Shown piece by piece: positions 1-64,000 of a DNA stretch of 64,000 nt. Position numbers and translations under genes: made by a program. The notes beneath the pieces were generated by a model that did no database searches, had not been told where the DNA came from, and worked only from the letters and a program-made list of their open reading frames with translations. The DNA is taken from assembly GCA_902362595.1 (NCBI GenBank), contig CABIXF010000013.1:1-64000 (forward strand). The letters run 5' to 3'. Position 1 is the stretch's first letter. Every line of letters begins with the position of its first letter. The DNA comes from Bacteroidaceae bacterium (GTDB lineage Bacteria; Bacteroidota; Bacteroidia; Bacteroidales; Bacteroidaceae).

Positions 1-193
1 TTTTTTTGAGGAAAATCCAAACGACTTCAATCTGATATGAAACGACAGAGGCCATCTCAATTCATTTTGAGACGGCCTCTTTTGATTTAATACTATTTGA
101 ATTGGTAAAAAAGTAAATTTTTCTGTCTTTTTTTTCTCAACCTTTATGGATGAAATCCGTTAATATAAAGGATATCTATTTTTTCACATAAAG
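1..193. other. Left-edge intergenic region
   Basis: No coding region is supported here. The stretch holds a terminator-like hairpin at 47-83 and then an AT-rich leader running into the lipoprotein gene that starts at 194. The gene to the left lies outside the window. Confidence 0.6.
47..83. terminator. Terminator-like hairpin, GAGGC/TCTCAA family
   Basis: AGAGGCC (47-53) pairs with GGCCTCT (74-80) and TCTCAA (55-60) with TTGAGA (67-72), leaving one mismatch. A TTTT run follows. The element resembles the hairpin at 3627-3664, so it may belong to a repeated terminator family of this genome. Confidence 0.7.
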
Positions 194-1957
194 ATGATGA
201 AGTACAAGTTGAGAAGAAGAATGCCATTGGGATGGTTTTGGCTCCTGCTTCCGTGGTGGGGAGTTTCGTGTGTGGACAGTCGTTACGACCTGGATAAGGA
301 TATCGATATGACAATAAATGTGGGAGGGGAGTACCTGACCTTTCCTGTAGGAAGTACGGATACAACTTTCTTGAGCAAGCTGATTTCCTTGGAAGAGGAT
401 GGCATGCTGCAGGTGGATGCGGTTACCCGCGTGTATCACCTCACCCATTATGGCTGGCTGAATGTGAAACCGATTACGGTTTCGCAAGTGACTCTCGGAG
501 AAATTGTAACGGGGTTGCTTCCCAAGGAAATCGTCCAACCGGCAACTTCTTCCGAAATGGAATGTAGGGCAGATGTGTCGTCTGCCGGTTATTTTGAAGT
601 AACGGCTAGAGGGGTAGACAATGCGTTAAAGGAATTGGGGGCATTGCGGACAAAGGTTCCGACGGAGTTGAAACTGACGTTCAATTTTGAAAGGTTGGGG
701 CTGGATTACCGTCAGGTGAAAGCTGAAAAGCTCACTGTTGAATTTCCGGATTTTGTGGAATTTGAAGAAGGACAGGAAGGATTGTCTGGCAACCGATTGA
801 GTCTGGATGGCCTTGTCTTGTCGGCGTACGGGGCATCGTTCTCACGTACTTTGAAGGTGACTGGCTACCGATTTGGAAATGCTGTCGGTCAAGGAGTTTC
901 GCCGGATGAGGAACGGAACATGCGCATAGAAGGTCGTCTGTCGATGACTGGTTCCGTGGTTACTACAGGTACAATGGGGCATGGTTCGCTGGTTTTGGTA
1001 CCTAATATAGCTTTGGGAGAAATGAAGATGGATTATGTGACGGGGGTAATCCAACCGGAAATAGATACAGATGTGGCTCGTATTAAATTAGAGGGCCTTC
1101 CGGATTTCCTGAGAAATGAATCTACCCATTTGGATATTACCAATCCGGTAATAGTCTTCAAAGTGGATAATCCTTTGCAGACGGAGGTGGAAATAGACGG
1201 TGTGTTTATACCGGGAAAAGGAGAGGTGGAACTGATGGAAAGAAGTGTTTTTGTGGGGCGTGGATATAATAAACAGCCTTTGTTGCTGTTTCCCGGTGAA
1301 AATGTCATTGCATTGTCGCGACTGGGACAGAGTGCTGTAAAAGGGGCGGTCAATGTAAAGGTGGAAGATATGAATGATTTGCTGGGGGTGGTCCCCGATT
1401 TTATTGATGTCATTTTGACCCCGGTAGTTAGAAATGAGGCTTATTATGAAGTGGAGTTGGGACGGAAATATGAGTTGCCGGCAAGTTATGATGTGGATAT
1501 CCCATTAAGCTTTGAGCATGATTTGCAGATTGTATATACAGATTCTATTCGGAACTTGCATAAGGATTTGAAGGATCTCAATAAATTGAACTTAAAGCAG
1601 GTGAATCTGATCTTGTCGGTCCGAAATGCCATACCTTTGAGGTTGCAGTTGAGTCCGGAAAATGTACAGTTGAAAGATGTGTATGGTGAAGAACTGGCGG
1701 GCGTTGTCAAGCAAATGGAAGAAGACGAGCGATATGTGGCAGAAAGTACCGATGGAGAAACCCCTGCTGACAGTGAGATTATTTTAAGGCTACAGGCCGA
1801 GGACAAGGCATTCTTGTCCAAATTGGACCGGATTTGCTTTCGAATGACGGGTGTCTCAGGCAGTGCTACGGGAGTACCTTTGAAAGATACAAAATGGTTG
1901 AAAGTGACAAATCTGAAAGTGTCGGTTCCAGGAGGTGTGAATGTGGATTTGAATTGA
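194..1957 (+). CDS. Hypothetical lipoprotein, 587 aa
   Basis: I do not recognise a named family. The protein starts with a basic stretch and a hydrophobic segment ending in a lipobox-like GVSC (Cys about residue 26), so it is probably a lipoprotein. The rest is rich in beta-type sequence, with several blocks that look like repeated domains of alternating hydrophobic and acidic residues, and no catalytic motif is visible. It ends 24 nt before a DUF5723 gene on the same strand, so the two are probably co-transcribed and may act together at the outer membrane; that link is inference from position. The start was chosen because it gives a complete signal peptide. Confidence 0.75.
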   Translation: MMKYKLRRRMPLGWFWLLLPWWGVSCVDSRYDLDKDIDMTINVGGEYLTFPVGSTDTTFLSKLISLEEDGMLQVDAVTRVYHLTHYGWLNVKPITVSQVTLGEIVTGLLPKEIVQPATSSEMECRADVSSAGYFEVTARGVDNALKELGALRTKVPTELKLTFNFERLGLDYRQVKAEKLTVEFPDFVEFEEGQEGLSGNRLSLDGLVLSAYGASFSRTLKVTGYRFGNAVGQGVSPDEERNMRIEGRLSMTGSVVTTGTMGHGSLVLVPNIALGEMKMDYVTGVIQPEIDTDVARIKLEGLPDFLRNESTHLDITNPVIVFKVDNPLQTEVEIDGVFIPGKGEVELMERSVFVGRGYNKQPLLLFPGENVIALSRLGQSAVKGAVNVKVEDMNDLLGVVPDFIDVILTPVVRNEAYYEVELGRKYELPASYDVDIPLSFEHDLQIVYTDSIRNLHKDLKDLNKLNLKQVNLILSVRNAIPLRLQLSPENVQLKDVYGEELAGVVKQMEEDERYVAESTDGETPADSEIILRLQAEDKAFLSKLDRICFRMTGVSGSATGVPLKDTKWLKVTNLKVSVPGGVNVDLN

Positions 1958-1981
1958 TAACGAACGAGGAAAAGAAAACAA

Positions 1982-3484
1982 ATGAAGAGAATCTTTTTGT
2001 GTGCGATATTGTCTGGAGGAATTGTTTTTGTAGGCAAGAATGAAGTGATGGCGCAGTCTCAGATGAATCGTGCTGCTTACTTTTTAGAAGGAATTTCTGT
2101 TCGTCATGAATTGAATCCGGCATGGATGAGTGAAAAAGGATATGTCAGTATGCCCGGATTGGGGAATTTGTCGGTCGGCGCTCAGGGAACAGCCGGAATC
2201 GGTGATTTTCTGTTTGTGAAGTCAAATGGAGGCTTGATGACTTTCATGCACGAGGAAGTAGACCGGAAAGCGTTTTTAAACGGGTTACCCAAACGAGTAA
2301 AAATAGGATTGGAGCTGAACGAAAGTCTCTTGTCGGCAGGGTTTTATGCATGGGGAGGATTTAATACGTTGGGGCTGTCGATAAAAAGTCATGCCAATGT
2401 CTCTGTTCCCGATCAGCTGTTCCGGTTTATGAAAAATGGAGTGGATATTCCCGAAGGAAGCCATTACAGTGTGGACAACCTGCATTTGATGACTGTCAAT
2501 TATGCGGAAATTGCGCTGGGACATGCTCGGCAGATTAACGAAAAATGGACGGTAGGTGTGAAGACCAAGTTGCTGGTAGGACTGGCCAGGGCTACAGTAA
2601 AAATAGATCATTTGGATATTGAGGCTACTCCGTATGCGTGGAAGATTACGCCTTCGGGGGCACAGGCTTATGTCTCGGCAAAAGGGTTGTCTGTTCCTAC
2701 GCGGGGAGAGACAGGGCATTATGATTCGAGTGATTATGAACTGGATGCCAATGGAAACCGCACGGACAAATTGAAACCGGGGGCCGGACAACTGATTTCG
2801 TATGATGACTTGAGTTTTGAATCCCGGAAGATGCGACCTACGGGAGTAGGATTGGCATTCGATGGGGGAGCTACCTTTCGATGGAATGAAAACTGGACTT
2901 TTTCGGCCGCTCTCTTGGATGTGGGTTTCATTCGTTGGGAAAACACCGTGAAAGCGGGCATGAACCATGCTTTTGAATTTGAGGGCTTTCATGAGATACC
3001 CATCAAATCGGAACAGGGAGGTGAAGACCCGAATGCTATCGGACAACAAGGTGCACGGGTCGGGGATGATTTGAAGCAGATGGCTAAATTTACCAAAGAG
3101 GGAGAAGGTTTGAAACAGACTACGGCACTGGCGGCTACCCTGCATTGGGGGGCTGAATATACCTTGCCGGTTTACCGTCATCTGAAAATGGGCTTCCTTT
3201 CTACTTCTCGTTTTCAGGGCCGTCATTCTTGGACAGAAGCACGTATCTCTGCCAATGTATCGCCTTTGTCTTGGTTTGAAGCTTCTTTGAACTACGCACT
3301 TTCTAATTTTGGTTCCAGCACAGGACTGATGTTGAATTTCCATCCAGAAGGTTTCAATTTCTTTGTGGCTGCAGATGTGCCAATGGGAAAATATACACCG
3401 AAGTATTGGATTCCGATAAACCGTTTCTCTGCAAACGTGAATCTGGGCATTAATTTTTCTTTTGGTCCGAAACATAAACCTTAA
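1982..3484 (+). CDS. DUF5723 family outer-membrane-type protein, 500 aa
   Basis: The product has a cleavable signal peptide (about residues 1-24, ending near VMAQ) followed by a long sequence with the look of a DUF5723 protein. This Bacteroidetes family has unknown function and resembles outer membrane barrel proteins such as PorV/FadL-like ones. The NPAWMSEKGY region near residues 41-50 and the glycine- and aromatic-rich alternating strands to the C terminus fit a barrel. The length is normal for the family. It follows the lipoprotein gene by 24 nt. A hairpin with a T run lies about 110 nt downstream (3592-3613). Confidence 0.75.
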   Translation: MKRIFLCAILSGGIVFVGKNEVMAQSQMNRAAYFLEGISVRHELNPAWMSEKGYVSMPGLGNLSVGAQGTAGIGDFLFVKSNGGLMTFMHEEVDRKAFLNGLPKRVKIGLELNESLLSAGFYAWGGFNTLGLSIKSHANVSVPDQLFRFMKNGVDIPEGSHYSVDNLHLMTVNYAEIALGHARQINEKWTVGVKTKLLVGLARATVKIDHLDIEATPYAWKITPSGAQAYVSAKGLSVPTRGETGHYDSSDYELDANGNRTDKLKPGAGQLISYDDLSFESRKMRPTGVGLAFDGGATFRWNENWTFSAALLDVGFIRWENTVKAGMNHAFEFEGFHEIPIKSEQGGEDPNAIGQQGARVGDDLKQMAKFTKEGEGLKQTTALAATLHWGAEYTLPVYRHLKMGFLSTSRFQGRHSWTEARISANVSPLSWFEASLNYALSNFGSSTGLMLNFHPEGFNFFVAADVPMGKYTPKYWIPINRFSANVNLGINFSFGPKHKP

Positions 3485-3569
3485 TATCATTGTATGGAGG
3501 TTCAGTCCTTTACATCCTCTTTGGGATATATTATTTTGATTTCCTAAGATATAAAAAGTGAGGGAGACG

Positions 3570-3613
3570 GCTCAGTTTGGGCTGAGCGAAGTTTGGGCTT
3601 GCCCGATTTTTTT
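3570..3613 (+). terminator. Rho-independent terminator after DUF5723 gene
   Basis: A GCTCAG/CTGAGC stem (3570-3575 with 3582-3587) is followed by a short GGGC-type hairpin at 3593-3606 and a run of seven T. The position fits termination of the two-gene operon upstream. Confidence 0.6.
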
Positions 3614-3626
3614 GCAGACACAAAAA

Positions 3627-3664
3627 AGGCCATCTCAAATTATATTTCAATTTGAGACAGCCTC
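3627..3664. terminator. Bidirectional terminator hairpin
   Basis: TCTCAAATT (3633-3641) pairs with AATTTGAGA (3649-3657), extended by AGGC/GCCT. A-rich sequence on the left and CTCTT on the right let it serve either strand. It sits between the plus-strand DUF5723 gene and the minus-strand GH84 gene and resembles the hairpin at 47-83. Confidence 0.65.
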
Positions 3665-3686
3665 TTCTGGAGTCGTTATCCATTCT

Positions 3687-5903
3687 TTATTTTTGTACTT
3701 TCAAGGAGAACTTCTTGAAGTAAACTTGAGTCTCCTGTCCGGATTTATGGGTCAGACGGACATACTTCAAGGAGGTGTCAGTCGGGATGGAAGCAGTGAT
3801 TTCCGTTTTTTCGGCTGCCTGTGACAGAGGAACGACCTGCCACTCCTGACCGTCACGGCTCACTTCCAGCGTGAATTGCGGAGCTACTCCCGGGGTACCT
3901 AAGTCCATGGTCAGGGCCTCGAAGTGTACCGGTTGGTCTACGGCAATCTGTAGCATGGCACCGGCTGGCCATTTGATGACCTCATTGGATGGTGACACAT
4001 TCACGTTCTGATGGCGGGCGCGTACTACCTGATTCTTCAGTTGAGGTACATCACTGGTCAGCGTGTAAGGGTTGTATTCGGCCTTGGTTTCCAAGTGGGT
4101 TTTATATTGTGCATTATAGGCACTGGTTACTTGCGTGTATACTTGGTTCAAAGTAGGTAGCAGGATGAGGCTTCCCACTTTCACTCCCGGCTGGTATGGG
4201 TTTTGGTTTTCAGTCATATCCAGTTCATACATCTGCGTTTGCAAGGCGCGGGCACGGTCGTAATAGGTCTTGAAAGCAGTGTCTTTTCCATCCAGTGCTT
4301 TGACCATTTGTAGTACACACTGGCCGTATTCACCGAGTAGCTTACCTTGTTTCAGCCAAGGACGCATCTCGTGGATGAGGGCGGGATTTTCGTTGTCGGC
4401 CAAAAGTATATCGCAGGCCGTTTCCAGGCGCATACATTCCCGGAGCACACTGTCAATCGCCTCGGTATGGTGCATATCTTGTGCTAGTGCTTTCAGCATC
4501 GGCTGCAGAGGAACACTCTCGTCGCGGCGGAATCCATGCCCGTTAGGTCCTAAATCTGAACAGTGTGTGGCAAAGGTTTCCAAATAGGCGGATTTCTGGG
4601 GCAGCAGGTTCTGAATGGCGTGCTTCCATGACGGGATGCTGTCGTAAGTGTCCAGGTTCCAGGTGTAGTCGGCTACGCTGTACAACGCAATTTTGGAAGA
4701 TTCCGCGTGTTCCATCGGGTTGGATACGAAGCCGGACATATCGTCCTGGATACCTTTGGCATTGCCGTATACTGGCCCTAGGAGCAGATGATCGCGCACA
4801 TAGTCGTTTACCGGGAAGTTCCACCAGATATAGGCTTTACGCTTGATGAGCGGGTTGATCCAGTCCAGCGTCGGTTTGTCGATGCAGGCAATCACCCGGT
4901 CGCCGGTCCACATGACATGGATGCTGGGATTGAGTTTCTCTCCCAAGGTAGTCAGATACCCACCTTTCACGTTCGACCAACTCTTGTTGTATTCCGTAGG
5001 ACACATCACCAGAGGGCTCACATCGTGTTTCTTCTGGATAAAATGGTTGTCAATGTAGTTCAGCAGTTCAGCTTGGCGTACGGGCTCTGTACCGTCGCCT
5101 GAAATATCGTCGAAGAACACGGCAAAGGAGCGTACTCCCAACTGGTACATGGCTTCGAATTTCTGAATCAGGGCATCGCGGTCGGCATCTGTCCATTTAA
5201 TGTCCTTTCCCGGATGAATGGCCCATACGAAGTTCACTTCGTGGCGGGTAGCCTGCTCGATGAGCTCATGAATCTGAGCCGCTTCCTTTTCCGGATAAGG
5301 CTTTCGCCAATTGGGGGAAGAGTGATACGGGTCGTCTTTCGGGCCATAGATATACGTATTCATTTTGTTCTTTCCGTAGAATTCGATTTGGTGCATACGG
5401 GCTTCGTGGCTCCAGGGAGTTCCGTAGAATCCCTCCACCACACCACGGAAGGCAATGTCGGGATAGTCCTGAATGGTACAAATGCTCAAATCGCCTTGAC
5501 GTACCATCTGTGATAAGGTCTGCACGCCGTAGAAGGTACCTCGTGCATCTGCACCGGCAATCACGATACTGTTGTCGTTCACTTCTATAAAATAACCTTC
5601 TTTGTGCGATGGAATTTTTTTTGCATATTTCTTAATAGCTTCATCGCCTTTCTTGCCGAGAATAATTTTGAATTCGGTCTTTCTCTGTTTGTTGGGGAGA
5701 AACTGTTGCAGGGCTTCGACGGCATGCGGGCAGCTGCCTTCGCTCAGGATGAGCTGGTAAGATTGCGGTACGACTATGGTTTTTCCCTGTTTGTCCGATT
5801 TAAACTCTTGGACCTTGGGCTGAAGCAAACTGGCATCGGTTTGTGCCAGAATAGGTGTGGTACCCAAAACCATGTAGAATAAAGGAAGTAAATAATGTTT
5901 CAT
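3687..5903 (-). CDS. GH84 beta-N-acetylglucosaminidase (O-GlcNAcase-like)
   Basis: This secreted hexosaminidase removes terminal beta-GlcNAc by substrate-assisted catalysis. A signal peptide (about 1-21) precedes a GH20b-like N-terminal domain (to about 145), the GH84 catalytic domain (about 150-440) and C-terminal helical and beta-sandwich regions. The catalytic aspartate pair of the family is visible as FFDDIS (D265, D266), next to GVVEGFYGTPWS and NTYIYGPKDDPYH. As remembered, it is strikingly similar along its length to the Bacteroides thetaiotaomicron enzyme BT4395. I chose the ATG at 5903 over a longer start at 5942 because it gives a clean signal peptide and lies below a good promoter (5940-5970). 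Natural substrates are probably host mucin or glycoprotein GlcNAc; that is inference. Confidence 0.93.
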   Translation of the reverse strand: MKHYLLPLFYMVLGTTPILAQTDASLLQPKVQEFKSDKQGKTIVVPQSYQLILSEGSCPHAVEALQQFLPNKQRKTEFKIILGKKGDEAIKKYAKKIPSHKEGYFIEVNDNSIVIAGADARGTFYGVQTLSQMVRQGDLSICTIQDYPDIAFRGVVEGFYGTPWSHEARMHQIEFYGKNKMNTYIYGPKDDPYHSSPNWRKPYPEKEAAQIHELIEQATRHEVNFVWAIHPGKDIKWTDADRDALIQKFEAMYQLGVRSFAVFFDDISGDGTEPVRQAELLNYIDNHFIQKKHDVSPLVMCPTEYNKSWSNVKGGYLTTLGEKLNPSIHVMWTGDRVIACIDKPTLDWINPLIKRKAYIWWNFPVNDYVRDHLLLGPVYGNAKGIQDDMSGFVSNPMEHAESSKIALYSVADYTWNLDTYDSIPSWKHAIQNLLPQKSAYLETFATHCSDLGPNGHGFRRDESVPLQPMLKALAQDMHHTEAIDSVLRECMRLETACDILLADNENPALIHEMRPWLKQGKLLGEYGQCVLQMVKALDGKDTAFKTYYDRARALQTQMYELDMTENQNPYQPGVKVGSLILLPTLNQVYTQVTSAYNAQYKTHLETKAEYNPYTLTSDVPQLKNQVVRARHQNVNVSPSNEVIKWPAGAMLQIAVDQPVHFEALTMDLGTPGVAPQFTLEVSRDGQEWQVVPLSQAAEKTEITASIPTDTSLKYVRLTHKSGQETQVYFKKFSLKVQK

Positions 5904-5939
5904 GGATTTTATTAGATATTGGGATAATAAATGAGATTG

Positions 5940-5970
5940 CAAACATACATAAATTGGAGCATCCTTACAA
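5940..5970 (-). promoter_or_regulatory. Bacteroides-type promoter of GH84 gene
   Basis: Read on the minus strand, TATGTTTG (5947-5940) matches the -7 consensus TAnnTTTG. A TTG at 5970-5968 sits 20 nt upstream as the -33 element. The GH84 ATG lies about 37 nt downstream. Confidence 0.65.
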
Positions 5971-5983
5971 AAAACTGTATAAA

Positions 5984-6023
5984 AAAAGGAAGAGGCTGTT
6001 CAACTGAAAAGCTCCTTCCTTTT
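5984..6023 (-). terminator. Terminator after radA
   Basis: AAAAGGAAG and CTTCCTTTT form a long stem with an inner GGCT/AGCT pairing. Read on the minus strand it ends in a T run, downstream of radA and upstream of the GH84 promoter. Confidence 0.65.
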
Positions 6024-6138
6024 GTTCGTATTATTTTATTGTATTCGTTCAAGTAGGCTTTGATGTATTTTTTATTCCCGAAGTGTACCCTTTTTCCTTA
6101 AGCAGGAATTGTTTTTTTCTGATTCAGCAGTGTGGGGC

Positions 6139-7512
6139 TTATCCAAACAATTCCCGGAAAGCTTCTTCCACTTTTCTGACCGGCACAAGTTCTATTTTGA
6201 TTTTCTTGCGGTCAATGCCTGAAAGGTTGTGCTTGGGGATAAGCATCCGCTGGAATCCCAGTTTTTCGGCTTCACTGATGCGCTGTTCGATGCGGTTGAC
6301 CGGACGGATTTCTCCACTCAGGCCTACTTCGCCTGCCATGCAAACTCCCGTTTCAATTTCAGAATCCATGTTGCTGGAAAGAATGGCACTGATGACGGCC
6401 AGGTCGATGGCCGGGTCGTTGACCTTCAGTCCTCCGGCAATGTTCAGGAACACGTCTTTCTGTGCCAGTTTGAAGCCGACCCGCTTTTCCAGTACGGCCA
6501 GTAGCATGTTCATGCGTCGGAGGTCGAAGCCGGTGGCAGAACGTTGCGGCATACCGTAGGCTGCCGTGCTGACCAATGCCTGGACTTCAATCAGGAAAGG
6601 GCGTACGCCTTCCACGGCTCCGGCGATGGCTACCCCGCTCATGCCCTCATGATCTTGGGTAAGTAGTAGCTCGGATGGGTTGCTCACTTGCCGTAGTCCG
6701 TCCTGCCGCATCTCGTAGATACCCAGCTCGGCAGTACTTCCGAAGCGGTTCTTGATGCTGCGTAGGATGCGGTACATGTAGTGCTGGTCTCCTTCGAATT
6801 GCAGCACCGTATCCACGATGTGTTCCAGTACCTTTGGTCCGGCAATGCTGCCTTCTTTGTTGATGTGTCCGATGAGGATGACAGGGGTACCGGTTTCTTT
6901 GGCAAACTTCAAGAGAGAGGCAGTACATTCTCTTACCTGTACGATGCTGCCGGGAGAGGAATCAATGTTTTCGGTAGAAATGGTTTGGATGGAGTCGATA
7001 ATGACCAAGTCGGGAGCGGCATTTTTGATATGGGTGAAGATTTGTTCCAATGAAGTCTCACAGGCTATCAGCAGATTTTCATTCTCTGGATGAGGGATAC
7101 GGACGGCCCGGAGTTTGAGCTGACGGGCGCTTTCTTCGCCGGATACATAAAGAATCTTTTTGTGGGCAAGCCGGAGTACGGTCTGAAGTACCAGGGTAGA
7201 TTTGCCGATACCGGGCTCTCCGCCAATCAGAGTCAGAGAGCCTTGCACAAGTCCTCCTCCCAATACCCGGTTGAGTTCCTCGTCGCCCATGTCAATCCGC
7301 TGTTCCTCATCGGATGCGATATCTTTGAGAGGCTGAGGTTTGGAACGTACCGATTCAATGCCGTGCGCCACATGCTTGGCCACGGGGGCTTCTTTCCGGA
7401 CCACTTCTTCTACAAATGTGTTCCACTGTCCGCAAGAGGGACATTTCCCGGCCCATTTCGGGGATTCTTGTCCGCAATTCGTGCAGACATATACTGTTTT
7501 TTCTTTTGCCAT
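6139..7512 (-). CDS. radA: DNA repair protein RadA (Sms)
   Basis: RadA is a RecA-like ATPase and branch-migration helicase in recombinational repair. The 457-residue protein has a four-cysteine zinc finger (C10, C13, C24, C27), a Walker A GGEPGIGKST at about 97-106, the RadA-specific KNRFG motif (in IKNRFGSTAELG), and a Lon-protease-like C-terminal domain. The length is standard. The ATG at 7512 (MAKEKT) was preferred over an upstream in-frame start because the zinc finger begins right after it. A -7 element TACCTTTG lies at 7541-7534 on the same strand. It is divergent from the threonine operon leader. Confidence 0.96.
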   Translation of the reverse strand: MAKEKTVYVCTNCGQESPKWAGKCPSCGQWNTFVEEVVRKEAPVAKHVAHGIESVRSKPQPLKDIASDEEQRIDMGDEELNRVLGGGLVQGSLTLIGGEPGIGKSTLVLQTVLRLAHKKILYVSGEESARQLKLRAVRIPHPENENLLIACETSLEQIFTHIKNAAPDLVIIDSIQTISTENIDSSPGSIVQVRECTASLLKFAKETGTPVILIGHINKEGSIAGPKVLEHIVDTVLQFEGDQHYMYRILRSIKNRFGSTAELGIYEMRQDGLRQVSNPSELLLTQDHEGMSGVAIAGAVEGVRPFLIEVQALVSTAAYGMPQRSATGFDLRRMNMLLAVLEKRVGFKLAQKDVFLNIAGGLKVNDPAIDLAVISAILSSNMDSEIETGVCMAGEVGLSGEIRPVNRIEQRISEAEKLGFQRMLIPKHNLSGIDRKKIKIELVPVRKVEEAFRELFG

Positions 7513-7642
7513 ATTTGTCACACTAATTTCAGACAAAGGTACGAAAACTTATGTTTATTTCTGATTCTGCCAAAAAAATATCATTTAAATGTGCGTTTGT
7601 AGAAAAATGTTGTTATATTTGCCAGCAGAAAAACAATAATCT
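7513..7642. promoter_or_regulatory. Divergent promoter region, radA and thr leader
   Basis: Minus strand: TACCTTTG (7541-7534) matches the Bacteroides -7 box for radA. Plus strand: TATATTTG (7614-7621) is a good -7 box for the thr leader transcript. A TTTG at 7596-7599 is closer than the usual -33 spacing, so only the -7 boxes are convincing. Confidence 0.5.
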
Positions 7643-7735
7643 ATGACTGAACGCTGTCTTCATATCATCTTGTTGAAGGGGCATGGGTATATGCCTTTTA
7701 TTACTTCTGCCACAGGGATGACCCCTAGGGGGTAA
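7643..7735 (+). CDS. Possible thr operon leader peptide, 30 aa
   Basis: This short ORF begins with ATG about 20 nt after a -7 box, near where a transcript would start, and ends with TAA ahead of thrA. It encodes four Thr and three Ile in 30 residues, with three of the Thr clustered in ITSATGMT near the end. Thr/Ile-rich leader peptides control threonine operons by attenuation in enterobacteria. The enrichment here is modest, and the short TAG-containing palindrome CCCCTAGGGG overlaps its 3' end. I am not sure it is translated. Confidence 0.35.
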   Translation: MTERCLHIILLKGHGYMPFITSATGMTPRG

Positions 7736-7913
7736 AGGATAGTATGTTTGGTGTTTCTACGTGATACACGTCTGCGGATGCAGACAATTCAATTATTTTA
7801 TTCATTCAACTTTAATTTAATTTATTGTTCCCATTCGGAAGGTGCAAGTTGCAACTGTCTCATGGGAATGAACCGGACTGTATGGGTTCGGATATAAAAA
7901 ATAATGATAATCT
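7736..7913 (+). promoter_or_regulatory. Structured leader upstream of thrA (possible attenuator)
   Basis: The leader holds several hairpins: ACGTG-ATA-CACGT (7759-7771), overlapping GTCTGC-GGAT-GCAGAC (7770-7785) so that the two compete, followed by an AT-rich tail with a TTTTATT stretch. A larger TTCCCAT/ATGGGAA pairing (7828-7834 with 7862-7868) encloses a GC-containing loop just before thrA. The competing stems and T-rich tail suggest transcription attenuation. The ligand or sensor is unknown. Confidence 0.4.
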
Positions 7914-10346
7914 ATGAAAGTATTGAAATTCGGCGGCACATCCGTAGGTTCCGTCAATAGCATGTTAAGCGTGAAGCGTATTGTAGAAGGAGTGGATGAC
8001 AAAGTGATTGTAGTTGTTTCCGCATTGGGAGGCATTACCGACAAGTTGATTTGTACTTCGAAAATGGCTGCTTCGGGCGATGATTCTTATGAAAAGGAAA
8101 TGAAAGAAATCGTGAATCGCCATATAGAAATGGTGTACACGGTCATTCCGGCAGGAAGAGGCAGGGAATTGCTTCTGGATTTGGTGAATGAACTGCTAAG
8201 CGAATTGAAGGATATTTTTCAGGGGATTTATTTGATTCGGGATCTTTCTCCCAAGACTTCGGCTACTATTGTGAGCTATGGAGAACGGCTGTCTTCCATT
8301 ATCGTAGCTACCTTGATTCAAGGAGCTGTGTGGTTCGACTCCCGTACATTTATCAAGACAGAGAAAAAACATAACAAGCATATTCTGGATTCGGAACTTA
8401 CCAATCAGCTGGTACGTGAGACATTCAGCGAAATTCCAGACGTATCCGTCGTGCCGGGATTTATTTCGACCGACAAGAATACCGGTGAGGTCACCAACCT
8501 GGGACGGGGTGGTTCGGATTATACGGCTTCTATCATTGCGGCAGCATTGGATGCGGACATTTTGGAAATTTGGACGGATGTGGATGGCTTTATGACAGCC
8601 GATCCGAAGGTTATCAGTACGGCTTATCCGATTAAGGAGCTGAGCTATGTGGAAGCCATGGAGTTGTGCAACTTCGGGGCGAAGGTGGTGTATCCACCGA
8701 CCATTTATCCGGTGTGTCACAAGAATATTCCGATTCTGATTAAGAATACGTTCAATCCGGAGGCACCAGGTACTATCGTCAAGCAGGATGCAGACCATTC
8801 TTCCAAGCCTATCAAGGGTATTTCGTCCATCAACGATACTTGCCTGATTACCATGACCGGTCTGGGTATGGTGGGCGTGATTGGAGTCAATCACCGTATT
8901 TTTAAGACCTTGGCAGAGAATGGCATCAGTGTGTTCCTCGTTTCGCAGGCTTCTTCCGAGAACTCTACTTCCATCGGAGTAAGAAATGAAGATGCAGAAC
9001 TGGCTTGTGAAGTATTGAATGAGGAATTTGCCAAAGAAATAGAAATGGGAGAAATTTCTCCGATGAAGGCAGAAGGCAATTTGGCCACTGTAGCCATTGT
9101 GGGTGAGAATATGAAGCATACACCGGGTATTGCCGGTAAACTGTTCGGTACCTTGGGACGAAACGGCATCAATGTCATTGCCTGTGCGCAGGGAGCTTCG
9201 GAAACCAATATCTCTTTTGTGGTAGACGGTGCTTCTTTACGGAAAACATTGAACGTGATTCACGATTCGTTCTTTCTGTCAGAATACCAGGTCTTGAATT
9301 TGTTTATTTGTGGCACAGGAACAGTGGGTTCCAGCCTGATAGAGCAGATTCATGGTCAGCAGGAGAAATTGAAACAGGAACGGGGATTGAAACTGCATGT
9401 GGTAGGAATTGCCAACGGACATAAGGCGTTGTTTACCCGTGCAGGAATTGATTTGGAGCATTTCAGGGAGGAATTGGATGAAAAAGGTTCTCCTTCATCT
9501 CCGCAGGTGCTCCGGGATGAGATTGTAGGGATGAATATCTTCAATTCGGTATTTGTGGATTGTACTGCCAGTCCGGATATCGCGGCCCTCTACAAGGACT
9601 TGTTGAGTCACAACGTATCGGTAGTGGCTGCCAACAAGATTGCGGCTTCTTCGGAATATGATATTTATGCGGAATTGAAGAAAATAGCCCGTCAGCGGGG
9701 AGTCAAGTTTCTGTTTGAAACTAACGTAGGAGCGGGATTACCGGTTATCAATACCATCAACGACCTGATAAACAGTGGAGATAAGATCTTGAAGATTGAA
9801 GCGGTGGTAAGCGGTACGTTGAACTATATCTTCAACCGTATCAGTGCCGACATGCCGTTGAGTGCGACCATCCGTCAGGCGAAGGAAGACGGTTATTCAG
9901 AACCCGATCCGCGAGTAGACTTGAGTGGAAAGGACGTTATCCGGAAACTGGTAATTCTGGCTCGTGAAGCGGGTTATCGTTTGAACCAGGAAGACGTGGA
10001 AACTCATCTGTTCATTCCTAATCAATATTTTGAAGGTACGCTGGATGATTTCTGGAAGAACATTCCCAAATTGGATAAGGAATTCGAAGAGCGTCGCCGC
10101 GAAGTGGAACGGGAAGGAAAACGCTGGCGCTTTGTAGCCAGTCTGGAAAGCGGACATGGAAAAGTGGCTTTGCAGGAAGTGGACAGCAACCATCCGTTCT
10201 ATAATCTGGCGGGTACTAATAACATTATTCTGCTCACCACCGAACGTTACAATGAATATCCGATGCTGATTCAAGGCTATGGAGCGGGTGCTAGTGTAAC
10301 CGCTGCAGGAGTATTTGCGGATATTATGAGCATTGCCAATATTTAA
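7914..10346 (+). CDS. thrA: Bifunctional aspartate kinase / homoserine dehydrogenase
   Basis: The enzyme phosphorylates aspartate and later reduces aspartate semialdehyde to homoserine, the first and third steps toward threonine and methionine. The aspartokinase domain occupies about 1-295 (KFGGTSVG at 4-11). Two ACT regulatory modules follow (about 310-460), then the homoserine dehydrogenase domain from about 465 with the NAD(P) motif GTGTVGSS and a C-terminal catalytic part. The 810-residue length fits ThrA. The ACT modules imply feedback control by threonine. It heads an operon with the kinase at 10358 (11 nt gap) and thrC. Confidence 0.96.
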   Translation: MKVLKFGGTSVGSVNSMLSVKRIVEGVDDKVIVVVSALGGITDKLICTSKMAASGDDSYEKEMKEIVNRHIEMVYTVIPAGRGRELLLDLVNELLSELKDIFQGIYLIRDLSPKTSATIVSYGERLSSIIVATLIQGAVWFDSRTFIKTEKKHNKHILDSELTNQLVRETFSEIPDVSVVPGFISTDKNTGEVTNLGRGGSDYTASIIAAALDADILEIWTDVDGFMTADPKVISTAYPIKELSYVEAMELCNFGAKVVYPPTIYPVCHKNIPILIKNTFNPEAPGTIVKQDADHSSKPIKGISSINDTCLITMTGLGMVGVIGVNHRIFKTLAENGISVFLVSQASSENSTSIGVRNEDAELACEVLNEEFAKEIEMGEISPMKAEGNLATVAIVGENMKHTPGIAGKLFGTLGRNGINVIACAQGASETNISFVVDGASLRKTLNVIHDSFFLSEYQVLNLFICGTGTVGSSLIEQIHGQQEKLKQERGLKLHVVGIANGHKALFTRAGIDLEHFREELDEKGSPSSPQVLRDEIVGMNIFNSVFVDCTASPDIAALYKDLLSHNVSVVAANKIAASSEYDIYAELKKIARQRGVKFLFETNVGAGLPVINTINDLINSGDKILKIEAVVSGTLNYIFNRISADMPLSATIRQAKEDGYSEPDPRVDLSGKDVIRKLVILAREAGYRLNQEDVETHLFIPNQYFEGTLDDFWKNIPKLDKEFEERRREVEREGKRWRFVASLESGHGKVALQEVDSNHPFYNLAGTNNIILLTTERYNEYPMLIQGYGAGASVTAAGVFADIMSIANI

Positions 10347-10357
10347 AACAGACAGTC

Positions 10358-11572
10358 ATGAAACATCTTATTATATTGGGCGACGGCATGGCCGACTGGG
10401 CTGTTCCGTCGCTGGGAGGAAAGACCCTGTTGCAGTATGCACAGACTCCTTATATGGACAAACTGGCACGCATGGGACGTACGGGTATGTTGAAGACCGT
10501 AGCCGACGGATTTCATCCTGGGAGTGAGGTGGCCAATATGTCGGTAATGGGATATGACCTGCCCAAGGTTTACGAAGGCCGTGGGGTGCTGGAAGCTGCT
10601 AGTATCGGAGTAGACCTTCAGGAAGGGGACATGGCCATGCGGTGTAACATCGTATGTGTGGAAGGAGATATTTTGAAGAACCATTCTGCCGGGCATATCA
10701 CGACCGAGGAAGCCGATGAACTGATTCGTTTCCTGGATGAAAAACTGGGCTCCGACCGTATTCATTTCTATACCGGTGTGCAGTATCGTCATCTGCTGGT
10801 GATAAAAGGAGGAGACAAACGGCTGGCCTGTGTGCCTCCGCATGATATCCCTTTGCAGCCTTTCCGCCCGAATTTGGTGAAGGCTTTGTGTCCGGAAGCA
10901 CAGGAAACAGCCGAATTGTTGAATGATTTGATTTTGAAGTCACAACAACTGCTGCCCACTCATCCGGTCAATCTGAAACGGGTGGCGGAAGGAAAGGACC
11001 CGGCTAATAGCATCTGGCCTTGGAGCCCGGGATACCGTCCGCAGATGGAACCCTTGGCCGAGAAATATCCGTCCATCCATAAGGGAGCGGTGATTACGGC
11101 GGTCGATTTGATTCGGGGTATCGGGCGTTATGCCGGTTTGCGCTGCATTGATGTGGAAGGGGCCACCGGACTATACAATACCAACTACGAAGGAAAAGCC
11201 CAGGCAGCCATTGAAGCCTTGAAAACCGACGACTTTGTGTATCTGCATGTGGAGGCCAGCGATGAGGCCGGACATGAAGGAGATGTGCCGTTGAAGTTGC
11301 AGACGATTGAAAATCTGGACCGTCGGATTGTGGGGCCGGTCTATGAGGCGGTGAAACAATGGGATGAACCTGTCGCTATTGCGGTGTTGCCCGACCATCC
11401 TACTCCTTGCGAGTTACGGACACATACCAATGAGCCTATCCCGTTTTTGATTTATTATCCGGGTATTGTGCCCGATTCCGTGCAGACCTATGATGAAATA
11501 AGCTGTAAGGAAGGCGGATACGGCTTGATGGAAAAAGACGAGTTTATGAATTTATTTATGCACATTCAGTAA
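10358..11572 (+). CDS. ApgM-type phosphoglycerate mutase family, probable homoserine kinase
   Basis: The sequence belongs to the archaeal-type cofactor-independent phosphoglycerate mutase family (alkaline phosphatase superfamily), with the metal-binding start ILGDGMADW, the PGSEVANMSVMGYD nucleophile region (Ser about 56) and later HVEASDEAGHEGD and PDHPTPC metal motifs. The length of 404 is typical. It sits between thrA and thrC, 11 nt from each, and no GHMP-type thrB is present. Bacteroidetes members in this place are annotated as putative homoserine kinases, so phosphorylation of homoserine is the likely role. That is inferred from context, and mutase activity cannot be excluded. Confidence 0.85.
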   Translation: MKHLIILGDGMADWAVPSLGGKTLLQYAQTPYMDKLARMGRTGMLKTVADGFHPGSEVANMSVMGYDLPKVYEGRGVLEAASIGVDLQEGDMAMRCNIVCVEGDILKNHSAGHITTEEADELIRFLDEKLGSDRIHFYTGVQYRHLLVIKGGDKRLACVPPHDIPLQPFRPNLVKALCPEAQETAELLNDLILKSQQLLPTHPVNLKRVAEGKDPANSIWPWSPGYRPQMEPLAEKYPSIHKGAVITAVDLIRGIGRYAGLRCIDVEGATGLYNTNYEGKAQAAIEALKTDDFVYLHVEASDEAGHEGDVPLKLQTIENLDRRIVGPVYEAVKQWDEPVAIAVLPDHPTPCELRTHTNEPIPFLIYYPGIVPDSVQTYDEISCKEGGYGLMEKDEFMNLFMHIQ

Positions 11573-11583
11573 CAAATTGCAAT

Positions 11584-12885
11584 ATGAAGTATTACAGTAC
11601 AAACGGAAAAGCGCTGGACGCTACTTTGGAAGAGGCTGTAGTGAGAGGACTGGCTTCTGATAAGGGCTTGTATATGCCTCGCGAGATAAAGGCATTGCCG
11701 CAGTCTTTTTTTGACGAGATTGATACGCTTTCTTTCCCTGAGATAGCTTATAAGGTGGCCGATGCCTTCTTTGGAGAAGATGTACCTGCAGAGACTCTGA
11801 AACAGATTGTATATGATACCTTGAATTTCGATGTGCCGGCAGTGAAGGTGAAAGATAATATTTATTCTTTGGAACTGTTTCATGGACCGACGCTGGCGTT
11901 TAAGGATGTAGGCGGTCGTTTTATGGCGCGTCTGCTGGGGTATTTTATCCGCAAGGAAGGGAAAAAGCAGGTCAATGTGCTGGTGGCCACTTCGGGTGAT
12001 ACGGGAAGTGCCGTGGCAAACGGTTTTCTGGGAGTAGAAGGTATCCATGTATATGTGCTCTACCCGAAGGGAAAAGTCAGCGAGATTCAGGAAAAGCAGT
12101 TTACTACCCTCGGACATAATATTACGGCCATTGAGGTGGACGGTACGTTCGATGATTGCCAGGCACTGGTGAAGAGTGCGTTCATGGATAAGGAATTGAA
12201 CGAACACATGCAGCTCACTTCCGCCAACTCCATTAATGTGGCCCGTTTCTTGCCTCAGGCATTTTATTATTTCTATGCCTATGCGCAGATGAAGAAAATC
12301 GGTAAAGCCGACAATTTGGTAGTCTGTGTACCGAGTGGAAATTTCGGGAATATCACTGCCGGGTTGTTTGGCAAGCGCATGGGACTCCCCGTGAAGCGTT
12401 TCATTGCCGCCAATAACCGGAATGACATATTCTATCAGTACCTGAAGACAGGGAAATACAGTCCACGTCCTTCTGTGGCTACAATTGCCAATGCCATGGA
12501 TGTGGGCGACCCAAGTAACTTTGCCCGTGTATTGGATTTGTACGACGGCAGCCATGAGGCCATCGCTTCCGAAATCAGTGGAGAAACCTATACCGATGAC
12601 CAGATTCGGGAAACGGTACAGAAGGTGTATGAAGAAACGGGTTATCTGCTGGATCCCCATGGGGCATGCGGATACCGGGCTTTAGCGGAAGAACTGAAGG
12701 AGGGCGAAGTGGGTGTATTCCTGGAGACCGCTCATCCGGCCAAATTCTTGCAGACTGTAGAAAGTATCATTGGGGTAGAGGTGAAAATACCGGAAAAACT
12801 TCAGGCCTTCATGAAAGGAACCAAACAGAGCATACCGATGTCAAAAGATTTTGCGGCTTTCAAGGCTTACCTGATGAAGCAGTAA
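11584..12885 (+). CDS. thrC: Threonine synthase
   Basis: ThrC converts O-phosphohomoserine to threonine using PLP. The PLP lysine is visible in HGPTLAFKDVGGRF (K107), the phosphate-binding region in ATSGDTGSAVANGF, and a second one in CVPSGNFGN. At 433 residues it is the bacterial class of threonine synthase. It closes the thrA operon, 11 nt after the ApgM-type kinase. No terminator follows directly. The next structures downstream are the 22-bp palindromic array (12922-13007) and a strong hairpin at 13074-13121. Confidence 0.96.
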   Translation: MKYYSTNGKALDATLEEAVVRGLASDKGLYMPREIKALPQSFFDEIDTLSFPEIAYKVADAFFGEDVPAETLKQIVYDTLNFDVPAVKVKDNIYSLELFHGPTLAFKDVGGRFMARLLGYFIRKEGKKQVNVLVATSGDTGSAVANGFLGVEGIHVYVLYPKGKVSEIQEKQFTTLGHNITAIEVDGTFDDCQALVKSAFMDKELNEHMQLTSANSINVARFLPQAFYYFYAYAQMKKIGKADNLVVCVPSGNFGNITAGLFGKRMGLPVKRFIAANNRNDIFYQYLKTGKYSPRPSVATIANAMDVGDPSNFARVLDLYDGSHEAIASEISGETYTDDQIRETVQKVYEETGYLLDPHGACGYRALAEELKEGEVGVFLETAHPAKFLQTVESIIGVEVKIPEKLQAFMKGTKQSIPMSKDFAAFKAYLMKQ

Positions 12886-12921
12886 TTGTTCGGACGCAGA
12901 CTAGGATAAGAGTAAGTTCTC

Positions 12922-13007
12922 AGTACTTCCTAGGAAGTACTTTAGTACTGCCTAAGAAGTACTGCAGTACTTTCAGGGGAGTACTCCAGTACTTTAAAGG
13001 AAGTACT
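12922..13007. repeat. 22-bp-period palindromic array 1 (AGTACT arms)
   Basis: Four 20-bp dyads begin at 12922, 12944, 12966 and 12988, exactly 22 bp apart. Each has the form AGTACT-N8-AGTACT with 2-nt linkers (TT, GC, CC). The first unit, AGTACTTCCTAGGAAGTACT, is a perfect palindrome; the others vary in the middle eight bases (GCCTAAGA, TTCAGGGG, TTAAAGGA) but keep both AGTACT arms intact. The outermost bases extend the array symmetry (CTC before and GAG after). Two further arrays with the same period lie at 28633 and 55310. Confidence 0.9.
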
Positions 13008-13073
13008 GAGTTGACAGCATATCATAAACTCAGCTTTTCCAACTGCTTGAATAGTAGTGGTTTGGCTGATGAA

Positions 13074-13121
13074 AAAAAGGAAGGGATCATTCAAATGGAA
13101 ATGAACGGTCCCTTCCTTTTT
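13074..13121. terminator. Bidirectional terminator
   Basis: A 13-bp perfect stem pairs AAAAAGGAAGGGA (13074-13086) with TCCCTTCCTTTTT (13109-13121), extended inward by TCATT/AATGA. A-run and T-run flanks make it usable from both strands, ending thrC on one side and the cytidylate-kinase-like gene on the other. Confidence 0.8.
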
Positions 13122-13139
13122 AGGTTATGTTTTTTCTTT

Positions 13140-13769
13140 TTAAAGATGAAGCTTCAGGGTCACAAATTTCTTGATGAACTCTACGGTGCCGTCAATCCCC
13201 AATACGGAGGAGTCAATACATAAATGATAAGTAGCTGCCGCTCCCCATGTCTTGTAACTGTAATAATTGTAGTAAGACGAACGTTTCTTATCGGCTTTTT
13301 CCATCAAGTCTTCTGCATCTTCGGCACTGATGTGGTGCAGTTTCATCAGTCGTTCGATACGGGCTTCGGGAGAGGCCGAAACAAAGACATTGGCACATCG
13401 CGGGTGGTCGCGGAGAATATAATCCGCGCAGCGTCCGACAAACAGGCACGATTGCTTTTCAGCTAGCTGACGGATGACATCACTCTGAATCTTGAACAGA
13501 GAGTCGTTGCTCAAGTAGGAATTGTAGGGATAGGCTCCCTCCGTGATGAACGGGAACCGCGTGCCGAACAGTCCTCCCAAAATAGTCTGAGAGGCTTTTT
13601 CGTCTGCTTTCTCGAAAAATTCCTTGCAGAGTCCACTTTCCTCCGAAGCCAGATTGATCAATTCCTTATCATAAAAAGCAATGCCTAGTTCATTCGCCAG
13701 TTTCTCACCAATCTCTTTTCCGCCACTTCCCAGCTGACGTCCGAGATTAATCACATAATGTCCGTCCAT
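13140..13769 (-). CDS. Cytidylate kinase-like family protein
   Basis: This 209-residue P-loop nucleotide kinase-like protein has a glycine-rich loop, GRQLGSGGKEIG (about 10-21), and later RCADYILRDH and VFVSASPEARIERL, typical of the cytidylate-kinase-like (Cmk2) family of Bacteroidetes and Firmicutes. It is distinct from the essential Cmk, and its substrate is unproved. The P-loop departs from the strict GxxGxGKS/T form (GSGGKE), as is usual in this group. The start ATG lies about 30 nt from a TATATTTG -7 box (13805-13798). Confidence 0.85.
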   Translation of the reverse strand: MDGHYVINLGRQLGSGGKEIGEKLANELGIAFYDKELINLASEESGLCKEFFEKADEKASQTILGGLFGTRFPFITEGAYPYNSYLSNDSLFKIQSDVIRQLAEKQSCLFVGRCADYILRDHPRCANVFVSASPEARIERLMKLHHISAEDAEDLMEKADKKRSSYYNYYSYKTWGAAATYHLCIDSSVLGIDGTVEFIKKFVTLKLHL

Positions 13770-13849
13770 AGTGTAACTTCTTTAGTTTGATATAAAGCAA
13801 ATATAAATCATTCTACGGAAAAATGCGACTTTTTTATCGTTTATTTTCG

Positions 13850-15220
13850 TCAGCGCTTGGATTGGGCTGCATGTTGTTGCTTGAATTGTTTGAATTGGGC
13901 ATAGAGCATGGTGCCTGCAATGATACTGGCTGTGATATCTGAAATCGGCATGCTGTACCACACGCCTTCTACTCCCCAAAAGAGAGGAAGAATTAGCAGG
14001 CAGGGAATCAGAATCAGGACCTGTCGGCTCAGAGAAAGGATGATGGCTTTCTTGGCCATACCGATGCTTTGGAAGAAGTTGGAGGTCACCATCTGAAAAC
14101 CGATGATGGGGAAAAACAGGACGACCACCTGCAATCCTTTTGCGCTCAGCTGTATGAGCTGTGCATCCGTTGTAAAGGCCGATACGGCCAGTTCTGGCAT
14201 CAGTTCTCCCACAAGGAAGCCGCTGGTCGTTACAATGGTGGCGGCGATGACGGTATATTTCATGACTTGGTTTACCCGATGGTAGTGCTGGGCACCGAAA
14301 TTATAGCCGGCAATGGGCTGCATCCCTTGGTTCAGTCCCATCACAATCATGACAAATAAAAATACAATGCGGTTGACAATGCCAAACGCGCCGATAGCCA
14401 AATCCCCATCATACAGTTTTAATCCCTTGTTGATAAGGATGACGATGAAGCAGGAAGCCAGGTTCATGAAGAAGGGAGCCAGTCCGATACCGATGATGTT
14501 TTCCACCAGTGTTGTCTTGAGCCGATAAATCCCTCTTTTCAGATGCAGAAGTTCATTCTTGTTACAGAAAATCTTGATGAGCCAGCATAAGGAAATAACC
14601 TGAGCCAGTACAGTGGCTATGGCGGCACCTTGGATTCCCATGTGGAAGGTATAGATGAACAGTGGGTCCAGCAGCGTATTGATGACCACGGTCAGGATAG
14701 TGGCTGCCATGGCCTTTTGCGGATGTCCGGCCGAACGCAGTACGGAGTTCAGTCCCAGGTACATGTGGGTAATGACATTCCCCAGAAGGATGGTAATCAT
14801 GTAGTCTCTGGCATAAGGAAGGGTAGCATCGCTGGCCCCGAAGAAATACAGAATCGGGTCCAGAAACAGCAGGCAGACAAGGGTGAACAGTATCCCGATA
14901 ATCAGGTTGAGTGATACTACATTTCCCAGAATCTGCTGGGCGGTAACATAATCCTTCTGTCCCAGTTTGACAGAAATGAGGGTGGAGGCTCCGACTCCTA
15001 CCAGTGAGCCGAAAGCGGCGGCCAGGTTCATCAGCGGAAAGGTGATGGCCAGTCCGGAGATAGCCAATGGCCCGACTCCATGTCCGATGAAGATACTGTC
15101 TACCATGTTGTAGAGGGAGGAGGCGGTCATGGCAATGATGGCTGGGATGGCATATTGCATCAATAGTTTTCCAATTCTTTCTGTTCCCAGCTCAGTAGCT
15201 GTTCCTTTTTGTGACGTCAT
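13850..15220 (-). CDS. MATE family efflux transporter
   Basis: The 456-residue integral membrane protein has about 12 hydrophobic segments and the features of the MATE family of Na+ or H+ driven multidrug exporters, for example IGKLLMQYAIPAIIAM at the N terminus and PLMNLAAAFGSLVGVGAST. The length is normal. It stands alone, divergent from the subtilase gene. A TACCTTTG -7 box lies on its strand at 15291-15284, about 65 nt before the ATG. The substrate cannot be predicted. Confidence 0.93.
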   Translation of the reverse strand: MTSQKGTATELGTERIGKLLMQYAIPAIIAMTASSLYNMVDSIFIGHGVGPLAISGLAITFPLMNLAAAFGSLVGVGASTLISVKLGQKDYVTAQQILGNVVSLNLIIGILFTLVCLLFLDPILYFFGASDATLPYARDYMITILLGNVITHMYLGLNSVLRSAGHPQKAMAATILTVVINTLLDPLFIYTFHMGIQGAAIATVLAQVISLCWLIKIFCNKNELLHLKRGIYRLKTTLVENIIGIGLAPFFMNLASCFIVILINKGLKLYDGDLAIGAFGIVNRIVFLFVMIVMGLNQGMQPIAGYNFGAQHYHRVNQVMKYTVIAATIVTTSGFLVGELMPELAVSAFTTDAQLIQLSAKGLQVVVLFFPIIGFQMVTSNFFQSIGMAKKAIILSLSRQVLILIPCLLILPLFWGVEGVWYSMPISDITASIIAGTMLYAQFKQFKQQHAAQSKR

Positions 15221-15350
15221 ACTCTCTATTCTTTTTCTTATTAATTGTTATCCAGAAATCTTTAGATTCCCTAAAAAATCGCGCAAAGGTAAGTCTTTTT
15301 CCGGAATCAGGGAAAACTTTGTGTATCTTTGCGCTTCAAAAATAAAAGCT
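15221..15350. promoter_or_regulatory. Divergent promoter region, MATE and subtilase
   Basis: Minus strand TACCTTTG (15291-15284) and plus strand TATCTTTG (15324-15331) are Bacteroides -7 boxes pointing in opposite directions. The plus-strand box is 19 nt upstream of the subtilase ATG, implying a very short 5' leader. Confidence 0.55.
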
Positions 15351-16742
15351 ATGTGGATGAATGTGAATAGAGTAGGATTATTCTTTTGCCTGTTGGCCTG
15401 CTTGGGGAGCGCTTCAGCAGAGACTATGTACAAATATCGGGTCCAGCTTACGGACAAGAAAAAGACCGTTTATTCTTTGGAACATCCGGAGGAATTTTTG
15501 TCGTCGCGGGCATTGGCGCGTCGGGCGCATCAGGGATTGGCCGTCGATTCGACCGATTTGCCTGTCTGCCGTGTGTATATAGACCGTCTGAAGGAGCAGG
15601 GGGGAGAATATGTTTCTTCCAGCAAATGGAACAATACGGTACTGATGGAGGTACCCGATGAGTCGGTGGCCCTCCGTTTTCTGGATAATCCTTTCGTGCG
15701 TTCCGTAAAGAAAGTCTGGGTCTCTCCGGATTCCATTCCTGCCCGGGGAGCGGGACGGAAGGAGCTGGTAAAGAACCAGTGGAAAAAACAGGACGATTAT
15801 TATGGAATGGCTTCCGAACAGATTAAAATACACAATGGAGACAGCTTGCATCTGGCAGGTTTCAAGGGACAAGGCATGCAGATTGCCGTGATTGATGCCG
15901 GTTTCTTCAATGTGGATGCCATGAAGATTTTTCATAAAACCTCCATCTTAGGTACACATGATTTTGTAAATCCGGATTCGGATATTTATGGAGAGCACAA
16001 TCATGGCATGAAAGTACTTTCCTGCATGGCTGCCAATATGCCCCATGTAATGGTCGGGACTGCTCCCGAGGCAAGTTATTGGCTGTTGCGGAGTGAGGAT
16101 AATGATACGGAACAGCCGGTGGAAGAGGATAATTGGGCGGCTGCCATTGAATTTGCCGACAGTGTAGGGGTGGATATCGTGAACACTTCACTGGGATATT
16201 ACTCTTTTGACGATCCGATTGACAATTATACTTATCGGGAACTCGATGGACATACTTCTTTGATGGCGGCTTCTGCTTCGTATGCGGCCAAAAAGGGATT
16301 GTTGGTGGTGTGCAGTGCCGGAAATTCTGGTATGGACACCTGGAAAAAGATAACGCCTCCGGCAGATGCAGAGGATATTCTGACCATCGGGGCGATAGAC
16401 AATATGGGAGTGAATGCCCCATTTTCTTCCATTGGCAATACGGCCGACGGACGTGTCAAGCCGGATGTCATGGCAATGGGGGTTCATTCGGCTGTAGTGG
16501 GTATCGACGGGGGGACTTCCTTTGCCAACGGTACGTCGTTTGCTTCGCCTACGTTCTGCGGACTGGTGGCTTGTTTGTGGGAGGCTTGTCCTTGGCTTAC
16601 TGTCCGCCAGTTGATTGAGATTGTACATGAAGCTAGTGACCGTAATACCTATCCGGACAATATTTTCGGTTATGGAGTGACGGATATCTGGAAAGCCTAT
16701 CAGCTGGGATTGAAACTGAAGAGCGGAAACGATGGAAAATAA
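15351..16742 (+). CDS. Secreted S8 family serine peptidase (subtilase)
   Basis: The product is a 463-residue secreted subtilisin-like protease with a signal peptide (about 1-23), an N-terminal propeptide-like region (to about 150) and the S8 catalytic domain. The triad is visible as D182 in AVIDAG, H218 in HNHGM and S396 in NGTSFASP, with the oxyanion Asn in CSAGNSG (N325). The start at 15351 was chosen over the long upstream in-frame extension because that extension runs through the divergent promoter and lacks a signal peptide. It overlaps xseA by 11 nt, so it is transcribed with an exonuclease subunit it has no evident functional tie to. Confidence 0.9.
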   Translation: MWMNVNRVGLFFCLLACLGSASAETMYKYRVQLTDKKKTVYSLEHPEEFLSSRALARRAHQGLAVDSTDLPVCRVYIDRLKEQGGEYVSSSKWNNTVLMEVPDESVALRFLDNPFVRSVKKVWVSPDSIPARGAGRKELVKNQWKKQDDYYGMASEQIKIHNGDSLHLAGFKGQGMQIAVIDAGFFNVDAMKIFHKTSILGTHDFVNPDSDIYGEHNHGMKVLSCMAANMPHVMVGTAPEASYWLLRSEDNDTEQPVEEDNWAAAIEFADSVGVDIVNTSLGYYSFDDPIDNYTYRELDGHTSLMAASASYAAKKGLLVVCSAGNSGMDTWKKITPPADAEDILTIGAIDNMGVNAPFSSIGNTADGRVKPDVMAMGVHSAVVGIDGGTSFANGTSFASPTFCGLVACLWEACPWLTVRQLIEIVHEASDRNTYPDNIFGYGVTDIWKAYQLGLKLKSGNDGK

Positions 16743-18033
16743 ACCTTTGTCTTTGCTGGAGCTGAATTCACTGGTCAGGAGGAGTATTACCTCCTGCTTG
16801 CCGGATGAATATTGGGTGCAGGCGGAACTGAGCGATGTACGCGTGAACTATTCCGGGCATTGTTACCTGGAGTTCGTGCAGAAAGATGCCACAGGCAATG
16901 CCCTGCTGGCCAAGGCTCGGGGGATTATATGGGCGAACGTATTTACCAGATTGCGGGCTTATTTTGAACGGGAAACCGGACAGGCTTTTGTGTCCGGACT
17001 GAAAGTGCTGGTCAAAGTCACAGTCGATTTTCATGAACTGTATGGTTATTCGTTGACGGTAGTCAATATCGACCCTACTTATACGTTGGGCGATATGGTA
17101 CGTCGCCGGAAGGAAATTCTGCGTCAGCTGGACGAAGAGGGTATCCTGACACTCAATAAAGAACTGGAACTGCCGCTACTTACCCAGCGGATTGCCGTAA
17201 TTTCATCGGCTACAGCTGCGGGGTATGGCGATTTCTGCAACCAGTTACAGCACAATGCCTTCGGCTTTGTGTTTTATCCTTATCTTTTTCAGGCGGTCAT
17301 GCAGGGAGAGCAGGTGGAGCAGTCCATCATTCAGGCCCTCGACCGTATCAATGCCACGCGCGATCTTTGGGATGTAGTGGTCATTATCCGAGGGGGAGGA
17401 GCCACTTCCGATCTTTCCGGTTTCGACACTTACGAGCTGGCCGCGAACTGTGCCCAGTTCCCGCTTCCCATCATTACCGGAATCGGGCATGAACGTGATG
17501 ATACCGTATTGGACCTGATAGCCCATACCCGTGTGAAGACTCCGACGGCTGCCGCCGAGTTCCTGATTAATCACCTGCGGCAGACGGCACAGGAATTGGA
17601 AGGATACGAGGAAATTATTTATGAAGAAGTTCCCCGCTTGTTGCAGCAAGAAAAGCAACGGTTGGAAGGTTTTGTCACGCGCATTCCCGGACAGGTGCAG
17701 ATGCGTTTGCAGCGGGAGACCTTCCGGCAGGAGCGCTTCCAGAACCGGATAAAGACGGCTTGGCAGTCGCGTTTGCTGCAGGAAAATTACCGTTTGCAAC
17801 TGATGCCTCGTGTACTTTCTGCCCTGCAGAACCGGGTGCAGCGCGAAACACATCGGCTGGAACTGCTGGCGCAACGGGTGTCTTCCGCTTCGCCGGAAGT
17901 CTTGTTGAAGAAAGGGTATAGTCTTACCTTGCTGAATGGAAAAGCAGTGACAGACGCTTCCTTGCTGAAACCGGGGGATGAAGTGGAGACCCGTCTGGCA
18001 AAGGGGCGATTCAGAAGTAAAGTAATCAAATGA
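16732..18033 (+). CDS. xseA: Exodeoxyribonuclease VII large subunit
   Basis: XseA forms the catalytic part of the single-strand-specific exonuclease VII. The 433-residue protein shows an N-terminal OB-fold (about 1-105), the catalytic domain with RRKEIL, ISSATAAGYGDF, RGGGATSDLSGF and GIGHERDDTVLD, and a long coiled-coil C-terminal part. It starts inside the end of the subtilase gene and is followed 9 nt later by xseB. Confidence 0.96.
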   Translation: MENKPLSLLELNSLVRRSITSCLPDEYWVQAELSDVRVNYSGHCYLEFVQKDATGNALLAKARGIIWANVFTRLRAYFERETGQAFVSGLKVLVKVTVDFHELYGYSLTVVNIDPTYTLGDMVRRRKEILRQLDEEGILTLNKELELPLLTQRIAVISSATAAGYGDFCNQLQHNAFGFVFYPYLFQAVMQGEQVEQSIIQALDRINATRDLWDVVVIIRGGGATSDLSGFDTYELAANCAQFPLPIITGIGHERDDTVLDLIAHTRVKTPTAAAEFLINHLRQTAQELEGYEEIIYEEVPRLLQQEKQRLEGFVTRIPGQVQMRLQRETFRQERFQNRIKTAWQSRLLQENYRLQLMPRVLSALQNRVQRETHRLELLAQRVSSASPEVLLKKGYSLTLLNGKAVTDASLLKPGDEVETRLAKGRFRSKVIK

Positions 18034-18042
18034 AACAATGAT

Positions 18043-18252
18043 ATGGCAGCAAAGAAAGAAACCTACTCAGAGGCCATGAAGCGCCTGGAGGAAATCGTGG
18101 CCCGTATTGAAAGCAACGAACTGGACATTGACCAGTTGGGCGAATACTTGCAGGAGGCCCAAAAACTGATAAAGTTCTGTAAGAACAAATTGTATAAAGC
18201 CGATGCGGAAATCAAGAAGATTTTGGAAGAAGAAAGCGACGCACAAGCTTGA
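18043..18252 (+). CDS. xseB: Exodeoxyribonuclease VII small subunit
   Basis: The 69-residue helical protein has the XseB pattern: a first helix with YSEAMKRLEEIVARIE, then LDQLGEYLQEAQKLIKFCK, which matches the family's conserved second helix. It directly follows xseA, and the two subunits form exonuclease VII. A strong terminator begins 2 nt past the stop. Confidence 0.95.
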   Translation: MAAKKETYSEAMKRLEEIVARIESNELDIDQLGEYLQEAQKLIKFCKNKLYKADAEIKKILEEESDAQA

Positions 18253-18253
18253 G

Positions 18254-18293
18254 CACTAAAAAAGCCAGACCGGGAAGTCTGGCTTTTTTAGTG
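18254..18293. terminator. Bidirectional rho-independent terminator
   Basis: A 17-bp perfect stem (18254-18270 with 18277-18293) has a CGGGAA loop. The GC-rich centre is flanked by A6 and T6 runs. It separates the convergent xseB and S46 peptidase genes. Confidence 0.92.
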
Positions 18294-18300
18294 GATAGGG

Positions 18301-20463
18301 TTATCGGATAATGGTCATTTCCTTGAGCAAGTGACCGGCACCCGCAAACTTGTCGATGATGAACAAGGTATAGCGGATGTCTACGCAAGCGGCTCGTTGC
18401 AACTGAGGATTGTAGGCAATGTCGCCGGTCAAGCCTTCATAGTTGCGGTCGAAGCCTGTACCGATGAGTTCTCCTTGGGCGTTGAAGACCGGAGAGCCTG
18501 AGTTTCCGCCCGTGTTGTCGGTAGCAGTGGCAAAGCAGACCGGCATACGTCCGTCGGGCATGGCGTAGGGGCCGAAGTCTTTCTTTTCATATAGTTCCTT
18601 CAGTTTGGCCGGAACCACAAATTCCGGGTTGTTCGGGTCTTCTTTTTCCATCACCCCTTTCAGGGTCGTGTAATACAGGTATTCTTTTCCGTCGGCCGGT
18701 TCGTAGGAACCGATTTTGCCATAAGTCAGACGCAGGGTAGAGTTGGCATCCGGATAGATAGGCTGTCCGTGCGCTTTTTTCAGTTGCAGCATACCTGCCA
18801 CCCAAGTCTTGTGGGCCGCATTGTAGGCATTGGTCTCTTCCTGCATGGCCTCGCTGGTTGCCTGGTAACCGTCGCGTACGGAAGCGGCGTATTTCACCAT
18901 CAGGTCGTTCTCCAGTTGAGCGGCATCCGGATGTGCCAGAAAAGCTTCCAATGCTTCCTGGCTTCTGAAGATAGACCGGTCGAAGCAAGCGTCTACAAAA
19001 GCATCCGTATTTCCCTGGAAGTCCTTGTCGATGGTCTGGAAGATGTCAATCCGTTGGGCTGCCGGAATCAGCCGGGCATACAAGGCGATGAGCTGCTTGG
19101 ATACCTTGCGGTCCACTTCCGGATTATAGTCCTTGTTGAAGAACTTCTTTCCGGCTTCTCTCAGGTTGGCCACGGCTTCGTCAATGTCTTTCTGTTTCTG
19201 GCTTTCCAAGGCTGCTTTCAATGCTTCCGTATCCGGCACTTTGAAGAATTCCGTGCCCAACATCAGAGCCTCGTAAATGGCTTGCTGGTGATAGACTGCC
19301 TCATGGCGCTGTGCCACTATCTGCTTGATGGTTTCGTAGGCTTTCCGGTAGCTGTCGTTGCCGATGGAATCGCCGAAGGCCAGCAGTTGCTGCTGTTCCC
19401 GTTTCTTGCGGTCGAGCACCTTCAGGCGTACCAGTCCTTCGTTCATGCCGATGGCGTTCTTCCAGTAATTGGCCGATGACGCATACTTGGCCGCATACTG
19501 GATGCGCGTGTGCGCGTCCTTGGCCATTTCTTCGCCCAACCCCCGCAAGCGCACGCCGCGGATGGTGTCGCGCATGAAGTTGGTAGTCTGCATACGTTCC
19601 TCCACTTCGTCACTGATCATGTAACGCCAGTTACGTCCCGGAAATCCCATCACGAAAGTGAAGTCACCTTCTTTCACCCCTTTCAGGTTGATGGCGATGT
19701 GTTTCTTGACTTTCAAAGGTACGTTGTCCGCACTATATTTGGCCGGTTTGCCGTCCTTGTTGGCATAGATGCGGAAGATAGAGAAATCTCCGCAGTGGCG
19801 TGGCCACATCCAGTTGTCGGTGTCTGCCCCGAATTTCCCGATGGAAGAGGGAGGAGCTCCTACCATACGTACGTCCTTGTAGGAAGTTTTGACAAACAGA
19901 TAATATTTGTTGGACCCGTAGAACGGTTTCAGCTCCAGGGTGGTGAATTCGTCGGTACGGATATGTTCTTTCTTGGCAAACTTTTCGGCCACTCCCGCCA
20001 GGAAAGACGGAGAAAGATAATTCGTTCCGTCCGGGTCTTTGGACTTCTTCAGCTGTTTCTGTACGTATTCCGTTACGTCGAGTATCCGGTCGATGAACGT
20101 CACGTTCAGTCCTTCGCAAGGAAGTTCCTGCTCCCGCGTCATGGCCCAGAAGCCATCGGTCAGGTAGTCATGTTCCACCGAGCTGTGCTGTTGGATATAT
20201 CCGTATCCACAGTGATGGTTGGTCAGTACCAGTCCTTCGGAAGAAATGACCTCTCCGGTACATCCTCCTCCAAAGTGTACGACTGCATCTTTCAGGCTGA
20301 TATTGTCCGGGCTGTATACCTTGTCGATGGTGATATCCAGTCCCAGGTCCTGCATCACAGCCGCATTCTGCTGCTTCAGGTCGGTCAGCATCCACATTCC
20401 CTCGTCCGCATGGGCGGCGAGGGTGAATGTGGCAAATAAAGTGAGTAAAAACTTATGCTTCAT
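18301..20463 (-). CDS. S46 family dipeptidyl-peptidase, DPP11-like
   Basis: S46 enzymes remove dipeptides from the N terminus of peptides in the periplasm of Bacteroidetes. The 720-residue protein has a signal peptide (about 1-19), the catalytic His region TNHHCGY (about 81-87), TDNWMWPRH carrying the acidic residue, and the nucleophile in GGNSGSP (S655). The residue 18 positions after the Ser is Arg (R673). In studied enzymes Arg at this place marks DPP11, which prefers Asp or Glu at P1, while Gly marks DPP7. Both the Ser and Arg numbers equal those of the Porphyromonas enzyme. It starts at a TAATG overlap with the upstream S46 gene, so the pair is translationally coupled. Confidence 0.93.
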   Translation of the reverse strand: MKHKFLLTLFATFTLAAHADEGMWMLTDLKQQNAAVMQDLGLDITIDKVYSPDNISLKDAVVHFGGGCTGEVISSEGLVLTNHHCGYGYIQQHSSVEHDYLTDGFWAMTREQELPCEGLNVTFIDRILDVTEYVQKQLKKSKDPDGTNYLSPSFLAGVAEKFAKKEHIRTDEFTTLELKPFYGSNKYYLFVKTSYKDVRMVGAPPSSIGKFGADTDNWMWPRHCGDFSIFRIYANKDGKPAKYSADNVPLKVKKHIAINLKGVKEGDFTFVMGFPGRNWRYMISDEVEERMQTTNFMRDTIRGVRLRGLGEEMAKDAHTRIQYAAKYASSANYWKNAIGMNEGLVRLKVLDRKKREQQQLLAFGDSIGNDSYRKAYETIKQIVAQRHEAVYHQQAIYEALMLGTEFFKVPDTEALKAALESQKQKDIDEAVANLREAGKKFFNKDYNPEVDRKVSKQLIALYARLIPAAQRIDIFQTIDKDFQGNTDAFVDACFDRSIFRSQEALEAFLAHPDAAQLENDLMVKYAASVRDGYQATSEAMQEETNAYNAAHKTWVAGMLQLKKAHGQPIYPDANSTLRLTYGKIGSYEPADGKEYLYYTTLKGVMEKEDPNNPEFVVPAKLKELYEKKDFGPYAMPDGRMPVCFATATDNTGGNSGSPVFNAQGELIGTGFDRNYEGLTGDIAYNPQLQRAACVDIRYTLFIIDKFAGAGHLLKEMTIIR

Positions 20464-22634
20464 TATTCTACGATGGTCATTTCGTCAATCAGGTTCTTGC
20501 AACCTCCCAGTTTTTCTACGATGAACAGCACGTAGCGGATATCTACGGCGATGCAGCGCTGGAGGTTGTTGTCGAAGTTGATGTCGCCGGAAAGAGATTC
20601 CCAGTTACCGTCGAAAGCGGCTCCAATCAGTTCTCCGTTGCCGTTCATCACCGGAGAACCTGAGTTACCGCCGGTAATGTCGTTGGTGGTCAGGAAGCAG
20701 GTCGGCATTTCGCCATTCGGCAAGGCATAACGTCCGTAGTTCTTGGTGGCGTACAGTTCTTTCAGCTTGGCCGGAACCACGAATTCCGGATTGTTGGGGT
20801 CTTCCTTTTCCATCACGCCTTTCAGGGTTGTGTAGTATTTGTAGTGGATTCCGTCTTTCGGATCGTACGATTTCACGTTACCGTAAGTCAGACGGAGGGT
20901 GAAGTTGGCATCCGGAGCTTTCGGAGTCGGTGCGTACATTTCGCAAAGACCGCGTACATAGGTTTTGTGCAGCAGGTTGATGTCGCCGTTTGCCTTGTCC
21001 AGTTGGTCGGCCAGTTCCTTGTACTTCTTGTTGACGGCATTGGCATATTCAGCCGACAAATCGTTCTGGATGGCTTCTGCAGTCGGATGTTCGATGAAGG
21101 CATTGAAATTCTTTTCATTAGCGAAGATGCTGTTATCGTAGAGGGCATCTACGTAGGCATCATAATCGCCTTTGAATGTGTTTTGAATGGTTTGATAGAA
21201 ATCGGGCAGAGCTTCAGCCGGTACCTTCTCTGCATAAAGAGGCAACAAGACCTTGGCTACTTTCCGGTCTACTTCGTGGTCATAATCCTTGTTGTGGATA
21301 TCGGCGTAGGCTTCCTTCAGAGTAGCGATGGCTGTGTCGATGTCTTTTTTCTTATTCTTTTTCAGTGCGGAAGCCAGATTCTGCAAAGCTTTCATCTTGG
21401 AACTGTGTGTAAATTCAATGCCGCTTCTGAAAGTTTCGGTAAAATAAGTCAGCTGGGTACGGAGCGGAGTCACACGCTTTACGTAGTCATCAATTTTGCC
21501 GACTACAGCTTCATAGTCTGCATTCTGTTTTTCTTTGGCAAAAGCAGCGAATTTTGCTTCCTGTTCAGCCTTTGTTTCCAATACGTGGTTGTCTACGATG
21601 GCCTTGTTCATGCCGATGGAGTTTTTCCAGTAGTTGCTGGAGCTGGCAAACTTGCTGGCATACTGGATACGTACCTTGTCGCTGGCAGCCATTTCCTTGC
21701 GGAGGATATTCTGGCGGGCTTCACGCACCGTGATACGCGGAATGTTGGTACCTTCCATGCGCAGACGTACCTCACTTTCAGTCAGGTAACGGCTGGTGCT
21801 TCCGGGGAATCCCATAATCATGGCATAGTCGCCTTCCTGCAGTCCCTTCAAAGAAATCGTCAGGTGTTTTTTTACTTTCAAGGGCACATTGTCCTTGCTG
21901 TATTCAGCCGGGTTTCCATTTTTGTCGGCGTAGATACGGAACATGGAGAAGTCGCCGGTGTGGCGCGGCCACATCCAGTTGTCGGTTTCTCCACCAAATT
22001 TACCAATGGATGAAGGGGGAGCGGCTACCATGCGGACGTCGCTGTAGGTCTTGATGAAGAACAGGTAGAATTTGTTTCCTTCATAGAAGGGAAGAGCTTG
22101 TGTGGAAATGCCCGGTTTCCCTTTCAGGTCACTCTTTTTCAGTTCTTCATCTGCCAGTTTCTTGAGGTATTTACTTCCGAAAGATTCGATCTCACTGACC
22201 TTACCTTTCTGTATGTCTTCGTTTACCTTATTGGTTACATCTACGATGCGGTCCACAAACTTGAAGGTCAATCCCGGAGTCGGCAGTTCTTCCTGATAAC
22301 TCTTTGCCCAGAACCCGTCGGTCAGGTAATCGTGTTCCACGGAACTATGTTGTTGAATGGCATCATAGCCACAGTGATGGTTCGTCAGAATCAGTCCGTT
22401 GGGGGAAATAATTTCACCCGTACATCCACGTCCGAAGATTCCCACTGCATCTTTCAGGGTAATCTGGTCCGGGTTGTAGATATCCGCAATATCCATTTTC
22501 AAGCCTTGCGCTTTCATTCGGTCGGCAAGGTTCTGCTCCTGCATGAGTTGAAGCAGCCACATTCCTTCATCGGCTTTTGCCGGAGAGAAGACGGCACAAA
22601 TAAGTGCGAGTGCGAGTACTTTAATTTTTTTCAT
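20463..22634 (-). CDS. S46 family dipeptidyl-peptidase, DPP7-like
   Basis: This is a second S46 peptidase of 723 residues, with a signal peptide (about 1-21), [17 protein letters not shown] and GGNSGSP with S658. The specificity position 18 residues after the Ser is Gly (G676), as in DPP7, which prefers hydrophobic P1 residues. It is first in a two-gene operon with the DPP11-like enzyme. A TATTTTTG -7 box lies on its strand at 22671-22664, about 30 nt before the ATG. Together the two enzymes should broaden dipeptide release from extracellular peptides; that is inference from the specificity residues. Confidence 0.93.
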
Positions 22635-22775
22635 ATAGTGATGATTGTTAATATATCAAGGGACAAAAATAGTAAAAAAAAGCACAGCTTTTTCATGCAG
22701 GAAAATTAAAAGGTAATAAACCACTATCTTAGTATAAAATTTGATAATTTATTTCGACTCATCCTTGAAAGATTA

Positions 22776-22783
22776 TACCTTTG
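22776..22783 (+). promoter_or_regulatory. -7 box upstream of DUF4369 gene
   Basis: TACCTTTG matches TAnnTTTG 24 nt before the ATG at 22808. No convincing -33 element is at the normal distance. Confidence 0.5.
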
Positions 22784-22807
22784 CCGTCAAATTTAAAAGG
22801 TTAGAGC

Positions 22808-23503
22808 ATGCATAAACTTTATTTTTTCCTGTTGTGTGCAATCCTTTGCGCCTCTTGCAGTAAGAAATATAAGATAGAAGGTACTTCATCTGTTTCAATG
22901 TTGGATGGTAAGATGTTGTTTATAAAGATTCCAGTGGGCAATCAATTGATGAACATCGATTCAGCAGAAGTAATTCATGGCTTATTCAAGATGCAGGGGA
23001 AGGTGGACTCTACGGTACTGGCCTCTTTGTTTATGGACGATGATTGCATTATGCCCTTGGTTATTGAGCCGGGTCATATCGACATTCAGATAGACAATGC
23101 CGGGATAACTATTAAGGGAACTCCATTGAACGATTGCTTTAATGATTTTGTGGTGCGGAAGAACTCGCTTGATGACCGTGCGTACGAAGTGGAGCATGAG
23201 GAGAGCCGGATGATTATGGACGGAAAGGACTTGCAGACAGTTCATGAGGAAATCCAGAAAAAACGCGAAGAGATTGCCGATGAGATGAATCAGTTGGCAA
23301 AGACATTCATCCAGGACAATTATGAAAATGTGTTGGGGCCGGGAGTGTTTCTGATGCTGGGAAACAGTATGCCTTATCCTTTCCTGACTCCACTGATGCA
23401 AGAAATTTTTGACGGTGCTCCAGAATCGTTCAAGAACAATTATATGATTCAGGAGTTTGTGTCGATGGCACGTGAAAATATGGCACGCATGCCGCAACAT
23501 TAA
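22808..23503 (+). CDS. DUF4369-containing lipoprotein
   Basis: The 231-residue protein has a lipobox (LCASC, Cys17) and an N-terminal DUF4369-like domain seen in Bacteroidetes proteins often linked to thioredoxin-like domains. Here it ends without a thioredoxin CxxC motif, so only the N-terminal domain and a helical, Glu/Lys-rich tail (about 115-190) remain. The function is unknown. It is a single gene between the S46 operon and a terminator shared with the minus-strand operon. Confidence 0.75.
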   Translation: MHKLYFFLLCAILCASCSKKYKIEGTSSVSMLDGKMLFIKIPVGNQLMNIDSAEVIHGLFKMQGKVDSTVLASLFMDDDCIMPLVIEPGHIDIQIDNAGITIKGTPLNDCFNDFVVRKNSLDDRAYEVEHEESRMIMDGKDLQTVHEEIQKKREEIADEMNQLAKTFIQDNYENVLGPGVFLMLGNSMPYPFLTPLMQEIFDGAPESFKNNYMIQEFVSMARENMARMPQH

Positions 23504-23546
23504 AAGAATCGGGTAGAAAGTCTCCCTCCTACCCGACGATTCTTTT
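23502..23546. terminator. Bidirectional terminator
   Basis: AAAAGAATCGGGTA (23502-23515) pairs with TACCCG and GATTCTTTT (to 23546), with a two-base bulge. A-rich and T-rich ends allow use from both strands, between the convergent DUF4369 and acyltransferase genes. Confidence 0.85.
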
Positions 23547-23569
23547 ATTTCTTTTCTCTACTTTCTTCT

Positions 23570-24307
23570 TTATTTTGTTCCTTTGTATTTTTCCGGCAAA
23601 TCCTTTTCAATGGCTTGATAAGACTCTTCCATCAGCAGGGTAAGATTTTCCTGACCTTTACCTTGTGGGTAAATAGGCTCATGGATGGTCAGTTTCAACG
23701 GATGCCACGACAGCAGTTTGCCGGTGCGGGGCAGCACGTCGAACGAACCGCTGATGGTCATGGGTACTACGGGCATTTGCAGCTGGTCGGCGATGAGGAA
23801 AGCTCCTTTCTTAAATTCATTCATGTGCCCCGTGAAAGTTCGTCTTCCTTCCGGGAATACCACGAGCGAAGTACCTCCCTGCAGTATCTTTTCGGCCCGT
23901 TTGATGGTTTCGTATACTTTTCGCGGACTGGATTTGTCGACGAAGATGAATCCGGCCGATTCACAGGCTTTACCTACAAACGGAATGTTGCGCAGGCTTT
24001 TCTTCATCATCCATTTGAAATTTCTTCCCAGAAAACCATAAATCAGGAAAATATCGAAAGCTCCTTGGTGGTTGGCTACAAACACGTACGACGTCTTGTG
24101 GTCTATATGCTGATGCCCTTCCACTTTCACCGGGAGCAGAAACAGGAAGCAGGTAAGCTGTGACCATATCTTGCCCGGGTAGTATCCCCAGAAATGGCCG
24201 TTGCCGAGCCAGCATCCCAGCATGGTGGTCAGTGCCGTCAGGATGGTCAGTACAAGAAAAATGGGTAGTCCGATACAGATTTGATAAATAATGTATAAGA
24301 ATCTCAT
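23570..24307 (-). CDS. plsC: 1-acyl-sn-glycerol-3-phosphate acyltransferase
   Basis: The enzyme adds the second acyl chain to lysophosphatidic acid at the inner membrane. The 245-residue protein has N-terminal hydrophobic segments, the acyltransferase motif NHQGAFD (the HxxxxD box) and the substrate-binding FPEGRRTF. It is the last gene of the minus-strand operon starting at 28530 and lies 33 nt after the metallophosphoesterase gene. Other lysophospholipid acyltransferase roles are possible. Confidence 0.9.
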   Translation of the reverse strand: MRFLYIIYQICIGLPIFLVLTILTALTTMLGCWLGNGHFWGYYPGKIWSQLTCFLFLLPVKVEGHQHIDHKTSYVFVANHQGAFDIFLIYGFLGRNFKWMMKKSLRNIPFVGKACESAGFIFVDKSSPRKVYETIKRAEKILQGGTSLVVFPEGRRTFTGHMNEFKKGAFLIADQLQMPVVPMTISGSFDVLPRTGKLLSWHPLKLTIHEPIYPQGKGQENLTLLMEESYQAIEKDLPEKYKGTK

Positions 24308-24340
24308 AAATGGTAGTGGTTATTTGATTGTTGTTTTGAG

Positions 24341-25495
24341 TTAATTCGCTTTCTTTAAAGTGATGACCGTAATCTCCGGCCAGGCTCCCAACCGCATGGG
24401 AAAGAGCACATAGCCCAGTCCGATGTTGACATACAAGCCACGATTGCCTTCCAGATACAATCCCCGGTGTTCCGGATAGATGAATTTGGATACGGAAAAG
24501 CCGAACAGACTGATTTGCATGTCGTGGGTGTGTCCCGACAAGGTCAGCTGTACGGATGTGTCCGGAAGCACTTTTCTCCGCCAGTGGGTAGGGTCGTGGC
24601 TGAGCAGCACGGTGAACATGCCGTCGGTTCCTTTCAGGGCCTTGGGCAGGTCTCCCCGGTCGGGGAAGGGAGGTTTTCCGCTGTTTTCTACTCCCGCCAG
24701 GGCAAGAGAGTCCTTACCTTTATATATAATATGTGAATCGTTCAGCAGCATTCTCCATCCCATACGGTTTTCGCGGGCAACCAGACTGTCTACATTGGCC
24801 AGGCGGTCATGCTCGGTGTCCCACTTCACGTAGGTGCCGTAATCGTGATTTCCTAATACGGCATACACGCCATCGGGCGCTTTCAGTTGGGAGAATATCG
24901 GCATGAACTCCACCAGCTCGTCGGCTCGGCTGTTGACCAGGTCGCCGGTAAATACGGCCAGGTCGGCTTTTTGTTGGTTACAGAGGGCAATGGCTTTCCG
25001 AAGCGCTTCCCCGTTGCCTTTCCAGCTTCCGGAATGAATGTCCGACAGCTGCAGGATGCGGTAGCCGTTGAAGGCTTCCGGTAGGTCGGGCGAACAGAAA
25101 GTCACCTCTTTCACCTGAAAATATTCCTTGCCTTTGAGGGCACCGAACAGGATGTATCCGAAAACGAGTACGGCTGGAATCAAGGAGATTTTCCCATGGG
25201 GAACAGGCCGGCGGATGAGTTTCTGGAGCAGTCTCAGCAAGATGCTGGTCAGCATGAAGAGGGTCTTCGGAATGGTGACACACAAGGCCACAATCAGGTA
25301 CGTTCCGAAATACTCATGCAATTGGTCGTGCCCGATAAGGAATACTACCAGAATCAAGAGCAGCACGAGGGTCGGCCACCAGAATCTCTGCTTCCATTTT
25401 TTATTGTGCCAGTGCGACAGATAGGTCTTGCAGATATACCAGTCGGGCAAGAGGAACAAGGCCAGAAACAGAAGTGATACTCTTAATAGAATCAT
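24341..25495 (-). CDS. Membrane metallophosphoesterase
   Basis: The 384-residue protein has three to four N-terminal membrane segments (about 1-135) and then a calcineurin-like phosphoesterase domain with SDIHSG, FTGDLVN, VLGNHDYG and SGHTHDMQ. This architecture is common in Bacteroidetes, and the domain probably faces the periplasm. The substrate is unknown; UDP-diacylglucosamine or lipid phosphates have been proposed for related proteins. It is the fourth gene of the operon. Confidence 0.88.
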   Translation of the reverse strand: MILLRVSLLFLALFLLPDWYICKTYLSHWHNKKWKQRFWWPTLVLLLILVVFLIGHDQLHEYFGTYLIVALCVTIPKTLFMLTSILLRLLQKLIRRPVPHGKISLIPAVLVFGYILFGALKGKEYFQVKEVTFCSPDLPEAFNGYRILQLSDIHSGSWKGNGEALRKAIALCNQQKADLAVFTGDLVNSRADELVEFMPIFSQLKAPDGVYAVLGNHDYGTYVKWDTEHDRLANVDSLVARENRMGWRMLLNDSHIIYKGKDSLALAGVENSGKPPFPDRGDLPKALKGTDGMFTVLLSHDPTHWRRKVLPDTSVQLTLSGHTHDMQISLFGFSVSKFIYPEHRGLYLEGNRGLYVNIGLGYVLFPMRLGAWPEITVITLKKAN

Positions 25496-25515
25496 ATTGG
25501 CAGGTTTAAATGGGG

Positions 25516-26421
25516 TTAGGATTGTAAGTTGGCAGTCAGGTATTTGCGTAACACGTCGGGCTCCATTTGCCGTCGGACAGCATAATCCATGAGCTGTTCT
25601 TCATCGATTTTTCCCACGGCAAAATAGCGGGAAGCCGGATGCGCGAACATCAGTCCGCATACCGACGCATGCGGCTGCATCATCCCGTTCTCGGTGAGGC
25701 GGATGCCGATGCGTTTCATGTCGATGAGGCGGTCGAGCAGGAAGCTGACTGAAATATCCGGCAGGGAGGGATAGCCCACGGCAGGACGGATACCCTGATA
25801 ATCTTCGTTCAGAAGCTGCTTCATGGTGAGATGCTCGTCTTTGGCATATCCCCAAACCTCCTTGCGCACGGTTTCGTGTATCTTTTCGGCAGCTGCTTCT
25901 GCCAGGCGTTCTCCCAGCGTCTTGATGAGCAGGGCCTGGTAATCGTCGTGCAGGAACTCTTCTTCCATGGCCGGGTCGATGGTGGTGGCAAATCCTCCCA
26001 CCGTATCCTTGATGCCCGATGAGAGCGGGCGCACAAAGTCACTCAGGCAAAGAAACGGGTCATCAGGACGTACACGGGTCTGCTGGCGAAGCAAGGGGAA
26101 CGACATCCCCTCCAAAATCAGGTTGTCTCCGTCGGCATTGGCCTCCATAAGTCGGTAGATGGCATAAACGCCGTATTTTCCGTCAATGTGGTTGAGCATG
26201 CGTACAGCTTCCTTATGCAATTGCATGGCTTCGGCAGCCTTGGCACGGTCGGTTTCCGGGAAAGAAGCCAGCCAGCCGGCCCGGCAGGCATCACAGCCAT
26301 GAATGTCGGCAATGGTGGCGAAACGAGGCTGGAATCCCCACGCATGGAAGAAGTAAATCCAGTTGATGTATTCAGCCAGGTCGTGTATGTCGTAACGGAC
26401 GGTGGTGATGTCTGTTTTCAT
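25516..26421 (-). CDS. Stand-alone methionine synthase activation-domain protein
   Basis: The 301-residue protein matches the AdoMet-binding activation domain of cobalamin-dependent methionine synthase MetH, seen in RPAVGYPSLPD, the MQPHASVCGLMFAHPASRYF region and VGKIDEEQLMDYA. In MetH this module binds AdoMet for reductive reactivation of cob(II)alamin. Here it is a separate protein without the homocysteine, folate or B12 domains. Such separate proteins are known in Bacteroidetes and may work in trans. It lies between pyrC (10 nt upstream) and the metallophosphoesterase gene. The ATG at 26421 clears the end of pyrC, while a longer start would overlap it. Confidence 0.85.
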   Translation of the reverse strand: MKTDITTVRYDIHDLAEYINWIYFFHAWGFQPRFATIADIHGCDACRAGWLASFPETDRAKAAEAMQLHKEAVRMLNHIDGKYGVYAIYRLMEANADGDNLILEGMSFPLLRQQTRVRPDDPFLCLSDFVRPLSSGIKDTVGGFATTIDPAMEEEFLHDDYQALLIKTLGERLAEAAAEKIHETVRKEVWGYAKDEHLTMKQLLNEDYQGIRPAVGYPSLPDISVSFLLDRLIDMKRIGIRLTENGMMQPHASVCGLMFAHPASRYFAVGKIDEEQLMDYAVRRQMEPDVLRKYLTANLQS

Positions 26422-26431
26422 GCGGTTTCTT

Positions 26432-27772
26432 TTATCGTTCAAATTTCAGGGCTTGTCCGCGGTGAGCCTTGTCTACCTTTCCATTCTCATAAACTACCGC
26501 TCCGTTGACAAAGGTTTTCTCTACTTTCCCGTGGAACGTACGTCCTTCCATCGGGCTCCAGCCACACTTGCTTTCAATGCTGTCGGTAGTGACGGTCCAT
26601 TCCTTATGAGGATTCAGCAGCACCAGGTCGGCCTGGTATCCCGGTCGGATGAAACCTCTCCGGCTGATTTGGAAGAGCTGGGCAGGCGCGTGACACATTT
26701 TCTGTACCAGTTGTTCCATCGAAAGCAATCCTTCATGCACCAGTTCATAGATGCTCACCAGCGAGAACTGCAGGGTTGGCATGCCGGAAACCGCTTTCAG
26801 CGCACCACCTTGTTTCTCCGACAGCAGGTGAGGGGCGTGGTCAGTGGCAATCACGTCAATCAGGTTCGTGGTCAATGCCTTTCTCAGGGCATCGCGGTCG
26901 GCTTTCGTCTTGATGCTCGGGTTGCATTTGATGCGGGCTCCCAAGCGGGCATAGTCCTCGTCGCAGAACATCAGGTGTGACACACAGGCTTCCGCCGTGA
27001 TTTTCTTTTCGGTCAGCGGACGGTCTTCCAGCAGGCCCAGTTCGCGTGCCGTACTGATGTGCAGAATGTGCAGGCGGGCTCCGGTTTCCTTGGCCAAAGC
27101 TACGGCCAGTGAGGAAGAACGGTAGCAAGCCTCCTCATCCCTTACCAGCGGGTGGAAAGAAATGTCGAGGTCCTCTCCATATTCTTGTTTGTAGCGTTCG
27201 GTATTCTGACGGATGGTGTTCTGGTCCTCACAATGCGTGGCAATCAGCATACCCGCTTCCGAAAATATCTTTTTCAGTGCCTCCATGCGGTCTACCAGCA
27301 TGTTGCCGGTGCTGGCTCCCATGAAAAGCTTCACGCCGCATACCCGGGTCTTGTCCAGTTCCTTCAGCAAGTGGGTGTTGTTGTTCGTGGCGCCAAAGTA
27401 GAACGAATAGTTCACGATGCATTTGGTGGCGGCATCCTGGAATTTGTTGTCCAGTGCTTCCAAGGTAGTGGTCTGCGGGTTGCAGTTCGGCATATCCATG
27501 AAAGAGGTGACTCCACCTGCCGCAGCCGCAGCCGTTTCGGTGGCCATATCTGCCTTCTGTGTCAGTCCCGGATCGCGGAAATGTACATGGTCGTCTATCA
27601 CTCCTGGCAGCAGGAAGCATCCTTGTGCATCAATCTGTTCGTCACATTCGGTTGCAGGTTTCCCTTCTCCTTCGATAATCTCTTGGATTTTCTCTCCTTC
27701 AATAACCACGGAACCGGCAAACCGGCGTCCTTCGTTTACAATGATTGCATGATGTATCCACGTACGTTTCAT
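26432..27772 (-). CDS. pyrC: Dihydroorotase
   Basis: Dihydroorotase closes carbamoyl-aspartate to dihydroorotate in pyrimidine synthesis. The 446-residue protein has the metal motif DDHVHFRDPGL (about 57-67), the KLFMGASTGNM region and IATDHAPH near the C terminus, typical of the amidohydrolase-type (class I) enzymes. The short start at 27772 (MKRTWIHHA) leaves an 11-nt gap to the glycosyltransferase gene, while the longer start would overlap it. It is the second gene of a five-gene operon. Confidence 0.93.
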   Translation of the reverse strand: MKRTWIHHAIIVNEGRRFAGSVVIEGEKIQEIIEGEGKPATECDEQIDAQGCFLLPGVIDDHVHFRDPGLTQKADMATETAAAAAGGVTSFMDMPNCNPQTTTLEALDNKFQDAATKCIVNYSFYFGATNNNTHLLKELDKTRVCGVKLFMGASTGNMLVDRMEALKKIFSEAGMLIATHCEDQNTIRQNTERYKQEYGEDLDISFHPLVRDEEACYRSSSLAVALAKETGARLHILHISTARELGLLEDRPLTEKKITAEACVSHLMFCDEDYARLGARIKCNPSIKTKADRDALRKALTTNLIDVIATDHAPHLLSEKQGGALKAVSGMPTLQFSLVSIYELVHEGLLSMEQLVQKMCHAPAQLFQISRRGFIRPGYQADLVLLNPHKEWTVTTDSIESKCGWSPMEGRTFHGKVEKTFVNGAVVYENGKVDKAHRGQALKFER

Positions 27773-27783
27773 AAACTCTATTT

Positions 27784-28530
27784 TCAATTACAATTTTTGG
27801 GGTATTTCTTGAACCAGCTGTCCCATTTCAGCTGGATGACGCCGAACACGGCCTCTCCGAAAATGCTGCTGTTCATCTTGGAAGTGCCCAGTTCACGGTT
27901 GATAAAGATGACAGGTACTTCGGTGATATGGAAGCCGCATTTGAAGGCTGTGAATTTCATTTCAATCTGGAAGGCATAACCTTTGAAACGGATGCGGTCC
28001 AGATGAATGGTTTCAAGCACTTTGCGGCGGTAGCAGACGAAGCCGGCAGTGGTGTCGTGAATGGGCAGGCCGGTGATGAACCGCACGTATTTGGAGGCGA
28101 AGTACGACATCAGGACTCTTCCCATTGGCCAGTTGACCACATTGACTCCGCTCACGTAGCGTGAGCCGATGGACACATCCGCGCCGTCGTCGTGGCAGGC
28201 TTTGTAGAGCCGGGGCAGGTCGTTGGGATTGTGACTAAAGTCGGCGTCCATTTCGAATATGTAGTCATACCCATGTTCGATAGACCATTTGAAGCCGGTG
28301 ATGTAGGCTGTTCCCAGTCCGAGTTTGCCTTTCCGTTCAATCATGAACAGGCGTTCGGGAAATTCTTTTTGCAGTCGGCGAACGATGTCGGCCGTACCGT
28401 CGGGAGAATTGTCTTCGATGACCAGAATGTGGAAACATTTTTCCAGTCCGAATACTGCCCGGATGATATTTTCGATATTTTCCTTCTCGTTATAAGTAGG
28501 AATTATCACAATACTGTCACTTGTCTGCAT
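27784..28530 (-). CDS. Polyprenol-phosphate mannosyltransferase-like GT2
   Basis: The 248-residue GT-A glycosyltransferase has VIIPTYNEKENIENI at the N terminus, the DxD motif in FEMDADFSHNP and IGSRYVSG, matching the dolichyl/polyprenol-phosphate mannose synthase family. It has no C-terminal membrane domain, so it is the soluble catalytic type. It probably transfers a hexose from a nucleotide sugar to undecaprenyl phosphate. It heads the minus-strand operon. A TATCTTTG -7 box lies at 28558-28551, 21 nt from the ATG. Confidence 0.9.
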   Translation of the reverse strand: MQTSDSIVIIPTYNEKENIENIIRAVFGLEKCFHILVIEDNSPDGTADIVRRLQKEFPERLFMIERKGKLGLGTAYITGFKWSIEHGYDYIFEMDADFSHNPNDLPRLYKACHDDGADVSIGSRYVSGVNVVNWPMGRVLMSYFASKYVRFITGLPIHDTTAGFVCYRRKVLETIHLDRIRFKGYAFQIEMKFTAFKCGFHITEVPVIFINRELGTSKMNSSIFGEAVFGVIQLKWDSWFKKYPKNCN

Positions 28531-28942
28531 GGTGTTTTTATTATGTCGTGCAAAGATAATAAGAACTCGTGAAATTTGTGATATAATTAGGGAAATATCG
28601 GGCTGTGTTCAGGCCTAAATTATCCTTCGCAAAAACGCTTAGGCGTTTGCTTTTAAACGTCGAAGCGTTTCATCTGAAACGTCTAAGCGTTTTACTTCAA
28701 ACGTCGAAGCGTTTTGTCTCAAACGCCGAAGTGTTTTGTTTGAAACGCTTCGACGTTTTCAAAAGGGCATTTTGTGTCCTGAAAAAAGGTCGTCAGAAGG
28801 AATGAAATCTTGTCTTTCTGCATGCTTGTTGTTGGTTGTGTCATTCTTAATTTTTGTAAAAAAAGAAGGCGGTAGAAATACTTTCGCGAAAAAAGTCTTA
28901 GACTTGCGCCCATATTGTAATATACACAAAATATAGAAGATT
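28531..28942. other. Divergent intergenic region with palindrome array
   Basis: No gene is supported. The stretch holds the promoter of the minus-strand operon (28558-28551), six palindromic repeats at 22-bp spacing and an AT-rich leader before the pantothenate kinase gene. A short plus-strand reading frame across the repeats is a by-product of the 22-bp unit and not a credible protein. Confidence 0.7.
28633..28758. repeat. 22-bp-period palindromic array 2 (AAACG arms)
   Basis: Six 16-bp imperfect palindromes begin at 28633, 28655, 28677, 28699, 28721 and 28743, exactly 22 bp apart, with 6-nt linkers of unrelated sequence. Typical units are AAACGTCGAAGCGTTT (twice), AAACGTCTAAGCGTTT, AAACGCCGAAGTGTTT, AAACGCTTAGGCGTTT and AAACGCTTCGACGTTT. 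The last has the core in the opposite sense. The array sits between divergent promoters, close to the glycosyltransferase -7 box. Confidence 0.92.
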
Positions 28943-29782
28943 ATGATTATAGGAATAGATGTAGGGGGAAGTACAACCAAGATTGTGGGAATCAAAGACG
29001 GATGTGCTTATCATCCGATGTTTGTGACGGCTACCGACCCGGTCACTTCCTTGTTTGGAGCTTTCGGAAAATATATATACGACCATTCTATCCAGTTGTC
29101 GGAGGTGGAACAGGTGATGCTCACCGGAGTGGGAAGTTCTTACATCCAGCAACCTTTGTACGGTTTGCCCACCGCTCGGACGGACGAGTTTATTGCCAAC
29201 GGGTTGAGTGCACAGTATGCCACCGGACTGGACAAACTGATGGTGGTGAGCATGGGGACAGGTACTTCGTTTGTCCGGGTGGAGAATGATACCATCTGTC
29301 ATGTGGGCGGCATTGGTATCGGGGGAGGAACACTGATGGGACTTTCACGTTTGCTGCTGCATACGCAGGACATTCTGTGGGTATCGGAACTGGCTGGGAA
29401 AGGAGACTTGCGGAATGTGGATTTGCAGATACAGGATATTTGCCGGACCTCTCTTCCCGGGTTGCCGCTGGATGCGACGGCTTCTTTGCTGGGAAAACTG
29501 GATAACAATGCTTCTCCTGAAGACCTGGCACTGGGGCTGATGCACATGGTGTTGCAGTCTATCGGGCAGGCGGCTGTCTTGTCGGCTTTGGGTATGGGTA
29601 TCCGCAATTTTGTGCTGATAGGTAACTTGACGCAGCTTCCGCAATGCCGTCCGGTATTTGATACCATCGGACGTATGTATGATGTGCGTTTTATTATTCC
29701 GGAAAATGCGGAGTATCAGACAGCAATCGGAGCGGCTTTGGCGTATATAAAAGAAACACACACCCGTCCGGTAAGGGGATAA
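28943..29782 (+). CDS. coaW: Type II pantothenate kinase
   Basis: The enzyme phosphorylates pantothenate, the first step of CoA synthesis. The 279-residue protein has the actin-fold phosphate motif IGIDVGGSTTKIVG at the N terminus and later GTGTSFVRVE and GIGGGTLMGLSRLL, which fit the eukaryotic-type (type II) pantothenate kinases found in staphylococci and in many Bacteroidetes. It is a single gene, divergent from the glycosyltransferase operon. A stem-loop overlaps its stop codon. Confidence 0.9.
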   Translation: MIIGIDVGGSTTKIVGIKDGCAYHPMFVTATDPVTSLFGAFGKYIYDHSIQLSEVEQVMLTGVGSSYIQQPLYGLPTARTDEFIANGLSAQYATGLDKLMVVSMGTGTSFVRVENDTICHVGGIGIGGGTLMGLSRLLLHTQDILWVSELAGKGDLRNVDLQIQDICRTSLPGLPLDATASLLGKLDNNASPEDLALGLMHMVLQSIGQAAVLSALGMGIRNFVLIGNLTQLPQCRPVFDTIGRMYDVRFIIPENAEYQTAIGAALAYIKETHTRPVRG

Positions 29783-29800
29783 CCTTTCCGGACAGGTGTG
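29759..29800. terminator. Stem-loop overlapping coaW stop codon
   Basis: CACACC, GTCCGG and AAGG pair with CCTT, CCGGAC and GGTGTG around a GGATAA loop that contains the stop region. There is no T run, so it is only a weak candidate terminator between the convergent coaW and TPR genes. Confidence 0.45.
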
Positions 29801-29818
29801 CGGGAATCCTGCTTTCGC

Positions 29819-31978
29819 TCATCGCAGGATATCTGTGATCAGGTAAATCTGGCAGTCGGAAATGCCTTGCGTGGAAAGGGCTTCCTTGTCGGCCAGGAAC
29901 AAGGATATGAACTCTTCGGTCGAGGCACAATCTGCCGCTGCCTTTCGGTAGTGTTCCAAGGCTTGTGGCACTTGTCCCATGGCCAGGTAGACGTGTCCGG
30001 AATTCAGCCAGTCGTTTGCCTGAGGTTTTTCCAGTGCCAGCAGTTTCTCGTACATTCGAATTGCTTCTTCGTGTTTCCCAGACATGAAGTAACACCAGCC
30101 GATGGCGCGCCGTGCCTTTTCGGGGTGTGATTCCAGAAATTCAACTTTAAAAAACAGTTTGATGGCTTCGGCATATTCTTTCTGTGCGGCCAGGCATTGT
30201 CCAACTTGCATCAGGGTGTTGAGGTTGTCTGGGTCGAACGCAAGAACCCGCTGGAAAACCTGAGTAGCCTTTGAAAAGTCACCAGACAGTTTGTAGCAAT
30301 GAGCCAGGTGCTTGAGGGTCCACAAGTGGTCGGGCTTGATGAGGTCGGCTTGCTGGTAGGCGTTTACGGCTTTTTCGTAAAGCTTGTTCTTCTGGTAAGC
30401 GAAGCCCAGTTTCTGCCAGGTTTCTGCCTGGTCGGGTTCTTTCTGTACCAGCGTTTCATACAGGGCGGCAGCTTCCTGCATGTAGCCTTTGGAAAAGAGG
30501 TATCCCGCTATCTGTTCGTGGTATTTCCCTTTTAGAATAAGCGGACGGAGCAACGGATTGTTCCAGAAATCCAGCTTGTCTTTGAAGATATCGTGCTGTT
30601 CGGTCCTGAATCTCCATAATTTATAGAAACGGTACAAGTTGTGTACATATTGCCGTTGGATGGCATTGACCTGTCGTTCTGCCGGATTTCCGGAGCCGTC
30701 AATTTCTTTAGGAATAATTTCTTCGCCGCTCATTTTAGACAGCATGAAGGTCTGCTGGTCATGAGGAAGTGATTTCATGGCCAGGCAGAATGAATATTTG
30801 TCGGAGTCGCAGAACACTTGAGAATTGACTACCATGCCCAGCAGGGATTGCTTTTCGAATGTTTTGTCCTTGTATATTTGATACAGGTCGGGCACTTTCA
30901 TGCTGAACAGATAGAACCAGTGGGCTGCTTCCTGAAAAAACGGGTAAGTCTTTAGTTGGGAAAAGGCGGTCATGTATGTATCGGCGCCTTCCATTTGCAA
31001 TTCGCCCAGTTCGCGGATGTGGTCGCCTATTTTTTCCAGGTCTTTCTGCCATTCCGGGTTCAGGTCTTCGATATCTTCTATTTCGATGGCTTTCAGTTCT
31101 GGTTTCCGCAGATTGGGGTTACGCATCATTTGGGGAATGATTTCTTCACGCATTTTTTTGTCAATTTTTTCTGTTTCGCGCGAAAGGAGTAAGATAATCT
31201 GGATGTCGTGCAATTGTTTCAGGAGTACCGGATTGTCTGCCATCAGTTTCAAGGCAGAAACGAGGTTTGGATAGAGTGAAATCCGCTCGGGCTGAAAATA
31301 GGTCACCAAAGCGATGCCCGTCAATGCACGTTGGCTGACAGCCAGTTCGCCAGACATCTGGCAGGCTGAAAGCAGCAAGGTAAATTTCCGTACATCGAAA
31401 ATCTGCAAGAGGTTCAGCGTGAGGGCGCTGATCATCACTGCCTTGTCGTTCGTGGCCATGGAAGGAGACGTCAGCAACAGACGTGCCTCTTGGTATTCTT
31501 CTTCACTCCATTGGGTAGATACCCATATTTTATTGAACAGTTCGTCGACTGCATTTTTATGAAGGGTGTAGTTCTGCAATGTCTGCGCTTCTTTTTCCGT
31601 TTCGTTTTCCGGCGCGGGTGAAGGATGTCCGGCCGCTTCCAGCATGAAGTCGATTTCTTTGAATGAATGTGGCGGCACCTGTGCAAACTTCCGGAATTTG
31701 TCGGCATAGTATCCGTAAGCCTTTTCCTGCTCTTTCAGAAAGAACGTTTTGTCGGTCAGTTCATAGGCTTTGCACATCAGTTGCTGGTAGATGTTTTCGC
31801 GCTGAGGGTCCTGTGTCCCCATGGCTGTATATTGCAGCATATAATTATAAGTGGTTTGCTGTGTCTCTATCTGCGACTGCAGCTCCCAGTCATTGAGTGT
31901 ATTGGCTGCTTCTTTTATATGGGCAAAAGCTTCTTTCAGTCTTTTCTCGTGTAAAAGTTGGATAATCTCTTTCTGCAT
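29819..31978 (-). CDS. Large TPR protein, 719 aa
   Basis: The cytoplasmic-looking protein has no signal peptide. Residues 1-400 are helical and of no recognised family. The C-terminal 250 residues hold about five to six tetratricopeptide repeats, such as AETWQKLGFAYQKNKLYEKA and the copies that follow. TPR arrays act as protein-binding scaffolds; the partner is unknown. The start at 31978 (MQKEIIQLL) was chosen because it lies 68 nt from a TACTTTTG -7 box at 32053-32046, and the upstream extension crosses that box. Confidence 0.8.
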   Translation of the reverse strand: MQKEIIQLLHEKRLKEAFAHIKEAANTLNDWELQSQIETQQTTYNYMLQYTAMGTQDPQRENIYQQLMCKAYELTDKTFFLKEQEKAYGYYADKFRKFAQVPPHSFKEIDFMLEAAGHPSPAPENETEKEAQTLQNYTLHKNAVDELFNKIWVSTQWSEEEYQEARLLLTSPSMATNDKAVMISALTLNLLQIFDVRKFTLLLSACQMSGELAVSQRALTGIALVTYFQPERISLYPNLVSALKLMADNPVLLKQLHDIQIILLLSRETEKIDKKMREEIIPQMMRNPNLRKPELKAIEIEDIEDLNPEWQKDLEKIGDHIRELGELQMEGADTYMTAFSQLKTYPFFQEAAHWFYLFSMKVPDLYQIYKDKTFEKQSLLGMVVNSQVFCDSDKYSFCLAMKSLPHDQQTFMLSKMSGEEIIPKEIDGSGNPAERQVNAIQRQYVHNLYRFYKLWRFRTEQHDIFKDKLDFWNNPLLRPLILKGKYHEQIAGYLFSKGYMQEAAALYETLVQKEPDQAETWQKLGFAYQKNKLYEKAVNAYQQADLIKPDHLWTLKHLAHCYKLSGDFSKATQVFQRVLAFDPDNLNTLMQVGQCLAAQKEYAEAIKLFFKVEFLESHPEKARRAIGWCYFMSGKHEEAIRMYEKLLALEKPQANDWLNSGHVYLAMGQVPQALEHYRKAAADCASTEEFISLFLADKEALSTQGISDCQIYLITDILR

Positions 31979-32377
31979 GATGATTTCACAATGATTAAGT
32001 CTATAACATGGAAGTATCTTCTTGAAGATATCTTTCCGTACGAGACAAAAGTAGTAATTATTTCTTAGTTTTTTGTTTTGCGATGAATCTAAATGCCCTT
32101 TTTTTGAAGAAAATGTTGCTCTCTTTCCCATTCATAATGAAATGGTTATGAAATGTTTGTAGGAAATGGATATGAAAAAGCAAATTTTTTTGTCAAAGAG
32201 ATAGGGGTTTTTTGCGGTAGCTGCGTTATGTAGATGAAGTCACCTAGCTAAGTGTAACAACAAAAAAACTAAACGCAGGACTTTCGAGATACCGGAATGA
32301 CACAGAAATAAACCGAAACGGCAGACCGGACCTGAAAGAACGGCATTTTAATTATGAATCATTAAAAACTAGACAGT
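31979..32377. other. Divergent promoter region, TPR and OMP genes
   Basis: There is no gene in this 399-nt stretch. The minus-strand box TACTTTTG (32053-32046) probably serves the TPR gene. On the plus strand no clear TAnnTTTG box was found before the OMP gene at 32378, leaving a long leader with short A/T-rich repeats. An alternative sigma factor could be used there, given the sigma gene downstream. Confidence 0.5.
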
Positions 32378-33004
32378 ATGAAATTTAAATTTATTGCATT
32401 ATCTTTGTGTATGTTGGCAAGCGCGAACCTGGTAAAAGGACAAGAAAGTAAAGGCTTTATGCCTTCGGAAAACAAACACGACATTCGATTGTCGGTGAGC
32501 GACGGTCTGACTCAGGGATCGGTAGATGTACTGGGTATGGGATTGCTGGATGCGGTGGTTGGAACCAAACGTACGGATGCGAACTACAGTCTTGTATACG
32601 GCCTGGGCTATCGTTATTCTTTGGGCCGCTTTAGAGTGGGAGCTGATTTGGGATTCTCAAAATCGGACAACAAGCTGACGCTGGCGGGTGAGCAGACGCC
32701 TTCATTGAAGGAAAGCAATATGAACTTTCTGGTGTTGCCCGCTGCTGAGTTTGTGTACTATAAGCGAGGACTTGTAGAATTATACGGATCGGCTGCTGCG
32801 GGTGTCAACCTGAGTCGTCATAAAGAGGCCGCTCTGACAGAGGCGGGAAAAGCAGCTGCAAAAAAAGCCGATTTGAGCACTTCTTTTGCATACCAGGTAA
32901 ATCCGATTGCCTTGAGAGTTGGAAATGACCGTATCGGAGGTTTTGTGGAAGCCGGCTTGGGCCACAAGGGATTCGTGACGGCTGGTGTAAGTTTGAAATT
33001 CTAA
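32378..33004 (+). CDS. Small outer-membrane beta-barrel-like protein
   Basis: The 208-residue protein has a signal peptide (about 1-21, ending near VKGQ) and alternating strands such as VYGLGYRYSLGRFRVGADLGF, ending in aromatic-terminated GVSLKF, a typical barrel C terminus. The size fits an eight-stranded barrel. It lies 18 nt before the ECF sigma gene on the same strand and seems to be the first gene of that cassette. Its role may be a sensor or a sigma target; no evidence decides this. Confidence 0.75.
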   Translation: MKFKFIALSLCMLASANLVKGQESKGFMPSENKHDIRLSVSDGLTQGSVDVLGMGLLDAVVGTKRTDANYSLVYGLGYRYSLGRFRVGADLGFSKSDNKLTLAGEQTPSLKESNMNFLVLPAAEFVYYKRGLVELYGSAAAGVNLSRHKEAALTEAGKAAAKKADLSTSFAYQVNPIALRVGNDRIGGFVEAGLGHKGFVTAGVSLKF

Positions 33005-33022
33005 TTGCTTGATTGACTTGGC

Positions 33023-33589
33023 ATGGTAATGAAAGCCCATAGAAAGGACATATTCAAATCCAGGTTTCAGGAACATTATTCAAGGCTGTGTCATATAGCC
33101 TATGGATATGTTTCTGACAGGGATGACGCGGAAGATATTGTGCAGGAACTGTTTATCAGTGTGTGGAACAAGCAGCTGGATGCCATGCCGGAAAAGGAAT
33201 TTGCGGCTTACCTGACTACCTCCGTGAAGAACAGTTGCATCTCCTTTCTGCGGAAGCGTAGAGAAGATACCGTATCGATTGAGGAGCATTCGGCTTCAAC
33301 CAGTTGCATGCCGGATGAAGTGACAGATGAAGGAGAGAAATCACCGGAAGAAATTCTGCAGTCGGCGCTGGCTACCTTGCCTCCTAAGTGCAAGGAAATC
33401 TTCCTGCTGTCCAAACTTCAGGGCTTGAAATACCGTGAAATAGCCGGAAAATTAAGTTTGTCTGAGAAAACAGTGGAAAATCAGATGACAAAAGCTATTA
33501 AGTTGTTGCGTGTATATGTGGCTGAACATAGTTTTTTGCTGATTACGGTTGTCGCTGTCATTGTATCCATTATTATAAATTGTGAGTAA
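33023..33589 (+). CDS. ECF RNA polymerase sigma factor with hydrophobic tail
   Basis: The 188-residue sigma-70 factor of the Bacteroidetes ECF expansion group has region 2 (YSRLCHIAYGYVSDRDDAED then IVQELFISVW) and region 4 (LPPKCKEIFLLSKLQGLKYR). It ends with an unusual uninterrupted hydrophobic stretch (about residues 167-185, LLITVVAVIVSIII) that could place it at the membrane. It overlaps the FecR gene and is the cytoplasmic half of a FecI/FecR-type surface signalling system with the STN-containing receptor at 34555. A start at 33029 is also possible. Confidence 0.9.
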   Translation: MVMKAHRKDIFKSRFQEHYSRLCHIAYGYVSDRDDAEDIVQELFISVWNKQLDAMPEKEFAAYLTTSVKNSCISFLRKRREDTVSIEEHSASTSCMPDEVTDEGEKSPEEILQSALATLPPKCKEIFLLSKLQGLKYREIAGKLSLSEKTVENQMTKAIKLLRVYVAEHSFLLITVVAVIVSIIINCE

Positions 33590-33593
33590 GACC

Positions 33594-34565
33594 ATGAACA
33601 ACAAAGAAGATATAAATGAACTGCTGGCCCGTTATTTTGCCAATGAACCACTGACTGTGGCGCAGCGTCGCGAACTGGACGAATGGATGACGGCTCACAA
33701 GCAAGAATTTGAGCAGATGCGAAAAGTGATGAATGCATCGCTGAAAACGACGGATGAGGTGGTCTTTGATGCAGAGAAGGCCTGGCAGAAAATCGAACCT
33801 CATCTGGAGGAGCGTGCAAAAATAATTCCTTTCAGGCAGAAAGCACGATGGGTCTTTTCTGTGGCGGCTTCCTTGCTGCTGTTGTTGGGAATCGGTGCTT
33901 TTTATTTCTTCCGTTCCACTTCGGATGAGCAGATGATGCGTTATGCGAATACTGGAACGACGGAAAAGCATGTGCTGCTGCCCGACAGCTCGGAAGTGAT
34001 ACTGTATCCGGAAGCGACATTGGCATACTGTTTTTCCGGCCGGCAGGAAGGACGACGGGCGGAATTGAAAGGAAAGGCCTTCTTTCAGGTGAAGAAAATG
34101 CACGGCATACCGTTTAAGGTGGAGACTGACTTGCTGAAAGTAGAGGTGCTGGGTACTTCTTTCCTGGTCGACGTGGCACACAGAGACAAGGCAGGCGTAT
34201 TTGTAAAGACTGGGAAGGTACGCGTCAAAGAAGCTTCGGCTGGTGAAGTGGTGATTGAAGCCAATGAAAAAGCGGAATTGAAAAACGGTACGTGGCAGAC
34301 TGGAGTAATCCGGAATCCGCAGAGCCTGTTTGGCGAAAAGGAACGGGTATTGGTGTTTGAACAGACTCCGATTGTGGAAGTAGTCAGGGTGGTGGCCGAG
34401 AAAACCGGCATACAAATAGATTTGGGCAAAGGCTTGGAAAAGAACTTGATTACGACTCAAATCCACATCGATGAACCGGACATAGCCGGAGAACTGGCTT
34501 TCCTTTGTGGATGTAAGTGTGAAACATTGGTGAAAGGAAAACATTACAGACTTTATGAAAAGTAA
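33594..34565 (+). CDS. FecR family anti-sigma factor
   Basis: The 323-residue transmembrane regulator has a cytoplasmic N-terminal part (about 1-80) that binds the sigma factor, one membrane segment (WVFSVAASLLLLLGIGAFYF, about 85-105) and a periplasmic FecR domain plus a C-terminal region ending near HYRLYEK. The ATG at 33594 is preferred, although an in-frame GTG at 33582 would overlap the sigma gene further. Its end overlaps the receptor gene by 11 nt. Order and overlaps match a FecI-FecR-receptor cassette. Confidence 0.9.
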   Translation: MNNKEDINELLARYFANEPLTVAQRRELDEWMTAHKQEFEQMRKVMNASLKTTDEVVFDAEKAWQKIEPHLEERAKIIPFRQKARWVFSVAASLLLLLGIGAFYFFRSTSDEQMMRYANTGTTEKHVLLPDSSEVILYPEATLAYCFSGRQEGRRAELKGKAFFQVKKMHGIPFKVETDLLKVEVLGTSFLVDVAHRDKAGVFVKTGKVRVKEASAGEVVIEANEKAELKNGTWQTGVIRNPQSLFGEKERVLVFEQTPIVEVVRVVAEKTGIQIDLGKGLEKNLITTQIHIDEPDIAGELAFLCGCKCETLVKGKHYRLYEK

Positions 34566-36990
34566 ATGGCTGCTCCTCTTGCTGTGGACGGTGTGTGGAA
34601 TCGGACTCCAGAAGATAGAAGGGCAGGAAGTCAAATCAGATAATACGGTAGCGGAAGAGTGGATACAGGTCCATGCCTCTTCCGCTACCGTATTGCAGTG
34701 GTTCAACTGGATAGAAAAGGAAACCGGAATCGTCTTGTCGTATAATCCGGCACAGATTGAGGTGGACAAAGTCTGCCGGGTAGAAAAAGGCGGAAGGATG
34801 ACGGTCGGAGAACTGTTACATCGGATATTGGCCGGTTACCGGGTGCAGACAGCTTTTATTCCTTCCTTGAAACTGGTGATTCAGGCTAGGAAAATAGAGA
34901 ACTATTATGTCAGTGGAACCGTTTGCGAAGAGGAAAGTGAAGAGCGTTTGTATGGCGCCGTGGTCACACTGGAAGACAAGGACGGGAAACAATGGCATAC
35001 GATTTCGGGTGAAAATGGCGTTTTCCGTTTGTACGTACCCGAAGGAATTTATATACAAAAGACATCTTACATGGGGTATACGCCGCAGGTAAGACGTGTC
35101 AGGGTGGAAAAGGATTGCTTTGTCCGCACGTACCTGAAACCGTTGCTTTTTGAGATAGAGGAGGTGACGGTGGAGTCTGGTCGAAAGGAGAACGAGCTGA
35201 ATGAGCTGACTCCTTCCAATCTACTCTCGTTTAGTGGAAATGATTTGTTTTCACAAATCTGGATCTTGCCGGGGGTAACTTCTTCCTTGGCCGGACATAA
35301 CTTTATGGTAGACGGAGGGGGATACGATGAGAACCAACTGTTGTTGGACGGCGTACCTGTGTTTCATCCCGGCCATTTCAATTCGCTGCTGCCTGTATTC
35401 AACGGCGATGCGGTAAAGAACATGGTTTTTCATAAGGGCTTTTTCCCGACCCGACTGGAAGGGCGCATTTCGTCTGTCACAGAAGTAAATTTGAAAGAAG
35501 GAAATAAGGAAGAGCATGTACATACACTTACGTTGGATATGCCGGCGGCTTCAGTCACGCTCGAGGGGCCGATTATCAAGAAAAAAATGTCGTATATGGT
35601 AAGTGCTCGGCGGAGCTGGCTGGATTTCTTTGATGGCCTTTTATCGGAAGAAAACCGCCTGAACCATGCTACTTATGATTACAATGCAAAGCTGTCGTAT
35701 AGTTTTTCGCCCGTCAGTACATTGAATTTTTTGGCATACGGTGCCCGAGATAATTTTCATCTTCCGGTTATGGAAAACGGTGATAATGTATCGGTGTTGC
35801 GATGGGATAACCAGGTGTATCAGTTGTCTTACAGCACGCAGAAAGGGCGGTTGGGAAATTCGACTGCGGTGTTTTATTCGGCGCATACGAACCGGGCACG
35901 TGTAGAGGAACTGGGATATGACCAGGAAGGATATGTACATAGCGGCATCAAGTCGTGGAACGTGACAACAGATTTCAGTTATTCGCTGGAAAATCTGTTC
36001 CAAGCCCGTTGGGGAGCTAAATATACGTATGAAGTATATGATTTGGCTACCATGGGGGCAAAATTGCTGGTGAGACATGAACCGGTGAGCCAGGTGTCGT
36101 TATATTATGACAATCTGTTGCGAATTTCTCCCAATTTTTCTGTACAAGTTGGAGTACATGGAGTGGGCTATCTGCCGCAGCATCATCGGTCGTACTATAG
36201 CATTCAGCCTCGGCTGTCGGTGAAGTATTTCTTGTGTGAGAAAGACCTGCTTTATCTGAATTTCTCTAAAATGGAACAGTTCTATCATTACCTCCGTTTT
36301 GATAACCTGTCATTGCCTACTGATTTTCGCATGCCAAGTATTGATGGATTCAAGCCACGTTCTTCGGAGCATTATGAGGTGGGTTGGAAGCATTTCCTTG
36401 AAGACGGACAGGTGGAGGTTTCCGTGTATTATAAGACGCGCAGGAACGTGCTGGCTCTTCGGCCGGATGCTTGGATAGAAGATAATCAGTGGCAGCAGTA
36501 TCTGATGGTTGGAAGAGGAGACAGCTATGGAGTAAAAGGATATTTCTATAAAAACTGGAAGCATTGGAACTTGCAGCTTTCGTATGCTTATACCCGAAGT
36601 CGGGAATGGTTTAAAGAGTTGTCGGAAAAAGGGAAAATGCCTTCTTTGTATGATATACCTCATCAGTTGGGGGGAGCTGTATCTTATCGGGTGAATACTC
36701 ACTCTTCTTTTTCTGTGGGAGGTATGCTGCGTTCCGGAAAGGTGACGCAGTTGGATGATTTTTTTGATCCGTTGTCGTTTGAAGATTTTCGTGGAAAGCG
36801 GGATCCGCTCAACTATCGGGTGGATGTGGGGTATTCCTATCGGAAATCCTTTGGCGAGAAACTGCTGTTGCTTCGTCTGGGCATATATAATGTGGTGGGA
36901 AATCCTTCAGAGGAAGACATCCTGAACTTTTATTCTGTGCATTGGCGTAGCAACTGTTTGCCGTATGGAAGTATCAGCTTTAAGTTCTGA
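34555..36990 (+). CDS. STN-domain TonB-dependent receptor
   Basis: The 811-residue outer membrane receptor has a signal peptide (about 1-23), an STN signalling domain (about 40-105, with IEKETGIVLSYNPAQIEVD), a carboxypeptidase-regulatory-like domain (about 115-200), a plug containing LPGVTSSLAGHNFMVDGGG, and a barrel ending SYGSISFKF-like. STN domains contact FecR to signal ligand binding, which fits the adjacent sigma/FecR genes. No SusD partner follows, so a glycan uptake role is not supported. A perfect 18-bp inverted repeat lies inside the STN start (34642-34694). Confidence 0.92.
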   Translation: MKSKWLLLLLWTVCGIGLQKIEGQEVKSDNTVAEEWIQVHASSATVLQWFNWIEKETGIVLSYNPAQIEVDKVCRVEKGGRMTVGELLHRILAGYRVQTAFIPSLKLVIQARKIENYYVSGTVCEEESEERLYGAVVTLEDKDGKQWHTISGENGVFRLYVPEGIYIQKTSYMGYTPQVRRVRVEKDCFVRTYLKPLLFEIEEVTVESGRKENELNELTPSNLLSFSGNDLFSQIWILPGVTSSLAGHNFMVDGGGYDENQLLLDGVPVFHPGHFNSLLPVFNGDAVKNMVFHKGFFPTRLEGRISSVTEVNLKEGNKEEHVHTLTLDMPAASVTLEGPIIKKKMSYMVSARRSWLDFFDGLLSEENRLNHATYDYNAKLSYSFSPVSTLNFLAYGARDNFHLPVMENGDNVSVLRWDNQVYQLSYSTQKGRLGNSTAVFYSAHTNRARVEELGYDQEGYVHSGIKSWNVTTDFSYSLENLFQARWGAKYTYEVYDLATMGAKLLVRHEPVSQVSLYYDNLLRISPNFSVQVGVHGVGYLPQHHRSYYSIQPRLSVKYFLCEKDLLYLNFSKMEQFYHYLRFDNLSLPTDFRMPSIDGFKPRSSEHYEVGWKHFLEDGQVEVSVYYKTRRNVLALRPDAWIEDNQWQQYLMVGRGDSYGVKGYFYKNWKHWNLQLSYAYTRSREWFKELSEKGKMPSLYDIPHQLGGAVSYRVNTHSSFSVGGMLRSGKVTQLDDFFDPLSFEDFRGKRDPLNYRVDVGYSYRKSFGEKLLLLRLGIYNVVGNPSEEDILNFYSVHWRSNCLPYGSISFKF
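34642..34694. repeat. Perfect 18-bp inverted repeat inside receptor gene
   Basis: AATACGGTAGCGGAAGAG (34642-34659) and its exact complement CTCTTCCGCTACCGTATT (34677-34694) flank a 17-nt spacer, within the coding sequence at about residues 30-47. The two arms encode NTVAEE and SSATVL. No sequence constraint of the STN domain would demand this symmetry. Confidence 0.9.
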
Positions 36991-37020
36991 ACCGTGAATT
37001 CTTGTTCCATTCTTCGTCTT

Positions 37021-37056
37021 TTTGTGTGCATATTCGAACCGGATTGATTATTTTTG
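37021..37056 (+). promoter_or_regulatory. Promoter of mfd
   Basis: TATTTTTG (37049-37056) matches the -7 consensus. A TTTG (37021-37024) lies 24 nt upstream, slightly further than the usual 19-21 nt. The ATG at 37077 is 20 nt downstream. Confidence 0.6.
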
Positions 37057-37076
37057 CAACATCTATTGATGGAACG

Positions 37077-40000
37077 ATGAGTATAAAAGAGCTTCAAGAC
37101 ATCTATGCCAAACATCCCAATGTATCTGGTTTGGCTTCTTTGTGTAGGAATAAGAGTGTAAAAAATGTATTTTTGGAAGGCATGCACGGGTCGTGCGCTT
37201 CTTTGTTTGCCTCGGCTTTTGTCAAGTCGGTGCCGGGTGTCTATGTGTTTATCTTGAATGACCTGGAGGAAGCCGGGTATTTTTACCATGACATGGTGCA
37301 GGTGAACGGAGATGCAGATATCCTGTTTTTTCCGTCTTCCTACCGTCGGGCCATTAAGTACGGACAGAAGGATGCGGCCAATGAGATTCTTCGTACGGAA
37401 GTACTGAGCCGGCTGGAACGGCAAGACCCTGTGGCGGTAGTGACTTATCCGGAAGCTTTGGCCGAGAAGGTGGTTTCCCGCAAACAACTTTCGGCTTCTA
37501 CGCTTACACTGAAAGTGGGGCAGAAGGAAGACACAGGAAAGCTTATGGAAAAACTTTCCAGCTATGGTTTTGAACATGTGGACTATGTGTACGAACCGGG
37601 ACAGTTTGCCTTACGAGGAAGTATCCTGGATGTCTATTCCTTTGCATCGGAATATCCTTATCGAATCGACTTCTTCGGCGATGAGATTGACAGCATCCGT
37701 ACGTTTGAAGTCGAGACGCAGCTGTCGAAAGAGAAAAAGGAGTCGGTGAGCATTGTACCCGAATTGTCCACTTCGGAAGGGTCGGATATTTGTTTTCTGG
37801 ATTTTATACCTAAGGAAACGATTCTGTGGGTGAAAGACTTGCTTTGGGTACGAGAACACATTCAGTCTGTACATGAGGATACTCTTTCTCCTCAGGCATT
37901 GAAAGCCTACGAAGGAGAGCAGACGGAGTTGATGAATCTTTCCCAAAAACTGATTGACGGGGCCGAGTTTACGGTGCGTGCCTTGGAGTTTTTCCGGGTT
38001 GATTTCGGGCATAAGGCCATAGGAACTCCTCAGGCACGGCTTGCTTTCGAAACTTCCGTGCAGCCTATTTTCCATAAGAATTTTGATTTGGTATCTAGCT
38101 CTTTCACGGACTTTCTGCAAAGGGGATACCGTTTGTATATCTGTTCGGATAGTGCCAAACAGACAGAGCGATTGAAAGATATCTTTCAGGAAAGAGGAGA
38201 TCAGATTACGTTTGAACCGGTGGACCGTACGTTGCACGAGGGATTTGTGGACCATTCTTTACGGATATGTGTGTTTACAGACCATCAGATATTCGACCGT
38301 TTCCATAAATACAACCTCCGAAGTGACAAAGCCCGTAGCGGAAAGGTGGCCTTGTCACTAAAGGAACTGAACACGTTTGAGCCGGGGGATTATGTGGTGC
38401 ATATCGACCATGGTATCGGCCGTTTTGCGGGACTGGTGCGCATTCCGAACGGGAATACTACGCAGGAGGTCATCAAACTGGTGTATCAGAATGACGACGT
38501 GGTGTTTGTGTCCATTCATTCGTTGCATAAAATCTCGAAGTACAAAGGAAAGGAAGGCGAACAGCCGCGTATCAGCAAACTGGGAACCGGTGCATGGGAG
38601 AAAATCAAGGAACGGACGAAGACCAAGATTAAGGACATTGCCCGCGATTTGATTAAGCTGTATTCGCAGCGTAAACAGGAAAAAGGATTTAAATACAGTC
38701 CCGACAGCTTCTTGCAGCATGAATTGGAAGCCAGCTTCTTGTACGAGGATACACCCGACCAGCTGAAGGCGACACAGGAAGTGAAGGCGGACATGGAGAG
38801 TGACAAGCCGATGGACCGTCTGGTGTGTGGGGACGTAGGCTTCGGTAAGACGGAGGTGGCCATCCGGGCTGCTTTCAAGGCAGTGGCCGACAACAAGCAG
38901 GTAGCGGTACTGGTGCCGACCACGGTGTTGGCTTTCCAGCATTATCAAACGTTTAAGAAGCGTCTGGAGGGAATGCCTTGCAAGGTGGAATACCTGAGCC
39001 GTGCGCGGACAGCCAAAGAAACCAGCCGTATTCTGAAGGAACTGGCCGAAGGAAGCATCAATATACTCATTGGTACGCACAAGATTATCGGGAAGAGTGT
39101 GAAGTTCAAGGACCTGGGATTGCTGATTATTGACGAGGAGCAGAAGTTCGGGGTGAGCGTGAAAGAGAAACTCCGTCAGATAAAGGTGAACGTGGATACA
39201 TTGACCATGACGGCCACGCCGATTCCGCGTACGCTTCAGTTCTCACTGATGGGAGCCCGTGACTTGTCGGTTATCCAGACTCCGCCGCCCAACCGGTATC
39301 CGATTCAGACAGAGGTGCATACCTTTAATGAGGAAATCATTACCGAGGCCATCAACTTTGAAATGAGCCGTAACGGACAGGTCTTTTTTGTGAACAACCG
39401 GATTCAGAACCTGGGGGAACTGAAGGCCATGATTCAGCGGAATATTCCGGACTGCCGGGTGTGCATCGGACACGGACAGATGCAACCGGAGGAACTGGAA
39501 AAGATTATCTTCGATTTTGTCAACTATGACTACGATGTGCTGCTGGCTACGACTATCATTGAGAGTGGTATCGACATTCCCAATGCCAATACCATCATCA
39601 TCAACCAGGCGCAGAATTTTGGATTGAGCGACCTGCATCAGATGCGGGGGCGTGTGGGACGAAGCAACAAGAAAGCTTTCTGCTATTTGCTGGCTCCTCC
39701 TTTATCGTCTTTGACTCCCGAAGCCAAGCGCCGTTTGCAGGCCATCGAGAATTTCAGCGATTTGGGAAGCGGCATTCACATTGCCATGCAGGATTTGGAC
39801 ATCCGTGGGGCCGGTAACATGCTGGGAGCCGAACAGAGCGGATTCATTGCCGACTTGGGATATGAAACTTATCAGAAGATTCTGAACGAGGCGGTGACCG
39901 AATTGAAAAACGAAGAGTTTGCCGACTTGTATGCGGACGAAATCAAGGCCGGCGAAGAGAAAATCAGCGGTGAAGAGTTCGTGGATGAATGTACCGTGGA

Positions 40001-40454
40001 AAGTGACCTGGAGTTGCTGTTCCCGAATGAATACATTCCGAGCAGCAGTGAGCGTATGCTGTTGTACCGGGAGCTGGACAAACTGGAACTGGACAAGGAT
40101 GTGGAGGCGTTCAGGGCCCGATTGCTCGACCGCTTTGGCAAGATTCCTCCCGAAGGAGAAGAGTTGCTGCGCATCGTGCCGTTGAGGCGGCTGGCCAAGC
40201 GCCTCGGAGTGGAGAAAGTGGTGTTGAAAGCCCAGCGTATGACCCTCTTTTTTGTCAGCAACCTGGACAGTCCGTATTATCAGAGTATGGCTTTTGGAAA
40301 GATTATTGCGTATATGTCCAAGAATCCTCGTTACTGCAATTTGCGGGAACAGAACGGACGTCGGAGCATGGTAGTTTCCAAGGTGACCAACGTGAAAGAT
40401 GCAGTCAGCATCCTGCAGGAAATTGTCAGCCTGGACGGAGAAAAGGCTCAGTAG
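37077..40454 (+). CDS. mfd: Transcription-repair coupling factor
   Basis: Mfd displaces stalled RNA polymerase and recruits excision repair. The 1125-residue protein has UvrB-like N-terminal domains, the RNA-polymerase-interacting CarD-like domain (ELNTFEPGDYVVHIDHGIG region), the superfamily 2 helicase with Walker A CGDVGFGKTEVA and IIDEEQKFG, and the C-terminal TRCF domain. The ATG at 37077 was chosen because the upstream extension runs across the promoter and lacks homology. It is a single gene following the receptor cassette. Confidence 0.96.
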   Translation: MSIKELQDIYAKHPNVSGLASLCRNKSVKNVFLEGMHGSCASLFASAFVKSVPGVYVFILNDLEEAGYFYHDMVQVNGDADILFFPSSYRRAIKYGQKDAANEILRTEVLSRLERQDPVAVVTYPEALAEKVVSRKQLSASTLTLKVGQKEDTGKLMEKLSSYGFEHVDYVYEPGQFALRGSILDVYSFASEYPYRIDFFGDEIDSIRTFEVETQLSKEKKESVSIVPELSTSEGSDICFLDFIPKETILWVKDLLWVREHIQSVHEDTLSPQALKAYEGEQTELMNLSQKLIDGAEFTVRALEFFRVDFGHKAIGTPQARLAFETSVQPIFHKNFDLVSSSFTDFLQRGYRLYICSDSAKQTERLKDIFQERGDQITFEPVDRTLHEGFVDHSLRICVFTDHQIFDRFHKYNLRSDKARSGKVALSLKELNTFEPGDYVVHIDHGIGRFAGLVRIPNGNTTQEVIKLVYQNDDVVFVSIHSLHKISKYKGKEGEQPRISKLGTGAWEKIKERTKTKIKDIARDLIKLYSQRKQEKGFKYSPDSFLQHELEASFLYEDTPDQLKATQEVKADMESDKPMDRLVCGDVGFGKTEVAIRAAFKAVADNKQVAVLVPTTVLAFQHYQTFKKRLEGMPCKVEYLSRARTAKETSRILKELAEGSINILIGTHKIIGKSVKFKDLGLLIIDEEQKFGVSVKEKLRQIKVNVDTLTMTATPIPRTLQFSLMGARDLSVIQTPPPNRYPIQTEVHTFNEEIITEAINFEMSRNGQVFFVNNRIQNLGELKAMIQRNIPDCRVCIGHGQMQPEELEKIIFDFVNYDYDVLLATTIIESGIDIPNANTIIINQAQNFGLSDLHQMRGRVGRSNKKAFCYLLAPPLSSLTPEAKRRLQAIENFSDLGSGIHIAMQDLDIRGAGNMLGAEQSGFIADLGYETYQKILNEAVTELKNEEFADLYADEIKAGEEKISGEEFVDECTVESDLELLFPNEYIPSSSERMLLYRELDKLELDKDVEAFRARLLDRFGKIPPEGEELLRIVPLRRLAKRLGVEKVVLKAQRMTLFFVSNLDSPYYQSMAFGKIIAYMSKNPRYCNLREQNGRRSMVVSKVTNVKDAVSILQEIVSLDGEKAQ

Positions 40455-40455
40455 G

Positions 40456-40474
40456 CCCCGGTTGTCTCAATCGG
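40456..40474 (+). terminator. Hairpin after mfd
   Basis: CCCGGTTG and CAATCGGG form an eight-pair stem (one G-T) with a TCT loop just after the mfd stop. No T run follows, so termination here is uncertain. Confidence 0.4.
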
Positions 40475-40591
40475 GTGACAGTGGAATTGCATTTTTGTTT
40501 CAGTAAGCTTGGGATGATTCTTTTTCGGGTCGGAAGAGAAAGACCGGGAGGAATAAACGGCTATTTTTATGCCTCAAATTCAAAAAGGCTT

Positions 40592-41875
40592 ATGAGAAAA
40601 ATAGGATGGATACTGCCGTTTCTGGTTTTCCCTCTGTGCATGCAGGGGCAGACGGCACGTGAAGAGATTGATGAGAATCCGGCACTGGCGGGAGGAAAAT
40701 ACTATGCCTATGAGGCACCCGATGGGCAACTTACCCTAGCTCCCGCGGGTTATACTCCTTTTTATATATCGATGTTTGCCCGTCATGGTTCGCGTTATCT
40801 GACGAAGGAAAAGAAATACACTCAGCCTTTGTCGCTTCTCCTTGCAGCGGATGAGGCCGGGGTGCTGACCGCAGACGGAAAGCGGGCATTGAAGGTGGTG
40901 GCTGCTTTGGCGCAGGAAGCCGAAGCACGTTATGGCGAACTGACGCCGAAAGGGGCGCGGCAACACCGGGAGCTAATAGACCGGATGTACCGGCATTATC
41001 CGGAGGTGTTCGCTGACGGTGTGCATGTGGATGCACGCTCTACCTATAAGACACGTGCCTTCCTTTCCATGGCAGCGGGTTGTGTGGAATTGAAGGGGTT
41101 GAACCCCAAGCTGCACATCACCACACAGGCCAGTGAGGCAGATGCCTATTATATAAAGTACAAGAATCCTTTGTATGAAGCACAGCATTTGGAGAACAGT
41201 GACTCGGTGTATCGTGTGGCAGATAGCGTGTATGTGCATCCGGCACGCTTGATGAGACAGCTGTTTCGTGATTCTTCTTATGTAGAGGCTCATATACAGC
41301 CGGTGAAGTTGATGACAGACTTGTTTGAATTGCACGGCATCAGCCAGAGCAGCGACCGTCAGCCCGATTTGTCTTTCCTGTTCACTCCGCAGGAACGGTA
41401 TGATTTGTGGCAGCGCAACAACTTTGAATGGTACTATGAGAAAGGGGCTTCCCCATTGAGTGACGGCTGCATGTACAAGCTCGAAAAAAATCTGTTGAAG
41501 AATTTCATTGAAACGGCCGATACCGTGATTGCTTCCCGAAAGAATGGGGTGACGTTGCGTTATGGGCACGACACGAACCTGGCTCCTTTGGCGGTACTGA
41601 TGGGCATCAATGACTTGCAGGCTTCCACGGCAGACTGGCAGCGTATTGCAGATACGTACCGTACCTATCGTATCATTCCGATGTGTGGAAATGTGCAACT
41701 GATATTCTACCGTAAGAAAGGGGTGAAAGAGGTGCTGGTCAAGGTGCTGTTGAACGAACGCGAGGTGAAATTGCCGCTTCCCAGTGAGATAGCTCCCTAT
41801 TATGCATGGAAAGAGGTACGGAGATACTGGAAAAAAGTGGTGGAAAGCATTCAGCTTCCGGCAGAGATGAAGTAG
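40592..41875 (+). CDS. MINPP-like histidine acid phosphatase
   Basis: The 427-residue secreted protein has a signal peptide (about 1-20) and the histidine phosphatase core: RHGSRY (R64, H65) at the N terminus and the acid motif GHDTNL near 350. The overall look fits multiple inositol-polyphosphate phosphatase (MINPP), a phytase-like enzyme known in Bacteroides, but another phosphomonoesterase is possible. It precedes a TonB receptor, a beta-helix lipoprotein and a second phosphatase, suggesting organophosphate use. The start at 40592 was chosen for its signal peptide. Confidence 0.85.
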   Translation: MRKIGWILPFLVFPLCMQGQTAREEIDENPALAGGKYYAYEAPDGQLTLAPAGYTPFYISMFARHGSRYLTKEKKYTQPLSLLLAADEAGVLTADGKRALKVVAALAQEAEARYGELTPKGARQHRELIDRMYRHYPEVFADGVHVDARSTYKTRAFLSMAAGCVELKGLNPKLHITTQASEADAYYIKYKNPLYEAQHLENSDSVYRVADSVYVHPARLMRQLFRDSSYVEAHIQPVKLMTDLFELHGISQSSDRQPDLSFLFTPQERYDLWQRNNFEWYYEKGASPLSDGCMYKLEKNLLKNFIETADTVIASRKNGVTLRYGHDTNLAPLAVLMGINDLQASTADWQRIADTYRTYRIIPMCGNVQLIFYRKKGVKEVLVKVLLNEREVKLPLPSEIAPYYAWKEVRRYWKKVVESIQLPAEMK

Positions 41876-41902
41876 TCTGGAGGCATTATACATATTGTAA
41901 GG

Positions 41903-41940
41903 AGAGGTATTTCTTTTTGAAAGGGATACCTCTTTTTTTA
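41903..41940 (+). terminator. Terminator after MINPP-like gene
   Basis: AGAGGTAT (41903-41910) pairs with ATACCTCT (41926-41933), followed by seven T. It lies between the phosphatase gene and the TonB receptor gene, which has its own promoter. Confidence 0.8.
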
Positions 41941-42010
41941 TGTACGTATCTCTTGCCTAAATGTAACAGAAAAGAAATTTCTATGCAATAAGGATGAAAA
42001 TAGGATGGGA

Positions 42011-42018
42011 TACTTTTG
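42011..42018 (+). promoter_or_regulatory. -7 box of TonB receptor gene
   Basis: TACTTTTG matches TAnnTTTG and lies 19 nt before the ATG at 42038. No clear -33 element is visible. Confidence 0.55.
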
Positions 42019-42037
42019 CGGCAAATAAGAAAAGGAA

Positions 42038-44692
42038 ATGAAAGCAAGTATCGTTTTGGCGTTGTTGTCACTGATGTCTGCAGGTGTGCAGGCCAGTGTG
42101 GTAAAAGGAAAAATCAAGGATGCACAGACAGGAGAGGAAATTATCGGTGCATCGGTAATGGTAAAGGAAGAGCCCGGAAAGGGAGCGGTTACGGGGTTGG
42201 ATGGTAGCTTTAATCTGTCTGTCAACCGAGATAAATATACATTGGTATGTTCTTATGTAGGATACAAGAAATATGAGGTGACTGTCACACCGGACAAGAA
42301 AGAAATCGTGATTCCGTTGAAAACCGATGACGTGGCACTGGATGAGGTAGTGGTGGTAGCCTCCAATCCGGGAAGAACGGAAGCTGGGGCACGCGGCATT
42401 GAACGTCAGGCCATGAATGTGGTCAACGTGATGAGTGCCAAGGCCATCGAACTTTCTCCGGATATCACGGTAGCGAATGTGATTCAGCGTATGTCAGGCG
42501 TGACCATCGAACGGAACAGCAGCGGAGAAGGTCAGTATGCGATTCTGCGTGGTATGGACAAGCGTTACAATTATACCTTGATTAATGGGGTGAAGATTCC
42601 GAGTCCGGACAACAAGAACCGTTTTGTGCCGCTGGATATTTTCCCATCGGAGATGCTCGACCGTTTGGAAGTAACCAAATCGCTGACCGCCAATATGGAA
42701 GGCGACGGAATCGGAGGAGCAGTCAACCTGATTATGAAGGATGCGCCTACGGAACGGCAGTTTACCGTGAATTTGTCGACCGGTTACAATGCCATGTATT
42801 TCGGCCGTGACTTCCAGTCGTTCAACCACGGAGCCATCGTCAAACAGTCACCGTATGAACAGATGGGGATGCCGGAGGACAACCGGGTGACCATGGATAA
42901 TTTCACGACCGACAACTTACGGATGAGCTGGAAAAAGCCATTGCCGGATTTGACTGCCGGGATTTCTTATGGCGACCGTTTCTTCCAGAACAAACTGGGG
43001 GTGATGTTGGCCGGAAGTTTCCTGAACACCTATCGTGGCAAGGAAAGCCAGTTGTATTATCAGCCGGGCACCACTCACAACGGCATTGAGTATCGTAATT
43101 ACTCTTCCCAGCAGACCCGTATCGGGGCGCATGCCAAGCTGGATTATTTCATCAACGAACATCATAAGCTGACCTGGTACAACGGCTACATGGATATGCG
43201 TGAGGCAGAAGTGCGCGACGGACATGACGACAAGGAAGGGGCAGTACGTATGAAGTGGAACCATCAGTATATCATCAATTCAACTTTGAAAGGGGAACAT
43301 TCCTTTTTGGACGATGGGGCGCTTCGCCTGAACTGGTCGGCCGTGATCTCGAAAGCCTACAGTGAGACTCCGGACAATGCGGAAATTTTCTTTCAAGGTA
43401 CCCACGTACAGACCTCAGGAGCAGCTACCCGGCGTTGGGAACACAATTCAGATAAAGATAAGGCGGGATATGTAGACCTGATGTACAAGCTGAAACTGGA
43501 CGGTGGTTCTGTCTTTGATTTCTCTGTCGGAGGTATGTACCGTGACAAGAAGCGTGACAGTTTTTTCAATGAATACACCTTCAACTCGGCGACAGGAGTG
43601 AAGGACCCACAATATCAGGGGGAAGACTGGAATAATTACGATGAGATTCTGTTTACTCCCTTGAAATACGGTAACATCAGTGACCCGTTGAACTACGATG
43701 CTTCCGAAAAGATTGGCGCAGGCTACGGAATGGTGAAATACACGTATCGGAAATGGGAATTCATTGCGGGAGTCCGTGTGGAACATACTAACCAAGGGTA
43801 TGTCTTGAAATTCCCTACGGAAAATGCGGATCCAGAAGGAAACCAGAAATATACGGACGTGCTACCCAGTTTTCATGCGAAATACGGGGTGCATAAGAAT
43901 GCCAACCTACGTTTCTCGTACGCACGGTCTATCAACCGCCCCAGTTTCTTTGAAATTGTGCCTTACAGCATCATCAATGAAGACTACAAAGAAAAAGGTA
44001 ATCCGGATTTGAAGCATACCGTGGCCGACAACATTGACCTGCGCTATGAATATTTCCCGAAATCATCCGAACAGTTTATGGTGGGCATGTTCTACAAACG
44101 GTTGCAGAACCCGATTGAATATGGTCTGTTGAACGAAGGACAGGATACCTACTACAAGCCGATGAATTTCGGAGATGCGACCAACCTAGGCGTGGAAGTG
44201 GATATCATGAAATACTTCAACTGGTTCGGTATCAAGGCCAATTATACGTATACTCACTCTACGATTACGACTGAGAAGCGTACCATGGTCGGCAACGATG
44301 TGAAGACTGTTTCGCAGACCCGTCCGTTGTTCGGGCAGGCGGCTCATGTGGCGAATTTGTCGTTGCTTTTCAAAAGCACCAAATATGGTTGGGAAGGACA
44401 GATTGCCGGAAGTTACACCGGAAAACGTTTGAGCGACATTTCCAACTGGTATAACGATGATATTTGGGAAGACGGCTACATGCAGCTGGATGCGTCTGTA
44501 GAAAAGAGTTTCAAGAACGGCATCAGTCTGTTTGCCAAGGCCTCTAATTTGTTGGACACTCCTTTGTTGAGATTTATCCAAAACGGTCCGCATACAGAAG
44601 GTGTCACTTCCGAACGAAAGGATGGCAATGTCATTGAGCGCAAGGAATGGCATGGACAGTCGTTTATGCTGGGAATCAGATATAAATTATAA
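42038..44692 (+). CDS. TonB-dependent receptor, 884 aa
   Basis: The outer membrane active transporter has a signal peptide (about 1-19), a carboxypeptidase-regulatory-like domain (about 22-100), a TonB-box-like stretch LDEVVVVAS (about 102-110), a plug (GQYAILRGMDKRYNYTLING region) and a 22-strand barrel ending in aromatic-rich LGIRYKL. It has no STN domain and no SusD partner. Instead the next gene encodes a surface-type lipoprotein, so the pair may work as a receptor and lid. The ligand may be a phosphorylated compound, judged only from the phosphatase neighbours. Confidence 0.92.
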   Translation: MKASIVLALLSLMSAGVQASVVKGKIKDAQTGEEIIGASVMVKEEPGKGAVTGLDGSFNLSVNRDKYTLVCSYVGYKKYEVTVTPDKKEIVIPLKTDDVALDEVVVVASNPGRTEAGARGIERQAMNVVNVMSAKAIELSPDITVANVIQRMSGVTIERNSSGEGQYAILRGMDKRYNYTLINGVKIPSPDNKNRFVPLDIFPSEMLDRLEVTKSLTANMEGDGIGGAVNLIMKDAPTERQFTVNLSTGYNAMYFGRDFQSFNHGAIVKQSPYEQMGMPEDNRVTMDNFTTDNLRMSWKKPLPDLTAGISYGDRFFQNKLGVMLAGSFLNTYRGKESQLYYQPGTTHNGIEYRNYSSQQTRIGAHAKLDYFINEHHKLTWYNGYMDMREAEVRDGHDDKEGAVRMKWNHQYIINSTLKGEHSFLDDGALRLNWSAVISKAYSETPDNAEIFFQGTHVQTSGAATRRWEHNSDKDKAGYVDLMYKLKLDGGSVFDFSVGGMYRDKKRDSFFNEYTFNSATGVKDPQYQGEDWNNYDEILFTPLKYGNISDPLNYDASEKIGAGYGMVKYTYRKWEFIAGVRVEHTNQGYVLKFPTENADPEGNQKYTDVLPSFHAKYGVHKNANLRFSYARSINRPSFFEIVPYSIINEDYKEKGNPDLKHTVADNIDLRYEYFPKSSEQFMVGMFYKRLQNPIEYGLLNEGQDTYYKPMNFGDATNLGVEVDIMKYFNWFGIKANYTYTHSTITTEKRTMVGNDVKTVSQTRPLFGQAAHVANLSLLFKSTKYGWEGQIAGSYTGKRLSDISNWYNDDIWEDGYMQLDASVEKSFKNGISLFAKASNLLDTPLLRFIQNGPHTEGVTSERKDGNVIERKEWHGQSFMLGIRYKL

Positions 44693-44731
44693 TCAAATAT
44701 AAATATTGACTAATAACTAATTTATTACGAA

Positions 44732-46147
44732 ATGAAACTGAAAAATTATTTGCTGGCAAGTACAGCTTTGGTAGCGTTGTCTTTTATGACCGCTTGTACG
44801 GAAGAAGATCCAATCTCTAATAGTGACGGTACCGAGAATACGGATGGAAATGATGAGAACAATGGGGGAAACAATGAAGAGAACACTGACAATGTCATTG
44901 TTTGGCCTGCCGATACAATCGTAAAACTTGAGGGACATTATACAGTGCCCGAAGGAAAGAGCCTGGTGATTAAGGAAGGTGTTCAGGTGATTGTCAGTAC
45001 AGATGGTGTAGGAGCCAACCACGCTCCGATTGAGTTTACTGTCAATGGTAACTTGTATTGTGAGGGTACGGCCGAAAAGCCGGTTTTGTTCTCCATTCCG
45101 GAAAGCGAACGTACGGAGGAAAATATATTCGCAGGTATGTGGGGTGGAATTGTCGCCACTTCTACTTGTGGTGAAATGTTAATCGATCATACGATTATTG
45201 AATATACAGGAGCACAGGTAATAGAAGGTTCTCCGGCTGCCAGTGCAGGTATCTATACAGCAGGTGACGATGCTTATCCGCAGATTACAACCGATAACAT
45301 CAATGGGCGTTATGTAATTACCAATTCCATCCTGCGCAATGGTTGGTCAGACGGTATTTACTTGATGGGTGGAAATGCCATTGTAGCCAATAATATTTTT
45401 GCTGCTAACGGATACGACGGGGCAGAAGCAGTCAATGTAAAAGCTGGTTGCGTAGTAGATGTGGCAGGAAATGTCATGTTCAGTCCGAATACCAATGGCT
45501 TGAAGTTATCTAGTTCTGGTCAGAGTGATGAACGTGCGATGGCTAAAATCCAGGCCTACAACAACACCATCATCAATGCCGGATGGCGTCGTGACGGTGA
45601 AAAAGGAGGATGTGTGTACGTAGAAAAGAATGCGTTGGCAAATGTCTTTAATAACCTGATGGTGAACTGTAAGTTCAGAGCCATGACTCCTAACTACAAA
45701 ACTCCGAACTTGCCGGATGAAGGTTACAACGACCAGTCTGTTATTGATTATAACTATTATGCTTCTGGAACTCAGAAGAGTGACGTGGTGTTTGCAGAAG
45801 AGTCTGGTGTAGCGTATGCTTGGGAAGGATATGCATACGCACATAAAAACTATTATGAAGGCGTGGTGGATGCACACAGCGTGATTACCAAAACTGCTGA
45901 AGAATGTGCTGTTAATGACCCGAAATTCGTGAATTTCCCGATTAACGAGGTAGCCTTGACAGATTATGTATACAATAATGCATGGGATTTCCATGTGCAG
46001 GCTGGTTCTCCGGTATTGACAGGCGCCTATGACGGAAATGATGCAGCATTGGCCCCTTATTTTGGAACAGAAGGCCTGAGCGTAAATGGCAAGAGTTATA
46101 CTTCTCCGAAAGTGGAAGCTCGTTTCGGGGCGTATGGTACAAAATGA
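44732..46147 (+). CDS. Right-handed beta-helix surface lipoprotein
   Basis: The 471-residue lipoprotein has the lipobox MTAC (Cys about 22), followed at once by acidic residues (CTEEDPIS), which resembles the Bacteroidetes lipoprotein export signal for cell-surface display. A low-complexity Asn/Asp/Glu/Gly linker follows (about 28-55), then a parallel beta-helix with repeated NNI, NSIL, AYNNTIIN rungs. No pectinase catalytic residues are evident. It is 39 nt downstream of the TonB receptor and is probably co-transcribed, suggesting a surface ligand-binding partner. Confidence 0.82.
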   Translation: MKLKNYLLASTALVALSFMTACTEEDPISNSDGTENTDGNDENNGGNNEENTDNVIVWPADTIVKLEGHYTVPEGKSLVIKEGVQVIVSTDGVGANHAPIEFTVNGNLYCEGTAEKPVLFSIPESERTEENIFAGMWGGIVATSTCGEMLIDHTIIEYTGAQVIEGSPAASAGIYTAGDDAYPQITTDNINGRYVITNSILRNGWSDGIYLMGGNAIVANNIFAANGYDGAEAVNVKAGCVVDVAGNVMFSPNTNGLKLSSSGQSDERAMAKIQAYNNTIINAGWRRDGEKGGCVYVEKNALANVFNNLMVNCKFRAMTPNYKTPNLPDEGYNDQSVIDYNYYASGTQKSDVVFAEESGVAYAWEGYAYAHKNYYEGVVDAHSVITKTAEECAVNDPKFVNFPINEVALTDYVYNNAWDFHVQAGSPVLTGAYDGNDAALAPYFGTEGLSVNGKSYTSPKVEARFGAYGTK

Positions 46148-46271
46148 TAAATTCCTTTTCTAGGTTTTGTTAAGGCAGTCTGTATTGACTGTATTTTCCG
46201 AGTGGAATAAGTCCGGACAGTATGTCTCGGGCTTATTCTTTGAATTCTCAATTCGTTTAAATGCTTGATTT

Positions 46272-47216
46272 ATGATTTCATTGAAAAAACTTTTCTGGAC
46301 ATGTTGTTTGTCCTTGTCTGTACTGGTGGCGTTTGCGCAGGATGCTTCTGCATGGAAGTCGTTGGAAAAGCCGGTGAGCTTTCTGTTGGCCAATGACTTG
46401 GGGCGTAACGGTTATTACGACCAGAAGCCTATCGCCGAACTGATGGGACAGATGGCAGAGAATGTCGATATTGAAGCCGTGGTGGCTGCGGGGGATGTAC
46501 ACCATTTTGAAGGTGTCCGCAGCGTGAACGATCCGTTGTGGATGACCAACTATGAACTGATATACAGTCATCCGGAGCTGATGATTCCCTGGTATCCGGT
46601 CATGGGAAACCATGAATATCGAGGCAATACCCAAGCTGTATTGGATTACGCCCAGGTGAGTGCCCGCTGGGAGATGCCCGCCCGTTATTATACCAAAGTG
46701 TTGGAGAATGACGATGTCACTGTGCGTCTGGTCATGATTGATACAGCTCCTTTGTTGGACAAATACCGGAAAGATGTGGAGAAATATCCGGATGCCTGCA
46801 AGCAGGACATGGACAAACAGCTGGCGTGGATGGACTCTGTGTTGACCGTCTCCAAGGAAGACTGGGTGCTGGTAGTGGGCCATCATCCGATTTTTGCAGA
46901 TACCGACAAGAGCGATGCGGAACGTCTTGACATGGAAAAAAGAGTGGACACCATTTTGCGTAAACATAAAAATGTAAGTATGTACCTTTGTGGGCATATC
47001 CATAACTTCCAGCACATCCGCAAGCCAGGAAGTTCCATCGATTATGTGGTAAATTCTTCCGGCTCGTTAAGCCGCAAAGTGAAAGCGGTCGACGGAACTC
47101 AGTTCTGTAGCAGTGAATCCGGTTTCTCTTTGGTTTCGGCCGATAAGAAAGAACTGTGTCTGCACATGATAAATAAAGATGGAAAGGTGATTTATACGGT
47201 CCGTCAGACAAAATAA
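46272..47216 (+). CDS. Secreted purple-acid-phosphatase-like metallophosphoesterase
   Basis: The 314-residue protein has a signal peptide (about 1-20, ending near AFAQ) and the metallophosphoesterase motifs LLANDLGRNG, AAGDVHHFEG, MGNHEYRG, GHHPIF and CGHIHNFQH, in the arrangement of tartrate-resistant (type 5) acid phosphatases. The first metal motif reads NDLG where DxxG-type forms are usual, which still supplies Asp. It follows the receptor and lipoprotein and probably cleaves phosphomonoesters in the periplasm. It was placed in this locus by position only. Confidence 0.85.
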   Translation: MISLKKLFWTCCLSLSVLVAFAQDASAWKSLEKPVSFLLANDLGRNGYYDQKPIAELMGQMAENVDIEAVVAAGDVHHFEGVRSVNDPLWMTNYELIYSHPELMIPWYPVMGNHEYRGNTQAVLDYAQVSARWEMPARYYTKVLENDDVTVRLVMIDTAPLLDKYRKDVEKYPDACKQDMDKQLAWMDSVLTVSKEDWVLVVGHHPIFADTDKSDAERLDMEKRVDTILRKHKNVSMYLCGHIHNFQHIRKPGSSIDYVVNSSGSLSRKVKAVDGTQFCSSESGFSLVSADKKELCLHMINKDGKVIYTVRQTK

Positions 47217-47557
47217 TAAAGAGTGATTATCATTTGAATCGATGATAAAAAGAAGATTGTGAAATTCTTAAAAAAATAGAAAGACACATAGCGTATTTCA
47301 TTATTTTGTAAACTCGACTTTACGTTATTGTTTGAACAGAGATAATCATCTCCTCATTTTTAGGTATTTTGGAAGGAAAAAATAGCGATTTGGCAAAAAA
47401 AGAGGCATTCGTTGGAACGGTGTCTCTTTTTTTGCTATTTTTGCACAGTTTTTGGGTTGTCTGTGCACGAGCGGAATATTCATTGCACGAATGACCTGAT
47501 TATTGGACTGTATGAGAATGGTCCGGTATCATAGAAATCATAATTAAAACATAAAGC
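47217..47557 (+). promoter_or_regulatory. Intergenic terminator and carboxylase operon promoter
   Basis: There is no gene here. A hairpin (AAAAAAGAG paired with CTCTTTTTTT, 47394-47434) probably ends upstream transcription. It overlaps a promoter with TTG (47412-47414) and TATTTTTG (47436-47443) at 21-nt spacing. The leader of about 105 nt before the biotin carboxylase ATG shows no riboswitch that I recognise. Confidence 0.65.
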
Positions 47558-49069
47558 ATGATACACAAAGTATTAATCGCTAACCGTGGTGAAATTGCTG
47601 TGCGCGTGATGCGCTCTTGCCGTGAAATGGGCATTCGTACCGTGGCAGTTTTTTCCGAAGCCGACAGAACGGCTCGCCACGTACTTTATGCGGATGAAGC
47701 TTGCCTGATTGGTCCTGCTGCATCGCGCGAAAGTTATCTGAACATAGATAAAATTATCATGGCGGCGAAACGTCATGGAGTGGATGCTATTCATCCGGGA
47801 TATGGATTCCTGTCTGAAAATTCAGAGTTTGCACGTCGCTGCCGTCAGGAAGGTATTATCTTTATTGGTCCGGATCCGGAGACGATGGATGCAATGGGTG
47901 ACAAGATTTCTGCCCGCAAGCACATGATTGCAGCCGGTGTACCGGTCGTTCCGGGTACAGAGCAGCCTTTGCAGAGTGTAGAAGAGGCCAAAGAAATCTG
48001 TAATCAAATCGGTTATCCGGTCATGTTGAAAGCTTCCATGGGTGGTGGAGGTAAGGGTATGCGCTTGATTCACAATGTGGACGAAGTGGAAGAAGCCTAT
48101 AACACAGCCCGTTCGGAATCTATGTCTTCTTTTGGTGACGATACCGTTTATCTGGAAAAATTTGTAGAAGAACCTCATCATATCGAATTCCAGATTCTGG
48201 GTGATAATTTCGGAAATGCCGTACATCTTTTTGAACGTGAATGCTCTATCCAGCGCCGTAACCAGAAAATCGTGGAAGAAACTCCTTCTCCTTTTGTCAC
48301 TCCTGAATTGCGTCAGAAAATGGGTGAAGCAGCTGTGGCTGCGGCAAAGGCTGTGCATTACAAAGGAGCCGGTACGATTGAGTTCCTGGTCGATAAGCAC
48401 CGCAATTTCTACTTCCTGGAAATGAATACCCGTTTGCAGGTAGAACATCCGATTACGGAAGAAGTGGTAGGTGTGGACCTGGTAAAGGAGCAGCTTCGTG
48501 TGGCCAACAACGAGCCGCTCCACTTCAAGCAGGAAGACCTGCAGCAGCGCGGACATGCCATTGAATGCCGTATCTGTGCTGAGGATTCTGAAAACAACTT
48601 CATGCCTTCTCCGGGTGTCATCCGTCAGCTGATTGAGCCGAACGGCATCGGCGTACGTATCGACAGCTACGTGTACGAAAGCTACGAAATTCCTATCTAT
48701 TATGACCCGATGATTGGTAAGCTGATTGTGTGGGCTACCACCCGTGAGTTTGCCATTGAACGTATGCGCCGTGTGCTGTATGAATACAAGATTACCGGTT
48801 TGAAGACCAATATCGGTTATTTGCGTCACATCATGAACGTGCCCGATTTCGTGGAAGGACATTACAATACTTTGTTCATTCCGAAACACCAGGATATGCT
48901 CCGTGAATGGGCCGGACAGAAAGAAGAAGAAACCGAAAACATAGCCATGATCGCCGCTTACATCGACTACCTGATGAACCTGGAAGAAAACAAGTCGGCA
49001 TCCAGCGATAACCGTCCAATCAGCCGTTGGCGTGAATTCGGTCTGAAAAAAGGCGTATTGCGAATCTAA
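47558..49069 (+). CDS. accC: Biotin carboxylase subunit of acyl-CoA carboxylase
   Basis: The 503-residue enzyme carboxylates carrier-bound biotin with ATP and bicarbonate. It has the N-terminal domain starting KVLIANRGEIAVRVMRSC, the ATP-grasp glycine loop MGGGGKGMR, the catalytic FLEMNTRLQVEHP and a C-terminal biotin carboxylase domain. It is first in an operon with a biotin carrier protein and a carboxyltransferase, so the complex is ATP-dependent. Propionyl-CoA carboxylase is more likely than acetyl-CoA carboxylase because the third subunit is of the PccB/MmdA type. Confidence 0.93.
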   Translation: MIHKVLIANRGEIAVRVMRSCREMGIRTVAVFSEADRTARHVLYADEACLIGPAASRESYLNIDKIIMAAKRHGVDAIHPGYGFLSENSEFARRCRQEGIIFIGPDPETMDAMGDKISARKHMIAAGVPVVPGTEQPLQSVEEAKEICNQIGYPVMLKASMGGGGKGMRLIHNVDEVEEAYNTARSESMSSFGDDTVYLEKFVEEPHHIEFQILGDNFGNAVHLFERECSIQRRNQKIVEETPSPFVTPELRQKMGEAAVAAAKAVHYKGAGTIEFLVDKHRNFYFLEMNTRLQVEHPITEEVVGVDLVKEQLRVANNEPLHFKQEDLQQRGHAIECRICAEDSENNFMPSPGVIRQLIEPNGIGVRIDSYVYESYEIPIYYDPMIGKLIVWATTREFAIERMRRVLYEYKITGLKTNIGYLRHIMNVPDFVEGHYNTLFIPKHQDMLREWAGQKEEETENIAMIAAYIDYLMNLEENKSASSDNRPISRWREFGLKKGVLRI

Positions 49070-49097
49070 GCGTTTGTTTCAAATTAAGTAGAAGATT

Positions 49098-49619
49098 ATG
49101 GAAATACATATAGGAGACAGAGTTGCGGACGTGACATTGGTCAGCAAGGAAGGCAACAAGGTGCAGCTGACCATCGACGGGGTGCCTTACGATGTAGACA
49201 TCGTGATGGCCGAAAACGGAAGTTGTTCCATTCTGCACGAAGGAAAGTCGTACAACGCCGAACTGATTCGTAAGGAAGGTGGAAAGAGCTATACCGTGAA
49301 CGCACATTATCAGTCATACAACATTGACATCATCGACTCGCAGGCTAAGTACCTGCGTATGCGCAAGGGTGCCGAAGAGAAGCAGCAGGATAAGATTGTT
49401 TCTCCGATGCCGGGCAAGGTAGTCAAGATTCCGGTAAAAGTGGGCGACCGTCTGCAGGCAGGCGACATCGTGGTAGTGATTGAAGCCATGAAGATGCAGA
49501 GCAACTACAAAGTGAACAGTGAATGCGTGGTGAAGGAAATCCTCGTGAACGAAGGAGACTCCGTCAACAGCAATCAGGTTATAATGACGTTGGATGTAAT
49601 TAAAGAAGACGAACAATGA
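49098..49619 (+). CDS. Biotin carboxyl carrier protein
   Basis: The 173-residue protein ends in a biotinyl domain (about 98-172) with the biotinylation motif VIEAMKMQSNY, whose Lys carries biotin. The N-terminal 90 residues form a beta-rich region that probably tethers it to the other subunits. It is 28 nt after the biotin carboxylase gene and overlaps the carboxyltransferase gene by 4 nt (ATGA), showing translational coupling. Confidence 0.93.
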   Translation: MEIHIGDRVADVTLVSKEGNKVQLTIDGVPYDVDIVMAENGSCSILHEGKSYNAELIRKEGGKSYTVNAHYQSYNIDIIDSQAKYLRMRKGAEEKQQDKIVSPMPGKVVKIPVKVGDRLQAGDIVVVIEAMKMQSNYKVNSECVVKEILVNEGDSVNSNQVIMTLDVIKEDEQ

Positions 49620-51148
49620 CAACAGCAGAACAATATAAGAAATTTGAGGAACTGGACAAGCTGGCTTCTCAGGGCGGCGGTGTAGAACGCGTGGAAAAAC
49701 AGCACGCCAACGGTCACATGACAGCCCGCGAACGTATCGACATGTTGCTCGACAAGGGTACGTTCAATGAAATCGACAAATTCGTAATCCACCATTGCAC
49801 AGACTTTGGCATGGACAAGAAACATATTCCGGGCGACGGTATCGTATGCGGTTACGGTAAGATTGACGGCCGTCTGGTATATGTATATGCATACGACTTC
49901 ACCGTGTATGGCGGTACGCTGAGTGCGACCGGTGCCCAGAAAATCGTGAAGGTACAGGAATTGGCGCTGAAGAACGGTGCTCCGGTCATTGCCTTGAACG
50001 ACTCAGGTGGTGCCCGTATTCAGGAAGGTGTGGGCAGTATCTCCGGTTACGCTTCCATCTTCTATCAGAACACCATTGCTTCGGGTGTGATTCCGCAGAT
50101 TTCGGCCATCTTGGGTCCGTGTGCGGGAGGTGCCTGCTATTCTCCGGCCCTGACCGACTTCATTTTCATGGTGAAGGAAAAGAGCCACATGTTCATCACC
50201 GGTCCGGACGTAGTGAAAGCCGTGACCCACGAAGAAGTGGACAAGGAAGAACTGGGTGGTGCTTATACCCACAGCAGCAAGAGCGGTGTGACACACTTCC
50301 TTTGCGATACGGAAGAAGAAACCCTGATGAGCATCCGCGAACTGTTGAGCTTCCTTCCTTCCAACAACATGGAAGATGCGCCGATGATTCCTTGCACCGA
50401 CGATATCCGCCGTGCGGAAGAATCGCTGATGACAGTCATTCCGGACGACCCGAACATGCCGTACGATATCAAGAACATCATCGAACCGGTGGTCGACAAC
50501 CATTATTTCTTTGAAGTGATGCCTCACTTTGCCAAGAACATCGTAGTCGGATTTGCCCGTCTGGGCGGACGTTCCGTAGGTATCGTGGCCAACCAGCCTG
50601 CTTACCTGGCCGGTGTGCTCGACATCGATGCCTCTGACAAGGCTTCCCGCTTCATCCGTTTCTGCGACTGCTTCAATATTCCTATCGTGACGTTCGAAGA
50701 CGTGCCGGGCTTCCTGCCGGGATGCACACAGGAACACAACGGTATCATCCGTCACGGAGCGAAAATTGTGTATGCCTACGCAGAAGCTACCGTACCTAAG
50801 ATTACCGTCATTACCCGTAAGGCTTACGGAGGTGCTTACATCGTGATGAACAGCAAGCCGATTGGTGCCGATGTGAACTTCTCTTATCCGACAGCCGAAA
50901 TCGCCGTAATGGGTGCCGACGGTGCCGTAAACATCCTCTACCGCAAGGCTACTCCGGAAGAGAAAGCCAAGGCAGTGGAAGAATACAAGGAAAAATTCTC
51001 CAATCCTTACCGTGCGGCCGAACAGGGTTACATCGATGAAATCATTCTGCCGAAAGATACCCGTTACAAACTGATTCAGGCATTGGAAATGACTCAGAAC
51101 AAGAGCCAGAGCAATCCGCCGAAGAAACACGGCAACATGCCGCTGTAA
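49616..51148 (+). CDS. Acyl-CoA carboxylase carboxyltransferase subunit (PccB/MmdA-like)
   Basis: The 510-residue carboxyltransferase moves CO2 between biotin and an acyl-CoA, most likely propionyl-CoA/methylmalonyl-CoA. It has the crotonase-fold motifs LNDSGGARIQEGVGS, GPCAGGACYSPAL and DVPGFLPG with GGAYIVMNSK. In Bacteroides such proteins take part in the succinate-propionate pathway, either as a decarboxylase or a carboxylase. The ATP-dependent biotin carboxylase in the same operon favours the carboxylase direction or a reversible role. Confidence 0.93.
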   Translation: MTTAEQYKKFEELDKLASQGGGVERVEKQHANGHMTARERIDMLLDKGTFNEIDKFVIHHCTDFGMDKKHIPGDGIVCGYGKIDGRLVYVYAYDFTVYGGTLSATGAQKIVKVQELALKNGAPVIALNDSGGARIQEGVGSISGYASIFYQNTIASGVIPQISAILGPCAGGACYSPALTDFIFMVKEKSHMFITGPDVVKAVTHEEVDKEELGGAYTHSSKSGVTHFLCDTEEETLMSIRELLSFLPSNNMEDAPMIPCTDDIRRAEESLMTVIPDDPNMPYDIKNIIEPVVDNHYFFEVMPHFAKNIVVGFARLGGRSVGIVANQPAYLAGVLDIDASDKASRFIRFCDCFNIPIVTFEDVPGFLPGCTQEHNGIIRHGAKIVYAYAEATVPKITVITRKAYGGAYIVMNSKPIGADVNFSYPTAEIAVMGADGAVNILYRKATPEEKAKAVEEYKEKFSNPYRAAEQGYIDEIILPKDTRYKLIQALEMTQNKSQSNPPKKHGNMPL

Positions 51149-51181
51149 TCAGCTGACGATTATTCAGTAAATCCACATAAG

Positions 51182-51228
51182 AAGCGAAGAATTCCGCCGG
51201 TCATGCGCGAGGAGTTCTTCGCTTTCTT
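51182..51228 (+). terminator. Terminator of the carboxylase operon
   Basis: AAGCGAAGAA (51182-51191) pairs with TTCTTCGCTT (51215-51224), followed by TCTT. It comes after the carboxyltransferase stop and before the DMT transporter gene. Confidence 0.75.
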
Positions 51229-51257
51229 GTATAGTTATCACATTAGATTCTGTCATT

Positions 51258-52163
51258 ATGAAGGAAGCATTTATAAAACTGCATCTTTCCATTCTCATTG
51301 CCGGAGGGACGGGCGTGTTCGGGAGACTGATTTCCCTGAACGAAGGACTGCTCGTATGGTACCGGATGATGTTTGCCTCCGTGATGTTCTTTCTGCTGCT
51401 TTCGTGCTTGAAGAAGCTGCGGAAAGTCTCCTTTGGCGATGTGGCAAAGATTGCCTCCGTGGGGCTGCTGCTGGCCAGCCACTGGATTTTCTTCTATGGA
51501 AGCATCAAGGCCTCCAACGTGTCCATCGGTGTGGTCTGCCTGTCGCTGATGAGCATCTTTACCGCCATCTTTGAGCCCCTCATCAACCGTCACCGCATTT
51601 CCTTGCGGGAGATTCTGTTCAGCCTGGTGGCTGTGGGAGGCATCGTGCTGATTTTCCATTTCGACACCCGCTACCGGACCGGTATCTGCATGGGCGTCAT
51701 CTCGTCGGCCCTGGCTTCGCTGTTTACCATTGTCAACAAGAAAGTGGCCGTGAACTATACCTCCAGCACCATGCTGATGTACGAGATGCTGGGCGGTTTT
51801 CTGGGCCTGTCGTGCATCCTGCCTTTCTACCTCCATTATTTCCCCGTGGCCTCCATTCTGCCCGGGACGCAGGATTTCATTTACCTGCTCTGTCTGGCTT
51901 CAATCTGTACCGTCGGACTCTATATCCTCCAGATTCAGGTGCTGAAAGTCATTTCCGCCTTTACGGTCAATCTGAGCTACAACCTCGAGCCGATATACAG
52001 CATCATCGGGGCCATGATTATTTTCCAGGAAGCCAAGGACCTGAACTTCAGTTTCTATCTGGGCCTGGGACTGATTGTGCTGTCGGTGGTGCTCCAGACC
52101 CTTAACGTGCTGTCGCAGCACCATAAGTTTGTACCCTCACTCTACGTCAAATGGAAACGCTGA
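51258..52163 (+). CDS. DMT family (EamA) transporter
   Basis: The 301-residue protein has about ten hydrophobic segments in two EamA repeats, typical of drug/metabolite transporters. The substrate is unknown. Its end overlaps the following MoxR-type ATPase gene by 13 nt, so it appears to be the first gene of a three-gene operon with the RavA/ViaA-like pair; that link may be only transcriptional. Confidence 0.9.
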   Translation: MKEAFIKLHLSILIAGGTGVFGRLISLNEGLLVWYRMMFASVMFFLLLSCLKKLRKVSFGDVAKIASVGLLLASHWIFFYGSIKASNVSIGVVCLSLMSIFTAIFEPLINRHRISLREILFSLVAVGGIVLIFHFDTRYRTGICMGVISSALASLFTIVNKKVAVNYTSSTMLMYEMLGGFLGLSCILPFYLHYFPVASILPGTQDFIYLLCLASICTVGLYILQIQVLKVISAFTVNLSYNLEPIYSIIGAMIIFQEAKDLNFSFYLGLGLIVLSVVLQTLNVLSQHHKFVPSLYVKWKR

Positions 52164-53779
52164 AGAACCGTATCGAGCAACTGCTGGACACCCTCAACGA
52201 GCGGGTGTACGGCAAGGAAGAAGTCATGGCCCTGGCACTGCTTTCGGCTGTGGCTGGAGAGAGTATTTTCCTGCTGGGCCCTCCGGGAGTGGCCAAGAGT
52301 ATGGTAGCCCGTCGGCTGAAACTCATGTTTCGCGGAGGTACTGCGTTCGAATACCTCATGTCGCGTTTCAGTACCCCCGACGAGATTTTCGGCCCCGTGT
52401 CCATCGCCAAGCTGAAAAATGAGGACACTTACGAACGCATGACCGAAGGCTATCTGCCTACCGCCACCGTGGTCTTTCTGGATGAAATCTGGAAAGCCGG
52501 TCCCGCCATACAGAATGCCCTGCTGACCGTCATCAATGAGAAAATCTACCGCAACGGACAGTTCTCCGTGCAGGTACCCATGAAGGGGCTGATTGCCGCC
52601 TCGAACGAACTTCCCGCTTCAGGGCAAGGACTGGAGGCCCTGTACGACCGTTTCCTGGTGCGCAAGTTGGTGGGTGGCATTGAAGACCTGTCCGAATTCG
52701 ACCAGATGATTCTGACCGCCGATGAAAGCGAACCGGAGATGGAAGAGCAGCTGGCCGTGAGCGACGAAGAATACCGCCAGTGGCAGGAACAGATGAAGGC
52801 CGTTGGTCTGCACTATTCCGTGCTGGAAGTGATTCATTCCCTCAAGGATAAGCTGGAAGACTACAACCGTCAGCTGGAAAATGCCGATGTACCCGCTTCA
52901 CCCGCCCTGTATGTGTCCGACCGCCGTTGGAAGAAAATCGTACGCCTGCTGCGGGCCTCCGCCTTCCTGCAAGGGAACACCGAGGTGCGCCTGTCCGACT
53001 GCCTGCTGATGGTACACTGCCTGTGGAACGAGACCGGACAGATAGACTGGGTGCGCGATGCCGTGCTGACCGCGGTAGGAGAGAGCGTGCGCGGCTATGT
53101 GCTGAACCTTTCCGGCATTGAAGCCGATTTGCAAGCCCTGAAGAAAGAACTCGACTCCGCAGGAGCCCTGCGCGAGCGGGCCGATGCCGGACTGCAACTG
53201 GTCGATGCGTATTATTACCAGGTGGAGCGCGTGCGGCTGGCCGGACGGTTGCTCCTCTTTGCTTCCGACTACCAGCAGCTGGACGATACCGGCAAGCAGT
53301 TCTACCTGCATAAGGATAAGTACAAGACCGACTGTTACGTGCTGAAGAAATACGACCCCTCGATGCGCGGCAAGGTATCCCCTTCGAAAGTCTACACCCT
53401 TCGTCGGGGCCGCCGTTCGGTGTTCATCAACGACTATGAATACCCCTTGCTGTGCACGCCCGACTGTACCGCCCTGCCCGCCATGGAAGTACAGTCGCAC
53501 GAAGACCTTCCCGCCCGCTTCAGTCGGCTGGAACAGCAGCTCAGTCACGTGGAAGCCCATTGCGGCGACTGGGTGAAAGAAGAAGCCGACTATTGCGCAA
53601 GCCATCTGTTTGTCGGACGAAAAGAAAAAGAAGCCATGAGCCGGATACTGGGCGAGCCGACGAAAGCCCTGTTCCGCTATCGGAACGAATTGGAGGAAAT
53701 GAAACATGCATACCGGAAAGAGAACGAGGAATATCCGTCTGAAAGACCTGAAAACAGCCTATTTGGAGCAACTTCGTGA
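52151..53779 (+). CDS. RavA-like MoxR AAA+ ATPase
   Basis: The 542-residue AAA+ protein has Walker A GPPGVAKS (about 43-50), Walker B FLDEIWKAG (about 107-115) and the extended C-terminal region seen in RavA-type MoxR proteins. RavA with its VWA partner ViaA acts as a chaperone-like system in enterobacteria and affects respiratory complexes and metal or antibiotic response. It overlaps the VWA gene by up to 74 nt. Codons here are GC-richer than in most of the window. Confidence 0.88.
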   Translation: METLKNRIEQLLDTLNERVYGKEEVMALALLSAVAGESIFLLGPPGVAKSMVARRLKLMFRGGTAFEYLMSRFSTPDEIFGPVSIAKLKNEDTYERMTEGYLPTATVVFLDEIWKAGPAIQNALLTVINEKIYRNGQFSVQVPMKGLIAASNELPASGQGLEALYDRFLVRKLVGGIEDLSEFDQMILTADESEPEMEEQLAVSDEEYRQWQEQMKAVGLHYSVLEVIHSLKDKLEDYNRQLENADVPASPALYVSDRRWKKIVRLLRASAFLQGNTEVRLSDCLLMVHCLWNETGQIDWVRDAVLTAVGESVRGYVLNLSGIEADLQALKKELDSAGALRERADAGLQLVDAYYYQVERVRLAGRLLLFASDYQQLDDTGKQFYLHKDKYKTDCYVLKKYDPSMRGKVSPSKVYTLRRGRRSVFINDYEYPLLCTPDCTALPAMEVQSHEDLPARFSRLEQQLSHVEAHCGDWVKEEADYCASHLFVGRKEKEAMSRILGEPTKALFRYRNELEEMKHAYRKENEEYPSERPENSLFGATS

Positions 53780-55076
53780 GCGGAGCCGGGCGCGGATGGA
53801 AGAATACCTTCAGGGGCGGACGGTGCTGGAGAGCGAGCTGGAAGAATGTGTGTGGGACTATTACCGCAAGACGGTGCCCTCGCTTCAGGAATTCTATTCC
53901 CGCTATACCCCCGAATGGGAAGTCTTCTATGCAAACGCAACCCTTTCGTCGGCCGATTTCCTGACCTTCCTGCAACGGATGGAAACGGCCTTCCGCAAGC
54001 GCTATACCCTGGCCGAGCTGGATGTGTCCTATTACATCGGTCGCCTGTCCCGGCTTCCCGAAGGAAGCGAAGAACGTGCAGCCCTACAGGAACTCTTTCT
54101 GGACAAGTGGCACCATCTGCTCTCGGTGAAGGAATACGACTACCAGTACCAGCACCTCTTCCACCTGTGCGACGGGTTCGCCCTGCTGGACAAGTCGTTC
54201 GGCCTGAAAACGGAGGGCAACCTCCGGGGCTCGCGCGTGAAATGGCTGTTGCGGAACCATCCGGAACTCTATCAGAAAGTGGTGCCCTATGAGAAAGCCA
54301 TGGAGCAGAACCGCCAGATACGCGAGCTGGTGCGCTGCCTGGGAAAGAACGTGGGCGGACGGAAAGAAAGTTTCGACTCCCTGTCGGGACTTCGGGCCGA
54401 CAGGCTGATTCATCATGCCGCCCAAAGCGACGTGGAAGGAGTGACCTTGGGCGACGACCTCAACAGCCTGCTGCCCGTGGAGTATTGCTACCTCACGGAC
54501 GAGGTGCTCTATCCCTTCTTCATGCAGCGCTATGTGGAAAAACGCCTGCAACAGTTCGACTCCTATTCCCGCGAGGACCGTTCCGACCGTTCGCCGGAGA
54601 AAAAGAAAGTCAGTGCCCAGGGCCCCTACATCATTTGTGTGGACACCTCCGGTTCCATGCGCGAAGGCCGCGAACGCTTAGCCAAGTCGGCCGTGCTGGC
54701 CATTGCCCGTCTCACGGAAGCCACCTCACGGAAATGTTACGTCATCAACTTCTCGGAAGACATCCAAACCCTTCTGGTGCGCGATTTGAAGACCGATTTC
54801 CCTGTGCTGGTGAACTTCCTGCAACGTCGTTTCGACGGCGGTACCGATGTGCGTCCGGCCTTTGCCGAAGCGCTGATGATGCTGCGTACCCACGGCTGGC
54901 ATCGGGCCGACGTGGTACTGATTTCCGATTTCGAGATGCCTCCTCCCGATGACGCGCTGCTGGCCGACATCCATCGTGCCCGTTTGCGGGGGACTTCCTT
55001 CTATGCGCTGGTGTTCGGTACTCATCCGGAAACAGATTACCTTCACGAGTGTGAAAAGTATTGGGATATGTATTGA
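53706..55076 (+). CDS. ViaA-like VWA domain protein
   Basis: The 456-residue protein has a helical N-terminal part (about 1-300) and a C-terminal von Willebrand A domain whose MIDAS metal site is visible as CVDTSGSMREGRE (about 310-322), with a later SDFEMPPP. This matches ViaA-like partners of MoxR ATPases. The start is uncertain. The ATG at 53706 overlaps the ATPase gene by 74 nt, while an in-frame ATG at 53796 would begin after it. Confidence 0.87.
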   Translation: MHTGKRTRNIRLKDLKTAYLEQLRERSRARMEEYLQGRTVLESELEECVWDYYRKTVPSLQEFYSRYTPEWEVFYANATLSSADFLTFLQRMETAFRKRYTLAELDVSYYIGRLSRLPEGSEERAALQELFLDKWHHLLSVKEYDYQYQHLFHLCDGFALLDKSFGLKTEGNLRGSRVKWLLRNHPELYQKVVPYEKAMEQNRQIRELVRCLGKNVGGRKESFDSLSGLRADRLIHHAAQSDVEGVTLGDDLNSLLPVEYCYLTDEVLYPFFMQRYVEKRLQQFDSYSREDRSDRSPEKKKVSAQGPYIICVDTSGSMREGRERLAKSAVLAIARLTEATSRKCYVINFSEDIQTLLVRDLKTDFPVLVNFLQRRFDGGTDVRPAFAEALMMLRTHGWHRADVVLISDFEMPPPDDALLADIHRARLRGTSFYALVFGTHPETDYLHECEKYWDMY

Positions 55077-55129
55077 ACAGGAAAATCACTTTTTTCTTGT
55101 TTTTCGCTTCTTGCTGAAAATAAGATTTA

Positions 55130-55180
55130 AAATGCGAAATTCTGCTTTCTTTCTGAATGGAGGAATTTCGCATTTTTTTG
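55130..55180 (+). terminator. Terminator after VWA gene
   Basis: AAATGCGAAATTC (55130-55142) pairs over 13 bp with GAATTTCGCATTT (55163-55175), with a 20-nt loop and a following T run. The long loop is unusual for a terminator. Confidence 0.75.
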
Positions 55181-55309
55181 TGTATAATCTTGGGTTACCC
55201 CTTTCAGAAGGCTTGTAGAGGGGGTGTTTCCTGTATAAAAACGGGTATTCGGATGAATCTGGAGAAGAAAATGCGTGAAAATCGGCCTGAAAAGCCGAAT
55301 TTGAAGCCA

Positions 55310-55413
55310 AAATGCCGAAGTGTTTGGGCGAAAGCCCCGAAGCATTTCTGGAAAAACTCTTTGACGTTTGAAGGAAAACGTAAGGGCGTTTGAGGGCAAA
55401 TGTACTTGCGTTT
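55310..55413. repeat. 22-bp-period palindromic array 3 (degenerate)
   Basis: Five 16-bp units begin at 55310, 55332, 55354, 55376 and 55398, exactly 22 bp apart, with 6-nt linkers. They are AAATGCCGAAGTGTTT, AAGCCCCGAAGCATTT, AAACTCTTTGACGTTT, AAACGTAAGGGCGTTT and AAATGTACTTGCGTTT. The arms are more degenerate than in array 2 but most keep AAA at the left and all keep TTT at the right. A further GCCGAA motif at 55294 lies out of phase. Confidence 0.8.
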
Positions 55414-55807
55414 TGGGAAAGTGGTTTTGGGGGCTTCTGGAAGGGGGTAGTGGGTGAAGACTTTTGAAGACTTTTTTTGCGAAATGAGGTGATTGGAGTG
55501 TGAAAATGGGAGTTTCTTTTTGTACGTGTTTGCTTGTGTTTTGTGGATGATGTGCGTGGTTCCTTTCTTATTTTTGTAATTTGGTTGTTGTTTATTTGAA
55601 TATTGTTTCTTTTTGAATTTGCGTAGATACTTTTCCTTGGGAAAAAGGGAAGCATGGGGCCTGGAGCGACTGAATTAGAAAATTTGAATGAGGAAGGAGG
55701 GGAATTGACATTTTGTTATGTTGGAATAACTCGTGACACTGTTTGTTTTACACTACCTATTTATGTGAAAAAGCAATTATTCGTAGGGGAATGAAAAACT
55801 TCAAAAA

Positions 55808-56472
55808 TTATGTAGTCTTTTGTTTGAAGTATTCTTCTGCATCCATTTTCAGATCCATACTGATAAGTTCCCATGCGTATCCTCTAAAGCAATCTATCCC
55901 TTCTGGACATTCTTTGATGTTGGATATTTTTTTGAATCCGGCTTCAACCTCTTTTTCTGTAAAGCTCCATTCATCACGTGTGGTAGCCCACTCAATCATG
56001 TCTTTCAGACTGAATGTGTTGGAAAGTTCATAGATGTCCCAAAAGTCCTTTTGCCTGGGTTCGTCTTGAGTCATCGCTTTTATTTTCATTGCGGCGATTT
56101 CTCTTGTGTCTGCAAGTCTGATTCCATCTATGCATTTGATGGGAAAAATAAAGTTTTCCGTATAGAAGAAGTCTACTTTTATGCAAGCAGTTGGGGATTC
56201 TCCAATTCGGACGGAGTATCCCAAGGCTGGTTGGTCTAAGGTGTCTATATTTTCTGTATAAGGAAAATTTTCTTTCAAAAAACTTTCATTGCTGCTGTAT
56301 TCATGCTTCCATAATCCATGTCTGTAAATAAATCTATGTCTATGGAGCGTCTGTGTCCAAGCTGGAGACTAAGACATGTTCCTCCCACTAAATTAAAGTC
56401 TTTGAAAATATCTGATTCTGATATTTTTTTCAGACAGTTAACTAAAAGTGGGGATACAGTTTCATTGCACAA
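55808..56472 (-). pseudogene. Frameshifted AbiEii/AbiGii-type nucleotidyltransferase toxin
   Basis: Two minus-strand frames together make one gene. The first (56472-56275) carries the nucleotidyltransferase start with GGTCLSLQLGHRRSIDIDLF. The second (56278-55808) continues directly with LKENFPYTENIDTLDQ and the conserved REIAAMKIKAMTQDEPRQKD. The break falls at a T6 run in the mRNA sense; one added T would restore a single 221-residue protein. AbiEii-type proteins are toxins of type IV toxin-antitoxin and phage-defence systems. The upstream neighbour is an HTH antitoxin, overlapping by 11 nt. Either a real mutation, a reversible homopolymer switch or a sequencing error could explain it. Confidence 0.8.
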
Positions 56473-56977
56473 ATTCTTTAAAGTTCTTTTCCCTTGTTTC
56501 CTTTTTCCATTCGCTGTTTATGGTGGGTAATATAGCTTTTAATGTATCCTTTCCATAGAATCTGATGGCTTCCTCAATTTCCTGCTGGTTGCCATATTCA
56601 AATATGCGTTGAATGACCCATTCTTTGTTTTTTATCCAGTTGATTTTTTCTATTCTTGTATCCCAGAATAAAGCTGTGCTGAATTTTGATAAGTCTGGAT
56701 GCTGGGACGGTTCTTTTTCTGTAATATAGGCATAGACTTGATAATTGGCTTGTATGATGTAAAAATAGCCTTCAATGCCTATTCCTAATGCTTTTTCTAT
56801 GTTTAGAGACTGCTCGATAGTGAAATCTCGCTTTCCTTTAATTAATTCATTGATTCTTTGTGGATATACACCAGTCTCGGTGGATAGTTCCTTTTGAGTG
56901 ATTTTTGCTTTTCTCAAAATATGTTCCAGCACTTTTCCTGCCGGTGTCATTTTGGCTGTGATATATTCTTCATACAT
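56462..56977 (-). CDS. HTH/DUF6922 antitoxin-like regulator
   Basis: The 171-residue protein has an XRE-type helix-turn-helix (about 15-65, with TQKELSTETGVYPQRINELI) and a C-terminal DUF6922-like part (STALFWDTRIEKINWIKNK, then EWVIQRIFEYG). This arrangement accompanies AbiEii-type toxins in Bacteroidetes and probably represses the operon and neutralises the toxin. I chose the ATG at 56977 because the longer frame starts with a TTG inside the -7 box. It overlaps the toxin gene by 11 nt. Confidence 0.85.
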   Translation of the reverse strand: MYEEYITAKMTPAGKVLEHILRKAKITQKELSTETGVYPQRINELIKGKRDFTIEQSLNIEKALGIGIEGYFYIIQANYQVYAYITEKEPSQHPDLSKFSTALFWDTRIEKINWIKNKEWVIQRIFEYGNQQEIEEAIRFYGKDTLKAILPTINSEWKKETREKNFKEFVQ

Positions 56978-57001
56978 ACTGGTTTCCTTTATGTTCTGAT
57001 A

Positions 57002-57033
57002 CAAAAATACATCAATTAAGAATGATAACCCAA
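57002..57033 (-). promoter_or_regulatory. Promoter of the toxin-antitoxin operon
   Basis: On the minus strand TATTTTTG (57009-57002) is preceded 21 nt upstream by TTG (57033-57031). The antitoxin ATG is 24 nt downstream. This fixes the start at 56977. Confidence 0.65.
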
Positions 57034-57145
57034 TTTGGTGATTGAATTTGTGGATGCTTTCCTTATTTATCAGTTATAGCATAGTAATGTTCAAAGGTGA
57101 TAGTATTCGCAATATTCCGTTTTTGAAGGTTTTAGTGTGCAATGA

Positions 57146-57310
57146 GTTGACGGGAATGAGGATGAAAAGAAAGTGATTCGCAGTGTAAAAACCAGATTGA
57201 ATGTGGCGGAATTTCAGTTTGATGAAAATCATAAATTAGAGAAAGTACCTGCCTTACAGGCAAATGGGGTGACTCTATATCCATCGTACTGTTTTGTTAT
57301 GATAACTTAG
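57146..57310 (+). pseudogene. Possible gene remnant
   Basis: An open frame of 54 codons without a usable N-terminal start encodes protein-like sequence (for example KKVIRSVKTRLNVAEFQFDE and HKLEKVPALQANG). The composition looks coding, but I recognise no family. It may be the tail of a lost gene between the toxin-antitoxin operon and the TPR regulator. Confidence 0.25.
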
Positions 57311-57351
57311 CTAAAAAAGAATATAATCTGTATATTTTCCCTTTTTTATCA

Positions 57352-57380
57352 TTGTTCAATGCTATTTATCAATATATTTG
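57352..57380 (+). promoter_or_regulatory. Promoter of TPR regulator gene
   Basis: TTG (57352-57354) and TATATTTG (57373-57380) are spaced by 18 nt. The leader of about 120 nt precedes the regulator gene. Confidence 0.55.
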
Positions 57381-57505
57381 TGGGCATCTTCCTGTGTAAC
57401 AAACAATGATGCGAGTTGCAAGTTTAATATATACAGGTTGAATACAGCTATGTCTTTTGACAAATGTCTGTTGTAAAATGAGACTTTAATATCTAATCCA
57501 TTTAG

Positions 57506-59179
57506 TTGCATGATATAACCATGCAAAATAATATGAATATGAAACTGAATCACTATATGGGTGTAATAGCATGTATTTCCTTGTTATTACTTGGTTCTTG
57601 TAATTCTGAATATTCGGCGAGTAGAAATTTTGATGATATAATTTTTCAGATAGAAAATGATCCACAATCCTATTTGTTAAGGTTAGATACGATAAACATG
57701 AATTGCGTAAAGAATAAAAGAGATGCGGTTCATTTTATATTAGCTGCAATCACACTCAGTTATACGGATAATAATTATTATCCACCAAAGAGTGTGTTGG
57801 AAAGGTGCATTCAGATTTTTAAGAAAGAAAAAATGATTCAGCCATACCTTGAAACTTTATATCTTCTTGCGGAAACCTATAAAAAAGAAAATGATATAAC
57901 AAAAGAAGTCCATACCATAGAAACCGCAATAAATATTGCTAGACAAGAATATGACCAAGAATGGCTTTTTTATCTTTACAGCTATCTCGGTGAAATGTAT
58001 ATCAGGCAATTTAACACCTTGAATTTTATTAAATACCAGACTCTTGCCAATCAATGCATAAAGGATGTAAATTTTCAAGATATGAGTATATCAACTCAAA
58101 TACAAGTTGCCAAAAGCTTTCTATATTTAGATCAATATAAAGTCTCATACGAAAAATTGAATGAAATAGAAAAATATCTTGGTAAAAAGAATATATTTTT
58201 AAGTGAAATAAAACGTCTGCAGGGAATTGCCTTATACAAAATGCAACATTGGGATGCTTGCATAGAAAAGCTGAAAGAAGCTGTAGTTGAGGAAACATCC
58301 ATTGAACATAAATTCACATGTTTCGCAATTTTGACATATTGTTATTATCGTAAAAAGGACTTGTTAAATGCAGAAAAATATAAGTTTCTGGCGATAGAGA
58401 ATAGTATAAATGGAGGAAATGTCTTTGCAGAAATAGAATTCTATACGTTGTGTGCAGAGTTTGCTCGGTTAAATCATGATGCAGGCGAACAAATAAAATG
58501 CCTTAACAAGTTAAAGGAGAAATATGAAATGGCATTTGATTGCCTGAATGGAGAATCATTGGATAAGGCGATACAGGCCTATACAAATATTTGTGAGAAA
58601 AAAACTATTCATAGACAGATAGCCATTTATAAATACATTCTGGTAGGACTTCTTGTAGTATTATGCGTATCTTTGGTGATATATATACAGCTCCGGAAAA
58701 AGCAAGTTTATAAGATTCTCGCTTTGCAACAGCAGATTAATTCTTTGGATAACCTTAGAAATGTAAAAAATGAAGTCAAAGAGTTTATTTTGCGTGATTT
58801 TGAGATAGCAAAGAAGATCGCAATTTTGCGCTCAACACAGCAAGTGCAGAGTGCAAGATTTCTTAAAGATTTGGAAAAGTATCATATAATAGATGAGAAT
58901 TATTTGCTAGGTACACAGTGGGAACAGTTTTATAATCATATAGATCTATCTTTTGATGGGTTCTATTCAAAACTTATTCAGAAATATCCTATGCTGAATG
59001 ACAAAGAAGTCCAGTTGTGTTGCATGCTTGTTTCTGGATTCAAGACAGAAGAGATTGCTGCCATTTGGATGAATAGTGTCTTTTCAGTACATAAGTACAA
59101 AACTAATATTAGAAAAAAAATTGGTATTCCTGAAGGTGGGGATATTGTCTTGTTTTTAGTTGAAAAACTAGACTTATAG
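57506..59179 (+). CDS. TPR regulator with C-terminal HTH, membrane anchored
   Basis: The 557-residue protein has an N-terminal signal with lipobox-like LLGSC (Cys about 32), TPR-like helical repeats through the periplasmic part (about 60-365), one membrane segment (ILVGLLVVLCVSLVIYI, about 377-393), a coiled coil, and a C-terminal HTH resembling LuxR-type domains (LNDKEVQLCCMLVSGFKTEE, then IAAIWMNSVFSVHKYKTNI). Such TPR/HTH proteins in Bacteroidetes are thought to sense envelope signals and regulate adjacent genes. ATGs at 57533 and 57539 are equally possible starts. It is the likely regulator of the genes to its right. Confidence 0.82.
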   Translation: MHDITMQNNMNMKLNHYMGVIACISLLLLGSCNSEYSASRNFDDIIFQIENDPQSYLLRLDTINMNCVKNKRDAVHFILAAITLSYTDNNYYPPKSVLERCIQIFKKEKMIQPYLETLYLLAETYKKENDITKEVHTIETAINIARQEYDQEWLFYLYSYLGEMYIRQFNTLNFIKYQTLANQCIKDVNFQDMSISTQIQVAKSFLYLDQYKVSYEKLNEIEKYLGKKNIFLSEIKRLQGIALYKMQHWDACIEKLKEAVVEETSIEHKFTCFAILTYCYYRKKDLLNAEKYKFLAIENSINGGNVFAEIEFYTLCAEFARLNHDAGEQIKCLNKLKEKYEMAFDCLNGESLDKAIQAYTNICEKKTIHRQIAIYKYILVGLLVVLCVSLVIYIQLRKKQVYKILALQQQINSLDNLRNVKNEVKEFILRDFEIAKKIAILRSTQQVQSARFLKDLEKYHIIDENYLLGTQWEQFYNHIDLSFDGFYSKLIQKYPMLNDKEVQLCCMLVSGFKTEEIAAIWMNSVFSVHKYKTNIRKKIGIPEGGDIVLFLVEKLDL

Positions 59180-59486
59180 TTGCTTTGTCTTATATTACAA
59201 GCATTTATACTGTATAGTATTTGATAATCAGATATATACAAATCTATATTACAAGCTTATTTCTATGGATTGCCAATGGTTTAATGGATAGTTTACCTTA
59301 ATTTTGCATCAAACAAATATCTGTAGTCTGATGGTATTATTGCCCTGGATTTTATGAAATAGAAACAAGGAGACTATAAAATATCTGGCAGTACTACAAC
59401 AGTGCAAAATTTTAATGATTTCTTAAGCAAATATGGCAATAATGGCATAGTATTGAATATTTGTTAACTTATAAAAATTATATATT
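59180..59486 (+). other. Intergenic region with promoter and peptide-like frame
   Basis: There is no firm gene. A -7 box TAATTTTG lies at 59299-59306. TATATTACAAGC occurs twice (59191 and 59245). A small frame at 59354-59467 reads MK, then an in-frame TAG, then 34 codons ending in Cys. Confidence 0.45.
59354..59467 (+). other. Short peptide-like frame with in-frame TAG
   Basis: After ATG AAA TAG the same frame stays open for 34 codons and encodes KQGDYKISGSTTTVQNFNDF and a 14-residue tail ending NGIVLNIC. The Ser/Thr cluster and terminal Cys recall precursors of modified peptides, and a LanC-like gene lies 1 kb downstream. The stop codon and lack of another start argue that it is a remnant or chance. 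Confidence 0.2.
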
Positions 59487-60458
59487 ATGAAAAGACTTGC
59501 ATTATTATCACTGCTTTCATTCTGTTTTATAGCAGTATTCAGTTTTCCTGTAGATACAGCAAAGGTGAACCGTACATTCGCTTTAATGGTAAAGTCGGGA
59601 TATACGGCAGAGACGCAACGTGAATTCTTCGATGCTTTTCCTGTAACCTGGCATGAACTCTGGCTTACATACGGAAACATACCTTCGTTTGATAATCTTA
59701 AATCAAGTTTCAGGAAACACATGTACGAAGGTTTGTATAAATTAGACAAGATACCCGACAGCTTGTTTTACGACAGGCTGATAACTCTTTGCATTGGCGG
59801 TAGTGAAGTAGTAGATGATATAGGAGGTAATCTTCATCATCTTATAAAAAAGAAACTTGAAGAAAACCCTGAGTTGATGATGGAACGTCTCAGCAAGAAA
59901 TACTATACGGCATATTTCCCTTTCTGGTATTCCCTTTTCAACAGTCTGCTATGTACTGATGAGAATGTGGAAATATACAGGAAATTAGAAAATTATAAAT
60001 TAATGTTCAAGGAAAAATATCCGGTTATAATGAACTATATGGAGCAGGCATTTATACTTTCCAATGGTAAGGCCATATTTGAAGACAATCGTTTTCCTTT
60101 ATACTATAAATCACATAAACCTGAAGAAGTGAAGATGCAGATTCAACGGGAGGACGGAGTATATTTTGTGGCGGAACAGTTTCCGGAATATCCCGGTGGA
60201 GTAAACGGAATGTTGGATTTTATAAAAGAGAATTTCAAGTTGCCTGAATCATACTCTTGTAAAAAAGTCTTTATAACCGTAAAGGTGGTAATAGACACAG
60301 ACGGCAATATCAAATCATCCACAATAGATAAAAGTTATGATGAAACAGCGGACAAAGAGGCCCTTAGGGTGGTATCACTAATGCCCCGCTGGAAAGCTGC
60401 GATAGACAAGGGAAAGAACGTTCCCTGCTTGTTTACAATCCCTTTCAGATATAAGTGA
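59487..60458 (+). CDS. Secreted protein with TonB C-terminal domain
   Basis: The 323-residue protein has a signal peptide (about 1-20), a helical middle region of unknown type and a C-terminal TonB-like domain (about 225-323, with EYPGGVNGMLDFIKENF and ALRVVSLMPRWKAAI). Unlike true TonB it lacks the N-terminal membrane anchor and the proline-rich spacer, so it is unlikely to energise receptors in the usual way. Its C terminus resembles that of the protein at 62143. It is followed 18 nt later by the LanC-like gene. Confidence 0.8.
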   Translation: MKRLALLSLLSFCFIAVFSFPVDTAKVNRTFALMVKSGYTAETQREFFDAFPVTWHELWLTYGNIPSFDNLKSSFRKHMYEGLYKLDKIPDSLFYDRLITLCIGGSEVVDDIGGNLHHLIKKKLEENPELMMERLSKKYYTAYFPFWYSLFNSLLCTDENVEIYRKLENYKLMFKEKYPVIMNYMEQAFILSNGKAIFEDNRFPLYYKSHKPEEVKMQIQREDGVYFVAEQFPEYPGGVNGMLDFIKENFKLPESYSCKKVFITVKVVIDTDGNIKSSTIDKSYDETADKEALRVVSLMPRWKAAIDKGKNVPCLFTIPFRYK

Positions 60459-60476
60459 CAATAAGAATTCAATAAG

Positions 60477-61102
60477 ATGGAAATAAATGAAGCCTTGATA
60501 AAGAAAGCGGCAGAGCATGTAATGCTTAACTCATGCTCTGTCAGTTCAAGCGGTTTGTTTAATGGTAAAGCAGGTATGTCCTTGGCATTGTTTGAGGTAG
60601 CCCGATTTCTGGAAGATGAGTATATCGAAGATCAGGCATTACAGACATTACAGGAATCACTGCTCACAAAGACAAATGATCCGGGTTTTGAAAATGGTCT
60701 TTCCGGTATAGGTTATGTCCTGCTTTATCTCACCAAAAACAAACTGGTGGAGGCCGATTTTGATGAATTGTTTGGAGATAAATTGCAGTTTATCTATGAA
60801 CATGCCGATAAATTATGTGATGATTTCATCACCAATGGAGTATTGCCGATGTGTGATATGAGAATGATTTATTTTCTTGATATTTATCATAAATGCGTAG
60901 ATAGTAACAGATCGTCAGAACTGAAAGAAAAACTTCTGACAATAGGCTTATTCAAAGATGTAGTGATTTAATCTCACGTTATGAAAGTGGAATTAGGACA
61001 TATGAAGGTTATGTGATTACTAAGCAGGCTTACGATGCTGCTAAATATATGAGACTTTATTTTACTATAGAACAGTTTATAACAGGTTTTATGCAAAAAT
61101 AG
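60477..61102 (+). pseudogene. Truncated, frameshifted LanC-like gene
   Basis: The first frame (60477-60971, 164 residues) looks like the N-terminal half of a lanthionine-synthetase-C-like protein, with SSSGLFNGKAGMSLALFEVA and GFENGLSGIGYVLLYLTKNK. It stops early, but another frame continues at once to 61102 with SRYESGIRTYEGYVITKQAY, which is protein-like and free of stops. A frameshift near 60950-60970 therefore seems likely. Even joined, the product is about 208 residues, roughly half the usual length, and the zinc-binding Cys and His motifs of active LanC enzymes are not seen. Activity is unlikely. Confidence 0.65.
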
Positions 61103-61152
61103 ATTGTCATATAATATTGTAAATTAATATTAAATTAAAATTGTGAACTAAT

Positions 61153-62001
61153 ATGAAAGCTTTAAAAACTACATTGTGTGTACTATTTTTGTTTACAACG
61201 ACATTAATGGCACAAACCCCTTTTACCGTAAAATCCAATGTAATCATTGATTTTAACATTTCTCATGATGGGAAAATGATGGTTTATAAACAATTGTCGT
61301 CCGATGCTACCTCTACTGTTTTCATTAAAGATTTAGAAACAGGAAGAGTCACTCCTATTTATAAGAACAGTCTTAAAGACTATAGTGAGTTTGACGCTTC
61401 CTCTGGAGTGGATTTTCTGTCAGACAATGTTATTGTTTTCGGTAAAGAAAAAAACATGGTTTCATTCAATCTTACAGATAGGAAATATAAGAATCTCTTC
61501 AGATTGCCTGACGATGTCATTTTTTCTGTTAAAGCATCTGCTGATGGTAAAAGAGTATATTTCAGTTCGGATGAAACAATGTACTCTTCTCCAACTGAGC
61601 GTAGCTCTATTACAAAAACCAATGAAAAGAGAGGTATAATAATATCAATTGATATCGACCCTAAAGGGAATGCTTATTATACAATATGTAAAAAGGCCAG
61701 TAATGATAAATGTCATATCTTATGTTATGATGGTCTGAATAAGGAAGAAGACATCACATATAAATTTGATAATATTGTGACCGACCCATATTTGATAGAA
61801 AGTACTCCTGATAAAGATTGTTTTATTGTTGCTGGAAAGAATGGAGTATTTAAGGTTGATTTAACCAATACCAAGTCAGTAAAATTAATCACCAATGAGG
61901 GAGAGAATCGTTTAAACAAAATGCGTTTATCACCGGATGGTAAGACTCTTTATTATCAAACAATAAAAGATAAGAATAAAATTATTACCTTAAGTCTATG
62001 A
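61153..62001 (+). CDS. Periplasmic beta-propeller-like protein
   Basis: The 282-residue protein has a signal peptide (about 1-20, ending near LMAQ) and several WD40-like/PD40-type blades, with repeats of the type ISHDGKMMVYK, ASADGKRVYFSSD and LSPDGKTLYYQ. No catalytic domain follows, so it resembles the propeller of TolB or peptidase families alone. The function is unknown. It is 50 nt after the LanC-like remnant. Confidence 0.75.
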   Translation: MKALKTTLCVLFLFTTTLMAQTPFTVKSNVIIDFNISHDGKMMVYKQLSSDATSTVFIKDLETGRVTPIYKNSLKDYSEFDASSGVDFLSDNVIVFGKEKNMVSFNLTDRKYKNLFRLPDDVIFSVKASADGKRVYFSSDETMYSSPTERSSITKTNEKRGIIISIDIDPKGNAYYTICKKASNDKCHILCYDGLNKEEDITYKFDNIVTDPYLIESTPDKDCFIVAGKNGVFKVDLTNTKSVKLITNEGENRLNKMRLSPDGKTLYYQTIKDKNKIITLSL

Positions 62002-62142
62002 TTCCCTAATAAGGAGTTATGCATTTTACTCTTTTATAATAGCTTGTAATAAAAAAGAAACTTAACAAAAGAACAGCAAACTGTAAAGTGAGCGAAATAA
62101 GAAATAGATGTAAATTATAAACCTTAAATGACTATGTAGTTT

Positions 62143-63093
62143 ATGAAAAAACAACTTTTAATTACTGCTCTTTTCTTCTCATTTATTTCGGTTTCGGCCC
62201 AACAGAAGAAATATTCCCAGGAAGCAATTGACCTGAATGATAGAGCCACGGAAATCATGTTACGGAATCTTTCAAATAAAGATTCAATAGCGGAGGTGTT
62301 GAACTTGTTAGATAAAGCCATCGCTTTGGATCAATCTTATATTACAGCTTATGGAAATAAAGTAAATTTATTATTGTCTGAAGAAGAATATGATCAAGCT
62401 ATAAAGACCCTTGACGAGGCGATAAAATACAATCCGGAACAACATGGATTCTATCTTTTGAAAGCTAAAGCACTGGAAGAACAAGGACAGTCGGAAGAAG
62501 CTCTGGCTTTTTATAAAAAAGCATTGGAAACGTGTGAAATTCAGATGAAAAAGAATCCTGCCGTTGGTTCTTTTCTCGACAGTTATTTCCTGAAATATTG
62601 TATTTATGGAATAGACACACCGGCCAGTGAGGTTATATCCGCTATACCGACTTCATTCACAGATGAACAAAGGAAGTCAATCACAGTATTCCTTGATGCG
62701 GTTGGTTCCTTCAAAAAATATAAGGATGTATTTATAAAGAACGGTAGTCGGCCATTGAACCAGAAAAAACCTTCTATGCCGCAAAAGCGGGAGGATGGAG
62801 TTTACTACGTGGTTGACGAACTGGCAGAATATCCGGGAGGACACGATGCAATGATTGAGTTCGTCAGTAGAAATTTCAGAAAACCAGCCAATAGCAAACC
62901 GGGTACTGTTTTGGTGAACTTCGTCGTGGAAGCCGATGGTACTATACGTGATGCCGAAATAATGAAAAGTTTGGGCAAGGATATCGATGACGAGGCATTG
63001 CGAGTGGTAAACATGATGCCAAAATGGAAGCCGGCAAAAGTTGGTGGAAGGGTCGTAGCCATGGTATATAACATTCCTTTTATTGTAAAATAA
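62143..63093 (+). CDS. TPR protein with TonB C-terminal domain
   Basis: The 316-residue protein has a signal peptide (about 1-19, ending near VSAQ), two to three TPR units (about 30-135, including ITAYGNKVNLLLSEEEYDQA) and a C-terminal TonB-like domain (REDGVYYVVDELAEYPGG, then ALRVVNMMPKWKPAKVGG). It shares this end with the protein at 59487, suggesting duplication. It has no membrane anchor apart from the signal peptide. Confidence 0.8.
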   Translation: MKKQLLITALFFSFISVSAQQKKYSQEAIDLNDRATEIMLRNLSNKDSIAEVLNLLDKAIALDQSYITAYGNKVNLLLSEEEYDQAIKTLDEAIKYNPEQHGFYLLKAKALEEQGQSEEALAFYKKALETCEIQMKKNPAVGSFLDSYFLKYCIYGIDTPASEVISAIPTSFTDEQRKSITVFLDAVGSFKKYKDVFIKNGSRPLNQKKPSMPQKREDGVYYVVDELAEYPGGHDAMIEFVSRNFRKPANSKPGTVLVNFVVEADGTIRDAEIMKSLGKDIDDEALRVVNMMPKWKPAKVGGRVVAMVYNIPFIVK

Positions 63094-63367
63094 TTTGTAG
63101 TAAATAACCGGTATTATAGGTGACAATTTGGAACCGGCGGTCTGATGGGATTGATACTAACACTGGGATTCTGCATATTTATAGTTTAAGATATGAATAT
63201 TACAAATATTAAATTATGGTTTGAAATGGCGAAAAAAGACGCTGTTTCTTATAGAAGATCAACCTTTGTTTCAAAGTTAGGGAGAAAAATAGAAAAAGAT
63301 TCTTATTATGGAAAAAATAATAGTGTCATAGCAGAAGTTATAAAAAGATAAATTGATAAAAAGAAAT
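63094..63367 (+). other. Intergenic region with small ORF
   Basis: The stretch is AT-rich and holds one small ORF (63193-63351) but no clear terminator or promoter. It separates two TPR-containing genes. Confidence 0.5.
63193..63351 (+). CDS. Small basic hypothetical ORF, 52 aa
   Basis: ATG to TAA, 52 codons, Lys- and Arg-rich with no signal peptide or membrane segment (for example KLWFEMAKKDAVSYRRSTF). I recognise no family. It begins 100 nt after the preceding stop and may be a real small protein or a fragment of a lost gene. Confidence 0.3.
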   Translation: MNITNIKLWFEMAKKDAVSYRRSTFVSKLGRKIEKDSYYGKNNSVIAEVIKR

Positions 63368-64000
63368 ATGAAAAATATATTGATTTCATTTTGCTTTATA
63401 ATGTTTTCTATTGGAATACATGGGCAAAACTTTAGTTCGGACGACCTATCGCTACTGAAGAAAACTCCTGAAGTATCTTCATTGTACAATTCTGCATTAC
63501 ATTACGTGCTTCTTTATGAGAACGATGTGGATTCCTTGACAAAAGCTCTCACTTATATTGACAGAGCAATAGTCATTAATCCGAATATATCATACTCTTA
63601 TTTATGGAAAGGTGAGATATTGTTTCGTATAGGGAAAAAAGAAGAATCATTGAACTTGTTTTCTTCATTATGCGAAAAAGAATCCTGCACTTACCACACG
63701 TTATTTTTGACAGGTATGCTGTATGAAAAGACAGGTTTCCCTCAAAAAGCCCTTGAATATTATGACCGCGCATTGGATAAGAACGCAAAATTATTGAAAT
63801 CAGCTGCATGCAACTTGAAAGATTTCATGTCTAATCTTGTCATACGTTATTTCATAGATGGTAAGATGATGGATATGGATGAAGTAAAATCTTTATTACC
63901 AGACCACTTGAAAAGTACAAATGATAAAATAATACAAACAGAAGTGGATAATTTATATAAAAATTTCGATAAGGATAATTATATAAATAACCTGTGGAAT
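63368..64000 (+). CDS. Secreted TPR protein, cut by window edge
   Basis: The frame is open for all 211 codons from the ATG to the window end. A signal peptide (about 1-20, ending near IHGQ) precedes TPR-like repeats (ALTYIDRAIVINPNISYSYL, then TLFLTGMLYEKTGFPQKALE). The layout of signal peptide plus TPR matches the protein at 62143, so a TonB-like C-terminal domain may follow beyond the window. Confidence 0.75.
   Translation, partial: MKNILISFCFIMFSIGIHGQNFSSDDLSLLKKTPEVSSLYNSALHYVLLYENDVDSLTKALTYIDRAIVINPNISYSYLWKGEILFRIGKKEESLNLFSSLCEKESCTYHTLFLTGMLYEKTGFPQKALEYYDRALDKNAKLLKSAACNLKDFMSNLVIRYFIDGKMMDMDEVKSLLPDHLKSTNDKIIQTEVDNLYKNFDKDNYINNLWN

Follow-up and report, generated by a model that had tools for sequence, protein, structure and literature searches.

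A possible class of operator-like repeat arrays with constant geometry and changing arm sequences in Bacteroidaceae

The window, that is, the whole 64,000-nucleotide stretch analyzed here (positions 1 to 64,000, forward strand, of contig CABIXF010000013.1 from a Bacteroidaceae bacterium, assembly GCA_902362595.1), carries three arrays of short dyads, none assigned to a strand, and the exact 22-bp period reported for them by the first-pass annotation is borne out, with 4, 6, and 5 dyads in arrays 1, 2, and 3. Array 1 (12922..13007) lies between an upstream threonine synthase gene (11584..12885, + strand; Pfam PF14821, PF00291) and a convergent cytidylate kinase-like gene (13140..13769, − strand; PF13189). 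It comprises four AGTACT-N8-AGTACT dyads at 12922, 12944, 12966, and 12988, whose cores are, in order, TCCTAGGA, GCCTAAGA, TTCAGGGG, and TTAAAGGA, and it is enclosed by an outer inverted repeat read from the sequence, CTCAGTACTTCCT...AGGAAGTACTGAG, which extends it to 12919..13010 and forms a 13-bp outer stem in the predicted fold. Array 2 (28633..28758), with six AAACG-N6-CGTTT dyads starting from 28633 to 28743 (cores CTTAGG, TCGAAG, TCTAAG, TCGAAG, CCGAAG, and CTTCGA), sits between divergent genes, a glycosyltransferase family 2 gene on the left (27784..28530, − strand; PF00535) and a Fumble-type kinase gene on the right (28943..29782, + strand; PF03630). Array 3 (55310..55413) is a decayed version of the same type, its five AAACG-N6-CGTTT-like dyads (starts 55310 to 55398) keeping 7–10 of 10 arm bases; a VWA-domain gene lies to its left (53706..55076, + strand; PF13519) and an AbiEii-like ORF (55808–56278) is the candidate neighbor to its right. 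All three had been described as intergenic, two between convergent genes and one between divergent genes. This holds for arrays 1 and 2, and array 3 is convergent only if the AbiEii-like ORF is its right neighbor and a 189-aa ORF that overlaps the array, and is without a Pfam match, is no gene. Nor does each array have arms of its own, as had been thought: there are two arm types rather than three, AAACG/CGTTT being common to arrays 2 and 3, and AGTACT belonging to array 1.

When the window was scanned over periods of 18–33 with the arm sequence left free, and with the maximum of five Markov-1 shuffles as threshold, period 22 came out on top. With four copies, 7-bp arms, and a 6-bp gap, the best setting, only these three places exceed the shuffles, and other settings add a few marginal places, e.g., 19847 and 61220, by 1–2 pairs. 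The underlying repeat is an inverted half-site that alternates every 11 bp, the 22-bp period spanning two helical turns of DNA. In sampled stretches scanned with the arms again left free, 22-bp dyads beyond these three arrays are clearly in excess, which supports the initial suggestion of a shared architecture that may represent an undescribed repeat system; consistent with this, Rfam returned 0 matches at the gathering score for the window, and the open-access full-text literature yielded neither a known repeat family that matches nor a prior description of such arrays.

Across Phocaeicola, Bacteroides, and near relatives, 52 clusters have a half-period of 11, against 5 at 9, 10, 12, and 13 together, and the layout of alternating 5-bp arms every 11 bp is common to nine or more arm sequences. 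The distance from AAACG to CGTTT tells the same story: over 5–30 bp, 56 pairs are spaced by 11 bp and no more than 5 by any other distance (counted in 1.18 Mb, most of it sampled evenly, together with the window and its matching places). Eight half-sites is the commonest size (46 of 100 arrays), although this mode fails in the set from G023, G035, G004, and other stretches (1 of 11), which counts against the reading we prefer below. Constrained AAACG dyads fall inside arrays without exception (158/158 in 1.44 Mb), and with any core allowed only 2 of 164 stand alone. The similar core that had been noticed near the dyad axis, C(T/G)AAG, generalizes, with AAG or CTT present in the 6-bp core of 114 of the 134 exact AAACG dyads from the window, G001, and G008, where 58 would be expected from re-pairing half-cores at random; an asymmetric AAG core is unusual for a symmetric operator and likewise counts against that reading.

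Taxonomically, the AAACG family is confined to 6 of 151 genomes and 1 of 22 genera of the bacterial family, its core coming in species “dialects,” and a genome may harbor several arm families. The strict TGCCA pattern was found in 3 of the 151 family genomes and in 0 of 60 in the phylum, and the strict TCTCA pattern in 1 of 151, both possibly undercounts, as strict patterns miss decayed families: the strict GGAAAC pattern occurs in 0 of 60 genomes, yet decayed GGAAAC-type arrays are seen in G001. In other orders and classes, 260 kb from 13 genomes contained 0 clusters at half-period 11 and 1 at half-period 13; 144 kb from other Bacteroidales families also contained 0 at half-period 11, a sample small enough to miss arrays of low density.

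In the nearest genome, G001, the sampled stretches, 800 kb in all, hold 13 arrays, which scales to about 65 places in 4.1 Mb; of 106 forward hits, the 89 listed all lie below 2.99 Mb. Arrays favor gene 3′ ends: 23 lie between convergent, 33 between tandem, and 9 between divergent genes, against 46, 140, and 60 of the gene gaps of at least 100 bp in sampled G001 (p 0.009), and in 24 of the 33 tandem cases it is the upstream stop that is nearer.

In related species, arrays are mostly found at corresponding positions. Array 1 has same-place arrays in G001 (L147) and at L030, and its place in L001 has shrunk to one half-unit; array 3 occupies the same place in G001 (L216) and G023 (L218). In several Bacteroides species, the 3′ flank of threonine synthase carries an array with other arms. 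Within 10 of 11 same-place array pairs, substitutions number 31/485 in arms and 76/576 at other array positions (Fisher p 0.0002), with 179/1122 in the flanks by the same comparison; substitution in the arms is half as frequent as in spacers and cores.

Could replication slippage in non-coding DNA have built the arrays up from 22-bp units, as neutral satellites? Of 58 arrays, 2 contain identical adjacent 22-mers and 3 contain adjacent 22-mers that match at 21 of 22 positions, one same-place array differs by a single 22-bp unit (L149 vs. L181), and the half-unit in L001 would also be expected of slippage. The unit-copying mechanism proposed at the outset is supported to this local extent. But slippage does not readily account for identical arms at unlinked places, tens of them, that have little spacer sequence in common, for the slower change of the arms, for the narrow size range, or for a single period across unrelated arm families, and we consider neutral satellites, already disfavored, highly improbable.

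Copying of whole arrays between loci is not supported, as the sequence common to two arrays of one genome seldom goes much beyond a single dyad. The longest string common to any two AAACG arrays measures 27 bases in G001 and reaches 28 in G008, and is mostly 16–20; the exception is two contig ends in G035 that share 137 bases including flank. These figures weigh against a second alternative, a REP/BIME- or MITE-like palindromic element, mobile but non-autonomous, with families that differ according to the specificity of the mobilizing enzyme. Such an element would explain the dispersed, clade-specific families, several per genome, the compact unit of about four dyads, the outer inverted repeats, the different families behind the same gene in related Bacteroides, and the absence of lone dyads, and AGTACT array pairs do share up to 37 bases in G001 and up to 44 in G035. 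However, the Y1/RAYT transposase (PF01797) has 0 matches in G001 and is present in just 2 of 17 Phocaeicola genomes tested, G003 and G017, both without AAACG or AGTACT matches. Moreover, 5 of 6 targeted AGTACT arrays of G023 are at places where G001 has one, and at the one near-empty site viewed by eye, in L001, no target-site duplication was visible. We regard mobility as distinctly unlikely.

A third alternative places the function in RNA, the dyads acting in the transcript as tandem terminators, 3′-end stabilizers, or small-RNA sources. The preference for 3′ ends would suit such roles, as would the A-run in which several AAACG arrays begin, the T-run in which they end, and the T-runs in the spacers of TCTCA and GTACA arrays. 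Predicted RNA folding is strong (z on the +/− strands, −8.3/−8.0, −7.7/−5.3, and −3.3/−0.7) and counts against a DNA-level reading, albeit inverted repeats are expected to fold. The test of flipping cores gives a mean z of 0.06 (p 0.70), random flips folding equally well over 58 arrays, although in G001 alone the real orientations fold slightly better (mean z −0.58, sem 0.23, 19 arrays). RNA-type covariation is lacking. At position 6, the choice of C or T on one side is independent of that on the other (table 33, 26, 52, 31; Fisher p 0.49), and 193 units contain 64 single and 7 double arm changes, of which the 4 doubles that restore standard pairs are slightly above the chance estimate of about 1.6 and to that extent count against a DNA-level reading. 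On the sense strand of arrays between tandem genes, position 6 shows A.C (32) at least as often as G.U (18), as against 12 to 1 in favor of G.U on the + strand of 7 divergent arrays, for which the direction is arbitrary. Compensatory changes and tolerance of G.U over A.C, as a stem-loop under selection would show, are therefore not seen, the few double changes limiting the power of the comparison. With most arm changes left uncompensated and the sixth positions varying without regard to each other, the data favor DNA half-sites over RNA hairpins; RNA, furthermore, does not require exact 11-bp spacing, and array 1 has, by eye, a separate terminator-like hairpin downstream. We judge RNA-level hairpin arrays unlikely.

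The reading we prefer, with about an even chance of being correct, is that the arrays consist of operator-like half-sites to which helix-turn-helix type dimers, perhaps four together, bind along a single DNA face. Protein binding, the fold, the four-dimer assembly, and the function are what we infer; the half-sites do lie on one helical face and are conserved above the spacers, as expected of an operator array. Each array would be a DNA-level tract in which inverted 5-bp arms every 11 bp present each half-site in the major groove of the same face. Each 16-bp dyad would be read by a single dimer, and the commonest array would seat four adjacent dimers, probably in a cooperative manner, along about 88 bp. 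Of the two mechanisms originally offered, a protein family that binds with fixed geometry is the better supported. Lineages would carry members of this family with differing half-site specificity, which we propose as the reason why arms differ while geometry persists. Mostly inherited in place, the arrays would gain and lose 22-bp units and be held by selection on the arms. Once filled, arrays at gene 3′ ends, as most are, might prevent read-through as roadblocks or insulators, or might anchor the nucleoid. A bolder version, which we find doubtful though conceivable, is a Bacteroidaceae-wide chromosome-organizing system in which DNA-binding proteins particular to each lineage, their half-site specificity changing fast, assemble as four dimers on phased arrays at gene 3′ ends, denser toward the replication terminus, and a change of protein is followed by conversion of the arrays to another arm type.

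Which protein might this be? All-against-all comparison of 346 array-near proteins, judged from groups of three or more, revealed no recurrent neighbor (cargo, transposase, or self-regulated factor) that suggests a binder; recurring groups look like vertical neighbors of the same place or common gene families. Lrp/AsnC was considered as an octameric binder, being present in 2–3 copies in each of 14 genomes, and was set aside: the recognition-helix region is the same with and without the AAACG family in the few of 30 loci with a usable reading frame, one copy having an identical GVSRAAIHQRVQRL in G004 (97 AAACG hits), G035 (14), and G016, G017, and G024 (none).

A repeat class with sequence turnover but constant helical geometry amounts to a natural experiment in DNA–protein co-evolution. 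It would lead to an abundant candidate family of DNA-binding proteins in major gut bacteria, and it bears on how neighboring genes are insulated in them. There is also a risk of misreading such arrays as terminators, REPs, or CRISPR-like repeats.

Two described repeat classes come close. REP/BIME elements (GTAG- and CGTC-tagged families) are short palindromes present at tens to hundreds per genome, mostly intergenic, often paired or clustered, with several families in some genomes and, in the CGTC REPs, stems of 8–9 bp and loops of 4–5 bases (PMC3733652). The present arrays resemble them in being short palindromes, mostly between genes, clustered, and of several families per genome, and differ in their 5-bp arms in 11-bp register and about four dyads per place; neither tag is a constant end of the AGTACT-N8-AGTACT dyads. 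In the main family, AAACG is followed by Y and then mostly by A/C/T, so that CGTC is only one variant, and REPs occur as singlets and head-head/tail-tail pairs, unlike the constrained AAACG dyads, all within arrays; no lone main-family dyad was seen, and the nearest genome has no Y1 transposase. BrickBuilt, a minisatellite/MITE of Porphyromonas gingivalis and some P. gulae, consists of 23-nt direct repeats in 1 to 22.8 copies, most with a leader and/or tail and small inverted-repeat ends, and is mobile, with 4-base target duplications and unit numbers that differ between strains (PMC4596501). Like BrickBuilt, the present arrays are intergenic tandem units of near-equal length in Bacteroidales that change in number, but they are 22-bp dyads, most often four. 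No leader or tail was found; long flank-sharing strings are lacking among the G001 and G008 arrays compared, the G035 contig-end pair being the one case.

Closest to the operator-like reading are the chromosomal operator arrays of nucleoid proteins (SlmA, Noc, ParB/parS, and Lrp octamers), in which dimers or multimers recognize, at the DNA level, palindromic sites dispersed along the chromosome, each system with one conserved site sequence. The arrays described here, in contrast, set many arm sequences on one geometry, in phased arrays preferentially near gene ends.

First, the three arrays of the window all repeat with an exact 22-bp period, array 1 comprising four AGTACT-N8-AGTACT dyads (12922-13007), array 2 six AAACG-N6-CGTTT dyads (28633-28758), and array 3 five decayed AAACG-type dyads (55310-55413). 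The period noted in the first-pass annotation is thus borne out, dyads at exact 22-bp spacing being found in all three and period 22 ranking first of 18-33 in an arm-independent dyad scan; its claim that each array has different arms is not, as there are two arm types and arrays 2 and 3 share theirs. The proposed 22-bp unit was right in period and too coarse in layout, which beneath that period reads arm5-N6-arm5′-N6, with inverted 5-bp arms alternating every 11 bp (a half-period of 11). At the best scan setting, the places exceeding five Markov-1 shuffles are arrays 1, 2, and 3, while other settings add a few marginal places, 1-2 pairs over shuffles. The window also holds an AT-rich 24-bp tandem repeat (61112-61158), apparently unrelated to the dyad arrays, and a stretch of about 1.5 kb (55757-57277) with no equivalent at the corresponding position of G001, the genome nearest to the window among those compared, that carries an AbiEii-like ORF (55808-56278) and an HTH_3/DUF6922 ORF (56462-57004), both on the minus strand.

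Second, arrays of this layout extend well beyond the window. An arm-independent score found 52 half-period-11 clusters in the sequence sampled, against 5 at half-periods 9, 10, 12, and 13 together in the same sets. Three lie in the window; G001, sampled at even intervals for 800 kb in all, has 13; G035 has 3, G023 has 2, and G004 has 4; other Phocaeicola (200 kb) have 2; and 80 threonine synthase (thrC) loci, 1.43 Mb with some Prevotellaceae among them, have 25. The thrC loci are a non-blind sample centred on one gene in which two loci (L034 and L035) are near-identical, so that its clusters are not 25 independent arrays; 3 of these 25 fall within called ORFs. None was found in 144 kb of other Bacteroidales families or in 260 kb from other orders and classes. 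Of 60 relatives, 13 contain the strict AAACG-family pattern (AAACGN6CGTTTN6AAACGN6CGTTT); forward counts are 106 (G001), 97 (G004), 103 (G008), and 145 (G023), and the reversed control matched nowhere in the 60. Among 151 genomes of the bacterial family, 6 carry the pattern, all from one of 22 genera. Among named records, the threonine synthase of the window is closest to that of B. mediterraneensis (97%), followed by P. plebeius (96%). Searches of open-access full texts turned up no account of arrays like these.

Third, the arms vary and the geometry persists. On the arm-N6-arm′-N6 layout we observed AAACG, AGTACT, TGCCA, TCTCA, GGAAA, GTACA, TGCAT, GCTAAC, and TTCAC, plus a few weaker types, and G001 alone carries AAACG, AGTACT (8 loci), and a GGAAA type. 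Arrays lie 3′ of threonine synthase with TGCCA arms in B. congonensis, B. acidifaciens, strain GM023, and B. reticulotermitis, with TCTCA arms in B. xylanisolvens, B. faecichinchillae, and B. bouchesdurhonensis, and with GGAAA arms in a Mediterranea genome bin; most remaining thrC loci have no clear array behind this gene. Within the AAACG family, species favour their own cores among the matches listed (CAAGTG in G001 and G023, TCAAGG in G008, CCGAAG in G004, TCCGTT in G035). Of 134 AAACG dyads, 114 have AAG or CTT in the 6-bp core, where re-pairing of half-cores would give 58; this asymmetric element occurs in either orientation. Perfect 16-bp palindromes number 3, fewer than the 14.7 expected. 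Constrained AAACG dyads, 158 in 1.44 Mb of partly overlapping stretches, all lie inside arrays; with any core allowed, 2 of 164 stand alone. Among 100 arrays, detected by a scan that requires about six half-site steps and would let very short arrays escape, 46 have 8 half-sites, 17 have 10, 11 have 6, 10 have 7, 8 have 9, and 8 have other lengths; this mode does not hold for a set of 11 drawn from G023, G035, G004, and other stretches, in which a single array has 8 and three from G004 have 6.

Judging from sequence comparison, arrays mostly retain their place. Array 3 is common to the window, G001, and G023 at the same place, and five of six targeted AGTACT arrays of G023 align with one in G001, the sixth (L182) having no partner among the G001 stretches compared. 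Taken over 10 of the 11 same-place pairs, substitutions affect 31 of 485 arm sites, 76 of 576 sites elsewhere in the array (Fisher p 0.0002 for arms against the rest), and 179 of 1122 flanking sites. Strict independence of sites does not hold, and two arrays of G001 contribute to two pairs apiece. The pair left out as too divergent by the chosen cut, array 2 against G001, also changed less in its arms (13/73 vs 36/91). Array 2 sits within 28560-32300, a stretch with about 74-82% similarity to G001, as against about 89-98% for the greater part of the window, and its CGAAG-type cores resemble G004, unlike G001; the segment looks like one of other lineage origin. At the matching place in G023 (L220, contig C44), two large inverted repeats of a different kind, containing GGGGTTGAC and its complement, adjoin the array. 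One array carries an extra 22-bp unit in G023 (L181 vs L149), and another is reduced to GGAAGTACTGAG in L001. Most array pairs within a genome have little beyond one unit in common, the longest string common to two being 27 bases for G001 AAACG, 37 for G001 AGTACT, 28 in G008, and 44 in G035. Some G035 arrays (L176, L179, L180) lie close to contig ends. Two such ends (L179 and L180), set apart from the 44-base figure, have 137 bases of array and flank in common, which suggests repeats that broke the assembly.

Do the arrays act as DNA or as RNA? Those of the window give strong predicted RNA folds, array 3 on one strand only. Across 193 units (965 arm pairs), 64 arm changes are single and 7 double, 4 of these making standard pairs, and the base next inward of the arm is C or T independently on each side (Fisher p 0.49). 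Arrays between tandem genes, read on the sense strand, have more A.C than G.U (32 vs 18 at position 6, 10 vs 7 in arms); seven arrays between divergent genes, for which the choice of strand is arbitrary, have more G.U than A.C (12 vs 1). When each core was flipped at random, predicted folding did not shift overall (mean z 0.06 over 58 arrays, p 0.70); taken singly, G001 leaned toward better folding of the real cores (-0.58) and G035 toward worse (+1.38).

Genomic position is biased toward gene ends. With genes called by a simple longest-ORF script, 23 arrays lie between convergent, 33 between tandem, and 9 between divergent genes, versus 46, 140, and 60 among sampled G001 gaps of at least 100 bp (p 0.009); nine more fall within called ORFs and one at an edge. 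Among tandem arrays, 24 of 33 are closer to the upstream stop than to the downstream start, with median distances of 35 bp to the stop and 146 bp to the start. On the 4.03-Mb G001 contig (C1), at least 75 of the 106 forward AAACG matches lie at 1.0-3.0 Mb and at least 14 at 0-1.0 Mb, among the matches listed, the other 17 presumably being beyond 2.99 Mb or on other contigs. Since GC skew, where sampled, changes to negative at about 1.9-2.1 Mb, the dense region may, on this exploratory view, be the terminus half, although dnaA lies at 3.21 Mb. G001 also has thirteen dispersed weak DnaA-family matches, 257-aa frames with near-equal scores and a DnaA-like ATPase region, which may perhaps represent an IS21-type helper ATPase.

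Finally, the placement of half-sites on one helix face, the fixed dyad geometry, the commonest size of four dyads, the slower change of the arms, and the absence of RNA-type covariation are consistent with dimeric proteins, probably of HTH type and differing in specificity from one lineage to the next, binding the arrays cooperatively. A binding protein was not found among the proteins compared near arrays or the Lrp/AsnC candidates examined. Such dimers would read half-sites all on one helix face and, judging from position at gene ends, the arrays may serve as putative roadblocks or insulators, or as nucleoid anchors.
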